Positions 1-49,786 of a stretch of 49,786 nucleotides of DNA are shown here, piece after piece (positions within the stretch are counted from its first letter, which is position 1; every line of letters starts with the position of its first letter). This DNA is from an uncultured Litoreibacter sp. (GTDB lineage: Bacteria > Pseudomonadota > Alphaproteobacteria > Rhodobacterales > Rhodobacteraceae). The DNA is taken from positions 1-49,786 of the forward strand of contig CANLUY010000006.1 of NCBI GenBank assembly GCA_947494435.1, given 5' to 3'. A model generated the notes under the pieces. It ran no database searches, was not told where the DNA came from, and worked only from the letters and a program-made list of their open reading frames with translations. The translations under genes and the position numbers were made by a program.

Positions 1-757
1 GTGGCTTTACGTATTGCTCGGCGTCATCCTTGCAGGCCCCGTCGTCTGCGGTATGAGCCAAGCCGCAAACGACTGGTGCGACCGGCATGTGGACGCGATC
101 AACGAGCCGGACCGCCCTATTCCATCAGGACGCATTCCCGGGAGGTGGGGGCTTTACATTGCGCTCGCGATGTCGCTGCTGTCGCTTTTCGTTGGCTATC
201 AACTTGGCCCTTGGGGCTTTGGCGCGACCATCGTGGGTGTGCTGGCGGCTTGGGCCTATTCGGCTGAGCCCGTCCGTCTGAAACGCTCCGGCTGGTGGGG
301 TCCGGGTCTCGTGGGTCTGAGCTATGAAAGCCTGCCATGGTTTACAGGTGCTGCCGTTCTGGCCGCTGGTGCGCCCAGTTGGCCGGTCATCATCATCGCG
401 TTGATCTACGGCATCGGCGCGCATGGGATCATGACGCTGAACGATTTCAAAGCGCTTGAGGGTGACACGAAAATGGGCGTGAACTCCCTGCCCGTCACGC
501 TTGGCCCCGAACGCGCGGCACGTGTGGCCTGCTGGATCATGGCTGTGCCTCAGGTCGCCGTGATTGCCTTGTTGTTTATCTGGGACAAGCCGTTCTACGC
601 GCTTGGCGTCGCGCTTGTTCTGGCTGGGCAGCTTTGGGCCATGCGCACGCTGCTCAGCGATCCGAAAGCCCGCGCGCCTTGGTATAATGGCACGGGCGTT
701 ACGCTTTATGTCTCCGGCATGATGATTGCCGCCTTCGCGCTCAGGGGGATTGCATGA
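1..757 (+). CDS. bchG: Bacteriochlorophyll synthase BchG (3' part; 5' part at 49567-49786)
   Basis: Membrane prenyltransferase that esterifies bacteriochlorophyllide a with geranylgeranyl (or phytyl) diphosphate, the step before BchP. The frame enters the window at base 2 and ends at 757. Joined to the piece beginning at ATG 49567 it gives 299 residues, the usual BchG size. The UbiA-type Asp-rich signature is visible (N-D-x-x-D-R-x-V-D-A-I-N-E-P-D-R-P-I-P-S-G-R, bases about 68-138), followed by several hydrophobic helices. The stop overlaps the next start as ATGA (754-757), indicating translational coupling. The gene is split only because the circle was opened here. Identification is secure. 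Confidence 0.97.
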   Translation, partial: WLYVLLGVILAGPVVCGMSQAANDWCDRHVDAINEPDRPIPSGRIPGRWGLYIALAMSLLSLFVGYQLGPWGFGATIVGVLAAWAYSAEPVRLKRSGWWGPGLVGLSYESLPWFTGAAVLAAGAPSWPVIIIALIYGIGAHGIMTLNDFKALEGDTKMGVNSLPVTLGPERAARVACWIMAVPQVAVIALLFIWDKPFYALGVALVLAGQLWAMRTLLSDPKARAPWYNGTGVTLYVSGMMIAAFALRGIA

Positions 758-2037
758 CATTGTCCTGGGGCCAGATCGCACGGCTTGGCTTGGTGCAAAT
801 GGCCCTTGGGGCGATTGTTGTGCTGACCACATCGACCCTGAACCGCCTGATGGTGGTGGAGTTCGCTCTGCCCGCGATCCTCCCCGGTATTCTGGTCGGC
901 CTGCATTACGGCATTCAACTGTCGCGCCCCAAATGGGGGTTCCTGTCCGACAATGGCGGCAACCGCACGCGCTGGATCATCGGCGGCATGATCGCCCTTG
1001 CCTTAGGTGGCTTCGGTGCCGCCGTCGGCGTCACGCTGTTTGCCAATGGCTTCTGGGGTCCACTTCTGTTCTCAGTCCTTGCCTACGCGCTGATCGGTCT
1101 GGGTGTCGGCGCATCCGGCACCTCCCTTCTTGCGCTTCTGGCGACAGCCACAGCCCCGCATCGCCGCGCAGCGGCGGCGACAATCACATGGCTGATGATG
1201 ATTTTCGGCATCGCGTTGACCGCTGGGCTGGCCGGATCCTTCCTCGACCCCTACTCCCCCCAACGCTTGCTGACGGTCGTCGCTGTTGTCGTGACAGGCG
1301 CAGTTCTGTTGACCATCGTCGCCGTGGGCCGGATCGAGCGCAAAGTCACCGCCGCAAAGCCTGAGGCCGCTATGCCCTTCATGGACGGCATGCGGGAGAT
1401 CTGGGCTGAGCGGAAAACCCGCAACTTCACCCTCTTCGTGTTCCTGTCGATGAACGCCTATTTCATGCAGGAGCTGATCCTAGAGCCCTTCGCGGGCCTT
1501 GTCTTCGATTTCACACCCGGCCAATCCACCTCGCTGAGCGGTGCACAAAATGGCGGCGTCTTCGTCGGCATGCTGACCGTTGGGATCGCGGCGACCGGCC
1601 TGAAATGGGGCGCGCTCAGGTCATGGGTGATCGCAGGATGCTTGGGCTCTTGCGCTATTCTGGGCTGCATCAGCTTGGCGGGCACTGGCGCGCTCGCTCT
1701 GCCGCTGACGCCCCTTGTCGTGGCCCTCGGCTTCTTCAACGGCATGTTCGCAGTTGCCGCCATCGGCGCAATGATGGCGCTCGCCTCGCAAGGGCGGGGT
1801 CGCCGTGAAGGCACGCGCATGGGCCTATGGGGCGCCGCGCAAGCCATAGCCGCGGGGTTTGGGGGTCTGACCGGGGCTGCCGCTGCCGATCTTATGCGCC
1901 GCTTCATGGAAGATGGCCCGGCCTTTGGCGCTGTGTTCGCCTTCGAAGCCGCTTTATTTTTCGCGTCCGCCCTGATGGCGGCGCGTGTTATGGAAAACAG
2001 CCGCGCGCAGCCCGCGTCGCTTGTCCCAGGGGAGTGA
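754..2037 (+). CDS. PucC-family membrane transporter-like protein (ORF428/Bch2 type)
   Basis: A 427-residue, very hydrophobic protein of the PucC/LhaA/Bch2 branch of the major facilitator superfamily. Members of this branch help to deliver bacteriochlorophyll to, or assemble, light-harvesting complexes. It starts with a hydrophilic stub and then about 12 membrane segments; PKWGFLSD follows the second segment. Its place between bchG and bchP matches the ORF428 gene of Rhodobacter clusters, which is the basis for the subfamily call. It overlaps bchG by four bases. A second, more distant paralogue, lhaA, is encoded at 36171-37601. The exact substrate is not shown by the sequence. Confidence 0.9.
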   Translation: MTLSWGQIARLGLVQMALGAIVVLTTSTLNRLMVVEFALPAILPGILVGLHYGIQLSRPKWGFLSDNGGNRTRWIIGGMIALALGGFGAAVGVTLFANGFWGPLLFSVLAYALIGLGVGASGTSLLALLATATAPHRRAAAATITWLMMIFGIALTAGLAGSFLDPYSPQRLLTVVAVVVTGAVLLTIVAVGRIERKVTAAKPEAAMPFMDGMREIWAERKTRNFTLFVFLSMNAYFMQELILEPFAGLVFDFTPGQSTSLSGAQNGGVFVGMLTVGIAATGLKWGALRSWVIAGCLGSCAILGCISLAGTGALALPLTPLVVALGFFNGMFAVAAIGAMMALASQGRGRREGTRMGLWGAAQAIAAGFGGLTGAAAADLMRRFMEDGPAFGAVFAFEAALFFASALMAARVMENSRAQPASLVPGE

Positions 2038-2042
2038 GACCT

Positions 2043-3221
2043 ATGTATGATGTCGTCGTCGTTGGCGGAGGGCCATCCGGTGCCACAGCCGCAGAAGACC
2101 TTGCACGATCCGGCCATAAGGTCGCGATGATCGACCGCGATGGGCGGATCAAGCCCTGTGGCGGTGCGATCCCGCCGCGTCTGATCACAGACTTCGATAT
2201 CCCAGACAGCCAGATCATCGCACGGATAAGTACGGCGCGCATGATTTCCCCCACGCAACGGGCAGTCGATATTCCGATTGAGAACGGGTTCGTCGGCATG
2301 GTGGATCGCAAGGATTTCGACCCGTTCCTGCGCGAACGCGCGGTCGCTGCCGGTGCTGTTGGTCTGACAGGCACCTTCCGGCGCATTGATCGCGAGGGTG
2401 GCAAAACCTCCGTCGTCTATCGTGACAAAGCCAGTGGCGAGGAAGTGAGCATCGACACCAAGCTGGTGATCGGTGCCGATGGTGCGCGTTCTAACGTGGC
2501 AAAAGCCGAAGTGCCGGGTGGCGAAAAGATCAATTACGTCATCGCCTATCACGAGATTATCGAGGCCCCGACGGCAACAGAACAATATGATCCGCTGCGC
2601 TGTGACGTGATCTATGACGGGGCTATTTCACCCGATTTCTACGGCTGGGTCTTCCCGCATGGCAAATCCGCCAGCGTCGGCATGGGTACCGGTATCGACG
2701 GCGTCGATCTGAAACAAGCGACTGCAGATCTACGCGCGGCCTCGGGCCTCAGTGAGTGCAAAACCCTGCGCAAAGAAGGCGCGCCTATCCCGCTGCGTCC
2801 GATGGACAAATGGGACAATGACAAGGATGTGGTGCTGGCCGGTGATGCGGCGGGCGTCGTGGCCCCCTCCTCCGGCGAAGGGATTTACTACGCGATGATG
2901 GGGGGCCGCTTGGCGGCAACGGCTGCAAGCGCCTGTCTTGCCAGCGGTCGGACCAAGGACCTGCAACTGGCGCGCAAGCTGTTCATGCGGGAGCATAAGA
3001 ATGTTTTCAAAGTGCTCGGTGCGATGCAAAACGCCTATTACCGCAGTGATGAACGCCGCGAACGGTTCGTGTCGCTATGCCATGATGTCGACGTGCAGCG
3101 CCTGACCTTTGAGGCCTATATGAACAAGAAACTTGTCGCCGCGAAACCGATGGCGCATCTAAGGATCGGCCTGAAAAACCTCGCGCATCTGACGCGCTTG
3201 ATCGCGCCCACGCGTGTCTGA
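2043..3221 (+). CDS. bchP: Geranylgeranyl reductase BchP
   Basis: Flavoprotein of 392 residues that reduces the geranylgeranyl tail of bacteriochlorophyll a to phytyl. The N-terminus has the Rossmann dinucleotide motif VVGGGPSGATAAE (about residues 6-18), then IKPCGGAIPPRL. A second FAD-contacting stretch, GDAAGVVAPSSGEGIYYAM, lies near residue 275. ATG 2043 is chosen over upstream in-frame codons because it directly precedes the Rossmann strand and has a purine-rich ribosome site (AGGGGAG) 12 bases before it. It follows the PucC-like gene by five bases and overlaps idi at its stop (TGATG). Confidence 0.96.
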   Translation: MYDVVVVGGGPSGATAAEDLARSGHKVAMIDRDGRIKPCGGAIPPRLITDFDIPDSQIIARISTARMISPTQRAVDIPIENGFVGMVDRKDFDPFLRERAVAAGAVGLTGTFRRIDREGGKTSVVYRDKASGEEVSIDTKLVIGADGARSNVAKAEVPGGEKINYVIAYHEIIEAPTATEQYDPLRCDVIYDGAISPDFYGWVFPHGKSASVGMGTGIDGVDLKQATADLRAASGLSECKTLRKEGAPIPLRPMDKWDNDKDVVLAGDAAGVVAPSSGEGIYYAMMGGRLAATAASACLASGRTKDLQLARKLFMREHKNVFKVLGAMQNAYYRSDERRERFVSLCHDVDVQRLTFEAYMNKKLVAAKPMAHLRIGLKNLAHLTRLIAPTRV

Positions 3222-3754
3222 TGGAGATCATGATCCCCGCCTGGGTCAACGGCACGTTGCAACCAGTCGAAAAACTGCTGGCCCATCAAAAAGGCTATAA
3301 GCATAAGGCTGTGTCCGTCTTCGTTATGTCCGGCGGAAAGATCCTGATCCAGCAACGCGCGGCGCATAAATACCATACGCCCCAGCTTTGGGCGAACACC
3401 TGCTGCACCCATCCCGAGTGGGAGGAAGACCCCCATCACTGCGCCATCCGCAGGCTGGATGAGGAGCTTGGCATTCAGGGCCTTTACCCGAAATATCGCG
3501 GCACGGTCGAATACCGCGCAGATGTCGGCAACAATTTGATCGAGCATGAGGTGGTCGAAGTGTTCGTCGCTGAAACGAGCCTGACACTGCCCATGTCACC
3601 TAATCCTGACGAGGTGATGGGCACGCGTTGGGTGGACTACCTGCAGCTCAAATCCGAGGTGCGAAAGACGCCGGAGCTGTTCACACCTTGGCTCGACATC
3701 TATCTGGCGCGCCATAGCGATCTGATTTTTGGCGATCTTGTTCCTGCAGAATAA
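3221..3754 (+). CDS. idi: Isopentenyl-diphosphate delta-isomerase, type I
   Basis: Nudix-fold enzyme of 177 residues interconverting IPP and DMAPP, which supplies prenyl units for carotenoids and the bacteriochlorophyll tail. Visible signatures are the Cys/His metal and active-site segment WANTCCTHP (about residues 60-68) and the Nudix-like helix RRLDEELGIQG (about 80-90), with the catalytic Glu in VEYRADVGNNLIEHEVVEVF. Its ATG overlaps the bchP stop by one base. It ends three bases from the converging dxs stop, with no room for a terminator between them. Confidence 0.95.
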   Translation: MEIMIPAWVNGTLQPVEKLLAHQKGYKHKAVSVFVMSGGKILIQQRAAHKYHTPQLWANTCCTHPEWEEDPHHCAIRRLDEELGIQGLYPKYRGTVEYRADVGNNLIEHEVVEVFVAETSLTLPMSPNPDEVMGTRWVDYLQLKSEVRKTPELFTPWLDIYLARHSDLIFGDLVPAE

Positions 3755-3757
3755 AGG

Positions 3758-5671
3758 CTAGAGATCAGCCTTCAATGGCTCGATCTTAACACCTGCCGCC
3801 TGCAATGCTGTTGCTGCAATATCCGTGGCCGTCAGCCCCGCATCCGCATACATCGCATCTGGTGCCGCCTGATCAATGAAGCGATCGGGCAGGGTCATCG
3901 TGCGCACGGCCAAGCGGCCATCCAGCTGTCCGGTATTGGCCAGCTCATGCAGCACCATCGCGCCGAAACCGCCCTGCGCACCCTGCTCTATCGTGATCAG
4001 CGCGCGGTGTTTTTTGGCAAGCTTCCGGATCAGATCCGTGTCGAGCGGTTTGGCAAAGCGGGCGTCGGCAACGGTCACTGTGACGCCTTGCGCCTCCAAT
4101 AACTCCACCGCTTTCAAGGCCTCGCCCATATGCGCGCCAAAGGACAGGATCGCGATGTCTGACCCTTCGCCCAGGATCCGGCCTTTACCGATTTCCAGCA
4201 CTTCGCCCACCTCAGGCATCTCGACGCCTTCGCCCTCGCCGCGCGGGTAGCGGAACGCAATCGGGCCGCTGTCATGCGCGGCGGCTGTGGCCACCATATG
4301 CACAAGTTCGGCCTCATCCGATGCGGCCATGACGGTCATATTCGGCAGCGCCGTCAGGTAGCCCACATCGAAAGCGCCTGCATGGGTCGCGCCATCCGCG
4401 CCAACCAAACCGGCGCGGTCAATCGCAAAGCGCACAGGCAGGTTTTGCAAAGCGACATCATGAACAACTTGGTCGTAGCCGCGTTGCAAGAAGGTCGAAT
4501 AAATCGCGCAAAACGGCTTTAGCCCTCCCGCAGCAAGACCAGCAGCGAATGTCACACCATGCTGTTCGGCCATGCCAACATCAAACATCCGCGCGGGGTG
4601 CGTTTGTGCGAACACATCCATTCCCGTGCCGGACGGCATAGCGGCAGTGATGCCGACGATCTTCGGATCTGTCTCGGCCAGTTTGCTCAAAGCCTGGCCG
4701 AACACCTTCGTATAGCTGGGCGCATTCGGGCGAGACTTGGCCTGCGCGCCACTGCTGACATCGAATTTGGAGACGCCGTGATATTTGTCAGCCGAGGTTT
4801 CCGCCGGCGCATAGCCCTTGCCTTTCACGGTGCAGCAATGGATCAAAACCGGACCGGTCGCCCGAGTACGGGCGGAGCGCAATACACCCAAAAGCTGATC
4901 CATATCATGCCCATTGATCGGGCCAATGTACTGAAATCCCAGCTCTTCGAACAACGTCCCTGAGGCCCCCACAGCACCCGTCACCATCTGGCGCGCGCGC
5001 CGTGCGTGGTCGCGCATGGGGCCGGGCAAAGCGGCTTCGAACCCTTCGGCCATGTTCTGCAAATTTCCCAAAGGCGAGGCATAAAGACCGGACAGATATT
5101 TCGACATCGCGCCTACGGGTGGGGCGATGCTCATCTCATTGTCATTCAGGATTACAAACATGCGGCGACCCTCGTCGCTCGCATTGTTCATCGCCTCATA
5201 GGCCATGCCTGCACTGATCGAGCCGTCGCCAATCACCGCTATCGCGTCACCTGTCGGCTGGCCCATATCGCGCGCCACTGTGAAGCCCATCGCGGCGGAA
5301 ATGGAGGTGGAGGCATGGGCGGCACCGAATGGATCGAACTCCGACTCGGCGCGTTTGGTGAAGCCGGAAATACCGCCCTCCTGACGCAGAGTGTGCATCC
5401 GGTCGCGGCGGCCGGTTAGCACTTTATGCGGGTAACATTGATGCCCCACATCCCAGATCAGCTTGTCGCGCGGTGTGTCAAAGACAGCGTGCAAAGCGAC
5501 GGTCAGCTCAACAACGCCAAGCGAAGAACCAAGGTGGCCACCGGTTTGCGACACGGCTTCTATCACCTCACCACGCAGCTCATCTGACAACTTGGACAGC
5601 TCTAAATCCGTCAAAGATTTCAGATCAGAAGGGGAGGACACACGGTCCAGAATAGGGGTGGGACGGGTCAT
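3758..5671 (-). CDS. dxs: 1-deoxy-D-xylulose-5-phosphate synthase
   Basis: Thiamine-diphosphate enzyme of 637 residues that condenses pyruvate and glyceraldehyde 3-phosphate, the entry step of the MEP isoprenoid pathway. It shows the [15 protein letters not shown] segment (about residues 74-88), the TPP/Mg motif [17 protein letters not shown] (about 149-165), and YPRGEG in the transketolase-C half. Length is normal for the family. In Rhodobacter-type clusters a dxs copy closes the puf operon, as here; it follows pufX after a 212-base spacer with hairpins. A chromosomal copy probably also exists, so this is likely a dose-raising copy (inference). Confidence 0.96.
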
Positions 5672-5685
5672 TAAAGCGTCCTTTC

Positions 5686-5732
5686 TCGACTTTAGCTCGA
5701 CTTTCGGCTAGTCCTGTCGGCTAGGGAACAGA
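5686..5732. repeat. Short direct repeats in the dxs leader
   Basis: Just upstream of dxs the plus strand reads two near-tandem copies of CTCGACTTT followed by two copies of CGGCTAG separated by TCCTGT. The units are too short to be a mobile element. They lie in the untranslated leader between pufX and dxs and could be slippage products or part of an RNA structure. No function is known to me. Confidence 0.4.
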
Positions 5733-5785
5733 TGCGGCCGATCCGAAGATAGACCGACATCTGTCTCCCGTAGCCAACAGGAGGT

Positions 5786-5806
5786 GTCAGGGGTCGAGAC
5801 CCTGAC
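5786..5806 (-). other. Stem-loop in the pufX-dxs spacer
   Basis: The arms GTCAGGGGTC and GACCCTGAC pair with one bulged G around a two-base loop. It lies between the larger puf-distal hairpin and dxs, with no T tract. It may be an RNA-stability or processing element in the puf-dxs transcript; the sequence alone cannot decide. Confidence 0.45.
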
Positions 5807-5848
5807 GACATCGTAGGACCCAAGGGACAGGGCCTTACGAATTCTGGC

Positions 5849-5878
5849 TGACGCGGGCCACGGGAGGGGCCCGCGTCA
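5849..5878 (-). terminator. Strong hairpin after pufX (puf 3' end or attenuator)
   Basis: A perfect 11-base-pair stem (TGACGCGGGCC with GGCCCGCGTCA) around an eight-base loop starts six bases beyond the pufX stop. It is very GC-rich but is not followed by a T run on the minus strand. It is therefore more likely an RNA 3'-end stabiliser or a leaky attenuator than a classic intrinsic terminator. dxs transcription may read through it. Confidence 0.65.
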
Positions 5879-5883
5879 AAAAC

Positions 5884-6126
5884 TCAAACCACTTTCGTGT
5901 CGTCCACGATCAGGTTGTATGAGAAGGGCGTCGGGTCTTCTGTCTCACGGGATTCTTCAGGCAGCAGGTTGTTGCCAATCCACATGAGGGCCAGAATGAT
6001 CACCAAAGAGACTGTGCAGAAGATGAAGGCATAGCCCGCACCTTTCATATGCAGCATCAGCCCTTCTTCTCTTAAGCGCGCGACAGGATCACCGTCAGTA
6101 CGCAGGTATTCGCGGTCATGTGACAT
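5884..6126 (-). CDS. pufX: PufX, LH1 ring/quinone-channel polypeptide
   Basis: An 80-residue single-span membrane protein. In Rhodobacteraceae PufX opens the LH1 ring for quinone exchange at the reaction centre. It has a charged N-terminal stretch, the typical MKGAGYA entry to the membrane segment (about residues 27-33), one helix to about residue 50, then a hydrophilic tail. PufX diverges fast, so the call relies on size, the MKGAG motif, topology and position after pufM. A good ribosome site (AGGAG) precedes ATG 6126. Its presence and the absence of pufC place the cluster in Rhodobacteraceae. Confidence 0.92.
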   Translation of the reverse strand: MSHDREYLRTDGDPVARLREEGLMLHMKGAGYAFIFCTVSLVIILALMWIGNNLLPEESRETEDPTPFSYNLIVDDTKVV

Positions 6127-6137
6127 TGATCGCTCTC

Positions 6138-7067
6138 CTATTGATCTAGCGGCGCGAAGCCGTGTTCTTGCGCCCAGACGAACCAGTTATCAACAACTGT
6201 GCCGGTCAGCAGAATTCCGATACCGCCTGTCAGCGTTGTCAGAACCGCGAACCACCATGCCCAGCGGTGAATACCTTCCATCGTGGCGTTGAAGCCCATG
6301 GTCCAGCGCCAGAACAGAGCTGCACGCTCGGATGCTGTGCCCCGGTCGACGATCTGTTCGATTTCACGCTCACCACCGTAACGGCTGACCGCAAGGATCG
6401 TGGCACCGTGCATCGCAAACAGCAGAGCAGAGCCATAAAGGAACACAATGCTAAGTGCGTGGAACGGGTTGTAGAACAGGTTGCCATAGGTCAACGAAAA
6501 CAGGTTTGTCCAATCAAGGTGACTGAATATCCCGTACGGCACGGCTTCTGACCAGGATCCCATCAGGATCGGACGGATCAGACCCAGAACAAGGAACAAC
6601 CAGATCGCCGAAGCAAACGCCCATGAGACGTGCTTACCCATCCCCAGTTCTTCGGCGCGCAGGTAGGTGCGTATCCACCATGCACAGACAGAGATCAGCA
6701 AGAAGAAGGAGGATATGATCCACCAGCCTCCCTCAGCCAATGGGGCGAAGCCTAACCCATATTCCTCCGACGGGGGTTCAAGCGAGAACCAGAAGAGGTC
6801 GCGGATGAAGACACCGGGGTTGTAGCCCGCTTGCGCCCAGAAATTCATGCCGACGATAAAGAACCATGCAAAGCCGGTGGCCATAGCAACGACGCCGAAA
6901 GGACCAAGATAGATCGGACCAAGCTGTGCGTTGCCGAACAGACCCGCCAGTGTTGAGAAGCGCGCTTTCTTGGTGCGCTCCCGCTCCAGCAAGCCCTCCG
7001 GATCGACCCCCATTTCTGGGGGTCCTTGGACCTGCACTTGAGTGAAGATGTTTTGATACTCGGTCAT
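6138..7067 (-). CDS. pufM: Photosynthetic reaction centre M subunit
   Basis: Five-helix membrane subunit of 309 residues that binds bacteriochlorophylls, QA and the carotenoid of the type II reaction centre. Ligand histidines are in place: H183 in FSHLDW, H203 in NPFHAL, and H220 in LFAMHGATI, each one residue beyond the Rhodobacter sphaeroides numbering (182, 202, 219). The Fe ligand Glu lies in the ERAALFWRW region. Its start overlaps the pufL stop as ATGA (7064-7067). There is no sign of truncation. Confidence 0.98.
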
Positions 7068-7912
7068 CCGTTGACCCCCCCTTCAAGATCAGCCCACAGG
7101 GGCAGTTCGAGCCACCAATCCCACCAGCTTTCCCATGTGTCGAACCACACGGTGCCGGAGATGATGATACAAATCGCAGACCAAAGAACGGCCTGAAGTG
7201 CCAGGAACAAACCAAGGCGGTGAATACCCAATGGCCCGATCGAATAACCGATCAGATCGCGGAAATACGTGTCTTCGTGATCCGGTGTCGCAATCTTGTT
7301 GCCGCGCCCGGTATTGACTGCCGACAGGACCAGAGATCCGTGCAGCGCAAGCGCCAGACAGGTCGTGAAGAAGAACGTGATCGCGATCATATGCGCCGGG
7401 TTGTAGTGGAAGTTGCCATAGGCGTAGCCCACGTTGTTGACCCAATCGAGGTGGCTGAAAATCCCATAAGGGAAGCCATGACCCCAAGCGCCCAACAATA
7501 CGGGACGGAAGATCACCAATGTGACGTAAGCCAAGATCGCAATGCTGAACGCGAAGGGTACGTGATAACCCATCCCCAGCTTGCGGCAAATCTCAACCTC
7601 GCGCAGCGCCCAGCTTATGAAAGCGAAGGTCGCGCAGAGCGTCACGATCTGCCAAATGCCACCCTCAGCCAGTGGGGCCACACCCAAACCAACCTCAAGT
7701 GACGGCGGATCAATCGAGATCAGCCAAGGGTTCCACGTGTCGCCCAAAGCGGCCCCGTAGAAAATCATCAAGGTGCCGAGCACGGTGAAGAAGAAAGTCG
7801 TGACGCCGAAAAAGCCCACGAAATACGGTCCGACCCAGAAGTCGAATAGGTCACCGCCAATCAACGTACCGCCGCGTACACGGTATTTTCTTTCGAAGGT
7901 GAGCTGCGCCAT
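7064..7912 (-). CDS. pufL: Photosynthetic reaction centre L subunit
   Basis: Five-helix subunit of 282 residues carrying half of the special pair and the active branch to QB. Conserved residues are H154, H169, H174 and H191, matching L153, L168, L173 and L190 of Rhodobacter sphaeroides with a one-residue offset. E213-D214 match the QB proton-path residues L212-L213. The start ATG 7912 has AGGAG upstream and opens with [16 protein letters not shown], typical of the family. It is preceded by the pufA-pufL intercistronic hairpin and coupled to pufM. Confidence 0.98.
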
Positions 7913-7972
7913 CTTCTGTCTCCTCTTAGGTGGGGCACGTATTGCCGCGCACCCGTGTGTGTTCTTTGAATT

Positions 7973-8002
7973 GTTGCGGGCAAGGCCTGCCCCGCCCGCA
8001 AC
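7973..8002 (-). other. pufA-pufL intercistronic stem-loop
   Basis: A perfect nine-base-pair stem (GTTGCGGGC with GCCCGCAAC) around a 12-base loop lies 22 bases after the pufA stop and 61 bases before pufL. In Rhodobacter, hairpins at this position protect the pufBA segment from 3' decay, so LH1 is made in excess over the reaction centre. Position and strength suggest the same role here. There is no T tract, which argues against a terminator. Confidence 0.75.
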
Positions 8003-8023
8003 TTTTATTCATGCAAGCAGAGC

Positions 8024-8188
8024 TTACTCGCTGGCCTCTACGCCGAAGGCGCGTTGGAACCAGTTGGTCTCTGGATTGCTGAGCAGGACGAGGTGAATCA
8101 TCGCTGCGAGCAGAAAGAGGAAAACGCCCTGCGCCACGAACACGCGACGGGGGTCGAAGATCTGCCAGATCTTGTAGAACTGTGCCAT
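8024..8188 (-). CDS. pufA: Light-harvesting 1 alpha polypeptide
   Basis: A 54-residue antenna polypeptide of LH1. Translation of the minus strand begins [17 protein letters not shown], the standard LH1-alpha entry, followed by one membrane helix with the bacteriochlorophyll-ligand His at residue 32 ([10 protein letters not shown]) and a C-terminal NWFQRAFG segment. The ribosome site GGAGAGGA lies 15 bases downstream of the pufB stop. Length and motifs are canonical; it pairs with pufB to form the LH1 heterodimer. Confidence 0.97.
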
Positions 8189-8203
8189 ATCAAATCCTCT
8201 CCG

Positions 8204-8359
8204 TTACCAGCTGAACCAAGGCAGTTTGAAGTAGGTCAAGATGTGCGCCACTACTGCCACCGAAGTGAACAGGTAGAAGCCGCTCAAATAGACCGAGTGC
8301 AATTCCTGCGCTTGCTCGTCTGTCAGACCTGTGAAGGACAGGTCAGATTTATCAGCCAT
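8204..8359 (-). CDS. pufB: Light-harvesting 1 beta polypeptide
   Basis: A 51-residue antenna polypeptide beginning [21 protein letters not shown]21 and the ligand H39 ([11 protein letters not shown]) fit the LH1-beta pattern (H20 and H38 in Rhodobacter sphaeroides), and it ends with an aromatic PWFSW. A strong AAGGAG ribosome site sits eight bases before the ATG, stronger than that of pufL, which fits high LH1 stoichiometry. Confidence 0.97.
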
Positions 8360-8389
8360 ATCTTTTCTCCTTGAAAAAATCGTACTGAC

Positions 8390-8408
8390 GCCGCGCTCCC
8401 CCCGCGGC
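8390..8408 (-). other. Small GC hairpin in the pufB 5' leader
   Basis: GCCGCG and CGCGGC form a six-base-pair stem around a seven-base pyrimidine/purine loop, about 30 bases upstream of pufB. Leader hairpins in Rhodobacter puf mRNA hinder 5' decay; this could be an equivalent. It lies in the 151-base pufQ-pufB spacer, in which I see no further gene. Confidence 0.4.
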
Positions 8409-8510
8409 TGGGTTACGACAACGGCTCATCCGCTGCCCTAATCCACCACTCCGGGGGGGAATGGCGAACCTCGTGTAACCCATCGTCTCGACCGACGGAT
8501 TGAATGTCGT

Positions 8511-8738
8511 TTACGCTGAGAAGATTCTCGGCGTGATGATCTGCGCTTGGCTCCACGCAGATTTAATGGGACCACGCTCTGGAAGCTCCATGCGGCGTGC
8601 CGCACTCAGCACCCATGTCAGGATCGACAGCGGCAAGGTCGCCGCGAAGATCAGAGCAAAATACGCGTAATACTCGCGCATAGGCACGTGGCTGGCGCGC
8701 CGCTCCTTGACTGGTGTGTCATGTGTAAAATCGGTCAT
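8511..8738 (-). CDS. pufQ: PufQ, bacteriochlorophyll-carrier/assembly protein
   Basis: A 75-residue membrane protein with one hydrophobic span (about residues 24-46, [20 protein letters not shown]). PufQ lies between bchZ and pufB in Rhodobacter clusters and influences bacteriochlorophyll supply to the complexes. The family is short and variable, so the call combines position, size and the membrane segment preceded by MREYYAYF. Its start overlaps the bchZ stop as ATGA (8735-8738), so the bch genes run straight into puf. Confidence 0.92.
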
Positions 8739-10195
8739 AAGGCTCCTCCCGAAGCTGGTTGCAGTCCTTCGACGGTTTCCAAAACAACCCGCTCAGCCCC
8801 TTGATCGAGCGCACGTTTCTCTGCGGCGTCTCGAAGGGTTTTGGCGGCGGAAATCCGCGTCAGGATCGGATGGCTGGCAACAATTTCGTCCAGCTTAGCC
8901 TGGGCATCCGCATCCCAGGGGAAATCGCGTCGAAGGGTCGTTGGTGTCGCCTCCGCCGCGTCCATCTCGCTGCCCAAAGGCAGGATATGAAACAGTGAAT
9001 CAAACAGGCCATTGCAGACCTCTTGGACCAAATAGGTGGCCCCCGCATAGCCCATGAAGGGCGTGCCCGTCGCGCGTCTGATCGCGGCACCCGGGAAGCT
9101 TGCTGGGATAAAGGCCGGCGCGGGGCCAAAGCCCGCTTTCATCTCGGCCAGATACATTTTCTCATTGATCGAGCCCATGACGATCAGCGGCCGCTTCTGG
9201 TGCATCCAGGCGCGCACTTCGTCATTATTGGTCTTCTTGCCGCGCGTTCTGGCGACGGCAAACGCACAGGGCAGACCCAGATCATTCTCAAGGAAATTCC
9301 TGATGCCACGCGCATAAGTCTCGTTGGCCACAATCGCGAAAGACGCGGTTGCGAAGAAATCCTGCGTGACAGAGCGCCACAAATCCCAGACCGGTTTAAT
9401 GGTCGAATGCTTCTCCTGCTCGATGAACGGCTCAGGATCGAGCCCCAGCATATCGCCCAAGGTGCGCAGGAATTTCGTCGTGCTCTCAATCCCAATCGGC
9501 GCCTGCAGATAAGGCTTATTGAGCGCCTCGCACAGACCCCGACCAAACTCTCGATACATGCAAATATTCACATCGGCATTCACGAGGTTACGCATCTCAG
9601 CCACATGCGCGCCCAAGGGCATCACCATGTTGACCTCAGCGCCAATCCCTTCGACCAAACGCCGGATCTCGGCCAAATCAGATGGCATGTTAAACGTGCC
9701 ATACATCGGCCCAAGGATATTAACCCGAGGGGCAGCCCCCTCTTCGCGCTTCTTCTCCGGCGGCATCCGACCCTTGGTCATGCCAAATTCCGTGAAGATC
9801 CACGTCATCGCGCGATCTGCGCTTTCCCACTGATCTTCATCAATCGTGCGCGGCAAGAAGCGTTGAATATTGGTGCCTTGCGGCGTCACACCGCCGCCAA
9901 TCATCTCAGCAATGGAGCCAGTCACGACCACCGCAGGCAAAGCCGGATCAAGCGTCTTCCAAGCGCGTTTCATCGCGTCCTCGGTCCCCGATCCCATCTC
10001 GCCTTCGCCCAGACCTGTCACCACAATTGGCAACTCATGCGGCGGCAGCGCGTCTGTGTAATGCAGCACAGATGTCACCGGCAGGTTCTCACACCCGACA
10101 GGTCCGTCGATCACACATTGCAAGCCTTTGACGGCACAGAATGCGTAAACCGCACCCCAATACCCGCCTGCCCTATCGTGATCTTGCACTAGCAT
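8735..10195 (-). CDS. bchZ: Chlorophyllide a reductase subunit Z
   Basis: A 486-residue nitrogenase-like subunit which, with BchY, forms the catalytic component of chlorophyllide a oxidoreductase. That enzyme reduces ring B (C7-C8) and makes the bacteriochlorin. Cluster-ligand cysteines appear in FCAVKGLQC and [13 protein letters not shown] near the N-terminus. The start at ATG 10195 ([19 protein letters not shown]) is chosen because this is the conserved family N-terminus; a longer in-frame start at 10258 would add an unconserved stretch. It lies 91 bases after bchY and overlaps pufQ by four bases. Confidence 0.96.
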
Positions 10196-10286
10196 GGCAG
10201 CCCCCAGTTTTTCAGGGGCGTGCGAACGCGATTGGCTGCGCCATTCGCTGCCTCGCACCGTGGCGATTTTTGGAAAAAATACGCCA

Positions 10287-11849
10287 CTAAATCATCTCCG
10301 CCGCTTTGGCGGCCTTCGCGGCGCGTTCCAGTTTCTTGGCATTCAATGCGCGGAATTGAGGTTGCTCATTCGGCGCGCCTTCCCAGACGCCCGCAGTGTC
10401 TTCACGCCCGACGCCTTTGAAAAACGCGCGCATATGTTCCATGCGGTCTTTGTTCGCCATGGCCCCGTTGACGACCTGCGCCAGCGAGCCTGCACCTGCG
10501 ATCCCCATCAAGGGCCGCGCGGAAATCAGATTGGTGAAGTAGAGCGACGGGATGCCCAGCTCCTTGCCCTTTTGCACGACCGGGGTGGTGCCAATGGCCA
10601 GGTCAGGTTTGATCGCTTCCATCGCCGCGCAATCATCTTCCAGCGAGGCGCGGAACTTGACCTTCACGCCTTTGCTTTCCAGCCATGCGCAATCATCGGC
10701 GGACCATTCGGTTTTCGGACAGGCCGTGCCGACATAAGGAATTTCCGCGCCACTTTCGATGAGCAAACGTGCGACCAAAAGCTCGCTGCCTTCATAACCC
10801 GACAATGTGATCGTGCCCTTGACCGGCATCGACGCAAGCGCGCCCTTGATCGCGGGGAGGAACTGATTTTGCGCCGCCGCGACTTTGTCAGCGGGCAACC
10901 CGAACGCATCGCCAATACCCGCGAGCCATGCGGCTGTGCCATCATGACCGACAGGCGCAGAGCCAATGACAGGCCGACCCGCCGCTTGGAATTCACGCAC
11001 CGATGCGGTGTAGAACGGATGAATCGCCGCGACCGCACCGCAGTCCAGCGCCGCATAAAGCTCCCGCCATTCGCGGCACGGCACCACGGGTCCAACAGCC
11101 AAATCCAATGGCGCCAGCATTTGCCCGATCATCATCGGATCGGCAGGGAACATCTCGCCCAGTAATGACACTGTCGGACGGTCCGACTTGCCAGAGGCTG
11201 GCATTGCGACCGGCCCCGCTTCAATCTCTTTGCGCGCGTAGTTCAACATCGCGCCGGCCAAGACGTCTTTAGCTTCCGCATGGGTTGGAATGCCAAAGCC
11301 CGGCACATCAATGCCCACGATCCGCACGCCGTTGATCTCTTCCGGCAGCAAGCGCAATGGCACACCGGAGGCCGTTGGCACACACAGGTTCGTCACGACA
11401 ATCGCGTCGTATTTGTCGGGATCCGCCATGTCATGGACTGACTCGCGAATGTCCTCGAACAGTTTGCCTGTCACTAAGGTTTCCGAGTTGAACGGCACAT
11501 AACCGACAGAGCGGCGCGCGCCGTAGAAATGTGACACAAACGTCAGGCCATAGACGCAGCAGGCCGAGCCGCTCAGGATCGTCGCCGTCCGCTTCATCCG
11601 TAGACCTACACGCAAGGAGCCGAAAGCCGGGCACATGGATTGCGGCTGGTCATGCGGGCCTTGCGGATAGTCTTTCGCGTATTGATCCAGAATATCGGAC
11701 TTGCCCGCTGAACGCGCTGCATCCAACATTTCCGATCCGGAATGACAACCAAGCCCGCCCTCTGGCAAAGGCGCATCACGCCCTTCAACCTCCGTACCGG
11801 TTTCGACAGCCACATCAGCTGTCAGGTCATATGTGACCTCTCCCGTCAT
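10287..11849 (-). CDS. bchY: Chlorophyllide a reductase subunit Y
   Basis: A 520-residue nitrogenase NifD-like subunit of chlorophyllide a oxidoreductase, partner of BchZ. Conserved segments include [16 protein letters not shown] and [25 protein letters not shown] near residues 71-120, which carry the cluster cysteines. The C-terminus ends in a Lys/Ala-rich helix. ATG 11849 overlaps by four bases (ATGA) the stop of a small ORF that separates bchY from bchX, so bchY translation probably depends on reading of that ORF. Confidence 0.96.
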
Positions 11850-12040
11850 CCGCGTGCCCGCTTGTTGCAGGTCAGAACACTCTTCGCGACCAGCTCTTCA
11901 CTTTGGTGGCGCAGGTCTCTTGCAGCCTGACAAACTTTGTCCGCGTAAGACACGGCATGCCGTGACATCGCCACGCGCGTTTCCAGAGCCCGTAGACCTT
12001 GGTCAATATCTTCCAGTTGGTGCAGATCAAACATCTTCAT
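11846..12040 (-). CDS. Candidate small protein encoded between bchX and bchY
   Basis: An open frame of 64 residues from ATG 12040 ([15 protein letters not shown]) or 62 from ATG 12034. It overlaps the bchX end by 14 or 8 bases, and its TGA overlaps the bchY ATG as ATGA. It fills the whole 177-base bchX-bchY gap. The product is hydrophilic, helix-prone and rich in Leu, Ala, Arg and Gln, with two Cys (VCQAARD, LTCNKR). I do not recognise a family. Double overlap inside the operon is good evidence for translation. A role as a small accessory or coupling peptide for the BchXYZ enzyme is inference only. Confidence 0.6.
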   Translation of the reverse strand: MKMFDLHQLEDIDQGLRALETRVAMSRHAVSYADKVCQAARDLRHQSEELVAKSVLTCNKRARG

Positions 12041-13046
12041 AGACCACTTCAAGGCTCTCTTTCGGTGCCGCGTTCTTGCCGCGCATATCCTGATCGGTTG
12101 CAGGTTCCAGAACCACATCGCCACCGGTTTCCGATGCATCGAACAGACCGAGCAAGCCGTCCTGATCCAACGGCGCAGGCCGTACAGGCGGCGCTTCGGC
12201 GACATTGTCACCAAGCGCTGCAAACAGATCACCCCATTGGGAGGCACCCGTTCCTACGATCTGGTAGTTCGCGGATTTCTTGCGCAAGTCATCATCCTGC
12301 GGGATAGAGGCAAGGATTGGGATATCTACGGCGTCGGCGAACGCGGCTGCTTCGCCAGTGCCGTCATCCTTGTTGATGACCAAGCCGGCCACCCCAACGT
12401 TACCACCAAGCTTGCGGAAGTATTCGACTGCCGAACAGACATTGTTAGCAACATAAAGCGATTGCAGATCATTGGAGGCCACCAAGATAACTTTCTGCGC
12501 CATGTCGCGCGCAATCGGCAGGCCAAACCCGCCACACACTACATCCCCAAGGAAGTCGAGCAGCACATAATCGAAATCCCAATCATGGAAGCCAAGCTTT
12601 TCAAGCAGCTCAAACCCGTGGATGATCCCGCGACCACCACAGCCCCGACCGACTTCCGGGCCGCCCAGCTCCATCGCGAAGACGCCGCCGCGCTTAAAGC
12701 AGACATCGCCGATTTTCACTTCTTCGCCAGCCAGCTTCTTCTTGGAGGATGTCTCAATAATTGTCGGGCAGGCTTTGCCGCCAAACAGCAAAGACGTCGT
12801 ATCGGATTTCGGATCACAGCCAATGAGCAAAACCCGCTTGCCTTGCTCCGCCATCATGTGGCTGAGGTTAGCGAGCGTGAACGACTTGCCGATCCCACCT
12901 TTGCCGTAGATCGCAATGATTTGCGTTTTGGAGGTCGGCTCTTCCGCAATGATGTCGGCCAGATCTTCGTTGGCCTCGTCGCGCAAGCGCTGATCAAAAT
13001 CCTTGATCTCAGCGCCGTCTGTCAGGTTTGGAATATCCAGTGTCAT
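12027..13046 (-). CDS. bchX: Chlorophyllide a reductase iron-sulfur ATPase BchX
   Basis: A NifH-like protein of 339 residues. As a homodimer it uses ATP and a shared [4Fe-4S] cluster to pass electrons to BchYZ. The P-loop GKGGIGKS is at residues 48-55, and the cluster cysteines lie in GRGCGGRGI and [11 protein letters not shown]-terminal extension of about 40 residues beyond the NifH fold is normal for BchX. ATG 13046 overlaps the bchC stop as ATGA (13043-13046), which decides the start over an in-frame ATG five codons upstream. Confidence 0.97.
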
Positions 13047-13984
13047 GCGTGACCTTCCCAATCGAGGATCATTTTCAAGCAGCTCGGATCCGTGAAAGCT
13101 GTCTCATAGGCTGCGGGTGCATCCGCTGCGCTGCGCGTATGTGTGATCAAACCGCCAAGGCTAAGCGTGCCGCTTTCGACCAGCGCGCGTGTGGCGGCCA
13201 GATCATCGCGGGTCCATTCTGCCGCGACCCGAAAACGCGCTTCCTTCATGAAGGCAGGTGGAAAGGCGAAGCTGATCGCGTTAGTGTAGAAGCCCGCCAA
13301 AACGATCTCCCCGCCCTTGGCGATGCGTCCGATCAAATCGCCCAGAACAGCCGTGCTGCCGGAGGCATCATATATAGAGGTATAATCGCGACGCTCATCG
13401 GCATCCGGATGAACAACACTGTAGCCTTCCGCGCCGTCCACCCGTATCGGGTCAATTTCCCAAACGGTTGGGGCGGGCGCACCGGCGGCAATTGTAAGAC
13501 GCGCCAACAATCGGCCAAGAACGCCGTGGCCTACGATCAAGTCAGGAACCGCTTTGCCCGGGCCAGCCATGGCATGACGTGCGGTCGCAGCCAAAGCCAA
13601 CAATGCGCCCTCGGCCCTCAAGCCACCATCAATCTTAGTTACGCGATCAGGGTCCGTGACCAGCAGACGCGATGCGCCGCCAAACAAGCCGAACGCACCT
13701 TCGTAACAATTTGCCCCGGGCACAAAGACCCGGTCGCCGGCTTTAAATGCAGAAGAGGCGGGTGCGTCCACGACTTCGCCAGCGGCCTCATAGCCTGGAA
13801 CCAGTGGATAGCCCATGCCGGGAAAAGGTGGCATCTCACCTGACCAAAACAGTTTTTCTGTTCCGGTGGAAATGCCTGAATGCGTGATACGAACAACAAG
13901 GTCCGTTGCCTCTGGTGAGGTAACGTCAAGCGCGTCTAGGCAAAGATCTTTGGGACCTTTCAGTATGACGGCTGTTGTTTGCAA
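13043..13984 (-). CDS. bchC: Bacteriochlorophyllide a dehydrogenase BchC
   Basis: A 313-residue member of the medium-chain dehydrogenase family that oxidises the C3 1-hydroxyethyl group to acetyl, the last ring modification of bacteriochlorophyllide a. It has the GroES-like entry [17 protein letters not shown] and the [13 protein letters not shown] segment (about residues 60-73), then a nucleotide-binding region around [13 protein letters not shown]. It is the first gene of the long bchCXYZ-puf unit and has two PpsR sites over its promoter. Confidence 0.96.
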
Positions 13985-14055
13985 ACGGTCTCCCCCCGTA
14001 ACGCTCTCGCGTTTTGTTTCTGTTGAAAGACTCAGGACTTAGCGGTCTTCATAAG

Positions 14056-14073
14056 TGTAAAGTAAAACTGACA
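14056..14073. promoter_or_regulatory. PpsR/CrtJ site, bchC promoter (proximal)
   Basis: TGTAAAGTAAAACTGACA matches the TGT-N12-ACA palindrome bound by PpsR/CrtJ. It covers the likely -10 of bchC and lies eight bases from a second copy, the same paired layout known from the Rhodobacter bchC promoter. Confidence 0.85.
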
Positions 14074-14087
14074 CTTTAATCTGTCAA
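14059..14087 (-). promoter_or_regulatory. Sigma-70-type promoter of bchC
   Basis: On the minus strand a perfect -35 TTGACA (14087-14082) is followed after 17 bases by TACTTT (14064-14059). Both hexamers are embedded in the two PpsR sites, so repressor and RNA polymerase would compete directly. The transcript leader to bchC is about 70 bases. Confidence 0.75.
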
Positions 14088-14099
14088 CAAACTTAGACA
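14082..14099. promoter_or_regulatory. PpsR/CrtJ site, bchC promoter (distal)
   Basis: TGTCAACAAACTTAGACA, a second TGT-N12-ACA palindrome, overlaps the -35 of bchC and ends five bases before the crtF stop codon. Spacing of eight bases from the other site favours cooperative binding of a PpsR tetramer (known for the family; inferred here). Confidence 0.85.
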
Positions 14100-14103
14100 T
14101 TTT

Positions 14104-15234
14104 TCAATCATGCGGTTTTTGGGCCTCTACACATCGCGTCACAAATGCCCGAACAGGGCGTGGCGCTTTAATGTCGGTGAATCCCGCGTCTACACAGAGC
14201 CCTGCTATCTCAGCTGCTGATCGCGCCTTTCCGGTGCGCATCGCCATGGTGTACAGCGCAAAATAGGCGTCCCCTGCCCGTTCCGGCTGATCGCCACCTG
14301 ACATGGGTTCAGAGATGACAAGACGGCCACGCGGCGGCAAGGCCGCATAGCATTTCGCAAGAAGCCCGCGTACCGTCTCGTCGCTGTGATCGTAAAGCAC
14401 GCGGATCAGGCTGATCGCATCGGCACCACGTGGCAGATCATCCAGCCGGAAAGTCCCCGACCGAATCTCTGAGCGTGCAGCGAAGCCCGCGCGTTCAAAC
14501 CGGCTTTGCGCGCTCGGTGCCACTTCCGGCAAATCAAAGAGCATCAGTTGCAGATCACCATAGGCCTGACCAACAGCTTCAAGAAAGGCGCCAGACCCGC
14601 CGCCGACATCCATCAACGTGGACACTCCGCGAAGATCAACACTGCGCAACGTGTCCTCCGCAACAAGGATTTGGCTTTGCGCCATCAAGTCCGAATAGGT
14701 AGCAGCGACGTCGGGCGCCATCTCGCCGCCAAAGACGTACGGCCAGAAGTCCGCCAGTTCCGTTTCCACTTCACCGCGAAAGAACGCGACGGGATCAGCG
14801 AGGTCACGGTAAAGCACATCGTGATGCCGTATCATCTGCGACAGACCCGGCACGCCAACAAGTGCGGCACCGGTCCGGCTTAACCCGTAGCGACCATCGC
14901 GCTTTTCCTTGAGCAGCTTCAGCGCAACACCTGCCCGCAGCAAAATCTCCATCCGCTCAATGGGCACATTACACCGCAAGGCAAGCGCCTGTGCATTGGA
15001 GTCGCGCTCCATAAGAATGTCTGGAATGTCGAACTGGACAAGCGCCATCAGTATCTGCGAATGGCAAAACCCCGCCAGCAGATCAAACAGCGCCTCACCT
15101 TCTTTGCGCACTATCCTGCGTGTCAGCGGAAAACCAGCGGCCCATTTCTGAAACTTGCGCGAAGCGATCAACCGAGATTGCCATCCCCGGATCCCGCGAC
15201 CCGGCACAGGCATATCGACAGGCGCATCGGTCAT
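14104..15234 (-). CDS. crtF: Demethylspheroidene O-methyltransferase CrtF
   Basis: An S-adenosylmethionine-dependent methyltransferase of 376 residues that methylates the tertiary hydroxyl of demethylspheroidene. The SAM motif MDVGGGSGAFLEA lies near residue 184; the N-terminal part is a dimerisation/winged-helix domain as in other plant-type O-methyltransferases. It begins directly after the crtE stop with no gap, so the two are cotranscribed. The stop is close to the bchC promoter, and read-through into bchC is likely, as in Rhodobacter superoperons. Confidence 0.95.
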   Translation of the reverse strand: MTDAPVDMPVPGRGIRGWQSRLIASRKFQKWAAGFPLTRRIVRKEGEALFDLLAGFCHSQILMALVQFDIPDILMERDSNAQALALRCNVPIERMEILLRAGVALKLLKEKRDGRYGLSRTGAALVGVPGLSQMIRHHDVLYRDLADPVAFFRGEVETELADFWPYVFGGEMAPDVAATYSDLMAQSQILVAEDTLRSVDLRGVSTLMDVGGGSGAFLEAVGQAYGDLQLMLFDLPEVAPSAQSRFERAGFAARSEIRSGTFRLDDLPRGADAISLIRVLYDHSDETVRGLLAKCYAALPPRGRLVISEPMSGGDQPERAGDAYFALYTMAMRTGKARSAAEIAGLCVDAGFTDIKAPRPVRAFVTRCVEAQKPHD

Positions 15235-16122
15235 TTATTCGCCCGGCACGCGATTGGATTGCTGCGCACGCCATTTCATTGGCGTCAAGACCTCTGCCTG
15301 CGCACGCACCATTTTGGCAAGCAGCGCTTCACCGGGGCACCGTGGAATCGACGAAATCGCGCCGCCCAGAATATCTGTCATCCGCTGGATCGCGCCATCA
15401 ACGCCCAACTCAGTCACTGCGTTCGGACGGCCATGCAGATCGTCTTGGCCGACGGGTTTGCCTAACGCATCCTCATCATAGAGCGCATCACGCAGGTCAT
15501 CGGCAACTTGAAACGCTTCCCCAATCCGCGCCCCAAGCTCTTCCCACTGCTCTGCATCTTGACCGGCTGCAACCGCACCCATCTGCGTTGCCGCAATGAA
15601 TAACGCACCTGTCTTAGCACGGTGATAAGCCGACAGATCAATATTCTCTTCGCTTTCCCAACCCTGCCCCGCGCAAATGCCGTTTGGCATACCCGTGCGC
15701 TTCGACAGAATGCGGATCAACTCGACCGCGCGTGCGGGATCAATGACCGCCGCTTTCGCTAAGACCTCGAACGCCATAATAATCAGACTATCACCAGTCA
15801 GCACTGCCAGAGGCTCCCCAAAAGCCAGATGCACAGCGGGTTTGCCCCGGCGCGTCGCCGCATCATCAAAACAGGGCAGATCATCATGAACGAGGGAGGC
15901 GCAATGGATCAGCTCCAACGCCGCGGCTGCGGCATTTGCCAATTCCGGTTTGTCATCGCCACAGGCAGCCGCGACGCTCATCAAGATGATCGGACGGATC
16001 CGCGCACCCCCTGGCGTGACCGTATAATGCAGCGCTGACGCAAGCTTGCTCGGAGACGGTGCGGCCTGACCCTCACGGATCGCCGAGGTGATCGCATCGT
16101 CAATCCGGGCAGCAAATGGCAT
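15235..16122 (-). CDS. crtE: Geranylgeranyl diphosphate synthase CrtE
   Basis: A 295-residue trans-prenyltransferase that makes geranylgeranyl diphosphate for carotenoids and for the bacteriochlorophyll tail. The first Asp-rich motif is HDDLPCFDD (residues 79-87) with RRGKP after it; the second is QVADDLRD, followed by GKPVGQD. Size and motifs are those of bacterial CrtE. It is transcribed leftwards from the region shared with crtD. Confidence 0.96.
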   Translation of the reverse strand: MPFAARIDDAITSAIREGQAAPSPSKLASALHYTVTPGGARIRPIILMSVAAACGDDKPELANAAAAALELIHCASLVHDDLPCFDDAATRRGKPAVHLAFGEPLAVLTGDSLIIMAFEVLAKAAVIDPARAVELIRILSKRTGMPNGICAGQGWESEENIDLSAYHRAKTGALFIAATQMGAVAAGQDAEQWEELGARIGEAFQVADDLRDALYDEDALGKPVGQDDLHGRPNAVTELGVDGAIQRMTDILGGAISSIPRCPGEALLAKMVRAQAEVLTPMKWRAQQSNRVPGE

Positions 16123-16146
16123 GTGTCTCTCCCTGACAGTCTTTAA

Positions 16147-16164
16147 TGTAATGTATTGCTGACA
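16147..16164. promoter_or_regulatory. PpsR/CrtJ site, crtE side of crtE-crtD
   Basis: TGTAATGTATTGCTGACA fits TGT-N12-ACA. It lies 25 bases upstream of crtE and overlaps a TACATT hexamer on the minus strand that could be the crtE -10, with TTTACA 16 bases away as -35. Confidence 0.82.
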
Positions 16165-16171
16165 CTACATG

Positions 16172-16189
16172 TGTAAACTAGACTGGACA
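16172..16189. promoter_or_regulatory. PpsR/CrtJ site, crtD side of crtE-crtD
   Basis: TGTAAACTAGACTGGACA fits TGT-N12-ACA. It is seven bases from the other site, so one repressor complex could close both divergent promoters. Confidence 0.82.
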
Positions 16190-16229
16190 CATTCAGATCG
16201 CTTGTCAATCATCACCCCATAGGAGGTCC

Positions 16230-17786
16230 ATGCCGAAATCCACTCCGCATATCGTAATTATCGGCGCTGGTATCGGCGGCTTGGCGAGTGCGCTGCGCCT
16301 TTCCTATGCCGGTGCAAAAGTTACGGTCCTTGAACGCCACGCGGCACCTGGCGGAAAGATGCGCGCCCTGCCTTCCGCCGCTGGTCCCGTCGATGCAGGC
16401 CCAACCGTATTGACTATGAAACATGTCTTTGAGGCTTTGTTTTCAGACGTTGGGGCACGGTTAGACGATCATGTCACATTGCTCAAAGAACCCACACTCG
16501 CACGGCATTTCTGGGCAGATGGCACCAGTCTTGATCTCATGGCTGATCCCGATGAAAGCCTTGCAAATGTCCACGAGGTTTTCGGAAGCAAATCGGCAAA
16601 ACAATTCACGCGCTTCTCCGCCAAGGCGCGCCAATTATTTGAAGCGTTTGACGCGCCAATGATGCGCTCCGCTGCGCCCACCATGGGTGCGATGACCGCA
16701 AATGTGCTGAAAAATCCCCAACTGATTCCCGCAATGGCCCCGCATCTGAGCCTCGCCAAAACACTGACGTCGCAGTTTTCAGAACCAAAACTGGCGCAAC
16801 TTTTTGCCCGCTACGCGACTTACGTCGGCGGCCTCCCAGCAGCGTCCCCCGCGATCCTCGGCTTGATCTGGCACGCAGAAAGCCAAGGCGTCTGGCACGT
16901 CAAAGGCGGCATGCATCAGTTAGCCTTAGCAATCGAAAACCTAGCAAAGTCATTCGGGGCAGAATTCCACTACAATACCCATGTCGAGTGGATTCAAACC
17001 AACGGCACCTCTGTTCGCGCGGTACACACATCGTCGGGTTCACTCCCCGCCGAGGGCGTTTTGTTCAACGGCGACCCCCGCGCACTGAACACCGGCAAAC
17101 TCGGCGCCTCGGTCGAGAAAGCGGTTACCAAACAAGAACCGCGCAGCCTGTCGGCCTATGTGCATGCATTCGCCGCCAAACCTGATGGCGTAGATTTAGC
17201 CGCGCATAACGTCTTCTTTGCCGACGACCCTGATACGGAATATGGCCCACTTGCCCAAAGTGAAATGCAGCCTGACCCTACGCTCTACATCTGCGCGCAA
17301 GATCGTTTTGGCGGCAGGCCGCCCGTGGGAACCGAGCGTTTCGAGATCATCATGAACGCGAGCCCTACCGAGACCACGACCCCCGATGAGAAGGAGAGGC
17401 AGCAATGTCTGACACTGATTTCCAAGCGACTGGCGCAATTCGGCCTGACCTTCTCTCCTCAACCGGGGGTAGACACGCTGACACTGCCGCAAGACTTCGC
17501 GCAAATGTTCCCGGCGTCGAACGGGTCGCTTTACGGGCGATCCCCGCACGGATTGATGGCAGCGTTCAAACGGCCGACAGCGCGTACCAAGATCAAGGGT
17601 TTGTATCTGACGGGCGGGGGCGCACATCCGGGCGCGGGCGTCCCGATGGCGACACTCTCCGCACAGCACGCGGCAGAGGCGATCAAGACGGACCTCATTT
17701 CAACGTCGACGTTCCGCCCGGCGGGTACGCGTGGTGGTATGTCGACGGCGTCTCGGACGACGGAACCCGCGCGATCTCGATCATAG
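16230..17786 (+). CDS. crtD: Hydroxyneurosporene (methoxyneurosporene) desaturase CrtD
   Basis: FAD-dependent carotenoid 3,4-desaturase of 518 residues acting in the spheroidene branch. The dinucleotide motif IIGAGIGGLASALRL is at residues 10-24, with VLERHAAPGGKM after it. The C-terminal family signature GGGAHPGAGVPMA lies about 45 residues before the end. A very strong ribosome site, AGGAGG, precedes ATG 16230. The Ser/Thr/Arg-rich tail after LSAQHAAEAI is read over the start of the conserved CrtC coding region in another frame. Confidence 0.94.
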   Translation: MPKSTPHIVIIGAGIGGLASALRLSYAGAKVTVLERHAAPGGKMRALPSAAGPVDAGPTVLTMKHVFEALFSDVGARLDDHVTLLKEPTLARHFWADGTSLDLMADPDESLANVHEVFGSKSAKQFTRFSAKARQLFEAFDAPMMRSAAPTMGAMTANVLKNPQLIPAMAPHLSLAKTLTSQFSEPKLAQLFARYATYVGGLPAASPAILGLIWHAESQGVWHVKGGMHQLALAIENLAKSFGAEFHYNTHVEWIQTNGTSVRAVHTSSGSLPAEGVLFNGDPRALNTGKLGASVEKAVTKQEPRSLSAYVHAFAAKPDGVDLAAHNVFFADDPDTEYGPLAQSEMQPDPTLYICAQDRFGGRPPVGTERFEIIMNASPTETTTPDEKERQQCLTLISKRLAQFGLTFSPQPGVDTLTLPQDFAQMFPASNGSLYGRSPHGLMAAFKRPTARTKIKGLYLTGGGAHPGAGVPMATLSAQHAAEAIKTDLISTSTFRPAGTRGGMSTASRTTEPARSRS

Positions 17787-18619
17787 GGTTTATCGGCTCC
17801 GTCTTTTCACCATGGTACGATTGGTCGGGCAGAGGCGACCCGGCGAATAACTGCTGTATCAATGTCGCGACCTATGGGCGCGGTGGCCGCTTCACGATGA
17901 CGGACCGTGGGCGCAATGCCTTACGGCAAACCCCAGACAGTTTCACCGTCGGCCCCTCGTCCATGCGCTGGACGGGTTCTGACCTTGTCATCGACATAAA
18001 CGAGGTTTCATCTTTGCCCCTCGTGTCGCGCGTGCGCGGACAGGTCATCGTCACCCCGTCGGCCATTACGCATGTTGAATTGCCGCTGACACAAGACGGC
18101 ACACATGTCTGGCGGCCATTCGCGCCGACCTCCCGCATCAACGTCAACTTAGAAGCCAAAGGGTGGCAGTTCGATGGGCATGGTTATTTCGACGCAAATT
18201 TCGGCACGCGTCCGCTAGAGACTGATTTCAGCTATTGGACTTGGGGCCGCTTCCCGACCGCTGCCGGATCAACTTGTTTTTATGATGCGACACGTCGCGA
18301 CGGCACCGCGCTTGATGCAGCGATCGCTTTTGATCCCGCAGGCAATGCGCAACACATCGCGGCGCCACCAGCCAAGCCGTTCAAACGCACGCTTTGGGCC
18401 TTGCGCCGAGAGACCCGTGCTGATGCGGGGACGAAAGCAAAGCAGATCAAACCAATGCTCGATGCGCCGTTTTATTCCCGCTCGGTCGTGGAAACGCGGA
18501 TCAATGGGGAAACCGTGCAAGGCGTGCATGAAGCGCTTGACCTCAACCGCTACCGCTCACCCCTTTTGAAACCGATGCTCGCAGTGCGGGTGCCACGTCG
18601 GGCCAACTGGACTTTTTAA
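17405..18619 (+). CDS. crtC: Hydroxyneurosporene synthase (carotenoid 1,2-hydratase) CrtC; start uncertain
   Basis: Hydratase adding water across the C1,2 double bond of neurosporene/lycopene. Recognisable CrtC sequence begins around base 17690 (FNVDVPPGGYAWWYVDG, then GFIGSVFSPWYDWSGRGDP) and ends at TAA 18617-18619. The only ATG in this frame before that region is 17405, preceded by AAGGAGAGG, which gives 404 residues and a 382-base overlap with crtD. The first 90-odd residues look unlike any conserved domain (Arg/Gly/Asp-rich), and I find no GTG or TTG in frame between 17405 and the conserved part. True start: 17405, or a non-standard codon near 17690. Confidence 0.85.
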   Translation: MSDTDFQATGAIRPDLLSSTGGRHADTAARLRANVPGVERVALRAIPARIDGSVQTADSAYQDQGFVSDGRGRTSGRGRPDGDTLRTARGRGDQDGPHFNVDVPPGGYAWWYVDGVSDDGTRAISIIGFIGSVFSPWYDWSGRGDPANNCCINVATYGRGGRFTMTDRGRNALRQTPDSFTVGPSSMRWTGSDLVIDINEVSSLPLVSRVRGQVIVTPSAITHVELPLTQDGTHVWRPFAPTSRINVNLEAKGWQFDGHGYFDANFGTRPLETDFSYWTWGRFPTAAGSTCFYDATRRDGTALDAAIAFDPAGNAQHIAAPPAKPFKRTLWALRRETRADAGTKAKQIKPMLDAPFYSRSVVETRINGETVQGVHEALDLNRYRSPLLKPMLAVRVPRRANWTF

Positions 18620-19092
18620 GCAGACAAGTCCCGTGGCTTCTGATTGGGATTGCGTCGCGCAACATCCGCGTTCAACGCCGCTGCAACCGTGACCCAGACC
18701 AAGTAAGGCACGAATGCCAACCCGGCCAAGAGATCAAGAGCGAACATCGACCACGTGGCCCCTAGCACAGACAGCCAAAGCGGGATCATCACCAAAAGGG
18801 CACCACGCAATCTATGCAGACCGAAGAAGACCGGCGTCCATAGCGTGGAAAAGCCCGCCTGCATCGCCCAGAACACCATCGCATAGGCGTTGCCCTCCAT
18901 CGTTGCAGCGCGTGCTCCGGCGAAGGAGATCAGCAAATAGATGGAGGTCCACGCAACAGGGAAGACCCAATCGGGTGGTGTCCACTCCGGCTTATCTAAT
19001 TTACGATACCAGTCACCCGGCGGGAAAGCCGCACCGGTTGCACCCGCCGCGCCGCAGGCTATCAAGAACAAAGCAAAGAGTGCGAAATCCAT
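18616..19092 (-). CDS. tspO: TspO/MBR family outer-membrane sensor (CrtK)
   Basis: A 158-residue protein with five hydrophobic helices of the TspO/peripheral benzodiazepine receptor family. In Rhodobacter it binds porphyrins and negatively affects photosynthesis gene expression under oxygen. Trp- and Pro-rich segments (LDKPEWTPPDWVFPVAWTSIY, and STLWTPVFFGLHR) are characteristic. It follows crtB by 21 bases and converges on crtC with a four-base stop-to-stop overlap (18616-18619). Confidence 0.94.
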   Translation of the reverse strand: MDFALFALFLIACGAAGATGAAFPPGDWYRKLDKPEWTPPDWVFPVAWTSIYLLISFAGARAATMEGNAYAMVFWAMQAGFSTLWTPVFFGLHRLRGALLVMIPLWLSVLGATWSMFALDLLAGLAFVPYLVWVTVAAALNADVARRNPNQKPRDLSA

Positions 19093-19113
19093 GGATCCAC
19101 CTTTCCGCCGCGA

Positions 19114-20139
19114 CTATTCTGCGGCAAAGCCACTGGTTTGATCCTGCGCTTTAAGCTGCGCCAAAACGTCGAGCAACGCCGCCGTCCTGTTACGGGCTTC
19201 CGTGACATCTTGTCGGTCCGCAGCAGCATCCACGAGGAAACGAACTTCTTCCAACGGGCGCGCATAAAGTACTGGGGATTGCGGCAAGACAATCGTGCCA
19301 CCCGCACGGATGGCAGCCTTCCCGATCAACCCGATCTTCTGTGATTTTGTTGTCCGGCCACGTCGGGTCACACTGTCATGATTGTTCACCCGGATGGCCG
19401 ACCCGATGCCCGCATATATATAGCGTGCCGCGAAAATGCCTGTCCGCGCACCGAGGGGTAACTTGCGAATACCCGCCTCGGAACGCACGTAAAGGCGCTG
19501 CGCCTCTGCAAGCAATTTACGTACCATACGTCTGATCTCGGGCGTCGCCTGCGGATCCGCAAAGAAGTCTTCCGCGCTGAGGCCGATTTCATCCATCCAC
19601 TCTATCGGCAGATAAATCCGACCGGCGCGTGCATCTTCGCCGATATCACGCGCAATGTTTGTCAGCTGCATCGCGACACCAAGATCGCAGGCGCGCGCCA
19701 AAGCATCCGCATCCCGAACCCGCATCAAAACGCACATCATCGCCCCAACAGCCGAGGCTACGCGTGCTGAATAGGACCGCACATCCGACAAGGTCTGATA
19801 CCGCTTTTCCGTTGCATCCCAAGCCAGCCCCTCAAGCAAGGCTTCGGGCAAGGCGCGGGGCATCCCAAACTCTTCAATGATCGCCGCAAAAGCGCGATCT
19901 TCAGGCGCATCTTTGGGCGTCCCAGCATAGGCCAAATCCAACCGTTCCTGCAGCTGTAGAACAGCACGGGCCTTGTGATCACCCTCGTCCACCTCGTCAT
20001 CCGCAAGCCTGCAGAATGCATAGAGCGCAAGGGCCGGATCGCGTACAGAAGCCGGCAAGAGTTTCGAGGCCGCGTGAAAAGACAGTGACCCTGTCCGGAT
20101 CACAGCGCGACAATGCTCCAGGTCCTTTGGATCAATCAT
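19114..20139 (-). CDS. crtB: Phytoene synthase CrtB
   Basis: A 341-residue squalene/phytoene synthase that condenses two geranylgeranyl diphosphates to phytoene, the first committed carotenoid step. The Asp-rich motif LADDEVDEGD is at residues 45-54, and the second, QLTNIARDIGEDARAGRIYLP, lies near 170. It overlaps the crtI stop by four bases (20136-20139, ATGA) and is coupled to it. Confidence 0.96.
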   Translation of the reverse strand: MIDPKDLEHCRAVIRTGSLSFHAASKLLPASVRDPALALYAFCRLADDEVDEGDHKARAVLQLQERLDLAYAGTPKDAPEDRAFAAIIEEFGMPRALPEALLEGLAWDATEKRYQTLSDVRSYSARVASAVGAMMCVLMRVRDADALARACDLGVAMQLTNIARDIGEDARAGRIYLPIEWMDEIGLSAEDFFADPQATPEIRRMVRKLLAEAQRLYVRSEAGIRKLPLGARTGIFAARYIYAGIGSAIRVNNHDSVTRRGRTTKSQKIGLIGKAAIRAGGTIVLPQSPVLYARPLEEVRFLVDAAADRQDVTEARNRTAALLDVLAQLKAQDQTSGFAAE

Positions 20140-21680
20140 TCAGCAGCCAGCCTTTGCGGTATATCTTTTGCGGGCATATCAGGAACGAGCTTACCCAGAA
20201 CTTCGGCACTTGAGATCACACCGGGCAACCCAGCGCCCGGATGCGTCCCTGCCCCAACAAGGTAAAGACCGGGCAATTCTTCGCTGACATTGTGAGGCCG
20301 GAACCACGCGCTTTGCAGGATGCGCGGCTCGATCGAGAACCCGCAGCCATGCGGGCTAAGATAGCGATCGCGAAACGTCTCGGGCGTAAACACCAGTTCG
20401 GTCGAAATATGCTCTCGGAAACCGGGCATCACTGTCTCTAAAACGGCCGCCACCTTCTCACGGTAAATCGGCTCTTCCGCTGTCCAATCCACCGCGTCCT
20501 TCCAGCCAAGATGCGGCACGGGCGACAGAATATAAAATGTATCATCGCCTTCTGGTGCAACATCAGGGTCGGTTATGGCAGGGCGATGGATATACAGGCT
20601 CATATCATCGGCCAACTTGCCCTTCATGAAAATATCACGCAGCAAACCTGTGAAACGCGGACCGTTCAAGATCGTATGATGCCCGAGATCGGGCCACTTG
20701 TCTTTGGTGCCTTTGGTGCCAAAATACCAAACGTAAAGGCCCATCGACCAACGCGATTTCTTCAAACGCTGCGTTGTCCAGCGCTTGCGCTTCCGATTTC
20801 TCAAGAGATGATCATAGGTGTGACCTGCATCCGCATTAGACACGACCAAGGGCGCGTCCAGCACTTCGCCATCAGTCAGCCTGACACCCGCTGCCCTACC
20901 GCTGTCGACGATAATTTCGTCTACTTCAACGTCATGACGAATGGACCCGCCTTGCCCGCGCACGACTTGCGCCATAGCGTCGGCAATCGCCTGCACTCCA
21001 CCCATCGCGTAATGCACACCATGCTCTTTTTCGAGATATCCCACCAACGCATAGATAGATGTCACATGTGTCGGATCACCGCCGATAAATAACGGATGAA
21101 AAGACAACGCCATCCTAAGGCGCTCGTCTTTCACGCGCGCTGCAGCATGGTGATAGATCGAACGATCTGCGCGCAACTGCGCAAACTTCGGAAGAACCTT
21201 GATCGTCTCCCACAGTTTTTGCATCGGTTTTGCAACCATGCCTTCATAGCCAACGACGTAACGCGCTTCGCTGTCACGCATGAAGCGTTTGTAGCCTTTC
21301 AAATCAGCAGGATTGATCTTTGCAACTTCCGCCTGCATCCGCGCATCATCACCACATGCCGAAAACCGTGTGCCATCAGGCCACCTGATCTCATAGAAGG
21401 GATCCATCGGCCGCAGATCAACATCGGCGTGAAAATCACGGCCACAGGTTTTCCAAAGATCTTCAAACACCATTGGCGCGGTGACAATGGTCGGACCAAG
21501 ATCAAAGCGGTGACCGTCTTGCGTGATAGATGACCCGCGCCCCCCTGCCCTGTCCAGCTTATCAAGAACAGTTACGGCATACCCTTTAGCGCCCAGTCTC
21601 ATCGCAGCGGATAGCCCGCCAATACCCGCGCCAATGACCAAAGCGCGGTTGTCAGGATATGATGAAACGTGGTCTGGCAT
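20136..21680 (-). CDS. crtI: Phytoene desaturase CrtI
   Basis: FAD enzyme of 514 residues; in purple bacteria of this type it makes three desaturations, phytoene to neurosporene. The N-terminal motif VIGAGIGGLSAAMRLGAKG is near residues 15-33; the C-terminal signature GAGTHPGAGLPGVI is present. ATG 21680 (MPDHVSSY) is preferred over an in-frame ATG six codons upstream, because the latter lies inside the PpsR site region and a GAGG ribosome site precedes 21680. It is transcribed divergently from crtA. Confidence 0.95.
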   Translation of the reverse strand: MPDHVSSYPDNRALVIGAGIGGLSAAMRLGAKGYAVTVLDKLDRAGGRGSSITQDGHRFDLGPTIVTAPMVFEDLWKTCGRDFHADVDLRPMDPFYEIRWPDGTRFSACGDDARMQAEVAKINPADLKGYKRFMRDSEARYVVGYEGMVAKPMQKLWETIKVLPKFAQLRADRSIYHHAAARVKDERLRMALSFHPLFIGGDPTHVTSIYALVGYLEKEHGVHYAMGGVQAIADAMAQVVRGQGGSIRHDVEVDEIIVDSGRAAGVRLTDGEVLDAPLVVSNADAGHTYDHLLRNRKRKRWTTQRLKKSRWSMGLYVWYFGTKGTKDKWPDLGHHTILNGPRFTGLLRDIFMKGKLADDMSLYIHRPAITDPDVAPEGDDTFYILSPVPHLGWKDAVDWTAEEPIYREKVAAVLETVMPGFREHISTELVFTPETFRDRYLSPHGCGFSIEPRILQSAWFRPHNVSEELPGLYLVGAGTHPGAGLPGVISSAEVLGKLVPDMPAKDIPQRLAAE

Positions 21681-21699
21681 ATGGACCTCACGGTACAAC

Positions 21700-21717
21700 T
21701 GTCTACTTTAGTTTACA
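21700..21717. promoter_or_regulatory. PpsR/CrtJ site, crtI side
   Basis: TGTCTACTTTAGTTTACA fits TGT-N12-ACA, 20 bases upstream of crtI. On the minus strand a TTGACA (21730-21725) lies just upstream and may be the crtI -35. A weaker TGT-N11-ACA at 21725-21741 sits between the two canonical sites. Confidence 0.8.
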
Positions 21718-21755
21718 ATCATGTTGTCAACTATCTTCACATATCTCCAGAATTA

Positions 21756-21773
21756 TGTAAGCTTTGCCTGACA
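21756..21773. promoter_or_regulatory. PpsR/CrtJ site, crtA side
   Basis: TGTAAGCTTTGCCTGACA fits TGT-N12-ACA and ends 13 bases before the crtA ATG, touching its ribosome site (AGGGAC). Binding here would block crtA-bchIDO. Confidence 0.8.
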
Positions 21774-21786
21774 GATAGGGACATCA

Positions 21787-22497
21787 ATGACAGAAACTCA
21801 GGTCGTCAGCCTCAGCTTTTACCGCTTCAATTCTGTTGCGGACCGCCTTTGGGCGCTAGTCATGATGGGCCTTGCACGCAGGCCTATGGCACAGGTTCCT
21901 GGCATCGGGTTTTGGAAGCTTTGCGGATCAGGGACGGGCGAAGGTTTCACGCCGCTGCCAAACACTGCCGTTTACGCGATTCTGGCAACTTGGCCAGATG
22001 AGCGAACAGCCAAATCCTCTCTCACTGAGACACCGGTTTTCCAGCGCTACCGCGCTAAAGCCACTGAGACGTGGACAGTCTTCATGGCAACGGATCAAGC
22101 GCGTGGTGCTTGGTCAGGGGAAACACCGTTTTTAGTCTCTAGTTCTGCGTCACCCGGGCCCTTGGCCGCGTTGACCCGCGCCACGATCAAACCTGGCATC
22201 CTCGCCCGCTTCTGGCGCCGCGTGCCCAACATCTCAAAAGTGATCGGGCAAGACCCCAACGTGATCTTCAAAATCGGCATCGGCGAAGTGCCATGGCTGC
22301 ATCAGGTCACCTTCTCCATCTGGCCGGATGCGGCCAAAATGGCTAATTTCGCGCGCACTGGGCACCACGCCGAAGCCATCAAGGCCGTCCGTGAAGAAGG
22401 ATGGTTCCGTGAAGAACTTTACGCCCGCTTCAGCCTACTTTCGGACGAGGGCACTTGGGGCGGGACGTCACCTCTCAAACAATTGGAAAGCGCATGA
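21787..22497 (+). CDS. crtA: Spheroidene monooxygenase CrtA
   Basis: A 236-residue haem-type oxygenase family protein that oxidises spheroidene to spheroidenone in air. It shows the CrtA pattern LSFYRFNSVADRLWALVMMGLARRPM at the N-terminus and the WFREELYARF segment near residue 210. Its presence predicts a red, keto-carotenoid phenotype under oxygen, typical of aerobic Rhodobacteraceae. The stop overlaps the bchI ATG (ATGA, 22494-22497). Confidence 0.95.
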   Translation: MTETQVVSLSFYRFNSVADRLWALVMMGLARRPMAQVPGIGFWKLCGSGTGEGFTPLPNTAVYAILATWPDERTAKSSLTETPVFQRYRAKATETWTVFMATDQARGAWSGETPFLVSSSASPGPLAALTRATIKPGILARFWRRVPNISKVIGQDPNVIFKIGIGEVPWLHQVTFSIWPDAAKMANFARTGHHAEAIKAVREEGWFREELYARFSLLSDEGTWGGTSPLKQLESA

Positions 22498-23501
22498 AAC
22501 AGCCCTTCCCCTTTTCCGCTATCGTCGGGCAATCCGATATGAAGCGGGCAATGATTCTCACGGCGATTGACCCGTCCATCGGTGGGGTGCTGGTCTTCGG
22601 GGATCGCGGCACTGGCAAATCGACCGCCGTCCGCGCCCTAGCCGCACTGCTTCCCCCAATCAAGGCAGTCAAAACTTGCCCCGTCAACAGCGAGCGCGCA
22701 ATTGACTGTCCAAACTGGGCGAATGTCACCACTAAAAAGACGCATGAAATCCCGACACCGGTTGTTGACTTGCCTTTGGGGGCATCAGAAGACCGTGTGA
22801 CAGGCGCACTTGATATCGAAAAGGCTCTAGCCAACGGCGAAAAAGCATTTCAACCCGGTCTTTTGGCTCAAGCAAACCGGGGTTACCTATACATTGACGA
22901 GGTCAACCTACTAGAGGACCACATCGTCGATCTTTTGCTCGATGTGGCGCAATCCGGCGAAAACGTCATTGAACGCGAAGGCCTGTCGATCCGCCACGCT
23001 GCCCGCTTTGTGTTGGTTGGCTCAGGCAATCCAGAAGAAGGCGAACTGCGTCCACAATTACTTGACCGGTTCGGGCTCTCGGTCGATGTGGCGTCTCCCA
23101 CGAACATTGAAGAACGCATAGAAGTCATCAAACGCCGTGATGCTTACGAGAACAACCATGCGGCATTCATGCTCCGCTGGCAAGCGGAGGACGCCGCATT
23201 GCGCGATCAAATCCTTTCCGCCAGAAAGACCCTAAGAAAGCTCAAAACCCCTGATAGTAGTTTGCGCGATGTCGCTGAATTATGCCTCAAACTCGGCTCA
23301 GATGGCCTTCGGGGCGAGTTGACACTGCTCAAAGCCGCTCGCGCCTATGCTGCCCTGCGTGATGACACCGCAATGGGCCGCAAACATATCCGCGATGTGG
23401 CCGGATTGGTCTTACGGCACCGGCTCAGACGCGATCCGTTGGACGATGCGGGCTCTGGCACGCGTGTGACACGCGTTGTGGAAGAAGTTTTGGGGGCGTA
23501 A
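22494..23501 (+). CDS. bchI: Magnesium chelatase ATPase subunit BchI
   Basis: AAA+ motor of magnesium chelatase, 335 residues. Walker A GDRGTGKS is at residues 36-43, with Walker B YLYIDEVNLLEDHIVD near 138. ATG 22494 (MKQPFPFSAIVGQ) is favoured over an in-frame ATG 13 codons upstream inside crtA, because the conserved FSAIVGQ motif starts here and overlaps the crtA stop. It works with BchD and BchH to insert Mg into protoporphyrin IX, and overlaps bchD by one base (TAATG). Confidence 0.96.
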   Translation: MKQPFPFSAIVGQSDMKRAMILTAIDPSIGGVLVFGDRGTGKSTAVRALAALLPPIKAVKTCPVNSERAIDCPNWANVTTKKTHEIPTPVVDLPLGASEDRVTGALDIEKALANGEKAFQPGLLAQANRGYLYIDEVNLLEDHIVDLLLDVAQSGENVIEREGLSIRHAARFVLVGSGNPEEGELRPQLLDRFGLSVDVASPTNIEERIEVIKRRDAYENNHAAFMLRWQAEDAALRDQILSARKTLRKLKTPDSSLRDVAELCLKLGSDGLRGELTLLKAARAYAALRDDTAMGRKHIRDVAGLVLRHRLRRDPLDDAGSGTRVTRVVEEVLGA

Positions 23502-25147
23502 TGACCCCGTGGGAGCGTGCAGAAACAGCCCTCAAGCTGATTGCGATTGACCCAACTGGTTTAGGCGGGATCGTAGTACGTGGCCGCGTGTCCCCTGCCC
23601 GCGATGCATTTTTCGCTGCGTGCAAGACGCTGGACCCACACCCGGTCAAGCTTCATCCTACAATGATGTCTGAAGCTCTGGACGGTGCAATCGACATCAC
23701 CACGACGCTTGAGCGTGGCAAACTGACCTACCACGACGGCCTGCTTGCGCAATCAGACAAGCTGTTTCTTCTGGCTATGGCAGAACGCGCGGATCCTTAC
23801 CTTGCGGCCCGCCTTGCTAGCGCCTTGGACGCGTGTGGGATACGCGGACTAATCGCGATGGATGAAGGCGCTGACCCAGACGAGCAAATCCCCTCGTCAC
23901 TCTCTGACAGGTTGGCATTTATGTTGGACGTCGAACATCTGTCTTTGGCCGATATCGCTCAAAAAATCCAAGTCGAGCCGGTAGCACGTATTGGTGCAGT
24001 CGACATTCCAGATGATCTTCCCGAACAATTGGTGGTTTTGGCCGTCCAGTTGGGCATCTCCAGCCTGCGCGCCCCTAGCTTCGCGCTACGAACCGCAAAG
24101 GCACATGCGGTTCTTTTCGGGCGTAACAGGGTCGTTTCTGAGGATATAAGCGCTGCGCTGGAACTGACATATGCGCACAGAGCAACTCAAATTCCGGAAA
24201 CAACCGAACCAACACCACCCGAGCCACAAAATACTGAGAGATCAAGCAATACTGAAAGCTCCGCTGACACGCTCAGCATTCCTGCAGACATATTGCTCGA
24301 GGCGGTGTTATCAGCGCTGCCCGACGGCCTGTTAGACCAGCTTCGGCTGGCCAAATCCAAGGGCGGAAAAGGTGCGGGATCCGGCAAGAAAACTGTCGGA
24401 AACAGACGCGGGAGACCTTTGCCGTCTCGTGGGGCTAACACTCGGAAAACTGGCGCGCGCATCGATCTGATGGCCACATTACGTGCAGCTGTTCCTTGGC
24501 AGACTATTCGTAAAACGCATCAACCTGACCGGACGGGTGCAATTGTGCGCCCGAGCGACTTGCGCCACAAAAGATATGAAGAACTCTCTGACCGCTTGCT
24601 CGTTTTTGCCGTCGACGCCTCGGGTTCAGCAGCCGCAGCACGTCTGGGCGAAGCCAAAGGCGCGGTCGAACTTCTGTTGGGGGAGGCCTATTCCCGACGC
24701 GATCACGTTGCACTTATAGCGTTTCGCGGCGCAGATGCCGAAGTGTTGTTACCGCCAACGCGGTCGTTGGTTCAAACTAAGCGCAGACTGGCAGCCTTGC
24801 CTGGAGGCGGCGGAACCCCACTGGCCGCCGGGCTGAGGTCCGCGATGGCCATGTCAGACACTGCTCGCAAAAAAGGCCAGACACCGACACTGATCGTCTT
24901 AACCGACGGACGGTCCAACATAGACCTGTCCGGCAACGCGAACCGCGAAGCTGCTGCACGTGATGCTCTCCAAATTGGCCATGAAATTGGGGCCCAAGGC
25001 ATCGACAGCATCGTCATAGACACCGGCAATCGGCCGGAACAGAGCCTGAAGATGCTCGCTCAGGCCATGTCAGGGCATTACTTGCCGATGCCCCGCGCTG
25101 ACGCAAGACGCCTCTCAGAGGCTGTCAGCGCCTCGCTAGAGGCCTGA
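23501..25147 (+). CDS. bchD: Magnesium chelatase subunit BchD
   Basis: A 548-residue scaffold subunit of magnesium chelatase: a degenerate AAA+ part (about residues 1-220), a Pro/Glu/Thr-rich linker (about 228-250) and a C-terminal integrin-I-like domain with MIDAS residues (VDASGSAAAARLGEAKGAV near 370, then GGGGTPLAAGL and LTDGRSNI). It bridges BchI and BchH. The N-terminal ATPase core is eroded, as is normal in alphaproteobacterial BchD. Confidence 0.95.
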   Translation: MTPWERAETALKLIAIDPTGLGGIVVRGRVSPARDAFFAACKTLDPHPVKLHPTMMSEALDGAIDITTTLERGKLTYHDGLLAQSDKLFLLAMAERADPYLAARLASALDACGIRGLIAMDEGADPDEQIPSSLSDRLAFMLDVEHLSLADIAQKIQVEPVARIGAVDIPDDLPEQLVVLAVQLGISSLRAPSFALRTAKAHAVLFGRNRVVSEDISAALELTYAHRATQIPETTEPTPPEPQNTERSSNTESSADTLSIPADILLEAVLSALPDGLLDQLRLAKSKGGKGAGSGKKTVGNRRGRPLPSRGANTRKTGARIDLMATLRAAVPWQTIRKTHQPDRTGAIVRPSDLRHKRYEELSDRLLVFAVDASGSAAAARLGEAKGAVELLLGEAYSRRDHVALIAFRGADAEVLLPPTRSLVQTKRRLAALPGGGGTPLAAGLRSAMAMSDTARKKGQTPTLIVLTDGRSNIDLSGNANREAAARDALQIGHEIGAQGIDSIVIDTGNRPEQSLKMLAQAMSGHYLPMPRADARRLSEAVSASLEA

Positions 25148-25151
25148 GCCG

Positions 25152-26018
25152 GTGAATTGGGAGGATCATGCAGCCACATGGCCTCATGCACAGCACTCTC
25201 GCTTCTCACTGTGCAAGCCCCATCATTGGCATATCCAATCGGCTGGCAAAGGTCCGTTGATCCTTTTGCTTCACGGCGCAGGAGGCGCAACACAAAGCTG
25301 GCGCCACCTCTTGCCGGTCCTTGCCAAACAGTTTTCGATCGTGGCGATTGATCTTCCTGGGCAAGGCTTCACAAAACTGGGCGCGCAGCAACGATGCGGG
25401 CTGGACGCAATGGCTGAGGATATCGCCTTGCTCTGCCGCGCTGAGGCTTGGCAGCCAAGCGCCATTGTCGGACATTCAGCAGGCGCGGCAATTGCTTTGC
25501 AACTCTATCAAGAGCTTCGCGAACCATCGACAAAAGTTGTCGGCATCAACGCCGCCCTTGATACGTTCAACGGGCTGGCTGGCGTGCTTTTCCCGATGAT
25601 TGCAAGGGCCCTTTCGATGATGCCCTTGGTCGCAGATATTTTTAGCGCGACGTCTTCCCGTGGCAATAGTGTAGAAAAACTTATCAAGGGGACCGGTTCG
25701 ACCCTATCTTTGCAGGATTTAGCCTTCTATCGCCACCTCATCACAGATCGCAGTCATGTCAGCGCGACCCTTCAGATGATGTCTCAATGGGATCTGAAAC
25801 CGCTTCTGGCTGCGCTCCCTTATATCTCGGCAGGGACGCTTCTCATTGCGAGTGACGGCGACCTGACGGTTCCCGCAAGTGTTTCCCGCAAAGCTGCGGA
25901 GCGGCTGCCAAATGGTCAGTTCGAGTTGATCGAAGGGCTTGGTCACCTTGCACATGAGGAAGACGCGGAACGCGTTGGCGCTTTGATCATCAAATTTTTG
26001 CAAGATTCGACAAAATAA
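25152..26018 (+). CDS. bchO: Alpha/beta hydrolase BchO
   Basis: A 288-residue alpha/beta-hydrolase conserved after bchD in phototrophs and usually annotated as a magnesium chelatase accessory protein; its reaction is not established. Motifs are the oxyanion-hole strand LLLHGAGGATQSW, the nucleophile elbow VGHSAGAAIAL (Ser near residue 111) and a C-terminal catalytic His in EGLGHLAHEED. The start is GTG 25152, four bases after the bchD stop. It is the last photosynthesis gene before the replication module. Confidence 0.92.
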   Translation: MNWEDHAATWPHAQHSRFSLCKPHHWHIQSAGKGPLILLLHGAGGATQSWRHLLPVLAKQFSIVAIDLPGQGFTKLGAQQRCGLDAMAEDIALLCRAEAWQPSAIVGHSAGAAIALQLYQELREPSTKVVGINAALDTFNGLAGVLFPMIARALSMMPLVADIFSATSSRGNSVEKLIKGTGSTLSLQDLAFYRHLITDRSHVSATLQMMSQWDLKPLLAALPYISAGTLLIASDGDLTVPASVSRKAAERLPNGQFELIEGLGHLAHEEDAERVGALIIKFLQDSTK

Positions 26019-26044
26019 GCATATATTTCAATGCCTTAATTCGC

Positions 26045-26062
26045 GGTTACCCACGGGTAACC
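26045..26062. promoter_or_regulatory. Candidate parS centromere palindrome
   Basis: GGTTACCCACGGGTAACC: two perfect eight-base arms around AC, in the 48-base space between the converging ends of bchO and parB. A 16-base core of the form GTT-N10-AAC resembles parS palindromes of alphaproteobacterial plasmids. I see no second copy in the window. A terminator is less likely: the loop would be two bases and there is no T run. Confidence 0.6.
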
Positions 26063-26066
26063 CACA

Positions 26067-27146
26067 CTAAAGACTCCCAATTCGAGGCTTTCCATCGCCT
26101 TTCAAAGCCGCCTCAAAGGCCTTGATCGCACGCTCCAGCCGATCCTTAGGGACGGCTGCAAAATCGTCTTTCCCGACAATCCGGCACTCCCCCTTTCGTG
26201 CTGTCACCTTCAAGCCGCCAACGCGGAACTCAAACTTCTCTTGAGCTTTCGGCGCGCGCGCTTTGGCTTTTCCGGGTGCCGACTTGTCTAGGCGCGCAAC
26301 ATACTCACTCAAGACGCGCGCCTGCTCCGTTTCCTCAAAGCAACCCTGAAGCTCCGCTTTCAGTTCATCCGCACCCTGCCCTGCCCTCAACCCGCGGGAC
26401 ACGTCCACACCTAAATTTCGCGACACAGATTTCGGCCATTTCAAAGCATCGCCAAGCTCTTCCAGAAGGTAAACAAAGGCGCGGACATATGAGCGTTTCG
26501 TTTTGTGCAACGACCCGTAAAGCCGTTGTACCATTGCATCCGCCTCATCCCCCTCAACACCCTCGTCCCGCGCGGCCGTGATGGCCACCTGCGCCATCTC
26601 AGCGAATGTCAGGTTTTCCCGAACAACATTCTCTTCCACCATGTCGACATAGCGTCCGATCCGATCGCCCTCGCCCGCTTCCAGCCTTGCAATAACGGTT
26701 GCAAACTTGTCATCCTGCGTCTCTGCCCAGAGCTGTGATAAGGCTGTGAAACGACGCCACCCTTTCTTGAGTTGCAGCCCACCTGCCGCATCGCGATACA
26801 ACTCAATCGGTTCTTTTTGGCCACGCTCCCGAATAGACGATTTGAGCTCTTCCATTTCGTCCGAGGCGGCAACCGCGTCCAGTTCGAGCCGGTCGCGAGG
26901 CAGATCAGACGTTGACACCTCGGCCAGCGGAACAGTGACAAGAACGCGGCCTTCAGCTTCGGCCGCCCGAAACTTCTTTGCATCTTCCGCATTTTGCCGC
27001 CGCTGCTCGACCTTCGCTTCCGTCGTTTCCTGCAGGCTTTCTGCAGCCTCCCGCACAGCTGCACCCATCGGGCCAACACTGCGGTCACGTGATTTGGTTT
27101 CAAGCGGCTCTATCGGCGCGAAGCCAAATTTGTTCTTGCTGGTCAT
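26067..27146 (-). CDS. parB: Plasmid partition protein ParB
   Basis: A 359-residue ParB/RepB-type centromere-binding protein. The ParB nuclease-like N-domain is seen around LKSSIRERGQKEPIELYRD and LKKGWRRFTALSQL (about residues 100-140), followed by VDMVEENVVRENLTFAEMAQ and a helix-turn-helix region with HKTKRSYVRAFVYLLEELGD. The C-terminal part may dimerise. It follows parA by three bases. The palindrome just beyond its stop is its likely binding site. Confidence 0.93.
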   Translation of the reverse strand: MTSKNKFGFAPIEPLETKSRDRSVGPMGAAVREAAESLQETTEAKVEQRRQNAEDAKKFRAAEAEGRVLVTVPLAEVSTSDLPRDRLELDAVAASDEMEELKSSIRERGQKEPIELYRDAAGGLQLKKGWRRFTALSQLWAETQDDKFATVIARLEAGEGDRIGRYVDMVEENVVRENLTFAEMAQVAITAARDEGVEGDEADAMVQRLYGSLHKTKRSYVRAFVYLLEELGDALKWPKSVSRNLGVDVSRGLRAGQGADELKAELQGCFEETEQARVLSEYVARLDKSAPGKAKARAPKAQEKFEFRVGGLKVTARKGECRIVGKDDFAAVPKDRLERAIKAFEAALKGDGKPRIGSL

Positions 27147-27149
27147 GAT

Positions 27150-28463
27150 CTATCCCTCCTCATTCGGGGTGTCGTCGGCGGCCATCTTCCACGAGGTGAG
27201 CACTGTGTTGCGAAACTCCCCATAAGCGCGGTCGAAGCTTTGACGCGCGCGCTTCCACGTCTCCCGCGTCATGTGGCGGTAGTCTTGTTCATAGACACTC
27301 ATCTGGAAACGACCGGACTGCTCCACGGCGCGCGTCATCTCAATCGGGTTCTGGCAGACATCGGCGCCGAACACGTTGCGGAACGCGTCCATCATGGCGC
27401 TGTGCAATGGGTTGGACGTCTCGAACCGGGTCATCAACAAGCGGATGTCATGGAACTGTTTTGGCAGGGTCAATCCTGCATCTTCCGCCAGTCCGGAGAA
27501 ACCCTCAGAGATGTCGTCAAGCGCGTCACCTAGCTGACCCAAATAGCTGGTCGTGCTGTCATATTCCCAATAGCCCGGGCCGGAGGGGATGTAGAGGATA
27601 TCGCTCGCAAAGGCCGCGTTCAGGGACTGGTAACCAATCGCGGGCGGGCAGTCGAAGATGATGATGTCATATTGATCGTCGGGCAATTCGTCGAGGTAGC
27701 GCGCGACACATCCAAAGAAGCTCCAGGCCTTGTGAAGTGCGCGATACTGCGCAGAAGCGAATTCAACGAACGCTGCGTTGGCGCAACTCGGGATGATGTC
27801 GATAGTGGGCCAGCAGGTGGGCTGGATGAAGTCTTGGAACCGCTGCGCGCCAATGCTTTGGACGTCTTGCGGCAGTTCATCGCTGGACGGGTAGGGGCAG
27901 TCGTCGGGATCGTCGTAGCTGTCTGCGATCCGGTCCGCCTCGCGGCACAGATCGCGACACATGATGCCCCATACCGTGTTCCATTCTTTGACCTCAACGA
28001 TCCCCATGGAGTGGGTCAGCGTCGCCTGAGGATCGAAATCAACGCAGAGCACGCGGTAGCCATCAAGCGCTGCGGCGTTTGCCAAATGTTGCGCAACGAC
28101 GGTTTTACCAACACCCCCTTTGAAGTTGGACACCGCGACGCGCATAGCACGGCCCTTGGGACGCTCAGGCATCAGGGTCTTGCCACGAAAGCGCAGCCGA
28201 CGGCGTAGCTCGTTGATCTCTTCAAGCGTGAACCAGCGCTGTCGGCCATCCTCTTCGGTTTCGCCTTGGGGCAGGGAAGGGTCCTCCGCCAGTTTCTTTC
28301 GCAGCGTGTCAGCTGGGACGTCGAGCATGAATTGGCTGATCTCCCAGATGGAGAACGGGCGAAGCGTCTTGATCTCCCCCGGACTAAAGGTCGCGCGGCG
28401 CACGGCGGCTTGCTGTGCGAGGCTGCGGTCGTTCATGCTTTGAAGGTCGGTATGGTCGCGCAT
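27150..28463 (-). CDS. parA: Plasmid partition ATPase ParA
   Basis: A 437-residue deviant-Walker ParA ATPase of the large type: an N-terminal helix-turn-helix extension (about residues 25-95) and the ATPase domain with FKGGVGKT (residues 114-121), VDFDPQATLTHSMG and FDCPPAIGYQSLNA. ATG 28463 (MRDHTDLQSM) is preferred to a longer frame from 28526, which would begin in the AT-rich origin. A later ATG (28436) cannot be ruled out. The N-terminal domain suggests autoregulation of the parAB promoter in the origin region. Confidence 0.93.
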   Translation of the reverse strand: MRDHTDLQSMNDRSLAQQAAVRRATFSPGEIKTLRPFSIWEISQFMLDVPADTLRKKLAEDPSLPQGETEEDGRQRWFTLEEINELRRRLRFRGKTLMPERPKGRAMRVAVSNFKGGVGKTVVAQHLANAAALDGYRVLCVDFDPQATLTHSMGIVEVKEWNTVWGIMCRDLCREADRIADSYDDPDDCPYPSSDELPQDVQSIGAQRFQDFIQPTCWPTIDIIPSCANAAFVEFASAQYRALHKAWSFFGCVARYLDELPDDQYDIIIFDCPPAIGYQSLNAAFASDILYIPSGPGYWEYDSTTSYLGQLGDALDDISEGFSGLAEDAGLTLPKQFHDIRLLMTRFETSNPLHSAMMDAFRNVFGADVCQNPIEMTRAVEQSGRFQMSVYEQDYRHMTRETWKRARQSFDRAYGEFRNTVLTSWKMAADDTPNEEG

Positions 28464-28576
28464 TCTATATACTGCTCTTGTTTTTGTGCTTTGTTTGATG
28501 AATAACGCGATTTGGTGAATTGGCAAAACGGAAATATCGAAATTCGTGTTTTTCGGCTTGTTCCTGAGTGATTCGC

Positions 28577-28590
28577 GAAATTAGACCCAA
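28577..28590 (+). repeat. Origin-bracketing inverted repeat, left copy
   Basis: GAAATTAGACCCAA is matched in inverted orientation by TTGGGTCTAAATTC at 28720-28733 (13 of 14 bases). Each copy lies beside a direct TGAGTGATT (28565-28573 and 28713-28721), so the iteron core is enclosed by a repeat frame. Confidence 0.6.
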
Positions 28591-28601
28591 CGCGCCACAA
28601 T

Positions 28602-28619
28602 ATATGGTGACACCAATTG
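28602..28619 (+). repeat. Iteron copy 1
   Basis: ATATGGTGACACCAATTG; matches iteron copy 3 in 17 of 18 bases. The core is GGTGACA (28606-28612). Probable binding site of the plasmid replicase. Confidence 0.65.
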
Positions 28620-28637
28620 CTCTGAATATCGAATTAA

Positions 28638-28644
28638 GGTGACA
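28638..28644 (+). repeat. Iteron copy 2 (core only)
   Basis: GGTGACA core in the same direction, 32 bases after copy 1 and 22 before copy 3, i.e. about three and two helix turns. Confidence 0.5.
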
Positions 28645-28655
28645 TGGGAGCCTAG

Positions 28656-28680
28656 ATATGGTGACATCAATTGTGTCACC
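28656..28680 (+). repeat. Iteron copy 3 with inverted partner
   Basis: A second full ATATGGTGACATCAATTG (28656-28673) runs into an inverted core TGTCACC (28674-28680). This gives GGTGACA and TGTCACC arms around TCAATTG. The palindrome could serve as replicase operator as well as origin. Confidence 0.65.
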
Positions 28681-28719
28681 CTTAACCAATATTAACCTAT
28701 CTTTTCTCTATTTGAGTGA

Positions 28720-28733
28720 TTGGGTCTAAATTC
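28720..28733 (-). repeat. Origin-bracketing inverted repeat, right copy
   Basis: TTGGGTCTAAATTC, inverted partner of 28577-28590 with one mismatch. Confidence 0.6.
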
Positions 28734-28779
28734 CCGCTTTTCCAAATGCATTGACAGAAAACGGGATTTCGTGTCTTTC

Positions 28780-28788
28780 TTATCCACA
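28780..28788 (+). promoter_or_regulatory. Perfect DnaA box
   Basis: TTATCCACA, the consensus DnaA box, 68 bases upstream of repA. It could recruit host DnaA or the plasmid's own DnaA-like replicase. Confidence 0.7.
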
Positions 28789-28856
28789 AACAGAATCGGT
28801 CTCACTAAGAAGATCGGCCAGCCAATATTGGCACGAGGCAAGACAGTGGAAACCCA

Positions 28857-29543
28857 ATGCAAGCGAAACGGCTGACCGGCCCCAATGCGGGTGCGCTCAA
28901 ATATGATGTCCTGACGGCTTTGGCAGTTTGCGGGTTGCAAGGGGGACCAGCGGCTGCAATTTCCATGCAGCGGCTAAGTCTTGTGATCACAGCAAGATAT
29001 AACTGGCGGACGGAAGAGCTATCCCTTGGTCAACGAGACATGGCGCGGATGTGGGCGGTCACGGAACGGACGGCGAAGCGCGAAGTTAAAAAGTGGACTG
29101 AGTCGGGTATTCTGATTTGCACGCGGGCTGGTGTGCGGGGCAGGGTCGCGGCATATCGGTTGAACCTGAAATATCTTTTTGAGCTATCTGCGCCGTACTG
29201 GAACGCAGTTGGTCCGGATTTTGCCGAGCGGATGGCAGTCAGCAACCCCGTGCAGACGCCTGAGGTGGTCCGCGTCGATTTCAGGGCAGGGGCCCCCAGA
29301 CCAGTCTCTAACCCGCCTGAATGGGCCGCTGTGGCCAAAAGGATCGAACAGCTTCACCCTCAGCTCTATGCCAGCTGGATTGCACCTTTGACCTTCATCA
29401 GTGACGATGGCCATATGATCCGCCTGAACGGCCCTAGCGCCTTTGCCAGCCGCTATGTGGAGACACACCACATGCGCGAGCTTAGTGAAGCTGTGGAGGC
29501 CTGTATCGGCCCGCAGAGACGGATTGTGATCAGCGCGGATTAA
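28857..29543 (+). CDS. DnaA-like plasmid replicase
   Basis: A 228-residue initiator of the DnaA-like plasmid type described from Rhodobacterales. The N-terminal half (about residues 15-110) looks like a winged-helix DNA-binding region ([24 protein letters not shown]). The C-terminal part (about 156-215) resembles DnaA domain [21 protein letters not shown], then PLTF and [21 protein letters not shown]. It lacks an AAA+ domain, as expected for this class. It is divergent from parAB across the iteron region. The stop overlaps that of hemE by four bases. Which DnaA-like subgroup it belongs to needs a tree. Confidence 0.85.
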
Positions 29544-30574
29544 CCGTTGCGGACGGTGTCGATCATCAGTTGCACATTCTCAGGATCCGCGTCTGGCGTG
29601 ATACCGTGGCCGAGGTTGAAAATGTGCGGGCCGTTTGAGAAGGCTTTGACGATTTCGCGCGTCTCGTCGATCAAATCCTGACCGCCAGTGACCATGTGGC
29701 GTGACGCAAGGTTGCCCTGCACGCAGCCGTCCTTCTGGACGTGCTCTGCGGCCCAAGCAGCGCTGACAGAATTGTCTAAAGCGACACAATCCGCGCCTGT
29801 GGCTTTCGCAAAGCCGATATAGCCGTCGCCTGCTTCGCGTGGGAAGGCAATGATGGGCGTGTCTGGATGGCGGGATTTGAGTTCAGCAATGATCCGTTTA
29901 GCCGGTTTCAATGCGAATTCAGTAAAGGCGTCGCCTTTCAAGGACCCAGCCCAGCTGTCGAACAGTTTCACGACTTCCGCGCCCGCCTGAATTTGCATTG
30001 AAAGATACTCTATCGTTGCATCTGTCAGGCGGTCGATGATGGCGCGGAAGACCTCCGGGTTTTCCTCACGCAGCTTATGTGCGGGGCCTTGGTCCGGTGT
30101 GCCTTTGCCTGCGATCATATAGGTGGCGACCGTCCAAGGGGCGCCTGCGAAGCCGATTAGGGTCGTTTCCGATGGTAACTCTCTCGAAAGAATTTTGACG
30201 GTCTCATAGACCGGGGCGAGGTGGTCATGCACGTCATTGGGGCCAACCAGCTTGTCGAACTCGGCCTGCGTGGTGATCGTGGACAGGCGCGGGCCTTCGC
30301 CGGTGACGAACCACAGATCTGCGCCCAAGGCTTGGGGCAAAAGCAGGATGTCGGCGAAGAGGATTGAGGCGTCGAACCCGTAGCGACGGATCGGTTGCAG
30401 CGTGACCTCGGCTGCCAGCTCGGAATTGTAGCAGAGCGACAGGAAATCACCGGCCTCGGCGCGGGTGGCGCGGTATTCGGGCAGGTAGCGGCCGGCTTGG
30501 CGCATCATCCAGATCGGGGGTGTCGGCAGGGTCTCACCGGCCAAAGCGCGGAGGATCGTTTTCTGGGATGTCAT
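29540..30574 (-). CDS. hemE: Uroporphyrinogen decarboxylase
   Basis: A 344-residue enzyme converting uroporphyrinogen III to coproporphyrinogen III. Signatures are [20 protein letters not shown] (about residues 19-38), the Asp-bearing FADILLL, and [18 protein letters not shown] (about 140-157). It lies downstream of hemA on the same strand with a 103-base gap in which I see no gene or terminator. It is probably a second, photosynthesis-linked copy next to a chromosomal one (inference). Confidence 0.96.
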
Positions 30575-30677
30575 GGGGGCAGCTGTCCTTGAAATTGACT
30601 TAACGCATCATGCGCAGCGGAGCAGGGGAGGCGCAAGGGCTCCTGCGCTTCCAATGGGCTTGATGAAGGGAGTGTGA

Positions 30678-31892
30678 TCAGGCGACGGCGTGGGCAATCG
30701 CGCATTGCTTCCAAAGGGTTGTCAGCGCGTTGAGCAAATGCGAGATGTCTTCGTCACTGTGCAAGGGCGAAGGCGTGAAGCGCAGACGCTCCGTGCCTTT
30801 GGGGACGGTCGGGTAGTTAATGGGCTGCACGTAGACACCCCATTCATCCATCAGATAGTCGGCCAGCATCTTGGTTTTGACCGGATCCTTGATCATGACC
30901 GGCACGATGTGGCTGTCATTCATCAGATGCGGGATGCCTGCGCGGTCGAGACCTGCGCGGAGCTTGGCGACCTGTTCGCGTTGCTTCATGCGCTCCGCCT
31001 TCGACGTTTTGAGATGCGCGATGGAGGTTTTCGCGGCCGCCGCGACAGCCGGGGGCAGGGCGGTTGTGAAGATGAAGCCGGAGGCAAAGCTGCGGATGAA
31101 GTCGCAAAGAGCCGCCGAGCCCGTGATATAGCCACCGACAACGCCAAAGGCCTTGCCGAGTGTGCCTTCGATCAGCGTGATGCTGTCCATCAGGCCTTCG
31201 CGTTCAGCCACACCGCCGCCGCGCGGGCCATAAAGGCCAACGGCGTGCACTTCATCGAGATAGGTCATCGCGCCGTATTTCTCGGCGACTTCGACGATCT
31301 CCCGGATCGGGGCGATGTCACCGTCCATAGAATAGACGGACTCGAAAGCGATAATTTTGGGGGCGTTGGCTGGCAGGGCTGCAAGCTTGGCCTCAAGGTC
31401 CGCGACGTCATTGTGCTGCCAGATGACCTTCTGTGCGCGGGAATGGCGGATGCCTTCGATCATAGAAGCGTGGTTGCCCGAGTCCGACAGGATGATGCAG
31501 TCCTGCAGGCGGGATCCCAAAGTCGACAAAGCCGCCCAGTTAGAGACGTAGCCAGAGGTGAACAGCAAAGCGGCTTCCTTGTTGTGTAGATCGGCCAGTT
31601 CGGCCTCCAACAGCAGGTGATCGTGGTTCGTGCCTGAAATGTTGCGCGTGCCGCCTGCGCCGGTGCCGGTGCGCTGCACGGCCTCGACCATCGCGTCGAT
31701 CACAATCGGGTTCTGACCCATGCCGAGATAGTCGTTGGAGCACCAGACAGTCACATCGCGCTGCTCGCCATCCACGTGATTGGCACAGAGGGGGAACTTG
31801 CCACATTTACGCTCTAACTCAGCGAAATAGCGGTAATTGCCTTCGTCTTTCAGCGCATCAAGCTGGGCGTTGAAAAGTGCATCAAAGTTCAT
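30678..31892 (-). CDS. hemA: 5-aminolevulinate synthase
   Basis: PLP enzyme of 404 residues condensing glycine and succinyl-CoA, the first step of alphaproteobacterial tetrapyrrole synthesis. SNDYLGM (residues 52-58), GTRNISGT (81-88), [11 protein letters not shown] (212-222) and the PLP Lys K247 in EGTLGKAFG are present. ATG 31892 ([11 protein letters not shown]) is chosen for the conserved N-terminus and a GGAAG ribosome site; it overlaps the puhE end by 11 bases. HemA closes the puh-acsF unit, as in other roseobacter clusters. Confidence 0.97.
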
Positions 31893-32682
31893 CTGTCTTC
31901 CCCTCGGACGTGGTGGGCGCAGGTAGCATCCAGCGCCATAGTTTTGCATCAGGCAATGGGATCACCATCAGCCAGTGTTCAAGCGCCGCGAGCGCGGCAA
32001 GTGCGGTGAGCAGGGCGAAACCTGCGGAAAATTCGGGCGTGCCTGCGGAGATCATGCGCTCTGCAAAGCAGGCGGCTGTGATCGACAGGAAGGTGACGCC
32101 GACTGGGAAGGCTGCGGTGATCGGGCCTTGCCGGAAATAGGATTTGATGTGCTGCAACGGGACAGGGACAAATTCCGTGTTAATCCGTGGCACGCCGAAA
32201 TAGAGGTTCAGCTTGGCGGAGATCCTGGCGGTGAAGAGGATCAGATAGGTCCAGAAGCCGAATGTGTTTTCCGCGCGGGTTGTGATCACGAGGATCGCGA
32301 GCAAGGCGCCGAAGAGAAGCAATTCGTGATAGCTGACGGTGTTCCATGCGCGGATGAAGCGGTCTTTGCCGGTCAGTCCTGCAGGGCAGGGGCGGCGTTC
32401 GGGGCCGGTGATGATGCCTGCAAGGAAGGCCAGCTCGATCCAGCCCCAGATCAACAGGACCGACAGGAAGGAGACATAGACGTTTTGCAAGCTCATCTCG
32501 GTGGAAGAGACGACCAGCCCCGCGAAGCCCAAAGCGGCCAGCGGGACTGACAGGAAGACGGAGCGCCCATGCGCAACGGCATCGCCCGCATCGGATTTGC
32601 GCACGACAAGCAGGATCGCCCCGGTGAAGAACCACCAGGCGAACACTGCGAAAATCGCGGCTATCCAGGGCTGCGCCATCAT
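31882..32682 (-). CDS. puhE: Photosynthetic complex assembly protein PuhE
   Basis: A 266-residue integral membrane protein (DUF3623 type) with about seven hydrophobic helices, including [20 protein letters not shown] at the N-terminus. PuhE influences reaction centre assembly and bacteriochlorophyll levels in Rhodobacter. Two consecutive ATGs start it; the first overlaps the acsF stop by one base. It overlaps hemA by 11 bases. The position between acsF and hemA is diagnostic. Confidence 0.93.
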
Positions 32683-33821
32683 CAGTAAGCGGGCTCCATC
32701 ACTGAGCTTTCAGGCACATCATGGTGGATCGCCGGGATCGTCAGGATGGAGATGAAGGCCGTCGCCGCCTTCGCCATGCCCGCAATCCTTGACGCGGTGC
32801 CGACGATGCCGCCTTTTTCCTTGCCTTTCGCGACCTGGATGGAGGCACGTTCCATTTTGTCGAGATTTTGCCGCCAGCGGGGGTGGTCAATATCAAGCGT
32901 GAAGGGAAAGACCTGCTTTGAGATCTCGGAGGTCTTGCGGAACACCTCCTGCCCGTACCACGTGACATCAACGCCAAGCGCGTCATGAAATAAGGGACGC
33001 TGGTGATCGCGCACCCACATGGTTGAATAGACGGCGGTGAGGAAGAACTTGATCCACATTTTGTTAACGCGGGATTCCGTCAGTTTAGGGTCGGTTTTCA
33101 TCAGAAGCGCGAAGGCTTCGCCGTGGCTGAACTCGTCATTGCACCATTCACGGAACCACTGGAAGATCGGGTGAAACCGTTTGTCAGGGTGCTGTTCGAG
33201 GTGACGGAAAATGGTGATGTAGCGCGCATAGCCGATCTTTTCCGACAGGTAGGTCGCGTAGTAGATGAATTTCGGGCGGAAATAGGTGTATTTCTTTTGC
33301 TGGGTCAGAAAGCCCAGATTGACCCGAATGCCCGCCTCGCGCAGAGCGTCGTTGATGAAACCGGCATGACGCGCCTCGTCCCGTGCCATTAGTTGGAACA
33401 GGGTCGTGATGTCGCTGTTTGAGCCGCGGCGCTTCATTTCCTTGTAAAGCACGCAGCCAGAGAATTCGGCGGTGCAGGAAGAGATCAGGAAGTCGATGAA
33501 CTCAGCTTTCAGGGCTGGATCCATCCCCTCCCAGTTGGCGTCCCAATCGTCGTTTTTCTTGAAATGGCCTTTATTCGGGTCTGATTTCATTTGCGCAATC
33601 AGGGCGTCCCAGTCCTTGCGGACGGGTGTGACGTCAATGGCGTCCATCTCATCGAAATCGGTGGTGTAGAAGCGTGGGGTCAGCAGGGTGTTCTGCATCG
33701 CGACTTCGGTGGCCATCTCTGAGGTCATTTCGGGACCGTCGAGCGCATCTTGTGCGGCAATCGCTTCCTCAGCAGTATTGGCGTAGGCGGAGTGCTCTGG
33801 GGTATCTACATGCTTGTTCAT
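32682..33821 (-). CDS. acsF: Aerobic Mg-protoporphyrin IX monomethyl ester cyclase AcsF
   Basis: O2-dependent di-iron cyclase of 379 residues that forms ring E of the chlorin. Di-iron ligand motifs are visible: TAEFSGCVLYKE, ARDEARHAGF and CNDEFSHGEAF, each a Glu/His helix. The N-terminal DDWDANWEGM segment is typical. No bchE (anaerobic cyclase) is present in the window, so pigment synthesis from this plasmid needs oxygen. ATG overlaps the upstream 98-residue gene by four bases. Confidence 0.97.
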   Translation of the reverse strand: MNKHVDTPEHSAYANTAEEAIAAQDALDGPEMTSEMATEVAMQNTLLTPRFYTTDFDEMDAIDVTPVRKDWDALIAQMKSDPNKGHFKKNDDWDANWEGMDPALKAEFIDFLISSCTAEFSGCVLYKEMKRRGSNSDITTLFQLMARDEARHAGFINDALREAGIRVNLGFLTQQKKYTYFRPKFIYYATYLSEKIGYARYITIFRHLEQHPDKRFHPIFQWFREWCNDEFSHGEAFALLMKTDPKLTESRVNKMWIKFFLTAVYSTMWVRDHQRPLFHDALGVDVTWYGQEVFRKTSEISKQVFPFTLDIDHPRWRQNLDKMERASIQVAKGKEKGGIVGTASRIAGMAKAATAFISILTIPAIHHDVPESSVMEPAY

Positions 33822-34114
33822 GACAGCACCTCCTCAGAGAAGCTGAATTCACAAAGCTCCATAAATTCGAAATCGCCGGTCCAGCGGGTCCATTGTTGTT
33901 CGACCCATGAGGCGCGGGTGATGGTGGCAGTGCGCTCTTCCTCGACCACTTCGCCGTAGGGGGCCATGATCTCAGCCCCGTGCACGAGCACGGAGTCACC
34001 GGGGTTCACCACGGCACCATTGTTGAATTTGACATGCGCTGACAGCTCCTCGAACCGGTGCGATATCGTCACCGTGCAGGGGGCTGTTTCTTTCGATCTT
34101 GTCAGAAGTCCCAT
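33818..34114 (-). CDS. bciE: BciE-like subunit of the AcsF cyclase
   Basis: A 98-residue soluble protein beginning MGLLTRSKETAPCTVTISHRF, with a beta-rich middle (VKFNNGAVVNPGDSVLVHG) and an aromatic/acidic C-terminus. It lies between puhC and acsF and overlaps acsF by four bases. From memory, alphaproteobacterial AcsF cyclases need a small partner, BciE, encoded next to acsF in Rhodobacter sphaeroides; size and position fit. I assign it by context and general look rather than a known motif, so the name is likely but not certain. Confidence 0.7.
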   Translation of the reverse strand: MGLLTRSKETAPCTVTISHRFEELSAHVKFNNGAVVNPGDSVLVHGAEIMAPYGEVVEEERTATITRASWVEQQWTRWTGDFEFMELCEFSFSEEVLS

Positions 34115-34138
34115 GTTGAAAGTCCCTTTGGTTGATGT

Positions 34139-34618
34139 TCAGTCGATCAGCCTGGCGAAGGCCGCGACATTGTCTTTGCCGTATCCAACCAGCTCAAACG
34201 TCCAGTTGGTTGACGGGTCGATGATCGCCACATGGCCGTTTTGGCGGCGTACGAGGCGGATTGGATCGTTACTGGTGACGCGTTGAACGACTCGTTCACG
34301 GTTGATGCTAACCCACATCACGTCGATAAAGCCGCTTTTATTCTTTGTGGAATGTGCAATCTCTGAACCGTTTTCATCCAGCACTGCGACACCTGCGGCG
34401 CGGTCACGGCTGCCGACCAGCGTAATCGCGCGCTCGTTGGCAATTGGGCTGGCAGCAGGCACACCGGAATGCGGCACGTTGGTGTAGACAGCGTAGGACA
34501 CCATCAGAAGCGAGGCGAGCATCAGGCCAAACATGGCTTGTACAAGAAACTTCGGGACCATCTCGCGGTCGCGATGCTTCATTTGATTGGCGAGGGAGGA
34601 AGTTTGGCTTTCCATCAT
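34139..34618 (-). CDS. puhC: Photosynthetic complex assembly protein PuhC
   Basis: A 159-residue protein with one N-terminal membrane anchor (about residues 23-45, FLVQAMFGLMLASLLMVSYAVY) and a periplasmic domain. PuhC is needed for efficient reaction centre/LH1 assembly in Rhodobacter. ATG 34618 is chosen because it lies one base after the puhB stop; a longer frame from 34663 would run inside puhB. ATG 34615 is an equal alternative. Length matches the 162 residues known from Rhodobacter capsulatus. Confidence 0.93.
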   Translation of the reverse strand: MMESQTSSLANQMKHRDREMVPKFLVQAMFGLMLASLLMVSYAVYTNVPHSGVPAASPIANERAITLVGSRDRAAGVAVLDENGSEIAHSTKNKSGFIDVMWVSINRERVVQRVTSNDPIRLVRRQNGHVAIIDPSTNWTFELVGYGKDNVAAFARLID

Positions 34619-34619
34619 A

Positions 34620-35264
34620 TCACTCCGCTGCGACGGCGCCGGAGGCGCCTTGATTTGGATCAATGCGTTTGACCTGTGGTTGGGACACGCGTGTCTCAGC
34701 AGCCTCGGCGAAAATCCGGGCCACTTTGGCGGTGTCAGGAATGGCGCGGAAAGCAGGCTGGGTACGGCTCATGTACCACGGGCGGACATGGGGCCATGTC
34801 ATGAGGTAAGACAGGCGTGTTTCGCCAATCAACTCAAACGCGATGGTGCCTGTGCCGTTCTTGCGGATCGCGGCATTGGCATTGCCGATGCAGACATAGG
34901 GCAGGTTCAGCGTCATGGTCAGGGCCGCCCCAATGCGCATCGCCACGCGCTTGTTGGTCAGGGTGTAGACCGTGCTCCGGGCTTGCACCGTGGCCACACC
35001 GTAGAGGATCGCGCAGACGAGGATGCCTGCCAGCAGGAACGGGATACCATGCGCCATGGCGATGGTCAGGGGCACATCGCCGGAGGAGACTCCGACACGC
35101 CACACAGCCAGCAACACGAAATATCCAAGGACCCAGTTCAGGCCTAAGGCTTCCTTGGCCAGACGCATTGGGTTCGGGCTGCCTTGCCACAGGATTTCCT
35201 CGTCTGCAGGAAGCGCTTCTGGCAATCCTTTGACGGGTTCGAATTTGAAGTCGTCGTGGTGCAT
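34620..35264 (-). CDS. puhB: Photosynthetic complex assembly protein PuhB
   Basis: A 214-residue reaction centre assembly factor with an N-terminal PADEEILWQGSPNPMRLAKEAL segment, two to three membrane helices (about residues 43-95) and a PH-like domain start (STVYTLTNKRVAMRIG), which is typical of the family. Length equals the Rhodobacter ORF214 type. It is separated from puhA by an 87-base spacer with a strong hairpin. Confidence 0.94.
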   Translation of the reverse strand: MHHDDFKFEPVKGLPEALPADEEILWQGSPNPMRLAKEALGLNWVLGYFVLLAVWRVGVSSGDVPLTIAMAHGIPFLLAGILVCAILYGVATVQARSTVYTLTNKRVAMRIGAALTMTLNLPYVCIGNANAAIRKNGTGTIAFELIGETRLSYLMTWPHVRPWYMSRTQPAFRAIPDTAKVARIFAEAAETRVSQPQVKRIDPNQGASGAVAAE

Positions 35265-35315
35265 GTCTCTCGTCCCTGTTTTGCGCGCCTTTGGCGAGAA
35301 GGCCCGGGTGGTGAA

Positions 35316-35344
35316 CCGGCGCGACGGGTGACCGTGCGCGCCGG
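35316..35344 (-). other. puhA-puhB intercistronic hairpin
   Basis: CCGGCGCG and CGCGCCGG pair, and inside them ACGG and CCGT pair around a four-base loop, with one bulged G. The result is a very stable stem of about 12 pairs seven bases beyond the puhA stop. There is no T tract. It probably protects puhA mRNA or lowers expression of the assembly genes downstream, comparable to the hairpin after pufA. Confidence 0.65.
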
Positions 35345-35351
35345 GGCCGGT

Positions 35352-36125
35352 TTACAGTCTTGGCTCTTCGCGGGCTGGATCGGCATACATCGTGCCGCCG
35401 CCATAATAGGCCATGATCTTTTCTTCTTCGAGCAAGGTCAGCTCGTTGCCCGACTTGATGCCCGGCACGTCCGCGAAGTGCTGGGAGTAGATCGAGCGGA
35501 CAACCACACGGTTGTTTTTGATCCGTGCGAAGTTGATCGGGATCAATCGCGTCTGGCCGGACCCTTCCGGGTTCAGATCAACGGTCAGGTAGCGGACCAT
35601 CTGCTCTGGCACGTCGATCCACATGTCGATCACACGGCCGATGACCTCGCCGTCCCCTGCAACAACTGCTTTGCCACGCGGGTCAATGCCTGAGGAGATT
35701 GCAAAATCCTCCAAGGCGGACATCGGTTTGATCTTCGCATGACCATGCGCGTCAAGCTCCGGATGATCGTTACGCGGCGCCCAAGCGGCAGGGCCGACAC
35801 CGTCTTTCATTGGATCACCTGTTGGCACGTAAGGCGAGCCTGCTGCGATAGAGGTGCGTTCCAGCGCGAGGTTGTCACGATCACCGCGTTGACCAGACGG
35901 CACAGTCAGATTGCCGCGACCATGCAGCAGATCGAACGTCTTATCGCCGGGAACAGGGAAGGGCCCTTGGTTCATAGCGGTGTTGCCGTCGTCATCCTCT
36001 AGCGGATAGCCTTCGCGCATATTCTCTGTCTGCAGATAGAAAATCAGCAGCGCAAAGAAGAGCCAGAACATCCAAATCGCGGCGCTGGCCAGATCGAAGT
36101 TTCCGAAAAATGTATTACCAACCAT
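35352..36125 (-). CDS. puhA: Photosynthetic reaction centre H subunit
   Basis: A 257-residue subunit with one N-terminal helix (about residues 13-31, LASAAIWMFWLFFALLIFYL) and a cytoplasmic PRC-barrel domain that caps the L/M quinone side. Recognisable are QTENMREGYPLE after the helix, AGDGEVIGRVIDMWIDVPEQ and RLIPINFARI. It is transcribed with lhaA and bchFNBHLM upstream, as in other purple bacteria. Confidence 0.97.
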   Translation of the reverse strand: MVGNTFFGNFDLASAAIWMFWLFFALLIFYLQTENMREGYPLEDDDGNTAMNQGPFPVPGDKTFDLLHGRGNLTVPSGQRGDRDNLALERTSIAAGSPYVPTGDPMKDGVGPAAWAPRNDHPELDAHGHAKIKPMSALEDFAISSGIDPRGKAVVAGDGEVIGRVIDMWIDVPEQMVRYLTVDLNPEGSGQTRLIPINFARIKNNRVVVRSIYSQHFADVPGIKSGNELTLLEEEKIMAYYGGGTMYADPAREEPRL

Positions 36126-36170
36126 GTTGGTGTCCTCCGTAGTGTTGGGCGTAGTGTCTTGTGTTGCGGG

Positions 36171-37601
36171 TCATGTCGGGAAATCGGCCAAGCCGATCGG
36201 GCCCGCCTGCTTGGTGCTCATCGGACGGGCTTTGACCAAAGGCCCCAATGCGATGAGTGTGATGAAAAGAAATACGATTTCTATGTGATAAACCGCGGCG
36301 TAGCCGGTGGCTTTTGATGTCAGCGCTTCGCCGAGCATCCCGGATGTAGCCGCCGAGTTGATGATGTCGCGCGTGGCACCACCTGCGAAAATCGACACGC
36401 CTGCGGCTGTCGCTTGCGCGGCACCCCATGCGCCAAGGGCGAGGCCTTTGCCTGCGGCACCTTGGGTGTTGAGCGTCATCGCGGCTGTCAGTGTTGCAAC
36501 GGCGAAAAGGCCGCCGCCAATGCCGATGCCGAACGCGCCTGCGAAGAACAGCGGCGTGCTGTTGAGCGGCCCTGCGAAGATCACAGCGCAGAAGGCGGCG
36601 AGGCCCATCAGGATGCCGCGCGCGGCCATGCGGTAAGGGTCGATGCTGGATTTCAGCCATTTCGCGGCCAAGCCGAAGCCAATCAGCGCGCCTGTGGCCC
36701 ACATCGCAGTCAGAAGCGTCGTCGCAGAGACGGAGAGGCCGAGGATTTCGCCGCCATATGGCTCCAGCAGCACGTCTTGCATGTTGAAGGCGATGGTGCC
36801 GAGGAAGACAACGACCAGAAGCCGCCCTGCGTCGCCGCCATTAGTGAAATCGTCCCACGCGTCGCGGAATTGCGGTTTCGGCGCTTCACGCTCGGATTTG
36901 GTCATCGGGTTGACCTTCTCCTGCTTCCAAAGCGCGACCATGTTCAGAACGAGCGTCACGACGGCTGTGCCTTGGATCACCTGTACGAGGCGCAGGTCTG
37001 AGAAGTTCTGCAGCAATGCGCCGACGATAATTGCAGAGACACCCATGCCGATCAGGAACATGACGTAAAGCAGCGCCACGACTTGCGGGCGTGTTTCTTC
37101 TGTCGCGCGGTCGGCGGCAAGTGCAAGCCCTGCCGTTTGCGTCATATGCATGCCGATGCCGGTCAGAAGGAAAGCAAGTGCCGCGCCCACCTCGCCTGCC
37201 CATTCAGGGCCAGCGACCTGATCGCCAGAAAGGACCAAAAGCCCCATCGGCATGATGGCAAGGCCACCGAATTGCCAAAGCGAACCGAACCAGAGGTAGG
37301 GAATGCGTTTCCAACCGATGGCGGAGCGGTAATTGTCGGAACGGAAGCCTAAAAGTGCGCGAAACGGTGCTACGAGCACCGGAATGGCGATCATCATCGC
37401 GACGATGGTCGCGGGAACGCTGAGTTCGACGATCATCACGCGGTTGAGCGTACCCAGCAGCATCACGGCGGCCATACCGACGGAAATCTGGAACAGTGAC
37501 AGACGCAGAAGCTGGCCGAGCGGCAATTGTTCACTGACAGCGTCAGAAAACGGCAAGGCGCGCATGGTGAGAGACTTTATGAGGCCCTTGCTGACGATCA
37601 T
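36171..37601 (-). CDS. lhaA: LH1 assembly protein LhaA (PucC family)
   Basis: A 476-residue, 12-helix MFS-type protein required for LH1 assembly. The family segments LLGTLNRVMIVELSVPA, FRALLGFRSDNYRSAIGWKRIPYLWFG and LLEPYGGEILGLSV are clear. It sits directly upstream of puhA and overlaps bchM by four bases (37598-37601). It is paralogous to the gene at 754-2037 but longer, with the extra N-terminal stretch typical of LhaA. Confidence 0.95.
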   Translation of the reverse strand: MIVSKGLIKSLTMRALPFSDAVSEQLPLGQLLRLSLFQISVGMAAVMLLGTLNRVMIVELSVPATIVAMMIAIPVLVAPFRALLGFRSDNYRSAIGWKRIPYLWFGSLWQFGGLAIMPMGLLVLSGDQVAGPEWAGEVGAALAFLLTGIGMHMTQTAGLALAADRATEETRPQVVALLYVMFLIGMGVSAIIVGALLQNFSDLRLVQVIQGTAVVTLVLNMVALWKQEKVNPMTKSEREAPKPQFRDAWDDFTNGGDAGRLLVVVFLGTIAFNMQDVLLEPYGGEILGLSVSATTLLTAMWATGALIGFGLAAKWLKSSIDPYRMAARGILMGLAAFCAVIFAGPLNSTPLFFAGAFGIGIGGGLFAVATLTAAMTLNTQGAAGKGLALGAWGAAQATAAGVSIFAGGATRDIINSAATSGMLGEALTSKATGYAAVYHIEIVFLFITLIALGPLVKARPMSTKQAGPIGLADFPT

Positions 37602-38266
37602 GGGCGGAACTCCAACGCGTTGGAGATGTAGAAGCCTGATGTGACCCGTTCGACATTTCTGAGTGTGCCTGTGGGCAAGTTTCTGGCCAAACGGTCGGGT
37701 GAGTGCGGCACCATCGTAGGGGACCGATCAGAGCGCGGGAACAGTTTGCCGACACGCCACATCGCCATCAAAAGCGGTGTGCGCGGCGCTACGGTGAAAA
37801 CCATCGTGTTGCGCAAGCGCGGCTCGATCTTCGTCAGAATGTTGGCGATGTCATCGGCGGAATAGTAAATCATCGAGTCCATCGCGACGATGTAATCGAA
37901 GACGCCAAGTTCGGGATCCAGCATATCGCCCGCTGTGAAAACGGTTGATCCGGGCAAGTCTTTCGGCGCACGTTTCTTAGCGATATCAATGAGTTGTGGT
38001 GAAATATCGACACCAACAACGTCAGCGCCACGCGCAGCCAGTTCGACCGCCAAGGCGCCCGTACCACACCCAGCATCCAAGATCCGCATGCCATTCAGGT
38101 CAGCGGGCAGTTGATCAATCAACACGTCACGCATCCGGTCACGACCCGCACGCACGGTCGCACGAATCCCAGAAACGGGAGCGTCTGATGTCAGACGCTC
38201 CCAAGTCTTGGTCGCTGTGCGGTCGAAATAGGTTTCGACGTTATCGCGTGTGGCCTCGTAACTCAT
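37598..38266 (-). CDS. bchM: Mg-protoporphyrin IX methyltransferase BchM
   Basis: A 222-residue SAM-dependent enzyme methylating the C13 propionate of Mg-protoporphyrin. SAM motif I, LDAGCGTGALAVELAARG, lies near residue 63, followed by VVGVDISPQLIDIA; the N-terminal VETYFDRTATKTWERLTSD is family-typical. Its start follows the bchL stop with no gap, so the two are cotranscribed. Confidence 0.96.
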   Translation of the reverse strand: MSYEATRDNVETYFDRTATKTWERLTSDAPVSGIRATVRAGRDRMRDVLIDQLPADLNGMRILDAGCGTGALAVELAARGADVVGVDISPQLIDIAKKRAPKDLPGSTVFTAGDMLDPELGVFDYIVAMDSMIYYSADDIANILTKIEPRLRNTMVFTVAPRTPLLMAMWRVGKLFPRSDRSPTMVPHSPDRLARNLPTGTLRNVERVTSGFYISNALEFRP

Positions 38267-46024
<7,758 letters not shown>

Positions 46025-46081
46025 TCTTCCCCCCTGAAGGTGTCCTGCTATTTGGTAAAATTTGTCAGTTACACACGCATG

Positions 46082-46099
46082 TGTCAACTTTGATTTACA
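46082..46099. promoter_or_regulatory. PpsR/CrtJ site upstream of bchF
   Basis: TGTCAACTTTGATTTACA fits TGT-N12-ACA. Its left part gives TTGACA on the minus strand, a probable bchF -35. Eight bases away is a degraded half (TGTAACTGACA on the minus strand) that could be a second low-affinity site. Confidence 0.82.
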
Positions 46100-46180
46100 C
46101 ATAGAGCGAAGCGGTTTTGTGGACGGATTTCTAATTTCGTCCATGAAATATTGAGAGTCTCGCGTGATTAACGCAGAATC

Positions 46181-46198
46181 TGTCAATATTATTTGACA
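46181..46198. promoter_or_regulatory. PpsR/CrtJ site upstream of ppaA-ppsR
   Basis: TGTCAATATTATTTGACA is the most symmetrical of the sites, with TGTCAA and TTGACA arms. It lies 88 bases before ppaA and 157 before bchF. It may make ppaA-ppsR self-regulated or act with the bchF site by looping (82 bases between left edges of the two sites is 99). Confidence 0.82.
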
Positions 46199-46286
46199 TA
46201 CGGAGTTGGGTCATAAACGATAACGCACGAGCGCCGATAGTATCGCCGGTCCGCAAAACGGCATAGAACACGTCAGGGAGCGTCTC

Positions 46287-47138
46287 ATGTCACAACAGGA
46301 ATACTTTCGGCATCCGAAAGTGATTGCGAAGGTCAATGGATTTGCCTTGCGCGCCCTGACTGTTGTTGCGTCCGAAATGAGAAGTCCTGTAAACGACAAT
46401 GTCAGGCCGTCCGGTCCGTCTGAGGAGGAAGTGTTGGAAGCTCTTTTGCAAGCTGTGTGCGATCCCGACCGCTCGCGGTTTGATCAGGCCGTCGCCCAGT
46501 TTCTTGGCAGAGGCACCACAGCGGAAGATATTGCCAACCACCATGTGCCAACGGTCGCGCGTGCCTTGGGTCAGGCTTGGCTGGACGATCGTCTGGAGTT
46601 TGCGTCAGTGACAATCGCCTGCGCGCGGTTGCAGGGATATTTGCGAACTAAAGGGCTACAATGGGCGGAAAAAGCCAGCCTTGGCCGTTTGCCAACGTCG
46701 AATGTTCTGCTTGTTGTGCCCGATTTTGAACAACACACATTGGGTGCAACCTTGTTGGCAGGTCAACTGCGCGCCCAAGGCGTCTGGGTGACCTTGCAAT
46801 TGAATGTGCGCACAGATGAGATCGAACGGCTGGTGGCGCAACGAAAATACGACGCGGTTCTGATTTCTTCGTCGAGGAACCAAACACTTGAATTGCTGGA
46901 GCCTTTCGTCTCTAACACTCGAAACGGTGCGTCAAACGCGCCGATTGTCATTGGTGGTAACGTTCTGGAACAAACGCCAGACGTATTGAGTGAAACAGGC
47001 GCAGATTTCACCGCAGGAAATTGGCAAAGTGCGTTGGAGATTTTCGATCCCAAACCTTTGCAGGAAGAGGCCGATTTTGTCGGTAGCAGGGAACGATTTA
47101 TGAGTGCGGACGCTCTCAGGCTGGAACCCAAACCATGA
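46287..47138 (+). CDS. ppaA: PpaA/AerR cobalamin-dependent antirepressor
   Basis: A 283-residue regulator that counteracts PpsR/CrtJ in response to light and cobalamin. A helical cap region (about residues 45-125, with LGQAWLDDRLEFASVTIACARLQGY) precedes a B12-binding fold with VVPDFEQHTLGATLLAGQL; His150 in EQHTLG is the expected cobalamin-contacting residue. Its stop overlaps the ppsR start as ATGA (47135-47138), so antirepressor and repressor are made together. Confidence 0.93.
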   Translation: MSQQEYFRHPKVIAKVNGFALRALTVVASEMRSPVNDNVRPSGPSEEEVLEALLQAVCDPDRSRFDQAVAQFLGRGTTAEDIANHHVPTVARALGQAWLDDRLEFASVTIACARLQGYLRTKGLQWAEKASLGRLPTSNVLLVVPDFEQHTLGATLLAGQLRAQGVWVTLQLNVRTDEIERLVAQRKYDAVLISSSRNQTLELLEPFVSNTRNGASNAPIVIGGNVLEQTPDVLSETGADFTAGNWQSALEIFDPKPLQEEADFVGSRERFMSADALRLEPKP

Positions 47139-48550
47139 TGTCCCAAGGTGATCAGACCTGGACGAGTGGTCTTGTGCCAATGATCGAACCAGAAGTGGTA
47201 AGCGAAATACTGGCGCGTATTTCCGATCTCGGGTTGGTCGTGTCTAAAGTTGGTAAGGTGCTCGGTGTCCTCACAAACCCGACTTTTCGAATTGAAAATG
47301 ACCTGTCAGCTTGGGAAGGCAAGCAGTTGCAGGACGAGCTAACGGTCGAAAGTATCCCGAAGTTCGAGGCACGCTTGAGAGAGTTCGTTGGCGGAGACGT
47401 TGGCGTTTTTCCACTTGAACTGAATCATTGCGCGCGCGGGTCAAACCCCGAGTTTCCGATGCGCTATAGCTTTCACCAGCTAGGTCAGGATGGCACAATT
47501 TTGATGCTGGGCAGCGATTTGCGGTCGACGGCGGAAATGCAGCAGCAGTTGGTTTCCGCACAGATTGCGTTGGAAAAAGACTATGAGGCGCAGCGTGACC
47601 ATGATCTGAAATTCCGTGTGCTGATGTCGGCCACAGAAGAGGCCACGCTGTATATCTCAGCGAATACGGGGCAGATCATCGACGGGAATGCCGCGGCTGC
47701 AGAACTGTTTGGAAAATCACAGACTGAACTCACCGGCCAGACATTTGCTGACGAGTTCGACATGAAGTCGCGCGAAAATCTGTTGGATCGGCTCGTTGCG
47801 TCTGCCGCTGATCAATCCGCCGCGCCCCTCTCCGCGACCACGCAGAAAGTTGAGGCATCGGTCTTGATCGAGCCTACACTGTTCCGGACCTCTGGCGAGC
47901 AAATGCTGCTGTGTAAGATCAAAATGGCGCAGGGTGCACAAACACGCTCTGACAGCCTAGAAGAAAACCTAACACAGCTTTACAAGACCGGCGTCGATTC
48001 AATCGTGTTCGTTGGTCTCGACGGGAATATCCTGACTTGCAACGATGCGTTCCTAAATCTTGCAGATGTCACCAACGCCCAAGGTGTTAAAGGCCGCGCA
48101 TTGGCGGAATTCCTCAGCCGCGGATCCGTCGATGTGAATGTCATCCTCGAAAATGCAAACCGTACCGGTTCCATGAGGCTCTATGCGACGAAGACCCGAA
48201 GCGAGCTTGGGGCAGATCGTACAATCGAAATTTCCACCAGCCGGTTGAACGCAGCGGGCGAAACTGTGTTTGCTTTAGTGATCCGCGATGCTAGCCGTTT
48301 CGATTCTGTCAGGCCACCGGCATCGCAGGTGACCGATGTCGATATGCGCTCCGTCATTGAGTTGATCGGCGGCCAGTCGCTGAAAGATATTGTCGCAAAG
48401 ACCACAGACGTGGTTGAGAAAATGTGTATCGAAACCGCTGTGGAGATGACATCGAACAACCGTGTGGCTGCCGCCGAAATGCTTGGGTTGTCTCGTCAAT
48501 CTCTCTACGTGAAACTCCGTAAATACGGTCTGCTCAGCAAAGACGGATAA
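47135..48550 (+). CDS. ppsR: Photosynthesis repressor PpsR/CrtJ
   Basis: A 471-residue transcription regulator: an N-terminal domain, a Q-linker helix (about residues 130-150), two PAS domains (about 155-265 and 285-395) and a Fis-type helix-turn-helix at the end (NNRVAAAEMLGLSRQSLYVKLRKYGL). Cys431, just before the HTH (EKMCIETAVEM), matches the redox-sensitive Cys of the family. It represses bch and crt genes through TGT-N12-ACA sites, eleven canonical copies of which lie on this plasmid near genes if the unlikely dxs match is excluded the count is nine. Confidence 0.95.
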   Translation: MMSQGDQTWTSGLVPMIEPEVVSEILARISDLGLVVSKVGKVLGVLTNPTFRIENDLSAWEGKQLQDELTVESIPKFEARLREFVGGDVGVFPLELNHCARGSNPEFPMRYSFHQLGQDGTILMLGSDLRSTAEMQQQLVSAQIALEKDYEAQRDHDLKFRVLMSATEEATLYISANTGQIIDGNAAAAELFGKSQTELTGQTFADEFDMKSRENLLDRLVASAADQSAAPLSATTQKVEASVLIEPTLFRTSGEQMLLCKIKMAQGAQTRSDSLEENLTQLYKTGVDSIVFVGLDGNILTCNDAFLNLADVTNAQGVKGRALAEFLSRGSVDVNVILENANRTGSMRLYATKTRSELGADRTIEISTSRLNAAGETVFALVIRDASRFDSVRPPASQVTDVDMRSVIELIGGQSLKDIVAKTTDVVEKMCIETAVEMTSNNRVAAAEMLGLSRQSLYVKLRKYGLLSKDG

Positions 48551-48563
48551 GCGCGTCTTTTTT
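48539..48563 (+). terminator. Intrinsic terminator overlapping the ppsR stop
   Basis: AAAGACG and CGTCTTT form a seven-base-pair stem around an eight-base loop that contains the ppsR TAA (48548-48550). The right arm runs into six T residues in a row (48558-48563). This is the only hairpin in the window with a convincing T tract. Confidence 0.6.
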
Positions 48564-48649
48564 GATCCCTGCTACGAGTTAACATAACGCGACTTATGCG
48601 GATCGCGAAAAAAGTTGGATTTAAGTTCGACTCGGACTAACTTCTTTTC

Positions 48650-48666
48650 AAGTATTGCCAATACTT
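48650..48666. promoter_or_regulatory. Perfect palindrome before the cobalamin-type protein gene
   Basis: AAGTATTG-C-CAATACTT, two perfect eight-base arms around one base, ends 16 bases before ATG 48683 and touches its ribosome site (AGGGACGGAG). It does not fit the PpsR pattern. It could be an operator for another regulator or an RNA element controlling translation. Confidence 0.5.
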
Positions 48667-48682
48667 AAAGGGACGGAGCGAC

Positions 48683-49501
48683 ATGACTCGCGACTTTGAT
48701 GCATTCCATCAAGGTATCTACGAGCAGTCTTTCGAGGAAATTAGGACCCTCAAAGGAAAACTGCCTGAGGATGCAGTGATCTCGCTCGCGCGCGAGGTAC
48801 TTCGGCGTGTCGCCGAACGTGCGACGGTGATCAAAGTTGATGCCCCGTCACCCATAGAAACACAAATCGAAGAGCTGGCGCAGGCGTTGATTTCACACGA
48901 TCCGCATGCGGGTGCTAACTTGATCCGAACCGCGCGCGCAGATGGCGCAAGCCTTGAAGAGGTTTATCTCATCTATCTGGCTGAAGCAGCGCGTTTACTG
49001 GGCATCTGGTGGGAAGAAGACCGCATTTCATTGGTCGACGTAACTGTTGGGACAGGCCGCATCTACGCCATCATCCGTGGCCTTGCGAAGATTTTCCCGC
49101 TGGCGATCTATAAAGGCCAAAAATCCGCAATGTTCACTGTTGTGCCAGGTGAGACGCATACGATCGGCATCAAGATGGTCACCGATCTGTTCCGCAAAAA
49201 CGGGTGGGATATTGACCTGAAGATCGAACCTGATCCGGATAGTCTTGCTGAAGACATTCGGATGACCAAGCCGCGGATCGTGGGTTTGTCAGCCGGCGGA
49301 GAGCATTCAATTCCAACCTTGGCAAAGCTTATCATCGGCATTCGGATCAATTCCCCTGCGACTGCGGTTCTTGTCAGTGGTCAGGTCGTCAAAGACTCGC
49401 CTGAACTGGTACGCCTCATGGGTCCTGATGCCACAGCGTTCGAATTTGATGAGGTCGAGGTTGAAATGGAGCGCCTTTGGCAGATGACCGAACCGTCTTG
49501 A
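48683..49501 (+). CDS. Cobalamin-binding-type (SCHIC-like) regulatory protein, ORF276 type
   Basis: A 272-residue protein with a helical cap (about residues 55-135, containing LLGIWWEEDRISLVDVTVG) and a B12-binding fold (about 146-265) with PGETHTIGIKMV; E157-T-H159-T-I-G resembles the ExHxxG/DxHxxG cobalamin motif. It lies between ppsR and bchG, where Rhodobacter clusters carry ORF276. It is a distant paralogue of PpaA two genes upstream. A role in light/B12 control of photosynthesis genes is inferred from family and context only; it has no visible DNA-binding domain. Confidence 0.82.
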   Translation: MTRDFDAFHQGIYEQSFEEIRTLKGKLPEDAVISLAREVLRRVAERATVIKVDAPSPIETQIEELAQALISHDPHAGANLIRTARADGASLEEVYLIYLAEAARLLGIWWEEDRISLVDVTVGTGRIYAIIRGLAKIFPLAIYKGQKSAMFTVVPGETHTIGIKMVTDLFRKNGWDIDLKIEPDPDSLAEDIRMTKPRIVGLSAGGEHSIPTLAKLIIGIRINSPATAVLVSGQVVKDSPELVRLMGPDATAFEFDEVEVEMERLWQMTEPS

Positions 49502-49511
49502 TCCCGCCCTC

Positions 49512-49529
49512 TGTCATGCAAACATTACA
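49512..49529. promoter_or_regulatory. PpsR/CrtJ site upstream of bchG (distal)
   Basis: TGTCATGCAAACATTACA fits TGT-N12-ACA, 37 bases before the bchG ATG and 17 bases from a second site. Confidence 0.75.
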
Positions 49530-49546
49530 CTTGATGGAGTCAATAG

Positions 49547-49564
49547 TGTAAGGCTAAGCTTACA
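49547..49564. promoter_or_regulatory. PpsR/CrtJ site abutting the bchG start codon
   Basis: TGTAAGGCTAAGCTTACA fits TGT-N12-ACA and is part of a 22-base palindrome (eight-base arms AGTGTAAG and CTTACACT) at 49545-49566, ending directly before ATG 49567. It occupies the place where a ribosome site would be. Confidence 0.82.
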
Positions 49565-49566
49565 CT

Positions 49567-49786
49567 ATGTCAGCCTCCGAGTCCCTTCACGCAAGACGAC
49601 TGCCCGAGCCCGCAGCTATGCTGCGGCTGATTAAGCCAATCACGTGGTTTCCCCCGATGTGGGCTTACCTGTGCGGCGTGATTTCGTCTGGTGTCTTACC
49701 AAGCGGTCAGTGGCTTTACGTATTGCTCGGCGTCATCCTTGCAGGCCCCGTCGTCTGCGGTATGAGCCAAGCCGCAAACGACTGGT
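49567..49786 (+). CDS. bchG: Bacteriochlorophyll synthase BchG (5' part; continues at base 1)
   Basis: The first part of bchG: it opens MSASESLHARRLPEPAAMLR and runs through LIKPITWFPPMWAYLCGVISSG, the usual BchG N-terminus and first helix. The frame continues past the window end into base 2 of the window when the 77-base terminal duplication is merged. No Shine-Dalgarno is visible at this ATG; an internal ATG at 49618 (MLRLIKP) is an alternative, but family members include residues before it. Confidence 0.95.
   Translation, partial: MSASESLHARRLPEPAAMLRLIKPITWFPPMWAYLCGVISSGVLPSGQWLYVLLGVILAGPVVCGMSQAANDW
49710..49786 (+). repeat. 77-base terminal duplication of bases 1-77
   Basis: Bases 49710-49786 are identical to 1-77. 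The bchG frame reads through the join without a shift. The length equals a common assembler k-mer (77), so the simplest explanation is the overlap left on a circular contig, not a real duplication. Confidence 0.95.

Follow-up and report, generated by a model that had tools for sequence, protein, structure and literature searches.

How bacteria pass phototrophy to one another has yet to be settled, plasmids being the proposed vehicle. Plasmids carrying a photosynthesis gene cluster (PGC) have been described from Oceanicola sp. HL-35 (44 kb), J. pohangensis (49.5 kb), and Shimia sp. wx04 (54 kb) by Liu et al. 2019 (PMC6739100), and a circular one, pACLA_53 (53,157 bp, or 53.2 kb), in a 2025 report on Algirhabdus (PMC11943960). 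The window analyzed here, 49,786 bp in length, is an entire contig (C6) of the draft genome of an uncultured Litoreibacter sp. (12 contigs, 3,893,140 bp). The initial annotation placed known photosynthesis plasmids at about 90–120 kb and expected none as small as this one. The 11 pufM-bearing records in PLSDB are all at least 77.6 kb, and this replicon would be the smallest among those 11, but the published plasmids of 44–54 kb overturn the expectation: PGC plasmids of this size are already known, and size is no novelty. Those four plasmids likewise hold almost the full set of photosynthesis genes, with HL-35, J. pohangensis, and pACLA_53 compared through their published descriptions.

The two contig ends share 77 identical bases, and the frame of bchG (299 aa) stays open across the join. 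We read the contig as a circular replicon of 49,709 bp (the ring), a reading that relies on this terminal overlap within a draft assembly. The ring carries 48 genes (44 called, plus pufA, pufB, pufQ, and a 68-codon open reading frame [ORF] in the bchX/bchY interval), 45 of which belong to the PGC and three to replication and partition. Genes cover 94.3% of the ring with the four small genes excluded, and the longest gene-free interval, with these included, is 396 bp, from parA to rep; the early description of a photosystem plus replication and nothing else thus stands. All 48 genes were scanned against NCBIfam or Pfam (bchG as its 2–757 piece, the 68-codon ORF as a longer reading), and none of the matches belonged to a transposase, relaxase, type IV secretion, or toxin-antitoxin family, in keeping with the initial annotation. 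Four genes (a 98-aa ORF, the 68-codon ORF, puhB, and bch2) had no match, each in the library used, and puhB and bch2 were identified through homology and gene order. No tRNA genes were found on the ring. The PGC share of 45/48 exceeds the 80% that delimits the streamlined PGC plasmid class (Liu 2019), and the relaxase or type IV secretion genes that characterize conjugative or mobilizable plasmids were missing among the 48 genes scanned. The GC content of the ring is 57.4%, versus 53.7%–57.0% across five chromosomal 20-kb stretches. Together, the replication and partition genes, the terminal overlap, and the passage of bchG across the join indicate a separate replicon.

From the join onward, bchG (3′ part 1–757, plus strand; 5′ part 49567–49786; PF01040) is followed by a bch2/pucC-like gene, bchP, and idi (754–3754, plus strand; named from gene order and identity to annotated relatives, idi via NCBIfam), and by dxs (3758–5671, minus strand). 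The minus strand then carries pufX, pufM, pufL, pufA, pufB, and pufQ (5884–8738; PF11511 for pufX, TIGR01115/TIGR01157, PF00556 twice, and PF05398), with pufA at 8024–8188, pufB at 8204–8359, and pufQ at 8511–8738, and bchZ, bchY, the 68-codon ORF, bchX, and bchC (8735–13984). The crt arm (crtF, crtE, crtD, crtC, tspO, crtB, crtI, and crtA; 14104–22497, not assigned to a single strand) leads to bchI, bchD, and bchO (22494–26018, plus strand). Beyond the replication module lie, all on the minus strand, hemE (29540–30574), hemA (30678–31892), a block of puhE, acsF, the 98-aa ORF, puhC, puhB, puhA, and lhaA (31882–37601), and bchM, bchL, bchH, bchB, bchN, and bchF (37598–46030), and the circle is closed by a ppaA/aerR-like B12-binding gene, ppsR, and a second B12-binding gene (46287–49501, plus strand; PF02310, TIGR02040).

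The three-gene module (26067–29543) sits between bchO and hemE, in the bchO|hem slot that is usual though not universal for PGC plasmids. It comprises a parB-like partition gene (26067–27146, minus strand; TIGR03454 below cut-off, 70% identical to ParB of Sulfitobacter sp. S190), a parA-like partition ATPase (27150–28460, ORF open to 28526, minus strand; PF13614, TIGR03453 below cut-off, 93% to S190), and a replication initiator with a DnaA_N domain (28857–29543, plus strand; PF11638). The unstranded gene-free stretch between the latter two (28461–28856), with 18-nt direct repeats at 28602–28619 and 28656–28673, is a candidate origin. In the tree, the initiator is set apart from those of six other PGC plasmids and from the R. 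litoralis type (100/100); it groups with a record labeled DnaA-like II, the label coming from that one record. DnaA-like I or RepB-III modules have been reported for the streamlined class (Liu 2019), and the ring matches neither, module type being a variable trait and no bar to membership. In relatives, the hemE–bchO gap contains a hemF-like ORF, and in two of them other ORFs too. Relics of a replication module in this gap were considered and rejected, as no match to the ring's Rep, ParA, or ParB was found in the ten genus scaffolds searched, a comparison in which G016 is absent and G011 and G010 are covered partly.

Four genes of general metabolism lie within the cluster of the ring, namely hemE, hemA, dxs, and idi. 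Second copies of hemA and dxs occur elsewhere in the genome (on C2 and C1, respectively), whereas hemE (TIGR01464, 413 bits; also placed by tree) has its only copy on the ring in a genome estimated as 99.97% complete. Exactly one hemE was found in 20 of the 21 genus genomes, the remaining one (57% complete) having none, and 12 of the 15 hemE loci read in relatives lie on contigs of 0.64–3.85 Mb. The ring thereby carries a core gene that is chromosomal in relatives, as chromids do. The host probably cannot lose the ring, because this sole hemE is needed for heme; heme uptake could bypass hemE loss, and the essentiality of hemE here is presumed. In contrast, hemC and hemF are missing from the ring and present on the host chromosome.

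Six congeners, probably Litoreibacter (G010, G013, G015, G017, G018, and G019), have a PGC linked to hemC, hemE, and hemF. The host's own locus (G000:C1:1077001–1097000) comprises genes 05–08, an idi paralog, a cycA-like gene, hemC, hemF, and genes 13–18. The same flanks enclose the PGC arms in G015 and G017, with hemC-hemE-hemF central and order and orientation kept, whereas in the host hemE is absent between hemC and hemF and the PGC arms are gone. The locus has been emptied, and the content of the ring is what it is missing. The 52-bp hemC–hemF spacer of the host resembles the hemC–hemE spacer of relatives, its local score exceeding all 200 shuffles for five of the six (G010, G013, G015, G017, and G018), with negative results for G019 and for the non-phototroph control G005. 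In nine other genus members, those in which hem loci were read, hemC and hemF are located elsewhere. A chromosomal PGC assembled mistakenly as a separate circle would be conceivable in a 12-contig draft where circularity comes from an overlap, but the emptied locus runs unbroken within a 2.05-Mb contig, without a PGC, and the ring is equipped with replication genes of its own, making such an artifact very improbable. The pufL/M profile PF00124 matches only the ring contig in the genome, in agreement with the earlier expectation of a host chromosome without its own PGC. Judging from the emptied locus, the host lineage seems once to have had a chromosomal PGC, so the ring would have replaced phototrophy here rather than brought it.

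Phylogenies of the ring and its host differ. The host chromosome is nested within the six relatives (97/97, 97/99; host-outside placement rejected, p-AU 0.010), whereas the puf and puh arms of the ring fall outside all six (nested placement rejected, p-AU 1.2e-5) and the crt arm, foreign to the native clade, groups with Ascidiaceihabitans G026 (nested placement rejected, p-AU 3.9e-5). The heme genes are of mixed ancestry: hemC and hemF of the host join PGC-linked versions (100/100), and hemE of the ring, foreign to the native clade like the crt arm, joins versions not linked to a PGC (100/99). T. omphalii and G011 were left out of the PGC trees, and G010 entered without most of its puh arm. 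Gene matches were discarded below 60% query coverage in one comparison, and below 70% coverage or 35% of the best score in that of arm identities.

These results bear on the possibility that the ring began as the host's own chromosomal PGC, cut out of its locus and given replication genes, with later recombination exchanging only the crt arm and hemE. Such an origin would agree with the match between ring content and chromosomal gap, with the puf and puh arms being nearest to the PGCs of the six congeners (up to 90% and 89% identity, respectively) and sister to them, and with the puf arm by itself, for which a native place is not rejected (p-AU 0.094). Nonetheless, the rejections of a nested placement stand against it, and a single excision would not take hemE while sparing hemC and hemF on either side, so that we regard excision as rather unlikely. 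A recombination wave within this group of six, in which the ring kept an older native puf/puh version, may also fit, because the puf arm taken alone, the dxs region taken alone (host outside the six relatives not rejected, p-AU 0.089), and the hemC+hemF DNA tree (own copies unplaced, p-AU 0.43 for the six relatives alone) do not settle the placement.

We consider it likely that the resident cluster gave way to a PGC ring that either came from outside or was built with foreign segments carrying crt and hemE, and that hemE made this ring indispensable. Formerly, the host lineage would have kept its PGC on the chromosome around embedded hemC, hemE, and hemF, the arrangement seen in close relatives; a ring with an equivalent PGC and its own hemE may then have arrived, or been built from foreign crt and hemE segments, after which the redundant chromosomal arms and the chromosomal hemE would have been deleted, leaving behind the two genes without a counterpart on the ring, hemC and hemF. 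That a cargo-free ring came from a sister lineage, was locked in by hemE takeover, and left two fossils at the locus, hemC and hemF, is a narrower version that we favor slightly; support for the direction of transfer is moderate. Today, the ring would be an independent 49.7-kb replicon, replicating from its DnaA-like module, partitioned by ParAB, supplying the whole photosystem, and retained mainly through a hemE whose loss would stop heme synthesis. An ordinary streamlined photosynthesis plasmid, gained and lost at will and holding hemE by chance, would resemble published ones in kind and size and share their replication slot, but hemE has no second copy and the chromosomal locus records the loss of hemE itself; we deem this improbable. 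The proposal that the ring is a portable unit for acquiring phototrophy is weakened: no mobilization gene was found among its 48 genes, the sole hemE makes it probably hard to lose, the cycA-like gene present at the chromosomal locus has no match on the ring, and the host lineage seems to have been phototrophic through a chromosomal PGC before. No stretch matching pufM patterns was found in viral contigs.

The host shows a late stage, in which the chromosomal PGC is gone, its locus is still recognizable, and the plasmid holds the sole remaining copy along with a heme gene. This suggests that photosynthesis plasmids may not only introduce phototrophy genes but also replace existing ones, and offers a testable reason for their persistence without toxin-antitoxin or transfer genes; if true, plasmid maintenance would result from capture of a housekeeping gene, not from toxin-antitoxin. 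Neither PGC takeover via hemE capture nor PGC types as circular permutations were found in searches of the main texts of open-licence papers.

In gene order, parB adjoins bchO in nine of ten PGC plasmids with replication genes inspected (the ring, Shimia, S190, S. guttiformis, S. sediminilitoris, 538A, R. litoralis, T. omphalii, and Thalassococcus S3); in the tenth, J. donghaensis, the module occupies the same slot with cargo on both sides. S. alexandrii and R. ponti lie beyond this sample. Cargo interrupts the PGC cycle at differing points. The pattern fits a ring with later cargo, with types I and II of Liu being circular permutations of each other. Against this, third-position GC skew of bchG–bchP is negative in the ring and likewise in S190 with its large cargo, and so gives no sign that the ring replicated for long as a bare circle; in addition, Thalassococcus S3 deviates from the common order, and one group (Planktomarina, AM-384-L09, Planktotalea, and Ascidiaceihabitans) has an inverted arm. 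The notion that PGC plasmids descend from a bare ring was therefore set aside.

Among individual plasmids, R. litoralis pRLO149_94 has the cyclic gene order of the ring and its module at bchO|hemA, but differs in its PufC type, cargo at idi|dxs, an annotation without hemE, and a DnaA-like I initiator (the latter according to PMC6052148). The 145,674-bp plasmid of Sulfitobacter sp. S190 and pSD118 of S. guttiformis share the module order of the ring and, unlike it, carry hemC, a c-type cytochrome gene, and large cargo from ppsR to bchG; the S. guttiformis initiator is of the RepB family, whereas S190 has the module type of the ring, including the 4-bp overlap between rep and hemE. Contig 9 of Shimia WX04 also follows the cyclic order of the ring, its rep lying in the bchO–hemA interval, but its module is of another type (Rep 38% identical) and its hemE lies on a separate contig, whereas the ring combines a DnaA-like-II-type module with the sole hemE of its host.

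The first and last 77 bp of the contig CANLUY010000006.1 are identical, and from this exact terminal overlap its 49,786 bp can be read as a circle of 49,709 bp (the ring). Its 48 genes comprise a complete PufX-type photosynthesis gene cluster (PGC) and a ParB-ParA-Rep module, located between bchO and hemE; the 396-bp parA-rep gap, which contains 18-nt direct repeats, is the largest gene-free stretch, the small puf region aside. Within the host genome, pufL and pufM were found only on this contig. Two distinct B12-binding regulators (window positions 46287-47138 and 48683-49501) lie either side of ppsR, and both diverge fast (34-50% identity to those of PufX congeners). A family scan detected no transfer gene families among the 48 genes, and gene content therefore provides no evidence that the ring moves by itself.

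Across the genus, pufLM was present in 12 of 21 genomes, including the host. No pufX was found in the PGCs of five members (G007, G008, G011, G016, and G020), and six carry a PufX-type PGC (G010, G013, G015, G017, G018, and G019), located on contigs of 0.64-3.85 Mb in four of the six and on short contigs in G010 and G013. A fixed set of genes flanks the PGC in G015 and G017, and hemC, hemE, and hemF separate its two arms; G018 has the same layout on the one side covered by its contig, and the PGCs of G013 and G010 are likewise linked to these hem genes. The PGC of G019 is split into chromosomal halves approximately 40 kb apart, one with hemE-hemC-hemA and the other with hemF adjoining bchO. 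Additional ORFs occur between hemE and hemF within the PGCs of G015 and G010. PufC-group PGCs (G007, G008, and G020) have the same flanks without hemC, hemE, and hemF.

At the matching host site (chromosomal contig C1, 1077001-1097000), these flanks enclose hemC and hemF only, which DNA alignment places 52 bp apart with hemE absent from between. The spacer resembles the hemC-hemE spacer of five of the six PufX-type relatives, scoring above all 200 shuffles, with no likeness above shuffles to G019 or to the non-phototroph G005. The hem genes lie elsewhere in the five PGC-free genomes whose hemE locus was read (G001, G002, G005, G006, and G014), as well as in G007, G008, G016, and G020. Based on the flanks, the spacer match, and this other placement, the host hemC-hemF pair is most plausibly what remains of a chromosomal PGC that was lost. 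The emptied locus lacks what the ring carries, and among its remaining genes an idi paralogue alone matches the ring. Its cycA-like gene has no match on the ring, so cytochrome c2 would have to be supplied from elsewhere in the genome.

Whether the ring is native was assessed with trees. With 7,025 columns of host markers (dxs region and rpoB), the host is nested among the six relatives (97/97, 97/99) and a position outside them is rejected (p-AU 0.010); the dxs region alone does not reject it (p-AU 0.089). The ring puf and puh arms together fall outside all six (SH-aLRT 100), with nesting rejected (p-AU 1.2e-5; DNA 0.005), and the crt arm groups with Ascidiaceihabitans (G026), its joining with all six being rejected (p-AU 0.006). 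Native placement was not rejected for the puf arm alone (p-AU 0.094), and the hemC and hemF DNA tree was uninformative (p-AU 0.43). Ring hemE belongs to a non-PGC-linked clade (100/99), and the host hemC and hemF to the PGC-linked clade (100/100). We regard crt and hemE of the ring, at a minimum, as foreign, and the ring as a whole as probably so.

The only hemE of the host is on the ring, and since the genome has no other copy, the ring would be retained via this gene. A single hemE is present in 20 of the 21 genus genomes (the remaining one, 57% complete, showed none) and in 15 of 16 other genomes, with two copies in one. Capture of hemE by photosynthesis plasmids may be wider, because the sole hemE of S. 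sediminilitoris (G022:C4) and that of Sulfitobacter 538A (G032:C9) share a contig with pufM and a rep homologue; in Shimia and J. donghaensis, hemE is on another contig.

Going by what is known of these families, replication would be initiated at the DnaA-like module and the ring partitioned by ParAB. The crt-bchO and hemA-lhaA segments, which flank the module, have third-position GC skew of opposite sign in all nine plasmids compared, although the change is weak in J. donghaensis. G017 and G018 show no such flip, and in G007, G008, G016, and G020 the difference between the segments is <=0.05. The flip is in line with an origin at the module and falls short of proof, because G015, G019, and the AM-384-L09 contig flip too. 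The bare form of the ring may be ancestral or may result from cargo loss; bchG-bchP skew is as negative in the ring (-0.108) as in the PGC plasmid of Sulfitobacter sp. S190 (-0.107), which does not favor an old bare circle. In the PGCs of Planktomarina, AM-384-L09, Planktotalea, and Ascidiaceihabitans, the puf arm is inverted relative to the puh arm.

The initial annotation had implied that a minimal photosynthesis plasmid would be new, which the literature does not bear out: the available text of PMC6739100 describes PGC replicons of 44, 49.5, and 54 kb, termed streamlined, and that of PMC11943960 a circular PGC plasmid of 53,157 bp. That the replication module keeps to one position had already been reported as well (PMC6052148, in the part available). 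In PLSDB, pufM occurs on 11 records, the smallest of 77,607 bp. R. litoralis pRLO149_94 (NC_015741.1) is circular according to PLSDB and linear according to the available text of PMC6739100. The ends of Shimia WX04 contig 9 fall between hemA and puhE, adjoining genes elsewhere, and a search for an exact terminal overlap at these ends found none; this contig is probably another bare ring. The 67,245-bp J. donghaensis contig, which may be a circle, ends between bchP and bch2, likewise adjoining genes elsewhere. Its rep module occupies the bchO-hemA slot with cargo on either side, in contrast to the published view that Jannaschia PGCs have no module insertion.

In the initiator tree, the ring clusters with S190, Sulfitobacter OXR-159, Pseudosulfitobacter, and a Marinibacterium record labelled DnaA-like-II, a group split (100/100) from six other PGC plasmids, including that of R. 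litoralis. The S. alexandrii plasmid (NZ_CP018077.1) shares PLSDB replicon cluster 361 with the DnaA-like-II-labelled Marinibacterium plasmid and is DnaA-like I in the available text of PMC6739100. The module types reported in that text are DnaA-like I and one RepB-III only, and the ring module would therefore be a further type in the same slot, one that the ring has in common with the S190 plasmid in PLSDB.
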